Positions 1 through 34,217 of a stretch of DNA of 34,217 nucleotides are shown in pieces. A program made the translations under genes and the position numbers. This stretch comes from an uncultured Bacteroidales bacterium (GTDB lineage Bacteria; Bacteroidota; Bacteroidia; Bacteroidales; Bacteroidaceae), in assembly GCA_902770725.1 (NCBI GenBank), contig CACXUA010000024.1, forward strand, positions 1 through 34,217, written 5' to 3'. Position 1 is the first letter of the stretch. Each line of letters begins with the position of its first letter. The notes below the pieces were generated by a model that did not search any database, was not told the origin of the DNA, and saw only the letters and a program-made list of their open reading frames with translations.

Positions 1-40
1 AAGGCGTAAGTCGCAGTAAAATAAGGAGATAGCAGAACCC

Positions 41-150
41 CAAAACGCCGCCTGCGGCGATTGCAATTTCCGCGTGCGGCGTTGGCCATTTCCGCGTGCG
101 GCGTTGGCAATCGCCGCAGGCGGCGTTTTGAAGCCTCGCTGCAGGCGTTT
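41..150. repeat. GC-rich 22-nt-period repeat block with 24-nt inverted repeat
   Basis: Three consecutive 22-nt units start at 63, 85 and 107, sharing the core CCGCGTGCGGCGTT or CCGCAGGCGGCGTT. A degenerate fourth unit spans 129-150. Positions 41-64 are the exact reverse complement of 107-130, so the block can also form a long hairpin with a 42-nt loop. A short stem (133-136 with 143-146) followed by a T run at 148-154 would suit a terminator for an upstream gene. No gene is supported in 1-178; the only open frame here is an N-terminal extension of nth that translates the repeat. Confidence 0.85.
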
Positions 151-178
151 TTTTGAGCCACAGAAAAAGGGAAAAAAC

Positions 179-826
179 ATGACTCGCAAACAGCTATATC
201 GCGAAGTGGCGACTTACTTCCGGCAGGCAATGCCGGAGGCCAAGACGGAGTTGCACTACGACAATCCCTTCCAGTTGCTCGTGGCCGTCATCCTCAGCGC
301 ACAATGTACTGACAAACGCATCAATCAGGTCACACCCCGCCTCTTCGAGGACTATCCCTGTGCCGAAGCGATGGCTTTGGCGAGTCCAGAAGTCATCTAC
401 GACTACATCCGCTCCGTCTCCTACCCTAACAACAAGGCCAAGCATCTGGTCGAAATGGCTCGAATGCTTTGGGAAAAGTATGGCGGAGAAGTGCCTCAAG
501 ACCTGAAGCAACTAACTGAACTTCCGGGAGTTGGCCGCAAGACTGCAAACGTTGTGCTAAGTGTTGTTTGGGGCGAGGCACGCATGGCAGTCGATACCCA
601 CGTCTTTCGCGTCAGCCATCGACTCGGACTTGTGCCCGATTCATGCAAGACTCCGCTCTCTGTCGAGCAGATGCTCACCAGATATTTCACTGAAGAAGAG
701 ATTCCTGATGCACATCATTGGCTCATCCTTCACGGCCGATATACCTGCACAGCCTTGCGTCCGAAGTGCGACAAATGCGGTCTCACCCACCTCTGCAAAA
801 CGTATCGAGGGAATATTCGGAGTTAA
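179..826 (+). CDS. nth: Endonuclease III (DNA glycosylase/AP lyase)
   Basis: Base-excision repair enzyme that removes oxidised pyrimidines and nicks the abasic site by beta-elimination; cytoplasmic. At 215 aa it matches the usual family length of about 210. The helix-hairpin-helix motif [12 protein letters not shown] carries the catalytic lysine (K121), and AVDTHVFRV carries the catalytic aspartate (D139). The C-terminal iron-sulfur cluster ligands are C190, C197, C200 and C206 in the spacing CX6CX2CX5C. The frame is open back to position 74, but that extension only translates the GC-rich repeat. The ATG at 179 gives the normal N terminus ([10 protein letters not shown]). It precedes pgk, which has its own promoter just after the nth stop. 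The assignment is secure. Confidence 0.96.
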
Positions 827-829
827 AAC

Positions 830-860
830 TTGCACATTTCGAAGAAATGTCGTACCTTTG
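830..860 (+). promoter_or_regulatory. Bacteroidetes-type promoter for pgk
   Basis: TTG at 830-832 and TACCTTTG at 853-860 are 20 nt apart, matching the -33/-7 consensus (TTTG, TAnnTTTG) of the Bacteroidetes primary sigma factor. It lies directly after the nth stop and predicts a 5' UTR of about 30 nt before the pgk ATG at 898. Confidence 0.75.
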
Positions 861-897
861 CCGGGCAATTAAGTATCATCAACATAACATTAACATT

Positions 898-2166
898 ATG
901 ACTATTTCTGAGTACAACTTTGCCGGTAAAAAGGCAATCGTGCGCGTTGACTTCAACGTGCCCTTGAATGAGAATGGTGAGATTACGGACGACACCCGCA
1001 TTCGCGGCGCCCTCCCCACCCTGAAAAAAATTATTGCAGACGGTGGCGCAGCCATCATTATGAGTCACATGGGTAAGCCCAAAGGCAAGGTAAATCCCAA
1101 ACTTTCCTTGGGTCAGATTCGTGCAGCCGTAGAGAAGGCTCTCGGTTGTCCCGTTTCTTTTGCTCCCGATTGCGCTAAGGCTCAAGACGCAGCCAAGGCT
1201 CTGAAGATGGGCGAGGCTCTCATGCTCGAGAACCTCCGCTATTATCCCGAAGAGGAAGGCAAGCCCGTCGGCATCGACAAGGAAGATCCCGCTTACGAAG
1301 AAGCCAAGAAGGCCATGAAGGCAAGCCAGAAGGAATTTGCCAAGACACTGGCCAGCTATGCTGACTGCTACGTGATGGATGCCTTCGGTACGGCTCACAG
1401 AAAGCACGCTTCGACTGCCGTCATCGCTGATTATTTCGATGCAGACAACAAGATGCTCGGTTTCCTGATGGAAAAGGAGGTACAGGCTGTTGACAATGTT
1501 CTCTCGAACATCAAGCGTCCCTTCGTAGCCATCATGGGTGGCTCAAAGGTGAGCAGCAAGATTGGCATCATTCAGAACCTGCTCGGCAAGGTAGATAAGC
1601 TCATCCTTTGTGGCGGTATGACCTACACATTCTCCAAGGCTCACGGTGGCGAGATTGGTGACTCGATTGTCGAACTCGACAAGCTCGACGTTGCTCTCGA
1701 CGTGGAAAAGACTGCAAAGGAGAACGGCGTGGAACTCGTGCTCGGCGTGGACAGCGTTTGCTGCACCGGTTATGATTTCGGCACATTCAGCGTGAAGCCA
1801 GGTGCTCAGATTAAGGTATTCCCCAGCAACGCCATTGAGGCAGGTTGGGATGGACTGGATGCAGGTCCAGAAAGTCGCAAGAAGTTTGCCGAAGCCATCA
1901 AGGGTGCAAAGACCATCCTTTGGAACGGTCCTGCTGGATGCTTTGAGTGCGAAGACTTCACAGCCGGCTCTCGTGCAGTAGGTGAGGCAGTTGCTCAGGC
2001 AACAGCAGAAGGTGCCTTCTCCCTGATTGGCGGTGGTGACAGCGTAGCTTGCTGCACTAAGTTTGGTCTGACAGACAAGGTCAGCTACATCTCTACCGGT
2101 GGTGGTGCTCTTCTCGAGGCCATCGAAGGTAAGGTTCTTCCTGGTGTGGCTGCCATCAAAGGCTAA
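898..2166 (+). CDS. pgk: Phosphoglycerate kinase
   Basis: Transfers phosphate from 1,3-bisphosphoglycerate to ADP in glycolysis; cytoplasmic. At 422 aa it has normal length. The N-terminal substrate domain shows [26 protein letters not shown] and the [13 protein letters not shown] loop. The C-terminal nucleotide domain shows [19 protein letters not shown] and the GGGDSVA and STGGGALLE glycine loops. The frame is open upstream to 718 inside nth, but the promoter at 830-860 and the canonical N terminus ([20 protein letters not shown]) fix the start at 898. The next gene begins 3 nt after the stop and is probably co-transcribed. Codon use is strongly biased, as expected of a highly expressed gene. 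Confidence 0.97.
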
Positions 2167-2169
2167 GAT

Positions 2170-3084
2170 TTGAAACAAATTCTACTGGCAATCATAGCCA
2201 CAATCATGCTGGCCTCCTGCTCTCACAGACAGGAGGCCACGCAATTTGATGCAGACAGTACGGGCATCGACACTACCCTCTTGTGCGTTGCCGTCATGCC
2301 TGCCATGAATTGTTTGCCAGTCTATTATGCGGAAAGAACTGGCCTCGCCGACAGTATTGGCTTGGAGATGGAGATTCTTCGATACAAGGCACAGATGGAC
2401 ATCGACACAGCTATTATCAACGGATATGCAGACATCGCTTTCACAGACCTGATTCGTTGCGCAAAGCTTGGCAAGCAGGGCGTCACGATTACACCTTTTG
2501 TGAGCCTTGACGAACCACTTTCCCTCATCTCACTTAAGACGAAACGTGTGAAGCAGGTCAACCAGATGAAGGAGCAAATGGTTGCCATCAGTCGCCTTTC
2601 CGCCACAGATTATTGGTGCGACCGAGTGCTCGACGAGACACATACAAGCTACGACGACATCTACCGTCCGCAAATAAATGATGTCCAACTCCGTGCCGAC
2701 ATGCTTCGTTTGGGCCTCATCGATGCCGCAATAATGGGGGAACCTTACGCTACTTGGATGACGATGTTGGGGCACAAACGACTCTTCCAATCGAAGGACA
2801 AGCAGCCTCGACTCTACGCTTGGGCAGCCAGAAATTCGGCAACAAAACACCAGCAAAGATTGTTCCGCACACTTTTGGACGAAGCCACCCAGCGCATGAG
2901 CAGAGCAAGTGAAGCAGATTTGCTGCGAGACATCCTGAAGCAGGACTTCGGAATGCCTGCCGAAGCAGTTGATTCTCTTGAGTTGCAGCCGCTTAAACCG
3001 CTTTCAAACGTTCGCCAAAGCGATGTCGAGGAAGCAGAGAACTGGCTTAAGAATAAAAGTATTATTAAGAGAGTGAAACGATAA
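2170..3084 (+). CDS. Lipoprotein resembling ABC solute-binding proteins (NMT1/SsuA-like)
   Basis: A 304-aa predicted lipoprotein. The signal peptide ends in LASC with C17 as the lipidation site. The body (PAMNCLPVYYAERTGL, NGYADIAFTDL, DAAIMGEPYATW) reads like the type-2 periplasmic binding fold of the NMT1/SsuA group, which bind small organic solutes. No ABC permease or ATPase genes lie nearby, so ligand and transport role are unknown. The start codon is TTG at 2170, only 3 nt after the pgk stop. The first in-frame ATG would leave just four residues before the cysteine and destroy the signal peptide, so TTG is preferred. Tight spacing implies co-transcription with pgk. The lipoprotein call is strong; the binding-protein call is moderate. 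Confidence 0.8.
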   Translation: MKQILLAIIATIMLASCSHRQEATQFDADSTGIDTTLLCVAVMPAMNCLPVYYAERTGLADSIGLEMEILRYKAQMDIDTAIINGYADIAFTDLIRCAKLGKQGVTITPFVSLDEPLSLISLKTKRVKQVNQMKEQMVAISRLSATDYWCDRVLDETHTSYDDIYRPQINDVQLRADMLRLGLIDAAIMGEPYATWMTMLGHKRLFQSKDKQPRLYAWAARNSATKHQQRLFRTLLDEATQRMSRASEADLLRDILKQDFGMPAEAVDSLELQPLKPLSNVRQSDVEEAENWLKNKSIIKRVKR

Positions 3085-3136
3085 GAAACGTGACCTTCTT
3101 TCTTATCCTTTACATCTATACATTTCATATTTTATT

Positions 3137-5257
3137 ATGATAGACGCCAAGACACTTCGTCTCGTCACGCAAAACGGGCTTCAAGGGTTCGCCCAAGGTT
3201 GCATCTTGGACGGCATTGCTGCTCTTCGCACGCTCCTTCCCTATTGTGCTGCGGAGACGATCCTCTGTGCCGAAGCCGAAAGTCTTGAGAAGAACTATCA
3301 TTACATGCTTTCGTTTCTGCGTGGCGGAGGCAGCGACGAGAAGCGAAACGACGTGCAGGCAAAGATTCAGAGACAAGGTGTAGCACTCTTGGAGCAAGCC
3401 AACAGAGCCATTCGAATCAGCCTTGGCGGCGACCTTTACTGCAATGCCTTGAGCCGATTGAATGAGACTTATGGCGCACAAAACGTGCTCCTCGACAAGT
3501 GGAACAGCATCCTCACGCCCGAAGAGACCAATGATGTGCAGGACGACCTCTTTGACCTCCTGTGGACTTCACCTTTGTGGACAGCCGAGGATACAGCATT
3601 CTGGTACGACTTCCTCATGCGACAACGGGAGATGGTACAGCAACATCTCGAGGGAGCAATCTTCCTTTCCTTGTGGGAACACTATGATGCCGAGAAGATG
3701 CAACTGCTTAATCTTCTGGCAGAAAGCGAGTGCCAACGCACACACATTCAGGCCGTCAGCCACCTTTTGCTGTTGAGGATTCGCCACAAAGATGTGGTTC
3801 CCCTGATGCCATCACTACCCAAAAGTCTCCTTTCCCGCAAAGGGAAGAAGCAGGTCGTTCAGGTGCAATACGAATTCCTGCTGATGCTCATCTCCGAAAA
3901 GGACTTGGAGAAGGAAGTGAGAGAAGCGGAATCCGTCACGAAAGAACTGCTCTCGGGCAAAGAGGCAGTGAATGCCGACAACATCAAGAACATTATTTCC
4001 TTGCGCGGACGATACCTTAGGAACCGCCTCCAGCGCGGCCTCGACATCAATCTCTCCAAGATCCCCTTGCTCCATAACTGCAAGTATTTGCGGCGAGAGG
4101 CACATTGGTTCATGCCTTTCGACAAGACGCATCCCCTCTTCCAATCGGTCATGATAGACGAGAAAGGCAACGAGAAGCGGCACCTCTCCACTATGGTCGA
4201 TTTCATCCTGGATTGCGATATCGACAAGATGGCGACCCTCTACCTCGTCAGCCACGATAATGACTTCTCGAAAGCCATAAAGCAATTGGACGAACAGGAA
4301 CTGCCCGACATGGAGAATGCCGTGATACCCGAGTACACGTTCCGTTTCGTCATGCAGGACCTCTTCCGCTTCTTCGGACATTCTCCCCTGCATTCCCAGC
4401 TCATCAACCCTTTCCGAGATAATGTCACGCTGTTCGACTTCCCAGAAATTGCCGCTTTGTTCACCATCGAAGATACCGTCAGTTGCTGCAAATTGCTCTT
4501 CGAAATTGGGCGATACAAGCAGACGATAGCCATCCTCGATGATGCCATCAATCGTTTGGGAGCCAGCGCCTCGGCTTTGCTTCTCAAGGGACAAGTGCTG
4601 AAAGAACTGAAGAAATATACCGAAGCCATCAGTTGCGGGCGAAGTGCAGAAATGTTGGAGCCTGAGAACGACGACATCCTTCGCTTCCTCATCGAGTGCT
4701 ACGCCTGGTTGGGGCGCCACGAAGAAGAGCTCGAATACCTGCAGAAACTCTCCGAAGTCATGCCCGAAAACAAGTCGCTTCCCCGCCTTATCGCATCCGC
4801 TATAGATAAAGTGGGACGACGCGAGGAAGCCCTCGCCCTCTTCTTCAAACTTGATTATGAGGCCTCAGAGGACGACAAGGACTACGAAAAGCTGGTCTCC
4901 TCCATTGCCAACACAGCATTGGCCCTCGACAAACTCGATATTGCAGCGCGTTACACGAAGAAAGAACTGGACCTCAGCAACAGCCAGAAGTGGGAGGCTC
5001 ACCTCAGGTTGGGACACATCCGCTTGCTCCAAAACAACTGGAAAAGCGCAATAGACAGCTACGAGCAATACATCAACTGCTTCGTCGAGCAACTTGTACC
5101 CGATGCAACCATCGCGATTGCCAAGCTCCGCGACAGTTGGGAAATGCTCATCCAGAAAGGCATCAAGAGAGAAGACCTCCTGCTCATCCACGACATCCTG
5201 CAAACCTCTACAGACGCCACTTCCAAGAACGTTTCTGCACAACCCACGGAAGGATAG
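3137..5257 (+). CDS. Tetratricopeptide-repeat protein of unknown role
   Basis: A 706-aa protein with no signal peptide or membrane segment, so probably cytoplasmic. The N-terminal two thirds are mainly helical, charged and not recognised. From about residue 450 the sequence becomes TPR-like: LLFEIGRYKQTIAILDDAI, then LLLKGQVLKELKKYTEAIS, a YAWLGRHEEELEYLQKL unit, KVGRREEALALFFKL, and a final LRLGHIRLLQNNWKSAIDSYEQYI. Such arrays mediate protein-protein contacts. The ATG at 3137 follows a 52-nt gap after the lipoprotein gene. The stop at 5257 is followed within 4 nt by a 22-nt tandem array. Three long opposite-strand frames here are shadows. Partners and function cannot be inferred. Confidence 0.85.
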   Translation: MIDAKTLRLVTQNGLQGFAQGCILDGIAALRTLLPYCAAETILCAEAESLEKNYHYMLSFLRGGGSDEKRNDVQAKIQRQGVALLEQANRAIRISLGGDLYCNALSRLNETYGAQNVLLDKWNSILTPEETNDVQDDLFDLLWTSPLWTAEDTAFWYDFLMRQREMVQQHLEGAIFLSLWEHYDAEKMQLLNLLAESECQRTHIQAVSHLLLLRIRHKDVVPLMPSLPKSLLSRKGKKQVVQVQYEFLLMLISEKDLEKEVREAESVTKELLSGKEAVNADNIKNIISLRGRYLRNRLQRGLDINLSKIPLLHNCKYLRREAHWFMPFDKTHPLFQSVMIDEKGNEKRHLSTMVDFILDCDIDKMATLYLVSHDNDFSKAIKQLDEQELPDMENAVIPEYTFRFVMQDLFRFFGHSPLHSQLINPFRDNVTLFDFPEIAALFTIEDTVSCCKLLFEIGRYKQTIAILDDAINRLGASASALLLKGQVLKELKKYTEAISCGRSAEMLEPENDDILRFLIECYAWLGRHEEELEYLQKLSEVMPENKSLPRLIASAIDKVGRREEALALFFKLDYEASEDDKDYEKLVSSIANTALALDKLDIAARYTKKELDLSNSQKWEAHLRLGHIRLLQNNWKSAIDSYEQYINCFVEQLVPDATIAIAKLRDSWEMLIQKGIKREDLLLIHDILQTSTDATSKNVSAQPTEG

Positions 5258-5260
5258 AAA

Positions 5261-5370
5261 ACTTGGCACGCCATCTTTGTAAACTTGGCACGCCATCTTT
5301 GCGAACTTGGCACGTTATCTTTGCAAACATGGCACGCCATCTTTGCAAGGTTAACACGTGTACCTTTCAG
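5261..5370 (+). repeat. 22-nt tandem array A, 3' of the TPR gene
   Basis: Four near-identical 22-nt units start at 5261, 5283, 5305 and 5327, with the core CTTGGCACGCCATCTTTG; a degenerate fifth starts at 5349. The array begins 4 nt after the stop codon of the TPR gene. Units abut without spacers. The gene-free stretch 5258-5573 otherwise holds AT-rich sequence and the efflux-operon promoter. Confidence 0.93.
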
Positions 5371-5495
5371 AGCAGGTTAACTTCCTTGAATGGATAGGTT
5401 AGTGAGATTAGAGAGAGCAAAGCATTAAAATATCTTAAATATTTTATTAAAATAAGACATTTAGGACAATTCTGTGTGCCATTTAGGTTACCCTA

Positions 5496-5529
5496 TTGCT
5501 CCCGATTTCATATTTTTTTCGTACCTTTG
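5496..5529 (+). promoter_or_regulatory. Promoter of the RND efflux operon
   Basis: TACCTTTG at 5522-5529 is a perfect -7 element. The best -33 candidate is TTG at 5496-5498, 23 nt upstream, which is slightly long. The predicted 5' UTR is about 38 nt before the ATG at 5574. No operator for a TetR- or MarR-type repressor is obvious, and no repressor gene is adjacent. Confidence 0.65.
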
Positions 5530-5573
5530 CCGCGCAAAATTAACAAAAAAAACCAATCAAGACTACATATTCT

Positions 5574-6692
5574 ATGAGAAAAACATCAACTCTTATCATG
5601 ACTCTGTCATTGATAACTATGGCTTTTCTGTCTTCTTGCAGCGGCAACAAGACTCAACAACAGATGCCAAGCGCCAACTTTAAGACGATGACCGTCCAGA
5701 CGCAAGAGGTGACCATGACCACGAACTACAGCGCTACCATTCGCGGTAGGCAGGACATCGAGGTCTATCCGCAAGTGGCCGGCACCCTGCAAAGGCTGTG
5801 CGTTACGGAAGGTCAGAAGGTTGCGAAGGGTCAGACGCTCTTCATCATCGACCAGGTTCCCTATCAGGCTGCCTTGAATACCGCTTTGGCTTCACAGCAG
5901 GCTGCCAATGCAAGCCTCGCTACTGCCCAGCTGAACTACGACAGCAAGAAGAAACTTTTCGACGACGGCATCATCAGCGACGTTGAACTTCAAACGGCTC
6001 AGAACACACTTCTCAGTGCCAAGGCTCAGGTTGCTCAAGCAAACGCTACGGTTGTCAACGCTCGTAATAGCCTCAGCTACACGGTTGTGAAGAGTCCCGC
6101 AAATGGTGTTGTAGGCACACTTCCCTACCGTCAGGGCGCCTTGGTGAGCAGCGCTATGCCCCAACCTCTCACAACTGTCAGCGACAACAACCAGATGTAT
6201 GTCTATTTCTCGATTGCTGAAGGTCAGCTCCTCAACATGACTCGCGAGAGCGGAAGCGCAGAAGCAGCTATCGGAGCAATGCCCGACGTGAAGCTCCTGC
6301 TCGTGGATGGAAGCGAATATCCCTACAAGGGAAAAGTGGAGAGCGTGAGCGGCGTGGTTGACCGCAGCACAGGAACTGTTCAGGTTCGTGCCGTCTTCGA
6401 CAACCCTGAGAAACTCCTGCACAGCGGAAGCACCGGCACTGTCGTCATTCCTACTACTTATAAGGACCAGATTGTTGTTCCTGTAACCGCTACAGTTCAA
6501 ATGCAGGACAAGTTCAAGGTCTATCTCGTGGATAAGGACAACATTGCTCACGAGCAACTTGTCACCACAGAACCTCTCTCGAACGGAAAGGAATATGTGA
6601 TTAAGGACGGCTTGAAGGTGGGCGACGTCATCGTGGCAGAAGGCGCTGGTATGCTGAAAGACGGACAAGACATAAAGCCTAATAAGGATTAG
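5574..6692 (+). CDS. RND efflux periplasmic adaptor lipoprotein (AcrA/MexA type)
   Basis: Membrane-fusion subunit linking an inner-membrane RND pump to its outer-membrane channel. At 372 aa it has family length. The signal peptide ends in LSSC (lipidated C22). Next come the barrel-sandwich/lipoyl half motif (IEVYPQVAGTLQRLCVTEGQ, then GQTLFIIDQVPY), an Ala/Gln-rich alpha-hairpin (about residues 98-155), the second lipoyl half (VVKSPANGVVGTLPYRQGALV) and beta-barrel segments with SGVVDRSTGTVQVRAVFDNP. The pump and outer-membrane factor follow directly, so this is the first gene of a three-gene operon. Substrates cannot be read from the sequence; drugs, detergents or bile salts are typical for the family. 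Confidence 0.93.
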   Translation: MRKTSTLIMTLSLITMAFLSSCSGNKTQQQMPSANFKTMTVQTQEVTMTTNYSATIRGRQDIEVYPQVAGTLQRLCVTEGQKVAKGQTLFIIDQVPYQAALNTALASQQAANASLATAQLNYDSKKKLFDDGIISDVELQTAQNTLLSAKAQVAQANATVVNARNSLSYTVVKSPANGVVGTLPYRQGALVSSAMPQPLTTVSDNNQMYVYFSIAEGQLLNMTRESGSAEAAIGAMPDVKLLLVDGSEYPYKGKVESVSGVVDRSTGTVQVRAVFDNPEKLLHSGSTGTVVIPTTYKDQIVVPVTATVQMQDKFKVYLVDKDNIAHEQLVTTEPLSNGKEYVIKDGLKVGDVIVAEGAGMLKDGQDIKPNKD

Positions 6693-6717
6693 GGATTAAG
6701 GATTAGAGATCAAAGTT

Positions 6718-9700
6718 ATGAAAGGTAACATCTTTATAAAGCGACCCGTAATGGCCATTTCGATAGCCATTATGATTCTTTTGGTCGGCGCCATATCATT
6801 CAGTTCCCTGCCTTTGGAACAGTATCCGGACATCGCTCCGCCAACGGTTAGCGTTTATACCACCTACACAGGTGCAAGCGCGGATGCCGTGATGAATGCC
6901 GTCATTCAGCCACTTGAAGAGGCTATCAATGGCGTGGAGAACATGTTGTACATGAGCAGTACTGCCACGAACTCAGGTTCTGCCACTATAAACGTCATCT
7001 TCAAGCAAGGCACCGATCCGGACATGGCTGCCGTCAACGTGCAGAACCGTGTTTCGAGGGCGCAAGGTTTGCTGCCCTCCGACGTGACGAGGGTTGGCGT
7101 GCAGACCATGAAACGCCAGACGTCTTTCCTACAGATTGACGCTCTTTGCAGCGAAGACGGCAAGTACGACGAGGACTTCATCTCGAACTATCTGGACATT
7201 AACGTCATCCCTCAAATCAAACGTGTTGAGGGTGTGGGCGATGTCATGCTGCTGGGCGGCACATATTCGCTGCGCATCTGGATGAAGCCCGAACTGATGG
7301 CACAATACGACGTCATTCCTACCGACATCTCGAATGCTTTGGCAGAGCAGAACTTGGAGTCGCCTGCCGGACAACTTGGTGAGAAACCCGTGAACGGTAC
7401 CCATGGCGACGGCATCGGTAACTACTATCAATATACCCTGAAGTACAAGGGACGTCTGAAGGAAATCTCAGAGTTTGAGGACATCGTGATACGTGCCAAT
7501 CCGGACGGCACACTGCTTCGGCTCAAGGATATCGCAGATGTGGAACTTGGTGCCGTTAGCTACGCCTTCCATGGTGAAGCGAATGGTCATCCTGGCGTCA
7601 CTTTCCTTTGCTTCCAGTTGGCTGGTGCCAACGCAAAGGAGACGAACGACCGTGTAAGCGCTAAACTGGAAGAATTGAGCAAAGACCTGCCGAAAGGCAT
7701 GAAGTTCGTCAAGATGATGTCGAGCAACGACTTCCTTCTGGCATCCATCTCGAATGTTGAAGAGACCTTGTTGGTTGCCATTCTTCTGGTGGTACTCGTG
7801 GTTTACTTCTTCCTGCAGGACTTCAAGGCGACCCTCATCCCCTCGATATCTATTATCGTTTCCTTGGTCGGAACGTTCGCCTGCCTTTCCATGGCTGGCT
7901 TTACGCTTAACTTGCTGACGCTCTTTGCCCTGGTACTTGCCATCGGCACGGTGGTCGATGATGCCATCGTGGTTGTGGAAGCCGTGCAAGCGAAGTTCGA
8001 TGCTGGCTACACAAGCCCTTACGAAGCAACTAAGGATGCGATGAGCGATGTGACGATGGCCGTAATCTCCTGTACGTTTGTCTTCATGGCTGTGTTCATT
8101 CCAGTCAGCTTTACAGGCGGAACAGCAGGTATCTTCTATACACAATTCGGTTTAACGTTGGCAACAGCAGTCGGCTTGTCTTGTGTCAGCGCCCTTGTGC
8201 TCTGCCCTGCCCTTTGTGCCATGATGATGCGTCCTGCAAGCGAGGAACGTCGCAAAGGTTTCTTCGGAACCATCAACTACCGCACTCGCCTCGCTTATGA
8301 AGCAACCTATACGGCCATGATGGAAAAGTATGCGAACGTCTTGCGACGCATGGTTTCCCGCAAGGTAAGGTTCTATGTTTGCTTCGGAGCCCTGGCCGTC
8401 GCAGTTGTTGGCATGCTGTTCTTTGCAAGTCACCTGCCTGGCGGACTCGTTCCAAGCGAAGACCAGGGCGTCTGCATGATGAACGTGAGTGCTGTTCCTG
8501 GCAGTAATGTGGCTTCGACCTACAACGTCATGAACAAGGCACAGAAGATTATCGAGGAAGTTCCCGAGGTAAAGGACTACACGAAGGTTGCCGGCTATGG
8601 CTTCATGTCTGGTCAAGGCACCAGCTACGGCATGTCCGTCATCCGACTGAAACCTTGGGGCGAGCGTCAATACGGCATTGGCTTCGGCATTGCAACTCTG
8701 GCACTTCTGGCATTCATCATAGCCTTGATAGTCTTTATCAGAGGCCTCATCAAGCGGAAGCACATTGGCAAGAAGGCTTTGGCATTTGCCATCATTACAG
8801 TCTTGGCTGCCTTTGCTTTCCTGAACTATCATCCGCTCGACAACATGATGAGTTCGAGCACCATGGTAGCCAACGCAAAACTGAATGCCCGACTGCTGAA
8901 AGAGATACCCGAGGCACAGTGCTTCGTCTTCGAACCTGGCATGATTCCCGGCTACGGCATGGGCTCTATCGAGCTTCAGTTGCAAGACAAGACGGGTACT
9001 GCCGACAAGGCGCTCTTCTTTGATTACACCAAGAAGTTCATTACAGAACTGAGCGAACATCCTGAGGTTGGCCGATGCATCACAACCTACGAACGCAATT
9101 TCCCGCAGTTCCAGGTCGAGGTCGATGCTGCACAATGCAAACGTGCAGGCATTTCGCCAGCAACCGTATTGAGCGCTTTGGCAAGTTATTGCGGCGGTTC
9201 GTACGTGAGCAACATGAACCAGTTCTCGAAGGTTTATCGTGTCATGCTGCAGAGCAATCCGCAAAGCAGAACGACCGAGAGCGACCTAAGCAACATGTTC
9301 ATCCGCAACAACGGGCAGATGGCTCCCTTGAGCCAGTTCGTAAAACTGACGCCCGTCCTTGGTCCCGAGATTGACAACCGCTTTAACCTATTCAGCTCTA
9401 TCTCCGTCAACGTGACAGCCAACACGGGTGTCAGCAACACGGAAGTCATGAAGGTCATCAAGGATGTGCACAAAGAAGTGTTCCCCGAAGGCTACAGCTA
9501 CGAGTATGGCGGCATGGCTCGCGAGGAGGCAGAGACCCTCGACAGCTACGACACCTACCTCACCTACGCCATCTGCGTCATTCTCATCTTCCTCATCCTG
9601 AGCTGTCTCTACGAAAGCTTCCTCATCCCCTTCGCCGTCATCTTCTCTGTGCCTGCAGGCCTGATGGGAACCTACGGCTTTGCTTGGCTGTGGAATACGG

Positions 9701-10128
9701 GCTTCAACTGGACAATAACCATGAACGGACAGGCAGCCCCGATTGGACGCATGCTGTTCATGGGACAGATTGAGAACAACATTTACCTGCAGACGGGCGT
9801 CATCATGTTGATTGGTTTGCTTGCCAAGACGGCTATCCTTATCACGGAGTTCGCACTTGAGCGCCGCAGGAAAGGCATGGGCATCGTGGAGGCCGCCTTT
9901 GCTGCTGCCGAAGCACGTTTGCGCCCAATCCTCATGACGGTGTTGACGATGATTTTCGGTATGATACCTCTCGTCTTTGCAACTTCACCGTGCCTCTCTT
10001 CTTCATCATCTTCGAATACCTGCAGGAAAGGATTCGTCCCGTCATGCACGAAGAAGCCGACCAGCAGTTCCTTAAGGAAAGAGAGCGTTCGCAGAGAGAA
10101 AAGCAAGAATCAGATAACAAGAAAATAA
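6718..10128 (+). CDS. RND efflux pump, inner-membrane subunit (AcrB/HAE1 type), C terminus frameshifted
   Basis: Proton-driven multidrug exporter of the inner membrane, working as a trimer with its neighbours. The 1136-aa frame shows the N-terminal helix, the porter motif MSSTATNSGSATINVIFKQG, the TM4 aspartate pair D414-D415 (GTVVDDAIVVVE) and the TM10 lysine K1037 (GLLAKTAILITEF) used in proton relay. Two oddities. First, residues 652-704 insert two hydrophobic stretches flanking a basic loop into the periplasmic domain. Second, after MIPLVFA (A1088) the frame turns into a Ser/Lys-rich tail, while a typical TM12 sequence continues in another frame from 9984. About 25-28 codons including the conserved Gly-Ala-Asn-Gly loop are missing there. 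As written the pump lacks TM12 and may be inactive, or the sequence may contain an error. Confidence 0.9.
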   Translation: MKGNIFIKRPVMAISIAIMILLVGAISFSSLPLEQYPDIAPPTVSVYTTYTGASADAVMNAVIQPLEEAINGVENMLYMSSTATNSGSATINVIFKQGTDPDMAAVNVQNRVSRAQGLLPSDVTRVGVQTMKRQTSFLQIDALCSEDGKYDEDFISNYLDINVIPQIKRVEGVGDVMLLGGTYSLRIWMKPELMAQYDVIPTDISNALAEQNLESPAGQLGEKPVNGTHGDGIGNYYQYTLKYKGRLKEISEFEDIVIRANPDGTLLRLKDIADVELGAVSYAFHGEANGHPGVTFLCFQLAGANAKETNDRVSAKLEELSKDLPKGMKFVKMMSSNDFLLASISNVEETLLVAILLVVLVVYFFLQDFKATLIPSISIIVSLVGTFACLSMAGFTLNLLTLFALVLAIGTVVDDAIVVVEAVQAKFDAGYTSPYEATKDAMSDVTMAVISCTFVFMAVFIPVSFTGGTAGIFYTQFGLTLATAVGLSCVSALVLCPALCAMMMRPASEERRKGFFGTINYRTRLAYEATYTAMMEKYANVLRRMVSRKVRFYVCFGALAVAVVGMLFFASHLPGGLVPSEDQGVCMMNVSAVPGSNVASTYNVMNKAQKIIEEVPEVKDYTKVAGYGFMSGQGTSYGMSVIRLKPWGERQYGIGFGIATLALLAFIIALIVFIRGLIKRKHIGKKALAFAIITVLAAFAFLNYHPLDNMMSSSTMVANAKLNARLLKEIPEAQCFVFEPGMIPGYGMGSIELQLQDKTGTADKALFFDYTKKFITELSEHPEVGRCITTYERNFPQFQVEVDAAQCKRAGISPATVLSALASYCGGSYVSNMNQFSKVYRVMLQSNPQSRTTESDLSNMFIRNNGQMAPLSQFVKLTPVLGPEIDNRFNLFSSISVNVTANTGVSNTEVMKVIKDVHKEVFPEGYSYEYGGMAREEAETLDSYDTYLTYAICVILIFLILSCLYESFLIPFAVIFSVPAGLMGTYGFAWLWNTGFNWTITMNGQAAPIGRMLFMGQIENNIYLQTGVIMLIGLLAKTAILITEFALERRRKGMGIVEAAFAAAEARLRPILMTVLTMIFGMIPLVFATSPCLSSSSSSNTCRKGFVPSCTKKPTSSSLRKESVRREKSKNQITRK
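8671..8829 (+). other. Insertion encoding a predicted transmembrane hairpin in the RND pump
   Basis: Codes residues 652-704 of the pump. Two hydrophobic segments (about 652-678 and 687-704) flank the basic loop KRKHIGKK. They sit between VIRLKPWGER and the periplasmic stretch ending in FEPGMIPGYGMG, where AcrB-type pumps have only a short surface loop. The basic loop fits the positive-inside rule, so the chain could dip through the membrane and return. Confidence 0.6.
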
Positions 10129-10136
10129 GAGAATAA
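9984..10136 (+). pseudogene. Out-of-frame TM12 and C-terminal tail of the RND pump
   Basis: Read from 9984, this frame gives FTVPLFFIIFEYLQERIRP and then a charged tail, closing at TAA 10134-10136. That is the normal last helix and tail of an AcrB-type pump. It lies in a different frame from the preceding coding sequence, which breaks at 9981-9984. The stop sits 3 nt before the next ATG at 10140, the spacing expected if this were the original end of the gene. Confidence 0.85.
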
Positions 10137-10139
10137 GAA

Positions 10140-11531
10140 ATGAGCATATACATTAAGAAAGCCTCCCTTTGGGGAGGTTTGGTGGGGGCTATACTTCTGA
10201 GTTCCTGCCAGCTCTACAAGAACTACGAGCGTCCTGCCGACATCATTACCGACGGCATTTATGGCGACATGCAAACCGCTGGCGACAACAGCCTGGGCGA
10301 CTTGAAGTGGCGCGACATCTTTACCGACCCCAAGCTGCAGGTACTCATCGAAAAGGGTCTGCAGAACAGCGACATGAAGAATGCCGAGCTGAGAATCCAG
10401 GAAGCCGACTATGCCCTGAAGTGCGCCAAACTGGCCTACATCCCAAGCCTCTACTTCAATCCAAGCGGTACCATCAGCAAGGCATGGGACCCTTACGACC
10501 GCAATGACTATGCCGCCAGCAAGACCTATTCCCTGCCGGTTCAGATGAGTTGGCAAGTGGGGAGCATCGGTTCGCTGCGCAACAGCAAGAAGAAGGCCGA
10601 AGTGACGCGCGACCAACTCCGCAACGCCAAGCAAGCCATTCAGGCTCAAATCGTTGCAAGTATCGCCTCGATGTACTACAACCTCTCGATGCTTGACGAG
10701 CAACGGCTCTTAACGGTGCAGACGGAAGAAAACTGGGGCAAATACCTGCAGATGCAACAGCAGTTGATGAACGCAGGTCAGAGCAACATGGCAGCCGTTG
10801 CAAGCATCGAAGCCACCTATTACAGCATTCAAACGTCTGTCGTTTCCATCGATAACAGCATACATGCCTTCGAGAATGCTCTCTCAACACTTCTCGGCGA
10901 AACACAATTCCACATCGACAGGAACCCATTGGCCTCCTTCCAGACGCCTGCCATTTGCTCTACAGGCATGCCCATCACTATCCTCGACCGACGTCCGGAT
11001 GTTCGTGATGCTGAGTACAAACTGGCAGCTGCTTTCTACGACAAGAACATTGCATACAGCAGTTTCTTCCCGCAACTCAACATCACAGCTAACGGCCAGT
11101 TTACCAACTCCTTAGGTGGCGTCGTCAATCCAGGCGTGTTCATCGGTGCTGCTGTTGCAAGTCTTGCCCAGCCGCTCTTCGACAATGGAAGGATTCGCGC
11201 CAAGTACAAGGTCTCGAAAGCAGAAATGGAGATTGCCACAAATGACTTCAAGCAGGCAGTCATCAAGGCTGGAAACGAGGTGAATCTGGCAATGGACGAC
11301 ATCTATGTGGCCCGTGAAATGCAGGGGCTCATCGACAAGCAAGTGGAATCTCTTTCCAAGGCACTCGACGCCACGCAGAAACTCTATCAGAATACCGGCA
11401 CGAACTACTTGAATGTCATCACTGCACAGAACTCCCTACTCTCTGCCCAGATGAGCCAGATCAGCAACCGCATGGATGCCATTACCGCCACCATCAACCT
11501 CTATCAGGCACTTGGCGGCGGCGCAGAGTAG
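10140..11531 (+). CDS. Outer-membrane efflux lipoprotein (TolC/OprM, NodT family)
   Basis: Trimeric outer-membrane channel of the tripartite efflux system; 463 aa, family length. The signal peptide ends in LSSC (lipidated C23). Two outer-membrane efflux domains follow: one around residues 50-245 (LKWRDIFTDPKLQVLIEKGL, then an Asn/Ala/Gln-rich helical hairpin), the other around 275-460 (LDRRPDVRDAEYKLAAAFYDKNIAYSSFFPQ split by a loop, ending LYQALGGG). RRPDVRDAE is a typical signature of this family. It starts 3 nt after the out-of-frame end of the pump gene, so it is translationally close to it. Codons 8-17, inside the signal peptide, are formed by a palindromic repeat that recurs between genes elsewhere in the window. 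Confidence 0.93.
   Translation: MSIYIKKASLWGGLVGAILLSSCQLYKNYERPADIITDGIYGDMQTAGDNSLGDLKWRDIFTDPKLQVLIEKGLQNSDMKNAELRIQEADYALKCAKLAYIPSLYFNPSGTISKAWDPYDRNDYAASKTYSLPVQMSWQVGSIGSLRNSKKKAEVTRDQLRNAKQAIQAQIVASIASMYYNLSMLDEQRLLTVQTEENWGKYLQMQQQLMNAGQSNMAAVASIEATYYSIQTSVVSIDNSIHAFENALSTLLGETQFHIDRNPLASFQTPAICSTGMPITILDRRPDVRDAEYKLAAAFYDKNIAYSSFFPQLNITANGQFTNSLGGVVNPGVFIGAAVASLAQPLFDNGRIRAKYKVSKAEMEIATNDFKQAVIKAGNEVNLAMDDIYVAREMQGLIDKQVESLSKALDATQKLYQNTGTNYLNVITAQNSLLSAQMSQISNRMDAITATINLYQALGGGAE
10161..10188 (+). repeat. Palindromic dispersed repeat, copy 1 (inside a signal-peptide coding region)
   Basis: CCTCCC at 10162-10167 pairs with GGGAGG at 10172-10177, followed by TTTGGTGGGGG. Related elements lie at 28411-28438 and, in the opposite orientation, 33401-33431. 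This copy is translated as SLWGGLVGA in the outer-membrane factor's signal peptide. Confidence 0.7.
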
Positions 11532-11582
11532 AATCAAAAAGCAGGCTTAATTGGTACAACCTATAGATAATCGAGAAAAGCC

Positions 11583-12476
11583 ATGAAGAGATTCTTATTA
11601 TCTCTGCTTACGTTAATCACTTTTAGTGCAATTGCACAAGATAGAGTTTCCCTTATCAGAGAGAAACTGATGAGCCGTAATTGCAGTTCCGTTATTGTCG
11701 CCGCGCATCGAGGTGACTGGCGTAACTTTCCCGAAAACTCTCTCGAGGCCATTGACAATGCCATCAAGATGGGAGTTGATATTGTAGAGTTGGATGTTCA
11801 GCGCACAAAAGACGGACAACTCATTCTCATGCACGACCCCACACTAAACAGGACGACCACGGGCAAGGGAGCCATAGCAGACACCACGTTGGCCTACATC
11901 AAGACTTTGAAACTCAGAAACGGGTGCGCTATCCGTACCATTCATAATGTTCCCACACTCGAAGAAGCCTTACTGCATGCCAAAGGAAAGGTGATGCTCA
12001 ACTTGGATAAGGCAGACCGATACTTCGAACAAGTTTATGAATTGATGAAGAAAACGGGAACCACCAAGCAGATAATAATGAAGGGGAATTCGTCTGCAGA
12101 AAAAGTAAAGGAACTCTATGGCGACTATCTGAAGGACGTCATCTACATGCCCATCGTGAACCTCGACAAAGAGAATGCCGAGGAACAGATAGAGACGTTT
12201 ATCGGCAATATGCATCCCGTAGCTTTTGAGCTCCTGTACAAGGAAGACACCAATCCTTTGCCCAAGAAGCTGAAAGAGACAATGCAGGGACGTTCCCTCA
12301 TTTGGTACAACACCCTTTGGGACACAATGGCTGGCGGACACGACGACGATGCCTCCCTGCAAGATTTCAATAATGGCTATGGATATCTGATAGACGTACT
12401 GGGTGCAAGAATCATTCAGACCGACCGCCCACAATTCCTCCTTGATTACCTACGTTCGAGGAACCTACACGACTAA
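11583..12476 (+). CDS. Secreted glycerophosphodiester phosphodiesterase family protein
   Basis: Hydrolyses glycerophosphodiesters (deacylated phospholipids) to glycerol-3-phosphate and an alcohol; 297 aa. The signal peptide (MKRFLLSLLTLITFSAIAQ) ends with a typical cleavage site and no lipobox, so it is probably periplasmic. GDPD motifs are clear: AHRGDWRNFPENS with the catalytic HRG, VDIVELDVQRTKDG with metal-binding Glu and Asp, and LMHDPTLNRTT with the second catalytic His. Late motifs are weaker, but VMLNLDKAD and a final GARIIQTDRP fit the barrel's last strands. It lies 51 nt after the efflux operon, without a clear promoter, and converges with the GH92 gene over a shared hairpin. The exact substrate is unknown. 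Confidence 0.9.
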   Translation: MKRFLLSLLTLITFSAIAQDRVSLIREKLMSRNCSSVIVAAHRGDWRNFPENSLEAIDNAIKMGVDIVELDVQRTKDGQLILMHDPTLNRTTTGKGAIADTTLAYIKTLKLRNGCAIRTIHNVPTLEEALLHAKGKVMLNLDKADRYFEQVYELMKKTGTTKQIIMKGNSSAEKVKELYGDYLKDVIYMPIVNLDKENAEEQIETFIGNMHPVAFELLYKEDTNPLPKKLKETMQGRSLIWYNTLWDTMAGGHDDDASLQDFNNGYGYLIDVLGARIIQTDRPQFLLDYLRSRNLHD

Positions 12477-12495
12477 ATGAAGGTGGCTGACAACC

Positions 12496-12539
12496 GAAGT
12501 GAACCCCAGAAGTATTGTCTAACTTCTGGGGTTCACTTC
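12496..12539. terminator. Bidirectional hairpin between convergent genes
   Basis: A perfect 18-bp stem: 12496-12513 pairs with 12522-12539 around an 8-nt loop (ATTGTCTA). It sits between the GDPD stop (12476) and the GH92 stop (12564). No strong T run follows on either strand, so it may end transcription poorly by itself or protect 3' ends. Confidence 0.7.
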
Positions 12540-12563
12540 AAATAGGCACACCCTCATTCCTTT

Positions 12564-14912
12564 TTACTTCTTTTGAGTAGGCTTTGAGGCGTCCGGCTTC
12601 TTGGTCATGGTCAGTTGCATCGTACCGCCCTTGACGACGTCCGAGAACTTGATGCTGCCCGAGGTGCTCTTCTTTCCGTTGATGACCTTCGAGGACTTTA
12701 CATAAACGTTCTGCTTCGAGTTGTTCTTGGCGGTGATGACAAACTCGTCGCCCTTGTAGTACTGTTTGTCGAGCTTGATGGTCACTTTGTCAAAGATGGG
12801 GCTGCCGATAGAGAACGAGGGGTCTGGCGAGGTAAGTCCATCGACGGCAAACAGTCCGATGCCTGCCATCACGTACCAAGAGCCCAACTGTCCCTGGTCT
12901 TCATCCTGTCCGTAGCCGTAGCCGTGGATGCCGTCGGTACCGTAGAACTCGTCACATATCGCGCGAACCCACTTCTGGGACAAGTCCGGGCGACCGCTAT
13001 GATTGAAGAGCCACGAGATGTGCAGGCAGGGTTGATTGCCCTGATTGTAGTACGTGCGAAGTCCTGCGAAAGCGTCAATCTCCTTGCCACCCGAGAAGAT
13101 TTGGGGCTGTGAGGCTGTGAAGATGTCGTTCAAACGCTTGTTGAACTCGTCGCGTCCCACTTTCTTGATGAGTTCTTCGGGCATGTGAGGAACATAGAAG
13201 GTGTATTGAACGGCATTGCCCTCCTGGAATCCACGCCACACCTGCATGGGGTCGAAGTTCGCGATGAAGTCGCCATTCCTCAGACGCGGGTGCATGTAGC
13301 CGGTCTTTTCATCAAAGATGCGCTCCCATCCGCGAGCCATCCACATCAGTTTCTCCAGGTTCTCTGTCTTGCCGAGGCTCTTTGCGAGCATAGCCGTAGC
13401 GTAGGCCGAGAAAGAATATTCCAGCGTGTGAGAGCCAGAGAAGTAGAAGTCTTCGCCGCGTTCGCCAAGGTTCTTGTGCGGAGCATACCCAAGTTCCACG
13501 AAGTCGGCGGTGTCGTCCTTACCTGCTCCGGAAGGGCGATGATTGCCGTCCATCTCGTTCTTCAGGCAAGCCTCGTATGCGAGGTCAAGGTCGAAGTCAC
13601 GGATGCCGCATTGATAGGCCGCGTCGATCATGAGGGGCAACTGGTTCGTGCCTACTCCGGAAACGTATTTCGAGTTGGCCAGACCATCGGCAAGCCAGCC
13701 GCAGTCCTTATACTCCTGAAGCGTCGAGGAGACGAATTCCGACAGATGATCCGGGTAAGCGAGGGCCCAGAGCTGTGTCAAGTTCCATTGTCCGCCCCAC
13801 ATCGCATCGGTATTAAACATTTGGAATTTGGGCTTTCCGCCTTCCATGGGAACCTGCCCGATAGTGCCGTCGTGCTTGGGATACGCGCCGTTCACATCGC
13901 TCATCACGCCTCTGCCGAGCAATCCGTGGTAGAGACCCGAGTAGAACTTCTTGAGGTCCTCACTATTCTTGCCTTCTACTTGGATTCGGCTCAAAGCCTC
14001 TTCCCATGCCTGTTGCGAGGCGGCTTTGGCTTGGTCGAAGGTGACGCCAGTTGCCTCTGCCTTGAGGTTGATGCGGGCATTCTGCACAGAAGTGTAGCTG
14101 ATGCCAACCTTGACGGTAATCTGCTCACCTTCTTTCGTGTGGAAGTTCAGGTAGGCTCCTGCTCCGACGCCATGCGCATAGGTACGGTCGTCGTAAGCCT
14201 CGTCGCCATTAAACGTGCCGACAAATACGGGTTTCTTGTCCACAACGGCCGAGAAATAGATGCGTTGGTCGGCATTCGGCTGGTACTTCTTGATGTATTC
14301 GGGTCGCGTGATGACGTATCCCTCGACGGTTCCGTCCTCGTTCACCCAGACTTCCGAGTCCTTTACCTTGCCACTCTCGCCTTGCTGATGACCGATATCG
14401 AAGATGAGATGCGCCATTTGTGTCTCGGGATAGGTAAAGCGGAGATAAGCCACGCGCTGTGTCGCCGTCACTTCCGCATTGATGTCGTACTCGTCGAGCT
14501 TAACCTGATAGTAGCCAGCAGTTGCATATTCGTTGTCGTGAGAAAAGCCGGAACGATAGCCGCGAGGTCCCGTGCCGTCTGGGTTGCCAGGTGTTGTCAG
14601 CAGAAGGCCTGTAGAGGGAGCAACCGTGATGCCTCCCACCTGAAACTCGTGGGTGCAGACAAAGCCCTCGATGGACGTGTCGCGATAGTCGTAGCCGGTA
14701 GCTTGCCAACCATCTGCATTACCGAGAGAGCCGTTGGTTGACGGGCCTGGTTTGGCCATTCCGAAAGGCATCGAGCCTGGAGCGAAGTGGAACGAACGAC
14801 AATGAGCCGTGCCGATGCGGGGCTCAACATACTGTAGGAGCGACTGCGAGGGCTGTGCCGTCGAGCCGAATGCGCAAGCCAAAAAGGCCGCGAAAAGCAG
14901 GTTTCTTTTCAT
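12564..14912 (-). CDS. Glycoside hydrolase family 92, putative alpha-mannosidase
   Basis: Exo-acting alpha-mannosidase family common in gut Bacteroidetes, used on N-glycans or yeast mannan; 782 aa, usual length. Signal peptide MKRNLLFAAFLACAFGSTAQ has no lipobox, so it is probably periplasmic. GH92 hallmarks are present: PRIGTAHCRSFHFAPGSMPFGMAKPGPSTNG at the N-terminal beta domain (shown here only as a pointer to residues 30-62), the catalytic-domain motif FQEGNAVQYTFYVPHM with the probable acid Glu, and GQDEDQGQLGSWYVMAGIGLF with the paired acidic residues used for base catalysis. The first ATG in this frame (14966) lies upstream of the -7 element, so 14912 is chosen. No SusC/SusD pair is nearby, so this is not a standard polysaccharide-utilisation locus. 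Linkage specificity cannot be read. Confidence 0.92.
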   Translation of the reverse strand: MKRNLLFAAFLACAFGSTAQPSQSLLQYVEPRIGTAHCRSFHFAPGSMPFGMAKPGPSTNGSLGNADGWQATGYDYRDTSIEGFVCTHEFQVGGITVAPSTGLLLTTPGNPDGTGPRGYRSGFSHDNEYATAGYYQVKLDEYDINAEVTATQRVAYLRFTYPETQMAHLIFDIGHQQGESGKVKDSEVWVNEDGTVEGYVITRPEYIKKYQPNADQRIYFSAVVDKKPVFVGTFNGDEAYDDRTYAHGVGAGAYLNFHTKEGEQITVKVGISYTSVQNARINLKAEATGVTFDQAKAASQQAWEEALSRIQVEGKNSEDLKKFYSGLYHGLLGRGVMSDVNGAYPKHDGTIGQVPMEGGKPKFQMFNTDAMWGGQWNLTQLWALAYPDHLSEFVSSTLQEYKDCGWLADGLANSKYVSGVGTNQLPLMIDAAYQCGIRDFDLDLAYEACLKNEMDGNHRPSGAGKDDTADFVELGYAPHKNLGERGEDFYFSGSHTLEYSFSAYATAMLAKSLGKTENLEKLMWMARGWERIFDEKTGYMHPRLRNGDFIANFDPMQVWRGFQEGNAVQYTFYVPHMPEELIKKVGRDEFNKRLNDIFTASQPQIFSGGKEIDAFAGLRTYYNQGNQPCLHISWLFNHSGRPDLSQKWVRAICDEFYGTDGIHGYGYGQDEDQGQLGSWYVMAGIGLFAVDGLTSPDPSFSIGSPIFDKVTIKLDKQYYKGDEFVITAKNNSKQNVYVKSSKVINGKKSTSGSIKFSDVVKGGTMQLTMTKKPDASKPTQKK

Positions 14913-14943
14913 ATAAATAATATATAATGTGTGACTTTCTGTG

Positions 14944-14977
14944 CAAAGATACACATATTCCTGCAATAAAACAACAA
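14944..14977 (-). promoter_or_regulatory. Promoter of the GH92 gene
   Basis: On the minus strand TATCTTTG (plus 14944-14951) is preceded by TTG (plus 14972-14974) at 20 nt spacing. The transcript would start near 14937, about 25 nt before the ATG at 14912. Confidence 0.7.
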
Positions 14978-15019
14978 GTCAGGCACAGAAAATATAGAAA
15001 GTTATTGTGGGGCGTTGAA

Positions 15020-15135
15020 AAATTAGGCGTGCTTAATTGGAAAACTCGGCGTGCCAAATTGAAGAAGTCGGCGTGCCGAATTGAAGAACTTGGCACGCCG
15101 AATTGGAGAACTTGGCGAGCCGAGTTGGAGAAGCC
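15020..15135 (-). repeat. 22-nt tandem array B, 3' of the flippase gene
   Basis: GGCGTGC or GGCACGC cores recur at 15026, 15048, 15070, 15092 and 15114, exactly 22 nt apart. Read on the minus strand the best units contain AATTTGGCACGCCGACTTC, close to array A. The array begins about 17 nt after the flippase stop and lies upstream of the GH92 promoter. Confidence 0.9.
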
Positions 15136-15151
15136 GACTACAGTCGTTTCT

Positions 15152-16666
15152 CTACTTCCTGAGTTTGCGAACCAAACACTTCATGCAATCCGACCGATGC
15201 AGCAACCGAGAGACACTCAAAGCGACCGATGCAATGAAGGCAATAGCGCCCGTTGTGTACCGCTCCTCATCAGAAGGAGAAACAAGATAGCAGTACTCCA
15301 CAGCCACAAGCAAACAAGCAAGTTGTCCGAGGCAGAACAGGAATGTACTCCTACGGAAAATGAATCCGTAGCGGAAATGGCAGAAGAGGAAATAAATCAC
15401 CACATCGTAAAGGGCTCCTACGCTGAACGCAATGCCTGCTCCGACAAGTCCAAACGAATTGTAACACCACCAGATGAGCAAGCCAAAGAACACATCAAAG
15501 CACACCTCAAGCACGAGATATGTGATGCTGTGACCTTTCGCCAGAACGCTGTAACCCATTGGCAGAGAGATACATCGCAGGAAAGAATAGAAGACAGAAA
15601 GCGTTGCCATACCCGTCACGACAAGGAACTCGTCCTTGTAAAGCAGTTGCAACACAAACGGCATGAGTACGACAAGCAGAATCAACATAGGCGTGATGAG
15701 CAACGTACACACGTCAATCTGCTGATTGATGGTGTCGTTCATGCGTTGCCTGTCGTTATTCACGGCCGAGAGACGCGGGAAATAATCGGACTCCAAAGCA
15801 AGGAAGACCAGTCCCGAATAACCTACCATCACCTTCCAACCTGCGCTATAATAACCCAACTCTGCTTCCGAATGACTGGAAAGGATGATAGCCACGATGG
15901 CAATCGGCAGGAAGGAATTGGCCACGCCTGCCAGCACGTAAGGTATGCCGACTTTTATGAGCGGCAAACCCTCGCAAAAGGTTTTCTGCGAGAGGGGTTT
16001 CACCTTGTAAGACACCAAACGAAGCGAGAAAGAGAAATGCACGACTGCAGACAGGAATCCGCAGGCAATCAGTCCAACTATAACGCCTCGAATGCCCAAT
16101 AAATAGTAAAGAGGTATCGTGCAGAACAACGTTCCGAGAGCAAGAATCGTCTCGATGACAGCCACCTTCCGCACCTGTCTGAGGCCTTTCAGGATAGCAC
16201 ATTCGCCTTCCGCAATGATATTACTCACGGCTACCAACGAGGTGAGCATTACTGCAGGCCAGCGAGTCCAGTCGTGATTGAAATAGAAATAACTGATGAT
16301 GGGCGAGAAGAAAAGGCAAATCAAGACAGACAGCATGGCCGACCACAACACCCAGGTACGAATGACCATCACTTGATGCGCTATCTGTTCCTCTGTTCCG
16401 TTCTCGAACAACTCACTCGTCTTTCGCGTGGCATTCAAGGGAATACCCATGTTGCTGGCGTTGTTCAGGAACTCGAAGACAGCATTATAAGCCGTAATGA
16501 GGCCAATGCCCCAACTGCCCAAGATTATAGCCGTAAGCTTCTCACGCACGACGCTGACCGACATCTTCAAGCCTTGTACACCACCAAAGATGCCCGTGTA
16601 CTTCAGTACATGGTCAAATGAGGTGTCACTCGTCTCTGGGTTATGAAGATTCTTCAGATCGTCCAT
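15152..16666 (-). CDS. Polysaccharide flippase-like membrane protein (MOP/Wzx superfamily)
   Basis: Integral membrane protein of about 504 aa with 12-14 hydrophobic helices, of the type that moves lipid-linked sugar units across the inner membrane. The N-terminal stretch GGVQGLKMSVSVVREKLTAI and the conserved LGSWGIGLITAYNA are typical of Bacteroidetes O-antigen or exopolysaccharide flippases; later helices include AGVANSFLPIAIVAIILS and LITPMLILLVVLMPFVLQLL. The glycosyltransferase upstream supports a role in surface-glycan assembly. A start at 16681 is possible, but it lies almost at the predicted transcription start, so the ATG at 16666 is preferred. The 391-aa opposite-strand frame is a shadow. 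The transported sugar is unknown. Confidence 0.87.
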   Translation of the reverse strand: MDDLKNLHNPETSDTSFDHVLKYTGIFGGVQGLKMSVSVVREKLTAIILGSWGIGLITAYNAVFEFLNNASNMGIPLNATRKTSELFENGTEEQIAHQVMVIRTWVLWSAMLSVLICLFFSPIISYFYFNHDWTRWPAVMLTSLVAVSNIIAEGECAILKGLRQVRKVAVIETILALGTLFCTIPLYYLLGIRGVIVGLIACGFLSAVVHFSFSLRLVSYKVKPLSQKTFCEGLPLIKVGIPYVLAGVANSFLPIAIVAIILSSHSEAELGYYSAGWKVMVGYSGLVFLALESDYFPRLSAVNNDRQRMNDTINQQIDVCTLLITPMLILLVVLMPFVLQLLYKDEFLVVTGMATLSVFYSFLRCISLPMGYSVLAKGHSITYLVLEVCFDVFFGLLIWWCYNSFGLVGAGIAFSVGALYDVVIYFLFCHFRYGFIFRRSTFLFCLGQLACLLVAVEYCYLVSPSDEERYTTGAIAFIASVALSVSRLLHRSDCMKCLVRKLRK

Positions 16667-16689
16667 CGCTTCTTTTTGCATTCGGGCTG

Positions 16690-16697
16690 CAAAGGTA
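16690..16697 (-). promoter_or_regulatory. -7 element for the flippase gene
   Basis: TACCTTTG on the minus strand, about 24 nt before the chosen start codon at 16666. No good -33 match is seen at the usual distance, so it may be weak or serve alongside read-through from the glycosyltransferase gene. Confidence 0.5.
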
Positions 16698-16719
16698 CAA
16701 AATAAATTTGGATTAGAGA

Positions 16720-17835
16720 TTACCTGTTAGGGATTATTTTCTCTAACCCTTCGAATAGCGACACATACTGGCGCGCAACCTTCTGGTAATGGTGATGTTT
16801 CTGAACAAACGCAACAGACTGACGCTTCGCCTCGGCAAGCCTTTCCGGATGCAGGACATATTGTTCCAACTGACGATATATTCCATCCTCATCACACGGC
16901 AGGTCAATCATCGGAAATGACTCCTTCTCCGAGAGCAACTCATATGCCTCGGGAATCGCGACAGTAGCAGCCACAATGCCCTTCGACATAGCAATCAAGG
17001 CATTCATGGCATAGCAAGTGTAGAGTTGATCGACGAGAATGTCGCTTCCCTCCATCATGCGGCAGTACTCGTCATACGGCACATTCTCCGCCTTGACGAG
17101 CGTAACCTTGTCGGGATAGTCGTCCCTTAACTTCTGCAACACCTTCCATAAGATGTCCGTTCCCTTTTCCTCGTCACGCTCCTTCTGTATCCCTATAAAG
17201 AAACGTACAGGGCCTTCTGTATCTTGAATGCATACAGGCTCCTCGGAAACCTCCATTGACAAAGGAACGAAACGTGTCTTCTCGGGGAAGTAATGATGCA
17301 GACTTGCCCAGTATTCGTAGCCTGTGCCGACGAGCAGATGGCTCGCTTCAGCCATGTGTTTGCCCAAAGCAACCACTTCCGGATGGTTCAGCCAGACGTC
17401 CGCCCTTTCTGTAGCGAAGTCATTGGTCCGTAACTTGTCCCCAACATTGAAGTCACTACTCCTGAAAAGCTTCGCCTCAATGCAGCCCTTGACATAGTAA
17501 TGACCGATTCCCAGCAAAGAAGTTACTGTGTAGCGGTTGTGCTTACGGATGAAATCAAAGAAGAAGCGCTTCAGGCCGGGCTTGAAGTCCATCATGAATT
17601 GTCCGTTGAAGTCAACAACATCATACCCTCTAAGCCTAGGCAACAACACAAGCCAGCGGAACAGATAGACTATGGCTCCCCAGCGACCAGCGCCCCGCTC
17701 AATGTACTTATCCACATGCATTTGCCGCCACTTCCCGCTTGTGCCTATAACCAGAGCCTCGTGACCAAGTTCACGCAACCCTTTTGCCAGAGTATAGCGT
17801 GCATTGCTGGCATCACCTATAAAAAGAAACTTCAT
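16720..17835 (-). CDS. Glycosyltransferase, GT4-like (GT-B fold)
   Basis: Predicted cytoplasmic or membrane-associated sugar transferase, 371 aa. The N terminus MKFLFIGDASNARYTLAKGL with ELGHEALVIG matches the acceptor-side Rossmann half of GT-B enzymes. The C-terminal half carries RFFIGIQKERDEEKGTDIL, DILVDQLYTCYAMNALIAMSKG and VAIPEAYELLSEKESFPMI, equivalent to the donor-nucleotide region of family GT4. The frame is open to 17892, but a -7 element at 17866-17873 lies inside that extension and the ATG at 17835 starts the conserved fold, so it is chosen. The flippase follows after 53 nt on the same strand. Donor and acceptor sugars cannot be inferred. Confidence 0.85.
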   Translation of the reverse strand: MKFLFIGDASNARYTLAKGLRELGHEALVIGTSGKWRQMHVDKYIERGAGRWGAIVYLFRWLVLLPRLRGYDVVDFNGQFMMDFKPGLKRFFFDFIRKHNRYTVTSLLGIGHYYVKGCIEAKLFRSSDFNVGDKLRTNDFATERADVWLNHPEVVALGKHMAEASHLLVGTGYEYWASLHHYFPEKTRFVPLSMEVSEEPVCIQDTEGPVRFFIGIQKERDEEKGTDILWKVLQKLRDDYPDKVTLVKAENVPYDEYCRMMEGSDILVDQLYTCYAMNALIAMSKGIVAATVAIPEAYELLSEKESFPMIDLPCDEDGIYRQLEQYVLHPERLAEAKRQSVAFVQKHHHYQKVARQYVSLFEGLEKIIPNR

Positions 17836-17865
17836 TCCTTTCTCAAAATTCAAGAGATTTAATCG

Positions 17866-17873
17866 CAAAGGTA
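17866..17873 (-). promoter_or_regulatory. -7 element for the glycosyltransferase gene
   Basis: TACCTTTG on the minus strand, about 30 nt before the ATG at 17835. No convincing -33 match is visible. It faces away from the rplM promoter about 75 nt to the right. Confidence 0.55.
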
Positions 17874-17947
17874 ACAAAAAAAATGGCGTCATATTATGTA
17901 AAACATAAAAATAAGCATGCCAAGAAGAAAAAAAGTCTTGCCTGTGC

Positions 17948-17977
17948 TTGCAGAATTGGGAAAAAGTTGTACCTTTG
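17948..17977 (+). promoter_or_regulatory. Promoter of the rplM-rpsI operon
   Basis: TTG at 17948-17950 and TACCTTTG at 17970-17977 are 19 nt apart, an excellent consensus match. Transcription would start near 17984, leaving a leader of about 138 nt before rplM. Confidence 0.8.
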
Positions 17978-17983
17978 CACGCC

Positions 17984-18121
17984 GATTATTATCAAAGGAC
18001 CCCTAAAGGGCCCTCTCGAAGCGTGTGAATAGTCCGCATCATTGGCCTGAACGGATGGTTCGTGAATCGCTCGACAAATGAGAAATAAACTAGGTAGAAA
18101 CAAACAAAAGTAAGACAAAGA
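17984..18121 (+). ncRNA. Structured 5' leader of rplM (candidate ribosomal-protein leader)
   Basis: The long leader can fold. A first hairpin spans 17996-18014 (GGACCC with GGGCCC around CTAAA, one mismatch). A second closes with TCGAAGCG (18016-18023) pairing to CGCTCGA (18068-18074), one bulge, and holds an inner TCCG/CGGA stem (18033-18036 with 18052-18055). L13 operons in many bacteria are controlled by such leaders, and from memory an L13 leader motif has been proposed for Bacteroidia. Regulation by L13 binding is therefore likely but inferred. Confidence 0.6.
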
Positions 18122-18583
18122 ATGGATACTTTGAGTTACAAGACCATCTCGATGAACAAGAACACCGTCAAGAAGGAATGGGTCGTAGTTGACGCTACAG
18201 ACCAGGTTCTCGGTCGTCTCTGCACGAAGGTGGCAAAATTGCTGAGAGGCAAGTACAAGGCTGAGTTCACTCCCAACGTGGACTGCGGTGACAACGTAAT
18301 CATCGTAAATGCCGACAAGATTATCATCACTGGTAAGAAGATGACAGACCGCACTTATCTGTCATACACAGGCTACCCCGGTGGCCAGCGCGCAACAACT
18401 CCTGCCGAGATTCTGGCTAAGCCAAACGGCGCAGAGAAGCTGCTTCGCCGCACAGTAAAGGGCATGCTGCCCAAGAACAAGCTGGCTGACAAGCTCATCA
18501 CAAACCTCTACATCTATGGTGGTGCAGAGCACAATCAGCAGGCACAGAGCCCCAAGGCTATTGATATTAACCAGTATAAATAA
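18122..18583 (+). CDS. rplM: 50S ribosomal protein L13 (uL13)
   Basis: Early-assembly protein of the large ribosomal subunit, 153 aa. It carries the family motifs WVVVDATDQVLGRLCTKVAKL, LRGKYKAEFTP with DCGDNVIIVNADKI, TYLSYTGYPGGQR and RRTVKGMLPKNKL. The N terminus MDTLSYKTISMNKNTVKKEW matches the longer Bacteroidales form, which supports the ATG at 18122 over the internal one. rpsI follows after 9 nt, the classic L13-S9 pair. The long structured leader suggests autoregulation. Confidence 0.97.
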   Translation: MDTLSYKTISMNKNTVKKEWVVVDATDQVLGRLCTKVAKLLRGKYKAEFTPNVDCGDNVIIVNADKIIITGKKMTDRTYLSYTGYPGGQRATTPAEILAKPNGAEKLLRRTVKGMLPKNKLADKLITNLYIYGGAEHNQQAQSPKAIDINQYK

Positions 18584-18592
18584 TCACCAAAC

Positions 18593-18988
18593 ATGGATAC
18601 GAAATACATAGCTAATGCATTGGGCCGCCGCAAGTGCGCCGTTGCCCGTGTGTACGTCAGCGAAGGTAATGGCAAGATTACCATCAACAAGCGCGACCTC
18701 ACCGAGTACTTCCCCAGCACCATCCTGCAGTTCGTGGTTAAGCAGCCTCTGGCTCTGCTCGACGTTGCCGAGAAGTATGACATCAACGTCAACCTTTATG
18801 GTGGCGGTTACACAGGTCAGTCTCAGGCTCTTCGCCTCGCTATTGCCCGCGCTCTCGTGAAGATTAATGCTGAGGACAAGAAGGCACTCCGTGCTGAAGG
18901 TTTCATGACACGCGACAGCCGCGAGGTCGAGAGAAAGAAGCCAGGTCGTCCAAAGGCACGTCGTCGCTTCCAGTTCAGCAAGCGTTAA
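18593..18988 (+). CDS. rpsI: 30S ribosomal protein S9 (uS9)
   Basis: Small-subunit protein whose C-terminal tail contacts P-site tRNA; 131 aa. NALGRRKCAVARVYV, GNGKITINKRDLTEYFP, GGGYTGQSQALRLAIARAL and the basic tail KKPGRPKARRRFQFSKR, ending in the conserved SKR, are all present. It is the second gene of the rplM operon, 9 nt after rplM. The rpsB-tsf pair follows after a 176-nt gap, the usual Bacteroidales order. Confidence 0.97.
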   Translation: MDTKYIANALGRRKCAVARVYVSEGNGKITINKRDLTEYFPSTILQFVVKQPLALLDVAEKYDINVNLYGGGYTGQSQALRLAIARALVKINAEDKKALRAEGFMTRDSREVERKKPGRPKARRRFQFSKR

Positions 18989-19044
18989 TCGCTGCATAAC
19001 ATACTGGACCGCGAAAAGCTGTTTAGCATCTAAATCTGCCTGAC

Positions 19045-19080
19045 TCCCTTTCCTTATATATTATATATAATGTATAGGGA
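19045..19080 (+). promoter_or_regulatory. Stem-loop in the rpsI-rpsB gap (candidate S2 leader element)
   Basis: TCCCT (19045-19049) pairs with AGGGA (19076-19080) and encloses TTATATA (19054-19060) pairing with TATATAA (19064-19070). It lies about 85 nt before rpsB. It could be part of a leader or an attenuator; there is no direct evidence for either. Confidence 0.35.
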
Positions 19081-19164
19081 AGTCATGGGGACTACTCGCA
19101 GATTGGTTCTAAAACACAAAGAATTAACAAAGAAAGTAAACAACAAACAAAACAAACAAGAACA

Positions 19165-19974
19165 ATGTCAAGAACTAATTTTGAGACTTTATTGGAGGCC
19201 GGATGTCACTTCGGTCACCTCAAGAGAAAGTGGAACCCCGCTATGGCTCCTTACATCTTCATGGAGCGTAACGGCATTCATATCCTCGACCTGCACAAGA
19301 CTGTTGCTAAGGTTGACGAAGCTGCTGAAGCTTTGAAGCAGATTGCCAAGAGCGGTAAGAAGATCCTCTTTGTCGCTACCAAGAAACAGGCCAAGCAATG
19401 CGTTGCCGACCTCGCTACTTCCGTAGGCATGCCCTACGTTATCGAGCGCTGGCCCGGCGGCATGCTCACCAACTTCCCCACAATCCGCAAGGCTGTGAAG
19501 AAGATGAGCAACATCGATAAGCTCATTGCCGACGGTACATTCAGCAACCTCTCCAAGCGTGAGATTCTGCAGGTGAGCCGCCAACGTGCTAAGCTCGAGA
19601 AGAACCTCGGTTCTATCGCCGACCTCAACCGCCTGCCCTCTGCACTCTTCGTCGTTGACGTACTGAAGGAGCAGATTGCAGTTCGTGAGGCAAACCGTCT
19701 GGGCATTCCCGTGTTCGGTATCGTCGATACGAACAGCAACCCCGACAACATCGACTTCGTAATCCCCGCAAACGACGATGCAAGCAAGAGCATCGAGGTT
19801 ATCCTCCAGGCTTGCTGTGCTGCCATCAACGAGGGTCTCGAAGAGCGTAAGGCTGAGAAGGCCGACAGCGACGCTGCTGCCGAGCAGGAAGACCAGCCCG
19901 TGAAGAAGGGTCGTCGCAGCGGTAAGGCTCGCGAAGAGGCTGAAGAAGCTCCTGAAGCTCCCGAAGCTGAGTAA
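19165..19974 (+). CDS. rpsB: 30S ribosomal protein S2 (uS2)
   Basis: Small-subunit protein that joins late in assembly, 269 aa. Family signatures: TNFETLLEAGCHFGHLKRKWNP (residues 3-24), the FVATKKQAK and VIERWPGGMLTNF segments, LNRLPSALFVVDVLKEQIAV and IVDTNSNPDNIDFVIPANDDA. The C terminus extends into a charged Glu/Ala/Lys tail (from about residue 225) of low complexity, common in Bacteroidetes S2. tsf follows on the same strand, the conserved pair. The 144-nt spacer carries an inverted repeat. No clear -7 element precedes the gene, so it may be read from the rplM promoter. Confidence 0.97.
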   Translation: MSRTNFETLLEAGCHFGHLKRKWNPAMAPYIFMERNGIHILDLHKTVAKVDEAAEALKQIAKSGKKILFVATKKQAKQCVADLATSVGMPYVIERWPGGMLTNFPTIRKAVKKMSNIDKLIADGTFSNLSKREILQVSRQRAKLEKNLGSIADLNRLPSALFVVDVLKEQIAVREANRLGIPVFGIVDTNSNPDNIDFVIPANDDASKSIEVILQACCAAINEGLEERKAEKADSDAAAEQEDQPVKKGRRSGKAREEAEEAPEAPEAE

Positions 19975-19999
19975 AAATAGTGGTTAGGGGTTAGTGGTT

Positions 20000-20058
20000 A
20001 GAGGTTAGAGAAATGTTCAGGCTGCTGATTTCAATGCCAAAGGTATTCTCTAACCTCT
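20000..20058 (+). repeat. Inverted repeat of GGTTAGAG-type spacer sequence between rpsB and tsf
   Basis: A perfect 13-bp stem (20000-20012 with 20046-20058) around a 33-nt loop, embedded in repeated GGTTAG/CTAACC words (19979-20084). Related GGATTAGGGATTA words occur at about 6684-6710 and 16710-16737. It may modulate tsf relative to rpsB. Confidence 0.6.
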
Positions 20059-20118
20059 TACTTCTAACCTCTTACCTCTAATCAAACATGAATTACAAAC
20101 ATAAACAAAGATACTACT

Positions 20119-21111
20119 ATGGAAGTTACAATGAATGACATCAAGAAGCTCCGCGAAATGACGGGCGCTGGTCTGGCAGACTGCAAAAAGGCTCTGGCAG
20201 AAAGCGACGACATGGACGGTGCTGTTGCATACCTGCGCAAGAAGGGTCAGGCTGTTGCCGCTAAGCGTAGCGACCGCGAGGCTGCCGAAGGTTGCGTGCT
20301 CGTGAAGGCTGAGAACGGCTTTGCCGCTATCATCGCCCTGAAGTGCGAGACCGACTTCGTGGCAAACAACGCCGACTTCGTGGCCCTGACACAGAGCATC
20401 CTCGACGCTGCCGTTGCCGCTAAGTGCAAGACTCTGGACGAGGTGAAGGCTCTTCCCATGGGCGAAGGCACTGTTGCCGACGCTGTTACCGCTCGCAGCG
20501 GTATCACTGGCGAGAAGATGGAACTCGACGGCTACTGCACCATCGAGGGCGAGAACATCGCTACCTACAACCACATGAACCGCAACGGACTCTGCACCAT
20601 GCTCAATCTGAGCAAGAAGGTAGAGGACGAGACTGTAGGCAAGAACATCGCCATGCAGATTGCAAGTGCTTCTCCCGTGGCTATCGACGAGACAGGCGTT
20701 CCTCAGAGCGTTAAGGACAACGAGTTCGCTGTTGCCATCGAGAAGTCTAAGGCCGAGCAAGTGCAGAAGGCTGTAGAGGCTGCCATCAAGAAGGCTGGCT
20801 TCAACCCCGCACACTTCGACAGCGAGGATCACATGGAGAGCAATCAGGCCAAGGGCTGGATCACAGCCGAGGACGTTGCCAAGGTGAAGGAAATCATCGC
20901 AACCGTTTCTGCCGAGAAGGCTGCAAACCTGAACCCCGCTATGATCGAGAACATCGCAAAGGGTCGTGTAAACAAGTTCCTCAAAGAGAACTGCCTGATG
21001 AGTCAGGAGTACATCTGGGACAAGAACCTTACCGTTGCCTCTTATCTTCAGAGCATCGACAAGGAGCTGACAGTCACCGACTTCAAGCGCTTTACTCTCC
21101 GCGCAGAGTAA
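20119..21111 (+). CDS. tsf: Elongation factor Ts
   Basis: Guanine-nucleotide exchange factor that recharges EF-Tu, 330 aa. The N-terminal UBA-like module shows IKKLREMTGAGLADCKKALAE; the core holds the TDFVANN motif (KCETDFVANNADFVAL) that inserts into EF-Tu, and later DCKN-like and IAMQIASASPVAI segments. The C terminus has GRVNKFLKENCLMSQEYIWD. The ATG at 20119 fits the Bacteroidales form (MEVTMNDIKK); a second in-frame ATG four codons later is less likely. A strong intrinsic terminator follows at 21134. Confidence 0.96.
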   Translation: MEVTMNDIKKLREMTGAGLADCKKALAESDDMDGAVAYLRKKGQAVAAKRSDREAAEGCVLVKAENGFAAIIALKCETDFVANNADFVALTQSILDAAVAAKCKTLDEVKALPMGEGTVADAVTARSGITGEKMELDGYCTIEGENIATYNHMNRNGLCTMLNLSKKVEDETVGKNIAMQIASASPVAIDETGVPQSVKDNEFAVAIEKSKAEQVQKAVEAAIKKAGFNPAHFDSEDHMESNQAKGWITAEDVAKVKEIIATVSAEKAANLNPAMIENIAKGRVNKFLKENCLMSQEYIWDKNLTVASYLQSIDKELTVTDFKRFTLRAE

Positions 21112-21133
21112 TCCAAACGATACTGATTCGGTT

Positions 21134-21169
21134 ATGCCTCATGAGCCAAAAGCTTGTGAGGCATTTTTG
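21134..21169 (+). terminator. Intrinsic terminator after tsf
   Basis: ATGCCTCA (21134-21141) pairs with TGAGGCAT (21157-21164), followed by TTTTGTTTT. It closes the ribosomal-protein cluster 23 nt after the tsf stop. Confidence 0.85.
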
Positions 21170-21278
21170 TTTTGGCGGCATAGCATTTGTGCATGTGCGT
21201 TTGTGCATCCTCATATATATAAAGAGGATGCACAATGCACAAAACCTAATAGAGAATCGACCCCAGTGTCGTTGGCAA

Positions 21279-21366
21279 ACATCACGTGCCATCTTTGCAA
21301 ACTTGGCGTGCCATCTTGACCAACTTAACGTGCCATGTTTGCAAACATGGCGTGCCACGTTTGGAG
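21279..21366 (+). repeat. 22-nt tandem array C, 3' of tsf
   Basis: Four 22-nt units start at 21279, 21301, 21323 and 21345, with the core GGCGTGCCATCTT or ACGTGCCATSTTTGCAA. They match array A apart from swaps such as CACG to CGTG. A partial unit precedes them (about 21261-21278). This lies in the 440-nt gene-free stretch 21112-21551, which holds the tsf terminator, this array, an 11-nt array and then AT-rich sequence (21416-21551) in which no other feature is seen. Confidence 0.92.
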
Positions 21367-21371
21367 ACGAA

Positions 21372-21415
21372 GCACTATGTAGGCACTATGTAGGCTTTAT
21401 GTAGGCTTTATGTAG
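21372..21415 (+). repeat. 11-nt tandem array (GCACTATGTAG / GCTTTATGTAG)
   Basis: Four contiguous 11-nt units: two GCACTATGTAG, then two GCTTTATGTAG, directly after array C. Further TATGTAGG words appear at about 21461-21480. The period is exactly half of 22. Confidence 0.92.
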
Positions 21416-21551
21416 GCTTGAATTTTCTTAAACCATTGAACCACTTGAACTTAAACCATATCTATGTAGGTATGTAGGCAGGTTGGGGAAATTTGAATAA
21501 AAAATATTTGATTTTGTTTGAAACTTTTTTCGAGATATCTCGAAGGACAAG

Positions 21552-23138
21552 TCATTCCGATACGGCCAGCAGGTCTCCGCAAGTCTCTTCCGCACGCTTC
21601 ACCCTATTCCAGACGGTTTGTATCTTGGCATCCATCACGTTGGCAATCTGGGCAGGCTTCATACCAATCTTGAGCAGGCATATTGTCCGGAGCAAAGGCA
21701 CACGCATTTGCCCGTTCAGCCTTTCCTGAACCGTTTCCAGGAAGTCCGGATACAATGTTTCTATGGCGGCCATCAGTCCTTCCCACGAACCTTCTTCCAG
21801 CTTCGACCGGCCCGCTGCAACATCGTGGAAGTGAGCGATGACGTTTTCAGCCTTCTCTGTCGCGATGTTCATGAGAGCGATGCGCGTCAGTTCCTTGTTG
21901 ACCATTGCCTTATGTTCCAGCAATTTGTCTTTTCCGGCGAGCTGCTCCGTGAGTTTCTTCTGCTTGTAGTGATAGAAAGCCACCATTCCCATCACGAGGC
22001 TCAGAAGTACCAGACCTGCTATGACTGAGAAGAAGACGATGCGTTCGCCCCTCTGCACGATGGCTCTTTCCGCTTCCTTGTCGCGGAGATATCGGTACTC
22101 GTCCCTTGCCCTCTGTGTCTGCTCGAAAGCCCGTTCCGCAACGATGGTGTCGTTGGTCTCCTGCAAACGCTGTCCCCATAGTGCCGCTTGCCTGTAGTCT
22201 CCCTTTTGCATATAGCACCTTTGCAGACCTGCAGAGGCCTCATACCTTCCAGCCACATTATTCATTTTTTCGTAGGCAACCTTGTAATAGACGATGGCAG
22301 AGTCCGTCAGGTTTTTGTTCTCGTGGCATTTTGCAAGGCAAAGCTCGTAGTTTTGTGGACGCAACTCTTTCGGCAAGAGGTAAACGATGGGCAGCAGACT
22401 GTCGACCTTGTCATACTGCTGATAGTCGGAATACGTTGCCAGCAAGGAAGCCAGAATGCGTCCGTGCTTTGACTGACTGCCTTCTTCCATGATGATGCTG
22501 TACGATTGGTCGCAATACAGAAGGCTTTTCATCGTGTCGTTCAGGTGCCTGTAGGCAGAAGCCGCATCCATCAGATAGCATTCCAGGTTCTTTCCCGATT
22601 GCTTGGCAAGGGCTTCGGAGTGCAGAGCCACATCCAGCTCTTCTTCATAATTGAGTTGGAGCATGTAGAGGTTCCTCAACTGCGAAAGCGCGTTTTGCCA
22701 GATCAGCGTGTCAGCATCTTTGCTTTGCTCCGCAATGTCTGCTGCTTTCTGGAAAAGGTTCACGGCTCTGGGATAGTCCTTCAGGTCGCGATAGGCGCTT
22801 GCCAGATAGTAGCAGGCCCGTTCCTTGTCTGTCGTGTTCTTGCGTCCTTCGAAATAGGACAGATTCTGTCTGGCCGAGTCGGGAGAGGAGGAAATCATGC
22901 CCCGCTTGTCCCGCAAGCGGATTGTCAGCAGACTGAACCTCTGCCGTACGAGTTCAGATGCCTTCCGTACAGAGTCCTCTTGCGTCTCAGCTCGGGCCTC
23001 TGCTTCTGGCAGCGAGACCTCGCACAACTGCCACGCCTGTTCGATGCTGCCGAGCAACTGCCCATCCTGCCTGTCTTCCCTGCAAGAAAGCAAAGCCAAC
23101 ATCCCTAATAATATAACTAATGTTGTGTTTTTACTCAT
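21552..23138 (-). CDS. TPR-containing membrane regulator with C-terminal helix-turn-helix
   Basis: A 528-aa protein with the layout of Bacteroidetes membrane-anchored TPR transcription factors. It starts with a hydrophobic signal ending LLSC (possible lipid site C19). A periplasmic helical repeat region follows (for example ACYYLASAYRDLKDYPRAVNLF split across a TPR, later YEASAGLQRCYMQKGDYRQA), then a coiled stretch, one membrane helix at about 367-391 (VFFSVIAGLVLLSLVMGMV) and a cytoplasmic part. The last 40 residues, ICLLKIGMKPAQIANVMDAK plus TVWNRVKRAEE, read as a LuxR-like helix-turn-helix. It could sense an envelope signal and bind DNA while membrane-bound. It is divergent from the 23411 operon, its most likely target. 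Its leader contains GGGAG repeats. Confidence 0.82.
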   Translation of the reverse strand: MSKNTTLVILLGMLALLSCREDRQDGQLLGSIEQAWQLCEVSLPEAEARAETQEDSVRKASELVRQRFSLLTIRLRDKRGMISSSPDSARQNLSYFEGRKNTTDKERACYYLASAYRDLKDYPRAVNLFQKAADIAEQSKDADTLIWQNALSQLRNLYMLQLNYEEELDVALHSEALAKQSGKNLECYLMDAASAYRHLNDTMKSLLYCDQSYSIIMEEGSQSKHGRILASLLATYSDYQQYDKVDSLLPIVYLLPKELRPQNYELCLAKCHENKNLTDSAIVYYKVAYEKMNNVAGRYEASAGLQRCYMQKGDYRQAALWGQRLQETNDTIVAERAFEQTQRARDEYRYLRDKEAERAIVQRGERIVFFSVIAGLVLLSLVMGMVAFYHYKQKKLTEQLAGKDKLLEHKAMVNKELTRIALMNIATEKAENVIAHFHDVAAGRSKLEEGSWEGLMAAIETLYPDFLETVQERLNGQMRVPLLRTICLLKIGMKPAQIANVMDAKIQTVWNRVKRAEETCGDLLAVSE

Positions 23139-23171
23139 TATTAAATTATTAAATCAGAAAATGTATTGTCT

Positions 23172-23216
23172 TTAACTCCCTTAACTCCCTTAACTCCCTT
23201 AACTCCCTTAACTTCT
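23172..23216 (-). repeat. 9-nt tandem array in the regulator's 5' leader
   Basis: Four perfect TTAACTCCC units (23172-23207) plus a degraded fifth (23208-23216). In the minus-strand transcript of the regulator they read GGGAGTTAA, ending about 30 nt before the start codon. Confidence 0.9.
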
Positions 23217-23243
23217 TTAATTCCTTGTTTATATTTTCAACCG

Positions 23244-23274
23244 CAAAGTTATGCCTTTCTCACAAAACAGGCAA
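23244..23274 (-). promoter_or_regulatory. Promoter of the TPR/HTH regulator
   Basis: Minus-strand TAACTTTG (plus 23244-23251) with TTG (plus 23272-23274) 20 nt upstream. It predicts a leader of about 100 nt that includes the 9-nt array. Confidence 0.7.
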
Positions 23275-23282
23275 GTAATTCT

Positions 23283-23338
23283 ACTCCCAACTACTCCCAA
23301 AACATAAAAACTTTCATAAGTTGGGAGCACTTGGGAGT
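23283..23338. promoter_or_regulatory. Paired CTCCCAA/TTGGGAG inverted repeat between divergent promoters
   Basis: Two CTCCCAA words (within 23283-23300) and two TTGGGAG words (23321-23338) form an 18-bp stem with two mismatches and a 20-nt loop. It sits between the two divergent promoters, abutting the -33 element of the 23411 gene. It could be an operator for a dimeric regulator or an RNA hairpin; being upstream of both transcripts favours DNA binding. Confidence 0.55.
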
Positions 23339-23345
23339 GATTTTT

Positions 23346-23377
23346 TTTGGAAGGAACTGCAATAAAACATAAATTTG
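23346..23377 (+). promoter_or_regulatory. Promoter of the secreted-protein operon
   Basis: TTTG at 23346-23349 and TAAATTTG at 23370-23377, 20 nt apart, match the consensus on both sides. The predicted start is about 27 nt before the ATG at 23411, which rules out the earlier in-frame ATG at 23375. Confidence 0.8.
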
Positions 23378-23410
23378 CGACAGAAAAGCAAAGCTAAACA
23401 ATTAATAACT

Positions 23411-25372
23411 ATGAAAAAGTTAATATTACTTTTCTTACTTATCATTGTGCGAGTAAGCCTCTATGCACAAGAAGAATTGGAGTATCGTCCTTTCGTTGAG
23501 GAAGGGAAGGTCTGGAATATGTATTATTACAATGATTTGAATAGATATCAGGACCCAACTTTTGACTACCACTATTTCATCGAGGGCGATACATTGATTT
23601 CTAACATGAACTGCAAGAAACTGTATGCATTCAATGAGAACAATGACGGCCTGACCGAGTATAAGATGGCTCTCTATGAGCTAGAAGGGAAAGTCTATTT
23701 CATTCCAAGCGGTTCTATAGAGAGTAAAATTCTTTATGACTTCCAGATTCCAGAGGGCACTTCAGCCGTTATGTCAAACCCAATCCATCCTGAATGGGAG
23801 ATAGAGATGCGAAACAACAAGGATGGAATGACAAAGACAAATGGCATAAGCAGACACTGTCTTTTCGTAAACAGACTGGATACTTCTTTTGAGGATTACC
23901 CGTCCGGATGGTGGATAGAAGGCATTGGAAGCGAACTTGGTCCTCTTAACACATGGGGCTTTGAAGCAGCCGGAAACTATCGATTCTTTTTAAATTGCAA
24001 GGTAAATGGGGTAACCGTCTTCAGTAGGACGGATTTTATAAGAACTGGAAAAGAAGAGTATTATCCCGAGGGGACGAAGTGGACAGAAATAAGGCTGGAC
24101 ACCTTGATGTATGACAGTTGGTATTCAAAGGTTGATGGCGAATGGTTGCCTAACTTTGAAACGATTGAATATTATGTTAAAGGCGAATATATTGACAGAT
24201 ATGATAATGTCCCTTTGAAGTGTGTCTATACCAATGGTCCAACATGGACGGACTCTCTTTCCCTTCTTGTGCGTGAAAGAATGTACGAAAATAAGGTAGA
24301 AGTCAATGTGCCTTTGTTTGAATATAATTGGGGGAGTCAATTAATGTGTTGTGAGGCTGATATATATTATTTTAATTGGAGAGTTGGGAAAGGACTTTAT
24401 TATCGTGACATATTGGACTCAAGTTCAACTGGTGAATATCCATATAATTTCTACTTTGGCATAATAGATGAAATAAAGGAAGGAGACTTCGGAGGCGTAA
24501 AACTATTGAAGTATGTGGACTTGGATGGCAAAGCCCCTTATGATCCACATGATCCAGGAAATACTGATACAAAAGGCGGCCGTATTATTCAAGGAATAGG
24601 CATTACGGAATGGAATGACGGGGAATGTCTCTTCGGACCACCAGATCCCTATAGTGCTATATCCATGTTTGATGATTACTACTGGGATAAATATCCTGAG
24701 CGTCACTATCGCTCAATGCTTGTTCATTTCGAGCGTAATGATGAAGTACTCTATGATGTCTGGCCTGAGAAGGAAACTATAATGGGTGATCCTGTAACCT
24801 ATACCGCAGGCCAGATGGCAACAATAATCCTGCCAACACCCCCTGATGCAAGCAAGGGAAAATACTACAGGCTCGACAGAGTTGAAGACAGACAAATTAT
24901 CTTCGAACAGGAACTTCAACCGCAGGCTCACGTTCCCTATATTATTGTGCCAAACGAGGACTTCAGTATTAACCTCAATTCTTTGGACTTAGCGGGATGC
25001 TATCAAGACACTGTTTCCATTGCAGGCATTTCCTTCATTGGTTCATTCGTCAGCGAGACGTTCGATTACCCTGATGGTTTCTACATTGACTTCATTGACA
25101 TCACACCCGATTGCCGATTCGACGAATCTTGTGTCATAGGGGCTTTGCGAGCCTATTTGCTTGTCCGTTGGGACGACCCGTACAATCAGGGCGGCACAAG
25201 GGTTCCTCCATTAAATAAAAGGGAGATTGTCCTTCGTGACTACGGAACTGGCATCACATCTCCCCTCGTGGAGACAGGAAAGGGGGCTGTCATTTACAAC
25301 CTCGCCGGTCAGCGCATGAGCAATCCTCAGAAAGGCATTTACATCAAGAAAGGCAAAAAGGTTCTTCGCTAA
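23411..25372 (+). CDS. Secreted protein of unknown function with a type IX-like C-terminal tail
   Basis: A 653-aa exported protein. The signal peptide is MKKLILLFLLIIVRVSLYAQ. The body is aromatic-rich and probably all-beta. Two similar modules can be seen: one beginning YRPFVEEGKVWNMYYYND with YFIEGDTLISNMNCKKLY, a second with GTKWTEIRLDTLMYDSW, YYVKGEYIDRYDNVPLKCVY and VRERMYENKVEV. The last 40 residues (GAVIYNLAGQRMSNP, KGIYIKKGKKVLR) match the C-terminal tail widespread in Prevotella surface proteins and resemble type IX sorting domains. PorU and PorV encoded downstream make type IX export plausible. No enzyme motif is recognised. It faces the TPR/HTH regulator. The A+T content is higher than in the neighbouring core genes. 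Confidence 0.85.
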   Translation: MKKLILLFLLIIVRVSLYAQEELEYRPFVEEGKVWNMYYYNDLNRYQDPTFDYHYFIEGDTLISNMNCKKLYAFNENNDGLTEYKMALYELEGKVYFIPSGSIESKILYDFQIPEGTSAVMSNPIHPEWEIEMRNNKDGMTKTNGISRHCLFVNRLDTSFEDYPSGWWIEGIGSELGPLNTWGFEAAGNYRFFLNCKVNGVTVFSRTDFIRTGKEEYYPEGTKWTEIRLDTLMYDSWYSKVDGEWLPNFETIEYYVKGEYIDRYDNVPLKCVYTNGPTWTDSLSLLVRERMYENKVEVNVPLFEYNWGSQLMCCEADIYYFNWRVGKGLYYRDILDSSSTGEYPYNFYFGIIDEIKEGDFGGVKLLKYVDLDGKAPYDPHDPGNTDTKGGRIIQGIGITEWNDGECLFGPPDPYSAISMFDDYYWDKYPERHYRSMLVHFERNDEVLYDVWPEKETIMGDPVTYTAGQMATIILPTPPDASKGKYYRLDRVEDRQIIFEQELQPQAHVPYIIVPNEDFSINLNSLDLAGCYQDTVSIAGISFIGSFVSETFDYPDGFYIDFIDITPDCRFDESCVIGALRAYLLVRWDDPYNQGGTRVPPLNKREIVLRDYGTGITSPLVETGKGAVIYNLAGQRMSNPQKGIYIKKGKKVLR

Positions 25373-25484
25373 CTTTGCAGCAGATTGCTTAATTTCGAGC
25401 GGAATGTGAAGGCTTAAGAAAAGAAATACTTTCGCTGTTACAAATCGAAAAGTCGGGCGTTATATAATAAAGGCATTTTCATAC

Positions 25485-26312
25485 ATGAGCAAGAAAGAGT
25501 ATTTGTTGGTCATCATTCTGACTTGGATTCTATGGTTTGCCATTGCTCCAATAAGAGGATACCATTTTATGTGGGCTGAAATCGCTCACAGTATTGCCTT
25601 TGTCATCTTGACTTGGTGGATGTTGACAAAATTCGCGCCAAAAGCAGGTATATGGCGACTCTTGCTGATTCTCTCGAGCCCTTGGCTGTTTGAACTTGTG
25701 ATGCGTCTCTTCACGCCTGACAATTTATTCTCGCTTCCAGTAACTGTTTTGCCGCTGTGGGCCGTTATATCTGTAGTGATATTTTACCATTATCGCAAAT
25801 TATGGATGTTGGCAATTTTTGCGGGCTTGTGGTTGTTGGGTGTTACAGAAGGTCATAAGCAATGGGCTGAATGGATTTCTTATAGAGATAAGCCCACTCT
25901 ATCGGTCGTTCTGGCTGATTGTGAGGTTTCGGACAACACACATACTTTCAAGCTTTCTGAGGTTGAATCGGAATACCTTGTGCTGGATGTCTGGTATAGT
26001 GGCTGTGGAGTTTGTCTCAAGAAGATGCCAGAAGTGGAGGCTTTGCGCAATGAATACAAAAGTAAGAAAGAGGTTAAGATCGCCTCAATCTTCGTGTGTA
26101 TGGATGATGGCGAGACGATAGAAGACGGTTGCCGCATTATGAAGGAAAGGAGTTACGATATTCCAGTTTGGGGAATAGATGCTGATAGTCCGTTATTACG
26201 CGAGTGTGAGATAAAGAGTTATCCGCGAGTTCTGATTCTCGACAAGGAGCGAAGAGTCATCTTCAATGGGAGCCTCGGTTTCGCAAAACGAAAATTAAAT
26301 ATTCTATTATGA
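25485..26312 (+). CDS. Membrane-anchored thioredoxin-like protein
   Basis: A 275-aa protein with about four N-terminal hydrophobic helices (residues 5-130, such as YLLVIILTWILWFAIAP and LWMLAIFAGLWLLG), then a soluble thioredoxin fold of the TlpA/DsbE kind. The redox motif is C174-G-V-C177 in VWYSGCGVCLKKMPEVEAL, and SYPRVLILDKERRVIFNG supplies the cis-proline loop. It probably shuttles thiol electrons in the periplasm and could serve cysteines in exported proteins. It lies 112 nt after the secreted-protein gene on the same strand. No separate promoter is clear, so an operon is possible. The exact partner is unknown. Confidence 0.82.
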   Translation: MSKKEYLLVIILTWILWFAIAPIRGYHFMWAEIAHSIAFVILTWWMLTKFAPKAGIWRLLLILSSPWLFELVMRLFTPDNLFSLPVTVLPLWAVISVVIFYHYRKLWMLAIFAGLWLLGVTEGHKQWAEWISYRDKPTLSVVLADCEVSDNTHTFKLSEVESEYLVLDVWYSGCGVCLKKMPEVEALRNEYKSKKEVKIASIFVCMDDGETIEDGCRIMKERSYDIPVWGIDADSPLLRECEIKSYPRVLILDKERRVIFNGSLGFAKRKLNILL

Positions 26313-26447
26313 AACGCTGGCTTCCTTCTCAAGGCATCCTTTCCGACGTATTTTGTATGGTTTAAGAATATTTAACGTCATTGATTGTTACAAAATACAA
26401 GACTATACGTTATAAAGAAAGAGTTTCATATATGAATATTTACCATC

Positions 26448-27050
26448 ATGAGAAAATTACTGACAGTTGTAGCACTTGCGTTCACTACCTTGACAATTAA
26501 CGCACAAGACAACCACAATTTCACCATTAAAGCTGGCGTAGGGCTTGCTTCCATAGTAGGAAGTGATGCCGATACAAAAATGAAAATCGCTGCCAAGGCT
26601 GGGGTCGCTTATGACCTGAAACTTTACAAAGGTCTCTATCTTATCCCTGAAATCGACTTTGCCTTGAAGGGATTCAACACTTCTACCGTTAATTACAACA
26701 CCCTCGACAAAGTTGTACACATGGCGTACCTTCAAGCACCTGTCATGGCCGCGTACAAATTCAACCTAAAAGAAGACAGGAAAATAGTCTTGAAGGCTGG
26801 CCCTTATTTTGCCTGCGGTCTCTTTGGAAGCAAAATCACAATCAATAACTTCTGGTCGAGTGAAGAGGTAAGCGTGTTCGACAGCGACTATGGTTTAAGG
26901 CGTTTCGACGTTGGCATCTGTACTGGCGCAGCATTTGAGCAGGGCCATTTCGCGATAGGATTGGAGTATAGCCGCGGCCTTCGCAGGCTCGCCCCCGATT
27001 TTCGTCATTACAATCAAGCTTTTGGAATCGTCCTTGGCTATCGCATATAG
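26448..27050 (+). CDS. Small outer-membrane beta-barrel protein (PorT/OmpW-like)
   Basis: A 200-aa protein with a cleavable signal peptide (MRKLLTVVALAFTTLTINAQ). The mature part alternates strand-like segments (FTIKAGVGLASIVG, MKIAAKAGVAYDLKLYKGLYL, RKIVLKAGPYFACGLFG, HFAIGLEYSRGL) and ends in a strand, GIVLGYRI. This matches the outer-membrane beta-barrel domain proteins common in Bacteroidetes (PorT-like fold). It has no distinct function signature. It follows the thioredoxin-like gene after 135 nt of AT-rich sequence and may belong to the same unit. Confidence 0.85.
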   Translation: MRKLLTVVALAFTTLTINAQDNHNFTIKAGVGLASIVGSDADTKMKIAAKAGVAYDLKLYKGLYLIPEIDFALKGFNTSTVNYNTLDKVVHMAYLQAPVMAAYKFNLKEDRKIVLKAGPYFACGLFGSKITINNFWSSEEVSVFDSDYGLRRFDVGICTGAAFEQGHFAIGLEYSRGLRRLAPDFRHYNQAFGIVLGYRI

Positions 27051-27086
27051 GAAAATCACAAAGAGCCTCGATAAGGATTCTATAAC

Positions 27087-27639
27087 ATGAAGCCACCTCT
27101 CTTCACTAAAAAAAGATGAAGTCCCTGAAGAACTTCTTGAAGAACGTCGTCCCAAATATCTGAATTCAGTAAATGATGACCTTGAACTGTCTCCGGGAGA
27201 AAGTCGGACAAACTTTGGTGACACTATTCATGTCGTCCCCAACGAGGATGTGCGAAGACTGATAGACAAGTATGTCGTATATACCGACTATCAGCCTCGC
27301 CTTGAAGGAAGCGACCGTTATTGGGGCTCAAACAGACCGGAAACACGCATTATGATAGGCCATTACTTCGATGAAAGCAGACGTCTTGTGTATCGTGACC
27401 GCTGTTACAATCTGCCAGGCTTCTCTTACCCGGCAGAGTTCTACAGTCCCGACTATTCGCAGCAGACACCACCAGAGCCGACCGACTATCGCAGGACGCT
27501 TTATTGGAATCCAAACCTCAAGTTGAATGAAGAAGGCGAAGCAGAAGTCACGTTTTACAACAACTCTCGCCAGACAACTCTGAGCATCGAAGCGGAAGGC
27601 CAGGCCCAAGACGGCACCCTCCTCTGGGGCGAGTGGTAG
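27087..27639 (+). pseudogene. Remnant of a large envelope protein (C-terminal fragment), frameshifted at an A7 tract
   Basis: From 27091 to the stop at 27639 one frame is open but has no ATG; the first alternative start is GTG at 27250. The peptide (DEVPEELLEERRPKYLNS, VVYTDYQPRLEGSDRYWG, LPGFSYPAEFYSPDY, DYRRTLYWNPNLKLNEEGEA) resembles the very C terminus of roughly 900-aa Bacteroidetes envelope proteins with carboxypeptidase-regulatory or TonB-plug domains. An ATG at 27087 begins MKPPLFTKK, then meets a run of seven A (27108-27114); losing one A would join it to the longer frame and give about 183 aa. I read it as a decayed fragment, with a slippage-controlled short gene as the alternative. 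Confidence 0.6.
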
Positions 27640-27732
27640 AATCCACATCAAGGACGGAAAGAAAATCTCTTCCCACATCCTGACTCCGTCGAGCTACTTT
27701 TGCACCTGACAATAAAAATAAATAGAATTTAT

Positions 27733-27789
27733 TTTGTTTTGTGCTTGCTTATTCGTACCTTTACGCCCGAAATGTACGTTTTTAACGTA
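27733..27789 (+). promoter_or_regulatory. Promoter and start-codon-proximal hairpin of the FAH-family gene
   Basis: TTTG (27733-27736) and TACCTTTA (27756-27763), 19 nt apart, fit the promoter consensus apart from the last base. Then TACGTT (27775-27780) and AACGTA (27784-27789) form a perfect 6-bp hairpin with a TTT loop, ending 2 nt before the ATG at 27792. Confidence 0.6.
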
Positions 27790-27791
27790 AA

Positions 27792-28412
27792 ATGAAGATA
27801 TTCGGTATAGGAATGAACTATGCAGCACACAATAAAGAGCTGCAAAATTCGTTATTAAATATAGAAGCCCCTGTGGTCTTCACGAAGGCGGACTCTGCGC
27901 TGCTCTCAGGCGGCAAGCCGTTCTTCATCCCTGCATACACGAAGCGCTGCGACTACGAAACGGAGCTTTGTGTACGCATTAACCATTTGGGCAGGAGCAT
28001 CCCCGAACGCTTTGCCCATCGCTACTACGACGAGGTGACGGTGGGCATCGACTTCACGGCAAGGGATATGCAGGAGGAGCTACGGCAGAAAGGACTGCCC
28101 TGGGACCTCTGCAAAGGCTTCGACGGAAGTGCCGCCATCGGCAAATGGATGCCACTCTCCCACTACGGAAAAGACATTCAGAACCTGCACTTCCACCTGC
28201 TCCGTAACGGCGAAAAGGTGCAAGAAGGCCACACAGCCGACATGCTCTTCGGAGTCGATAAACTGGTGAGCTTCATCAGCCAGTTCTTCACGCTCAAGAC
28301 GGGCGACATCATCTTCACAGGAACACCTGTTGGAGTTGGCCCAGTCAACGTGGAAGACCATCTGGAGGGTTACCTCGAAGGAGAGAAAGTATTGGAATTT
28401 AATGTGAAATAA
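27792..28412 (+). CDS. Fumarylacetoacetate hydrolase (FAH) family protein
   Basis: A 206-aa cytoplasmic protein covering the complete FAH catalytic fold. It shows GIGMNYAAHNKE at the N terminus, the metal-binding DYETELCVRI (E56, E58) with VGIDFTARDMQ supplying the third acidic ligand, GFDGSAAIGKWMP, and the late glycine-rich FTGTPVGVGPV. Family members are C-C hydrolases, decarboxylases or oxaloacetate tautomerases; the substrate here is not decidable. The position directly upstream of porU, porV and ispF is, from memory, common in Bacteroidales. A dedicated promoter precedes it, and it may lead the transcript for porU and porV. Confidence 0.9.
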   Translation: MKIFGIGMNYAAHNKELQNSLLNIEAPVVFTKADSALLSGGKPFFIPAYTKRCDYETELCVRINHLGRSIPERFAHRYYDEVTVGIDFTARDMQEELRQKGLPWDLCKGFDGSAAIGKWMPLSHYGKDIQNLHFHLLRNGEKVQEGHTADMLFGVDKLVSFISQFFTLKTGDIIFTGTPVGVGPVNVEDHLEGYLEGEKVLEFNVK

Positions 28413-28438
28413 GGACCCCCTACCCCCTTTTTGGGGGG
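28411..28438 (+). repeat. Palindromic dispersed repeat, copy 2
   Basis: CCCCC (28423-28427) and GGGGG (28433-28437) flank five T, preceded by AAGGACCCCCTA. The reverse complement reads like the repeat at 10161-10188. It lies between the FAH-family gene and porU, overlapping the FAH stop codon. Confidence 0.6.
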
Positions 28439-28455
28439 AACAAATATCAACTCGT

Positions 28456-30198
28456 ATGAAACGAATTTATACTATATGCCTGATGCTTATTGCTTTGACA
28501 CAAGGCATCATCGCTCAACAGGAGTTGACGTTCACCAGCCTCGACTGGAACGAAATGAAGATTGACTCCGTGCTACCCGTATATACTGAAGTCGTGCCAC
28601 TCGAGACAGACTACAGGACACACACCTACACCGTCTCCCTGCTCTACCCAGAGTATGCTGCACTCAGTTCGAAGGAGGCTGAAGTGGCTGCACGTTTCGA
28701 CAGCCTCATCAGCGAGACGATTGATGTAGAAACGTTCGTCGGCATCGAACGCGGCAATGGATTGCTTGACATCTCGTTCATCCCCATCCGTCGTCAAGGC
28801 TCGAAATACGAGAAACTCATCAGCGCACAAATCGTCATCAATGCTAACACAAGTGGCAGACTCAATGCCCCCAGAAAAGGAACTGCCAGCGAGGGACGCT
28901 ACGCAGATAACTCCAAACTGGCAAGCGGCAAATGGGTGAAGGTTAGCATCAAGGAGGACGGCCTCTATCAGTTCTCTCGAGCATCACTTAAGAAGATGGG
29001 CTTCAGCAACCCCGACAACGTGCACCTCTATGGCTACGGCGGTCACTTGCTGCCCGAGCTCATACGTCAGGGGACACATTACGACGACCTGGTCGAAGTG
29101 CCTCTCTACTACAACAGCCAGACTGACAGTTGGATCTTCTGGGGCAACGGACTTGTTCATTGGAACGGAGACACACGCATCAGCAACACTTTTGCCCGCA
29201 ACGCCTATTACTTCCTGACTCAAGAAGACGCACCATCAAAGATGGAGACGCTCACTTTCGACGCAAGTCTGCCTCGACAAACTTACAACACCGCAAGGGC
29301 ACACACCCTCCACGAGAAGGACTTATTCGCTTGGTTCTCTACCGGACGTCACCTCTTTGATTTCGACAACTACGCCAGCAACAACTCTCACAACTACACT
29401 CTCAACGCAATAGATCCTGCTGGCAATGGGAAACTGACTGTAGTCTTCACCAGTTCATCACCTTTAACCAACGTCGTCAACGTCACCACTAATGGGACAG
29501 CTATGGGCAGTTTCAATGTGGCACCTCCTGGAGACTATACCTATGCCACCTCTGCGACACGAGAGTATGACATGACTGCCATAGGCACACCCGCTACGCT
29601 CAATGTGAACCTTCGCTCCGAATCAGGGAAGATAGCACGTCTGGATTACCTTGCCTATAGCTACGACCGCAAACTCAGCACAGCTGCAGAGGGTTACGTC
29701 GACTTCTCCCATCAAGGGGCTGAAGCCGCTCGGTTCAACATCTCCGGCACCAACGTAAAGGTCATCCGCACAGGCAGTCCTGGAGTAAAGGATGCCCTTG
29801 TTGCCGGCACACAGGAAGGCAACACCTACACCATCAATGTTGATAACGGTGGAGATCACTTCGTAGCATTCAACACGGCAGCTAACTTCCCAGAGCCAAC
29901 CTACGTGGGGAACATCGAGAACCAAAACCTGCATAGCCTCGACAGCATCGACATGGTCATCATTGTGCCTACGAGCGGTAAGTTACTCTCCGAAGCAAAA
30001 CGTCTTGCCGACGCACATCGACTTTACGATGGAATGAATGTTGCTATCGTCCGTGCAGACCAAGTCTATAACGAATTCTCCAGCGGCACGCCAGACCCGA
30101 CTGCATACCGTCTCCTCATGAAGATGCTTTATGACAAGGCAGCCACGATACCTGTTGCTCTTCGGCGACTGCGCATGGGACAACCGAATGCTTTCTAG
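28456..30198 (+). CDS. porU: Type IX secretion sortase PorU, N-terminal part (frameshifted)
   Basis: First part of PorU, the cell-surface cysteine protease that removes the C-terminal sorting domain of type IX cargo and links cargo to A-LPS. The 580-aa frame has a signal peptide (MKRIYTICLMLIALTQGIIAQ), the N-terminal beta region (FTSLDWNEMKIDSVLPVY, SLLYPEYAAL) and the start of the gingipain-like C25 domain (WVKVSIKEDGLYQFSRASLKKMG, then NVHLYGYGGHLLPE, then MVIIVPTSGKLLSEAKRLAD). It holds until DPTAYRLLMKMLYDKA near 30141, then goes off frame and ends in a short unrelated tail. The rest of PorU continues one nucleotide away in the frame ending at 32185. Biological inactivation and an assembly indel are both possible. 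Confidence 0.88.
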   Translation: MKRIYTICLMLIALTQGIIAQQELTFTSLDWNEMKIDSVLPVYTEVVPLETDYRTHTYTVSLLYPEYAALSSKEAEVAARFDSLISETIDVETFVGIERGNGLLDISFIPIRRQGSKYEKLISAQIVINANTSGRLNAPRKGTASEGRYADNSKLASGKWVKVSIKEDGLYQFSRASLKKMGFSNPDNVHLYGYGGHLLPELIRQGTHYDDLVEVPLYYNSQTDSWIFWGNGLVHWNGDTRISNTFARNAYYFLTQEDAPSKMETLTFDASLPRQTYNTARAHTLHEKDLFAWFSTGRHLFDFDNYASNNSHNYTLNAIDPAGNGKLTVVFTSSSPLTNVVNVTTNGTAMGSFNVAPPGDYTYATSATREYDMTAIGTPATLNVNLRSESGKIARLDYLAYSYDRKLSTAAEGYVDFSHQGAEAARFNISGTNVKVIRTGSPGVKDALVAGTQEGNTYTINVDNGGDHFVAFNTAANFPEPTYVGNIENQNLHSLDSIDMVIIVPTSGKLLSEAKRLADAHRLYDGMNVAIVRADQVYNEFSSGTPDPTAYRLLMKMLYDKAATIPVALRRLRMGQPNAF

Positions 30199-32185
30199 CG
30201 CCTGGATGAACAACAATCCCGACGACTACTTGCTCTGTTACGAAAGTGAAAACAGCTTCAGCGACACAAAGAGCTACGTCATGGAAGATTACTTTGGCTT
30301 GCTCGACGATGGCGAAGGCTACAATCCACTTCGCGAGAAGAGCGACATAGGCATCGGGCGATTCCCCGTCACCATGATTTCCGATGCCAAAATCATGGTC
30401 GACAAGAGTATTACATACATGAGCAATCAAAATGCTGGCCCATGGAAGAATCTTGTTTACATGTTGGGCGACGACGGAGACCAAAACGAACATATGCGCT
30501 ATGCCAATAATGTGGCAGAGAACATCATCTCCAGATACCCAGACATGGAAGTGCATAAGATTATGTGGGATGCATACATCCGTGTCAGCTCAGCAAACAG
30601 CAACACCTATCCCGAAGCAGCAAAACAGATAAAGAAACAAATGGCAGACGGTGCACTCGTGATGAACTATACAGGACATGCTGGCCCACACGCATTCAGC
30701 CATGAGTATGTGATACTACGTGAGAACTTCGAGACAATCAAGAGCACTAGACTGCCGCTTTGGGTTACTTGCGCATGCGATGTCATGCCCTTCGACTCGA
30801 ACAACAGTAACATAGGTGAAGCCGCTGTTCTGAACCCGACAGGTGGCGCTCTTGCTTTCTACGGGACAACGCGTACTGTCTTTGCCAGTCAGAACTACAA
30901 CATGAATCGCTACTTCATGCAATACCTCTTTGCCCATAACACAACTGGCAAGGAAGGTCGCAACCGCATTGGCGATGCCATACGTCTGGCAAAGAACAGC
31001 ATTATCAGCGACGGTCGTGAAGCCGGTTACATGGAGAACAAGTTGCAATATGCGTTGCTTGGCGACCCAGCCCTAACCATGGGCAATCCGCTTCAGAAGA
31101 TTGTCTTGGATAAGATTAACGATCAAGAAGTGAATGGAACCTCCATCCCTCTGAAAGCAGGCGAGCGAGTAAAACTAACCGGACACGTCGAGCAGGCTGA
31201 TGGCACAACTATGACAACCTTCAACGGCATCGTGTACACCCGCCTCTTCGACAACAAGGAAACCATCGTCTGCCTCAACAATGCAGGAGCAGCCAGCGAG
31301 GCATTTACCTTTACCGAGCGTAATGGACTGCTCCATGAGTCACAAGACAGCATACGAGCTGGATTGTTCAGCGAGGAATTCATCATCCCCGTTGACATCA
31401 ACTTCAGCAACGAAAACGGGCGACTCGTCTTCTATGCCATCAACGATGCAGGCAATATTGAAGCCAATGGTTATAACGAAGACATTCCTATTGGTGGCAT
31501 TGTGGATAACACCGACTTCGACAAGGACGGCCCGCAGATATTTGCTTACCTCAATGACGAGGACTTCCAGAATGGAGGCAAAGTCAATGCAACACCTCTC
31601 TTCGTGGCACAACTTACCGATGCCAGCGGCATCAGTTCCAGCGGAAATGGTATTGGGCACGACCTCTCGCTTTGCATTGATGGGAGAAGCGACCTGACCT
31701 ATAACATCAACGAGTATTATAAGCATGAGTTCGGAGACTTTACAAAGGGTTCCGTTGCCTATAATATCCCTGCACTCCCGAACGGCTCACACAGCCTTAC
31801 CTTCCGTGCTTGGGATGTACTGAACAATACTAGCCAGACGACTCTCGACTTCGTGGTCGACGAAGAGATGCCAACAAACATTCTGCGCCTTATGGCAAGT
31901 CAGAATCCTGCAATTACCAGCACGAACTTTATGGTGAGCTACGACCTGCCAGGCAGCGAATGTGATTTCGTCATCGAGGTTTTCGACTTCTCCGGTCGTC
32001 GCATCTGGGCTCATGAAGAGAGTGCAGGAGAATCCAGCGGCATATATACTGTAACCTGGAACCTAACCAATGGAGCAGGTGCCAAAGTTGATACTGGCAT
32101 CTACCTTTATCGCTGCAGAGTGAGGTGCGGACAGAGCAAATGGACCTCAAAGACACAAAAAATCATGGTTCGGAACAATAAATGA
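30131..32185 (+). CDS. porU: Type IX secretion sortase PorU, C-terminal part (frameshifted)
   Basis: Continuation of PorU in the +1 frame. True homology begins at PRYLLLFGDCAWDNRM (about 30143); the ATG at 30131 is a chance start. It contains the C25 catalytic residues: His at 30677-30679 in NYTGHAGPHAFSHE and Cys at 30776-30778 in WVTCACDVMPFD (the second Cys aligns with the nucleophile). An immunoglobulin-like region and a C-terminal sorting-type domain follow (FVIEVFDFSGRRIWAHEE, DTGIYLYRCRV, KTQKIMVRNNK). Joined to the upstream part, the protein would be about 1243 aa, normal for PorU. All catalytic parts survive, so one corrected base would restore it. porV follows after 25 nt. Confidence 0.88.
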   Translation: MTRQPRYLLLFGDCAWDNRMLSSAWMNNNPDDYLLCYESENSFSDTKSYVMEDYFGLLDDGEGYNPLREKSDIGIGRFPVTMISDAKIMVDKSITYMSNQNAGPWKNLVYMLGDDGDQNEHMRYANNVAENIISRYPDMEVHKIMWDAYIRVSSANSNTYPEAAKQIKKQMADGALVMNYTGHAGPHAFSHEYVILRENFETIKSTRLPLWVTCACDVMPFDSNNSNIGEAAVLNPTGGALAFYGTTRTVFASQNYNMNRYFMQYLFAHNTTGKEGRNRIGDAIRLAKNSIISDGREAGYMENKLQYALLGDPALTMGNPLQKIVLDKINDQEVNGTSIPLKAGERVKLTGHVEQADGTTMTTFNGIVYTRLFDNKETIVCLNNAGAASEAFTFTERNGLLHESQDSIRAGLFSEEFIIPVDINFSNENGRLVFYAINDAGNIEANGYNEDIPIGGIVDNTDFDKDGPQIFAYLNDEDFQNGGKVNATPLFVAQLTDASGISSSGNGIGHDLSLCIDGRSDLTYNINEYYKHEFGDFTKGSVAYNIPALPNGSHSLTFRAWDVLNNTSQTTLDFVVDEEMPTNILRLMASQNPAITSTNFMVSYDLPGSECDFVIEVFDFSGRRIWAHEESAGESSGIYTVTWNLTNGAGAKVDTGIYLYRCRVRCGQSKWTSKTQKIMVRNNK

Positions 32186-32210
32186 GGCCTCTGTGCAGTT
32201 ATTATAGAGT

Positions 32211-33398
32211 ATGAAAGCACACAGAATCATCCGCATCCTGTTGCTGCTCGCATTATGCAGCACAGAAGTTGTCCTTGCACAGGACAAACAGAATATGTTC
32301 AATCCCGTGAACACTAGCGTGACATCTCTTTCCATTGCCCCAGATGCTCGCGGTGGTGCCATGGGTGATATTGGTGCCGCTACTGAAGCAGACATCTACT
32401 CGCAGTATTGGAATCCGGCCAAGTATCCTTTCAACGTTGCCCGCGCTGGTGTTGGCGTCAGCTACACACCTTGGTTGCGTAAACTGGTGAATGATATTAA
32501 CCTCGCCAATGTAACTGGATTCTATCGTATAGGCGACTATAGTGCCGTACATGCTTCCCTTCGTTACTTCAGTCTGGGTGATGTTTACATCGATGGCTAT
32601 GATGACAACATGACCATCAGGCCTTATGAAATGGCAATTGATGCAGGTTATAGCCGAATGCTCAGTGAGAGATTCTCTATGGCTGTCAACTTGCGTTTCA
32701 TCCTTTCCGACATCAAGTATGACTTCAACGAGGATAGTCGTCCTGGCAAAGCATTTGCTGCTGATATCGCCATGTACCGTCTGGGATACTTCATGGCAGG
32801 CAACCGCGAATGCAGTTTTGGCTGGGGTCTTAATATCAGTAACATTGGCTCCAAGATATCCTTTGGCGGCAGCAACTATTCCGAGTTCATTCCTACCAAT
32901 CTTCGTTTAGGCTGCTGTTTGACGATTCCCTTCAACGAGTACAACAAGTTTAGCATAAGTGCGGACATGAACAAGCTTCTTGTGCCTACCTATCCCAAGC
33001 AAAAAACAGAAGAAGGCGAATCCGATGAAGATTACAATGCTCGCGTAGAAAAAGAGTACTACGAAGTATCTTCCATTGCCGGCATCTTCAAGAGTTTTGG
33101 TGATGCTCCTGACGGTTTCAAGGAAGAGATGCGGGAGATTCAATGGAGTCTCGGTGCCGAATACACATACAACGACCGATTTATGCTACGTGCAGGCTAT
33201 CATCATGAAAACCAGTACAAGGGTAACCGTAAGTACTTCACCGTTGGTGCTGGCTTCCATATGAGTGTCTTCACTGTCGACGCAGCCTATGTCTTCTCTA
33301 CGGCACAGACCAATCCGTTGGACCAGACCATGCGCTTCTCGCTCGGCTTTGACCTTGATGGTATGCGCGACCTCTTCGGGAAGATGAGAAGAAGATAA
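32211..33398 (+). CDS. porV: Type IX secretion outer-membrane shuttle PorV (LptO)
   Basis: FadL-like 14-stranded outer-membrane barrel that accepts cargo from the SprA (Sov) translocon and delivers it to PorU; 395 aa, family length. The signal peptide MKAHRIIRILLLLALCS is followed by the signature N terminus (PVNTSVTSLSIAPDARGGAMG, IGAATEADIYSQYWNPAKY), which identifies PorV. Strand-like segments include WSLGAEYTYNDRFMLRAGYH and YFTVGAGFHMSVFTVDAAYV; it ends QTMRFSLGFDLDGMRDLF. A charged insert (TEEGESDEDYNARVEKEYYE) is probably an extracellular loop. It sits 25 nt after porU, matching the porU-porV pairing in other Bacteroidetes. The remaining type IX core genes (porK to porN, sprA) are outside the window. 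Confidence 0.94.
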   Translation: MKAHRIIRILLLLALCSTEVVLAQDKQNMFNPVNTSVTSLSIAPDARGGAMGDIGAATEADIYSQYWNPAKYPFNVARAGVGVSYTPWLRKLVNDINLANVTGFYRIGDYSAVHASLRYFSLGDVYIDGYDDNMTIRPYEMAIDAGYSRMLSERFSMAVNLRFILSDIKYDFNEDSRPGKAFAADIAMYRLGYFMAGNRECSFGWGLNISNIGSKISFGGSNYSEFIPTNLRLGCCLTIPFNEYNKFSISADMNKLLVPTYPKQKTEEGESDEDYNARVEKEYYEVSSIAGIFKSFGDAPDGFKEEMREIQWSLGAEYTYNDRFMLRAGYHHENQYKGNRKYFTVGAGFHMSVFTVDAAYVFSTAQTNPLDQTMRFSLGFDLDGMRDLFGKMRRR

Positions 33399-33400
33399 AA

Positions 33401-33431
33401 AGCCCCTCTCCTAACCTCCCCCAAGGGGAGG
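33401..33431 (-). repeat. Palindromic dispersed repeat, copy 3
   Basis: CCTCCCC (33415-33421) pairs with GGGGAGG (33425-33431), preceded by AGCCCCTCTCCTAA. Its reverse complement matches the copy at 10161-10188 over most of its length. It starts 2 nt after the porV stop and may act as its 3' hairpin. Confidence 0.7.
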
Positions 33432-33452
33432 AACTTCAATGGTCAATATTCA

Positions 33453-33935
33453 ATGTTCAATAAAATAAGGGTTGGTTTTGGTTTCGATGTCCATCAACTT
33501 GTAGAAGGACGTGAGTTGTGGCTGGGTGGCATACGCTTCGAGCACTCGAAGGGATTGCTGGGTCACAGCGATGCTGACGTCCTGATTCATGCTATTTGCG
33601 ATGCTTTGCTGGGTGCCGCCAACATGCGCGACATCGGTTATCACTTCCCCGACAATAGCGACGAGTTCCATAACATCGACAGCAAGATTCTCCTTCGCAA
33701 GACGATTGACCTCATCGCCACGAAAGGCTACTCAGTAGGCAACATCGATGCGACGGTTTGTGCCGAGCAGCCTAAGCTGAAGGCACGCATCCCCGAAATG
33801 CAGCAATGCCTTGCCGATGTGATGGGCATTGACGTGGATGCTGTTTCCATCAAGGCTACGACCACAGAGAAGTTAGGCTTCACTGGTCGCGAAGAGGGCA
33901 TCTCTGCTTATGCAACAGTCCTCATTGAGAAATAG
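33453..33935 (+). CDS. ispF: 2-C-methyl-D-erythritol 2,4-cyclodiphosphate synthase
   Basis: Cyclises CDP-methylerythritol 2-phosphate in the non-mevalonate isoprenoid pathway; 160 aa, a trimeric cytoplasmic zinc enzyme. Zinc ligands D12 and H14 (GFGFDVHQL) and H46 (GHSDADVLIHA) are present, followed by the substrate motifs DIGYHFPD and the late KATTTEKLGFTGREEGI. The ATG at 33453 gives the normal N terminus. The gene follows porV across a palindromic repeat; the acyltransferase starts 10 nt after its stop. Confident. Confidence 0.97.
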   Translation: MFNKIRVGFGFDVHQLVEGRELWLGGIRFEHSKGLLGHSDADVLIHAICDALLGAANMRDIGYHFPDNSDEFHNIDSKILLRKTIDLIATKGYSVGNIDATVCAEQPKLKARIPEMQQCLADVMGIDVDAVSIKATTTEKLGFTGREEGISAYATVLIEK

Positions 33936-33944
33936 CCCTTTCCC

Positions 33945-34217
33945 ATGAAAGAGCGCATCGAGTACATCGACCTTGCAAAAGGCATCTGCATCTTTCTGGT
34001 AGTACTGGATCATATATCTGTCGGAAAATACTTCTCGGGCGGGGACTATCCCATGAACGACATCTTCATGCAGACGAGGATGCCGCTTTATTTTATCCTC
34101 TCGGGCTTATTCTTCAAGGACTACGATGGTGGAATCCGCGAGTTCCTGCTGCGCAAGACGAACCGCATCCTTGTTCCATACCTCTTCTTCATGATTGTAT
34201 ATCAGGCATTGGCAAAG
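33945..34217 (+). CDS. Acyltransferase family 3 membrane protein (partial, runs off the window)
   Basis: The first 91 codons of a frame that continues past the right edge. It begins MKERIEYIDLAKGICIFLVV, the hallmark of acyltransferase-3 proteins (helix 1 with the conserved Asp-Ala/Gly), then LDHIS with the catalytic-type His, PLYFILSGLFFKDYDG and a basic RKTNRILVPYLFF. Family members O-acetylate or succinylate surface sugars in the inner membrane. The start is the first ATG after ispF, 10 nt downstream, so co-transcription is likely. Substrate unknown. Confidence 0.88.
   Translation, partial: MKERIEYIDLAKGICIFLVVLDHISVGKYFSGGDYPMNDIFMQTRMPLYFILSGLFFKDYDGGIREFLLRKTNRILVPYLFFMIVYQALAK

Follow-up and report, generated by a model that had tools for sequence, protein, structure and literature searches.

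Tandem arrays of 22-bp dyads along a Bacteroidaceae chromosome: possible clustered sites for a chromosome-organising protein

The window, a stretch of 34,217 nucleotides from an uncultured member of the Bacteroidaceae (assembly GCA_902770725.1, contig CACXUA010000024.1), carries four short tandem arrays of a 22-nt unit, three of which lie downstream of a gene:

44..127, no strand assigned: array D, four units of 22 nt with CGCC-CNNG-GGCG cores
3137..5257, plus strand: gene upstream of array A, TPR-repeat protein, 706 aa
5260..5343, no strand assigned: array A, four units AACWTGGCACG(CC/TT)ATCTT plus a 4-nt linker, 2 nt past the stop of the TPR-protein gene
5348..5365, no strand assigned: degenerate fifth unit of array A, AGGTTAACACGTGTACCT, in register with the array
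15021..15126, no strand assigned: array B, five units, 25 nt past the stop of the minus-strand flippase-like gene
15152..16681, minus strand: gene upstream of array B, Polysacc_synt_3 / MurJ-like flippase
20119..21111, plus strand: gene upstream of array C, elongation factor Ts (tsf)
21278..21361, no strand assigned: array C, four units, plus-strand core CGTG, between tsf and a convergent minus-strand gene

A preliminary description of this DNA had reported arrays A, B and C, all of which are real, and had overlooked array D. The first unit of array D is approximately the reverse complement of its last, and as single-stranded DNA the array folds into one long hairpin (z −6.9). Read on the strand of the neighbouring gene, the cores are all CACG in array A, three CACG, one CGTG and one CTCG in array B, and all CGTG in array C, which begins 166 nt past tsf. 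Array C has 145 nt of tail in common with another array of the genome (C7:74013), and a third (C1:5537) shares part of it. The sole Rfam match within the window at gathering thresholds is an L13 leader; none falls on the arrays, and a known structured RNA was rejected for this reason.

The genome of the window (G000), that of a rumen-type bacterium, is a fragmented MAG, 80.6% complete, of which 724 kb of 2.26 Mb were analysed. A profile search yielded 71 arrays with 286 units and no array in the reversed sequence, bearing out the contiguous units and exact 22-nt period first noted at arrays A, B and C. Strong unit pairs occur 194 times at a distance of 22 and never at 18–21 or 23–26. The units adjoin at exactly 22 nt and have no spacers, which rules out a CRISPR array, as had been stated. 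Detection by lag, merging hits up to 150 nt apart, gave 82 arrays in G000 and 70 in relatives of the same genus at lag 22, against 0–3 at lags 20, 21, 23 and 24. The most frequent copy number among the profile-detected arrays is four (37 of 71), with the reservation that the score threshold may under-count two-unit arrays. Density is roughly one array per 8,000–10,000 bases, and the profile or lag counts extrapolate to a total of about 220–260 per genome.

Each unit consists of an 18-bp dyad and a 4-bp linker. Second dyads are centred on the linkers, 11 bp from the unit dyads that recur every 22 bp, and the dyads are in helical phase, as in an array of protein-bound operators. The half-sites show internal correlation (p 6e-7). 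Because the unit is a dyad, CACG and CGTG represent the same site seen from opposite strands. This undoes the common orientation relative to genes that had been proposed: on the gene strand, the cores of the 40 codirectional arrays are mostly CACG in 19 cases and mostly CGTG in 19, with a tie in 2. Self-complementary centres make up 9 of 286 among the counts listed for G000, a point against the explanation favoured below. A constant GTAG/CGTC tetranucleotide tag is absent from the unit profile and the linkers, CGTC occurring in the linker four times among the counts listed. Comparison of the flanks of the 71 arrays gave 39 pairwise matches, mostly short; most arrays are without a common leader or tail, and a mobile element with common ends was rejected on this comparison.

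Location 3′ of a gene, described earlier as general, stands as a strong bias but does not hold for all arrays: 40 lie in codirectional, 20 in convergent and 6 in divergent gaps, 4 inside reading frames and 1 at a contig edge. Arrays in codirectional gaps lie at a median of 25 nt from the stop codon, where the null gives 195, and 32 of these 40 are closer to the 3′ end. Genes (532) were called with a dicodon scorer whose stops are reliable and starts uncertain. The preliminary description held that random orientation and position would point to a sporadic repeat; orientation is indeed random, position is not. No gene in the 724 kb has arrays within 300 nt on both sides. A stem resembling an intrinsic terminator, judged by eye, precedes some arrays (after tsf; C7:32843).

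The arrays are also more evenly spaced than expected. Since G000 is a fragmented MAG, spacing was measured inside contigs, with nulls on identical contigs and counts. Its coefficient of variation is 0.60 compared with 0.80–0.90 in three nulls, with 3 gaps below 3 kb where 11–16 were expected; the lag-detected arrays gave 0.53 versus 0.78–0.89 (P ≤ 0.0005). In the same-genus relatives the values are 0.67 versus 0.83–0.86, with 4 gaps below 3 kb versus 12–13.5 (P ≤ 0.015), a result not fully independent of G000 because array positions are partly shared. The scarcity of close pairs could also stem from recombinational loss between near repeats.

The GGCRYGCC core, which had been taken to define the family, proved to be only the local version of the 22-nt dyad geometry. 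What is conserved across relatives is the geometry and not the sequence, and 22-nt arrays of unrelated sequence often occupy orthologous intergenic positions. Of 60 orthologous gaps, 11 have an array in both genomes, 7 in G000 only, 4 in the relative only and 38 in neither (Fisher p 7e-5), the pairs being non-independent, with the site of array B alone supplying 8. At that site a 22-nt array, mostly of different unit sequence, is found in six of the eight relatives compared. Array A has an orthologue one unit shorter in G467 and a GTTAAC-type array in its place in G418. Downstream of tsf (29 of 30 loci readable), a 22-nt repeat of another sequence family is the best periodicity in 7 of 28 readable relatives. 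Altogether 41 arrays were collected from relatives, two of them AT-rich and doubtful (G291 and one G322 stretch); some relatives have few or none.

Sequence families are common to several loci within genomes. Unit identity is 0.650 between loci within a species and 0.548 at one locus between species, a difference reached by none of 2000 permutations, which ignore the species tree. This test left out mnmG of G429, G460 and G452 and the last unit of every mnmG array, the M16 peptidase gene of G460, G467, G166, G424, G452 and G491, and site B of G495. Beyond the genus, 620 kb from eight other genera contain 30 arrays at lag 22, compared with 6 at lag 21, 5 at lag 23 and at most one at other lags from 15 to 40. 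Detection by dyads is weak there (5 at period 22 versus 3 at 21, 2 at 23 and 2 at 24), three of the five coming from one genome. An order-wide search of 295 genomes with the pattern of one unit family matched only G000, the pattern being too specific to inform on other families. Other genera have one or two exact GGCRYGCC-22 counts in each genome, which we judge to be probably due to chance or to coding sequence.

Relatives also carry 22-nt arrays in frame within mnmG (19 of 22 loci readable) and an M16 peptidase gene (16 of 19), and two further reading frames have arrays at their ends. The mnmG array adds a net 32 aa relative to the Pfam profile, in a tolerated loop of MnmG, and the M16 array lies in a linker. 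The dyad centres of mnmG keep one register, averaged over 16 sequences. With the register set by the protein, the arms vary among species yet remain complementary: Watson–Crick pairing in the last three units is 0.61, 0.66 and 0.75 versus 0.44–0.46 when arms are shuffled between species. In the fourth unit from the end it is 0.36 versus 0.29 (z 1.6), which is not significant. G460 and G452, which have no array, and G468, with a one-base shift, were omitted from this test. The third unit of the G440 mnmG array is out of register.

A role in mRNA 3′ ends had been put forward as the alternative to binding along a single helical face. RNA hairpins affecting stability or termination would suit the 3′ location, and the sense strands of arrays A and B are more stably folded than shuffled sequences (z −4.4 and −8.8); the two strands of array C give z −2.6 and −3.9. 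However, transcribed strands show no excess of G-U over A-C pairs: the counts are 97 versus 111 in the codirectional arrays of G000, 11 versus 19 in those of relatives, 11 versus 22 in mnmG and 6 versus 14 in M16, with the last mnmG unit (8 versus 4) as the exception. The arrays have no orientation to genes, 38 of 156 centres in relatives are self-complementary where about 10 were expected, the arrays match no Rfam family at gathering thresholds, and no pairing scheme is favoured in G000. A hairpin spanning the whole array, suggested by folding, finds no support in the pairing statistics of this genome (−0.018 ± 0.010 relative to other arm combinations of the same array); some inter-unit arm pairings slightly exceed shuffles there (z 2.1–2.7). 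We therefore consider hairpins in mRNA an improbable explanation. The dyads, the behaviour of half-sites and the missing strand sense favour the other proposal, a predicted binding site on one helical face.

The explanation that we favour, tentatively and with rather less than even confidence, is that the arrays are clustered double-stranded sites of a putative dimeric, chromosome-organising protein. Such a protein, or a complex that handles topology, would occupy about four dyads per array, one for every two helical turns. The arrays would mark spaced positions on the chromosome where transcription ends or converges, being depleted between divergent genes, and may separate transcription units by serving as anchors of topology or of the nucleoid. 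Array positions and their 22-bp register are often inherited, while the recognition sequence changes, lineage by lineage, across many loci. A lineage-wide change of this kind is expected if sites and protein coevolve. In favour of the explanation are the exact 22-bp step in unrelated sequences, the peak at four copies, the even spacing, the 3′ bias, the partly conserved positions and register, the closer likeness of units within a species than at one locus between species, the correlation inside half-sites and the lack of a preferred pairing scheme; the binding protein, its dimeric state and its part in organising the chromosome are predictions from these observations. Several observations count against this explanation: the array is missing in 7 of 18 orthologous gaps, arrays lie in frame in two conserved genes, long single-strand hairpins can be folded, and G418 holds unrelated GTTAAC and CTGCAG unit families in one genome, which is awkward for a single sequence-specific reader.

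We are more doubtful of the wider proposal, although it may be entertained, of a system extending through the genus and at least some other genera of the family, with some 220–260 sites per genome, one per 8–10 kb, that are defined by geometry alone, rewritten in concert by lineage and persistent in position and register over genus-level time. The concerted rewriting might arise if the sites coevolve with a DNA-binding protein that itself evolves fast, or if arrays are overwritten in register by some copying process.

The main rival is a selfish or neutral palindromic minisatellite, in which a hairpin-forming unit would be copied in tandem by slippage during replication or repair, its arms being complementary because one templates the other; templated copying would spread variants between loci, and arrays would accumulate where tolerated, at gene ends and in loose protein loops. 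The placement in the MnmG loop and the M16 linker, the mnmG arms that differ among species with complementarity kept, the sequence families shared by loci and the 145-nt tail common to two arrays all fit this proposal. It does not readily account for an exact 22-nt step in the families found, a copy number peaking at four, even spacing in G000 and relatives, or the absence of a favoured arm pairing within G000 arrays, and we judge it somewhat unlikely. Protein-bound arrays might instead do no more than block or insulate transcription locally, at 3′ ends and where genes converge, and play no part on the scale of the chromosome. The short distance to stop codons in codirectional gaps and the 20 convergent against 6 divergent arrays agree with such boundaries, which are nevertheless unlikely to be the whole explanation as there are only 71 arrays per 532 called genes, some arrays lie past a terminator-like stem (by eye) or inside genes, and the even spacing demands something further.

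Very improbable, in our view, is a transposase-driven class such as REP/RAYT repeats or a MITE of the BrickBuilt type. The arrays are palindromic, intergenic and of high copy number, with species-specific families, and of 19 genomes searched 6 gave Y1 transposase matches, four of which bear arrays (G166, G429, G468, G495). Against this, G000, G467, G491, G418, G439, G194 and G322, some of them incomplete MAGs, gave no Y1 (RAYT) match, most arrays have no common leader or tail, and positions and register are often inherited. A RAYT-driven REP was rejected on the missing Y1 match in G000.

If the favoured explanation is true, the arrays would be a chromosome-wide landmark set in rumen and related Bacteroidaceae, one that similarity searches miss because only geometry is conserved. 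A spacing of 8–10 kb corresponds to the reported size scale of E. coli supercoil domains, and a determinant of supercoil or nucleoid domains of about 10 kb would become directly testable; the arrays would also be an example, in bacteria, of binding sites and their reader being rewritten together. Were they selfish, they would represent a palindromic minisatellite evolving in register, in frame inside conserved genes.

Among known systems, BrickBuilt of Porphyromonas gingivalis, from the same order, likewise consists of spacerless intergenic tandem repeats, of 23 nt, and its description also mentions 22-nt tandem repeats in strain W83 (PMC4596501). BrickBuilt differs in forming a single sequence family of 19 copies, with as many as 22.8 units and with a leader and a tail that carry IS5-like terminal inverted repeats (PMC4596501); the flanks of the 71 arrays show no such general leader and tail. 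PARCEL elements are tandem palindromic coding repeats with 75-nt units encoding an amphipathic protein repeat (PMC2996958), whereas the present arrays lie mostly outside coding sequence and have a 22-nt step, which is not divisible by 3. REP/BIME elements and REPINs are short palindromes of high copy number, intergenic and often clustered, found also in coding regions, with proposed roles in supercoiling, and CGTC-type REP repeats are present in Bacteroidetes (PMC3733652, PMC2817692). They share palindromy, copy number and intergenic location with the arrays, which differ in their exact 22-nt head-to-tail step, free sequence and lack of a constant GTAG/CGTC tag, in a G000 genome without a RAYT match, and in even spacing with positions and register often shared between species. 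In function, REP/BIME elements are characterised by the binding of gyrase, IHF or other proteins. Rickettsia palindromic elements lie both between genes and in frame in conserved genes; they are single, larger palindromes with a family sequence. The arrays in mnmG and the M16 peptidase gene match them in placement but are short tandem dyads of fixed 22-nt geometry, and their sequence differs among species at one and the same place. Finally, matS, KOPS and SlmA sites are single motifs of fixed sequence, present in many chromosomal copies and read as double-stranded sites; in that fixed sequence they are unlike the arrays described here, which resemble them in their many copies distributed along the chromosome.

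A profile built from the units was run over 724 kb of the window's own genome (15 contigs including the window; the assembly comprises 2.26 Mb and is 80.6% complete). It detected 71 arrays with 286 units, and none in the reversed sequence of the same 724 kb. The three arrays reported in the preliminary description are all where it placed them, apart from some bases at the end of array A, and the window contains a fourth:

44-127: fourth array
5260-5343: array A
15021-15126: array B, after a flippase-like gene
21278-21361: array C, after tsf

Strong unit pairs occur 194 times at a distance of 22 nt and 130 times at 44 nt, and never at 18-21 or 23-26 nt. Most arrays have four units (37 of 71); the others have two (6, perhaps under-counted owing to the score threshold), three (10), five (13), six (4) or seven (1). 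The unit is an 18-bp dyad, AA-CTT-GG-C(RY)G-CC-AAG-TT, in which AA, C, G and TT hardly vary, followed by a 4-bp linker. The CGTG core, previously taken for a variant of CACG, is the same site seen on the opposite strand (127 and 129 of 286 units, respectively). Adjacent cores within an array mostly agree (145 same, 32 opposite). A constant orientation relative to the gene had also been claimed, but arrays in codirectional gaps split 19 to 19 with 2 ties. The position 3' of genes is confirmed as a strong tendency: the 40 arrays in codirectional gaps lie a median of 25 nt past the stop codon (195 nt in the null), 32 of them closer to the preceding 3' end. Convergent gaps contain 20 more (null 16%) and divergent gaps 6 (null 27%); 4 are within reading frames and one lies at a contig edge.

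Other features of the window are as follows:

17997-18068, + strand: L13-Bacteroidia ribosomal protein leader, the only Rfam family to reach its gathering threshold in the window
19978-20008 and 20048-20081: 14-nt tandem repeats TAGTGGTTAGAGGT and CTCTAACCTCTTAC, roughly complementary and facing each other within the short gap that precedes tsf
21376-21419 and 21463-21478: 11-nt tandem TATGTAGGCTT, directly 3' of array C
23172-23224: 9-nt repeat TTAACTCCC, nearly six copies, in the divergent gap past the gene at 21552-23138
28456-30198 and 30131-32185: two overlapping consecutive reading frames, possibly a single large gene interrupted by a frameshift

A 145-nt stretch of the tail of array C recurs beside an array on another contig (C7:74013, 89% identical) and in part near C1:5537; at least one array has therefore been copied together with its flank.

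The arrays are evenly spaced along the chromosome. The mean gap between profile-detected arrays is 9.3 kb (56 gaps), with a coefficient of variation (CV) of 0.60 compared to 0.88 for random gene 3' ends, 0.80 for random non-divergent intergenic regions and 0.90 for uniform placement. Only 3 gaps are shorter than 3 kb where these nulls predict 14.9, 11.2 and 16.1 (P ≤0.004 for all comparisons), and two further nulls gave the same picture. The effect is present in both halves of the contig set, weakly in the first (P 0.044 for the CV, 0.015 for close pairs). Detection by identity of bases 22 apart, which presupposes neither sequence nor palindromy, yielded 80 arrays in contigs of this genome with more than one array (mean gap 8.0 kb, CV 0.53) and 64 in same-genus relatives (mean gap 9.4 kb, CV 0.67 versus 0.83-0.86 in the null; 4 gaps below 3 kb versus 12-13.5 expected). 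Even spacing thus recurs in genomes with differing array sequence, although the relatives are not a fully independent repeat because array positions are partly shared by descent.

What is conserved in these arrays is their geometry and not their sequence. The GGCRYGCC core does extend beyond this assembly, with at least one exact match in 23 of 139 same-genus genomes (this one counted; nine have only one or two), but its distribution is narrow, and relatives carry 22-nt arrays with other sequences. One unit type is also present in nine stretches of named records, which are Bacteroidaceae/Prevotellaceae MAGs (RUG606, one from reindeer and one from roe deer omasum). Scanning about 1.17 Mb from 34 related genomes for three successive dyads gave 41 arrays at period 22 (two of them AT-rich and doubtful) versus 0-1 at 19-21, 23-28 and 30. 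Examples of units by genome are:

G429: ATAAGTCCCTGTACTTAT
G166: TTTCTCACGTGTGAGACA, GCATCTACATGTAAATGC
G418: AACTTCTCTGCAGAACTT, ATAATGGTTAAGCATTAT
G422: AACTCTCTATAGAGGGTT
G426: TGAGACACGGCCGTCTCA

Eight other genera of the family (620 kb) contain 30 arrays at lag 22. Over the whole range of lags examined (15 to 40), the next highest counts are 6 at 21 and 5 at 23, all remaining lags giving no more than one; one genus (g19) supplies 16 of the 30 within 80 kb, and three genera in this sample (g15, g20, g24) have no 22-lag array. Their dyad character is less clear than in same-genus relatives, three-dyad detection giving 5 arrays at 22 (3 from g19) versus 3, 2 and 2 at 21, 23 and 24.

Position is partly conserved as well. 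Among 60 orthologous intergenic regions (28 different), an array is present in both genomes in 11, in the window's genome only in 7, in the relative only in 4 and in neither in 38 (Fisher p 7e-5, the pairs not being independent); control lags gave 2/60. After the flippase-like gene, six of eight relatives carry an array with dissimilar units (AACTTGACGTGTCGAGTT, AACGCCGCACGCGGGGAT, ATAATGGTTAACCTATCT, GCTTCATCGCGATGAAGC), and the two without one have shorter gaps of 185 and 162 nt. Between the stop codon of this gene and the last dyad centre there are 34 nt in the window's genome, G467 and G418 and 35 nt in G166; the distance is larger in G194 (72 nt) and G468 (110 nt). Downstream of tsf, a 22-nt repeat is the best periodicity in 7 of 28 readable relatives. 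Units are more alike between loci of one species (identity 0.650, attained in 0 of 2000 label permutations) than at the same locus across species (0.548) or otherwise (0.511; 43 arrays, five loci, 17 species), most clearly at the base pairs adjoining the core (0.593, 0.441 and 0.400).

Two genes of the window's genome (G000) carry arrays in frame:

G000:C8:46660-48628 (L113): mnmG with an in-frame 22-nt array
G000:C3:38700-39936 (L104): M16 peptidase gene with an in-frame 22-nt array

Relative to the Pfam profiles, MnmG has a net gain of 32 aa (GIDA, 6-427 versus 1-390) and the peptidase of 2 aa (168-346 versus 5-181). The mnmG arrays have dissimilar units between species (AATGCCCTATAGGGGAGT, AATATCACACGTGATAAT, ATTCCCACACTGGGAAAA, AACTTCACTGCAGAAGTT) and 2 to 5 copies, with none in 2 of 19 sequences read (G460, G452). 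In this coding sequence, where the protein allows the register to be set, the Watson-Crick fraction at shared dyad centres reaches 0.61, 0.66 and 0.75 in the last three units versus 0.44-0.46 with arms shuffled between species (16 sequences); the fourth unit is not significant (0.36 versus 0.29). Neighbouring centres are all ≤0.32 in the second and third units, and a shift by one gives 0.50 in the last. G468 is one base off register, and the third unit of G440 is out of it. Just upstream lies a native coding stretch, AACTTCTCACGGAGGAAA in G467 with variants elsewhere (e.g. L235, L242, L248), which is itself a quasi-palindrome with a CACG-like centre. In several shorter-array species the added units continue it at the 22-nt step, so that the array looks like an outgrowth of this stretch. 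In the M16 gene the anchor distance is unchanged in 15 of 16 species whatever its content. The linker seems to tolerate various palindromic DNA, since that of G424 (L264) holds other palindromes, of CCTCCCTTAAAGGGAGGG type and by eye off 22-nt steps.

Selection on RNA hairpins predicts more G-U than A-C mismatches on transcribed strands. No such excess was found in codirectional arrays of the window's genome (97 versus 111), in relatives (11 versus 19) or on the sense strands of mnmG (11 versus 22) and M16 (6 versus 14), which speaks against the role in mRNA 3' ends previously offered as an alternative; the last mnmG unit alone reverses (8 versus 4). When the arms of each array are also paired in all other ways, no pairing scheme is preferred over the rest in this genome (intra-unit −0.005 ± 0.012, junction 0.000 ± 0.013, whole array −0.018 ± 0.010), some inter-unit pairings being slightly above genome-wide shuffles (z 2.1-2.7). 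Half-sites are internally correlated: a central Y followed by CC is preferentially T (171 versus 122), and one followed by TT is preferentially C (86 versus 39; p 6e-7). Fully self-complementary centres make up 38 of 156 in relatives, about four times chance, and only 9 of 286 in the listed counts for the window's genome. On balance, the lack of G-U excess and of a preferred pairing scheme, the half-site correlation and the self-complementary centres in relatives favour a symmetric reading of double-stranded DNA. Two findings count against this reading and make hairpin-based copying possible: single-stranded arrays fold better than shuffles (z −2.5 to −6.9 as DNA, −2.6 to −8.8 as RNA), and the mnmG arms covary between species.

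We infer, as the likeliest of several explanations, that the arrays serve as anchor sites for a putative dimeric DNA-binding or topology-handling complex. Dyads every two turns, blocks of ~88 bp, location at transcription ends, even spacing of ~8-10 kb and the absence of strand sense would all suit such a role, and the concerted change of array sequence might reflect coevolution with the putative binding protein. Among the alternatives, a selfish palindromic minisatellite that is copied in register is the most serious. It accounts well for in-frame arrays in loose loops, but neither the peaked copy number nor the even spacing fits it.

Searches of open-licence PMC papers brought up no account of arrays in which only the geometry is conserved. 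REP/BIME elements are likewise palindromic, intergenic and possibly topological, but the defining tests separate them from the present arrays, which have no tag and whose genome has no RAYT match. Rickettsia palindromic elements are placed in frame in genes, a placement shared by the arrays studied here. P. gingivalis has tandem repeats of 22/23 nt, among them BrickBuilt, a MITE with terminal repeats (PMC4596501). The present arrays resemble these repeats, but most arrays, unlike BrickBuilt, have no shared ends.
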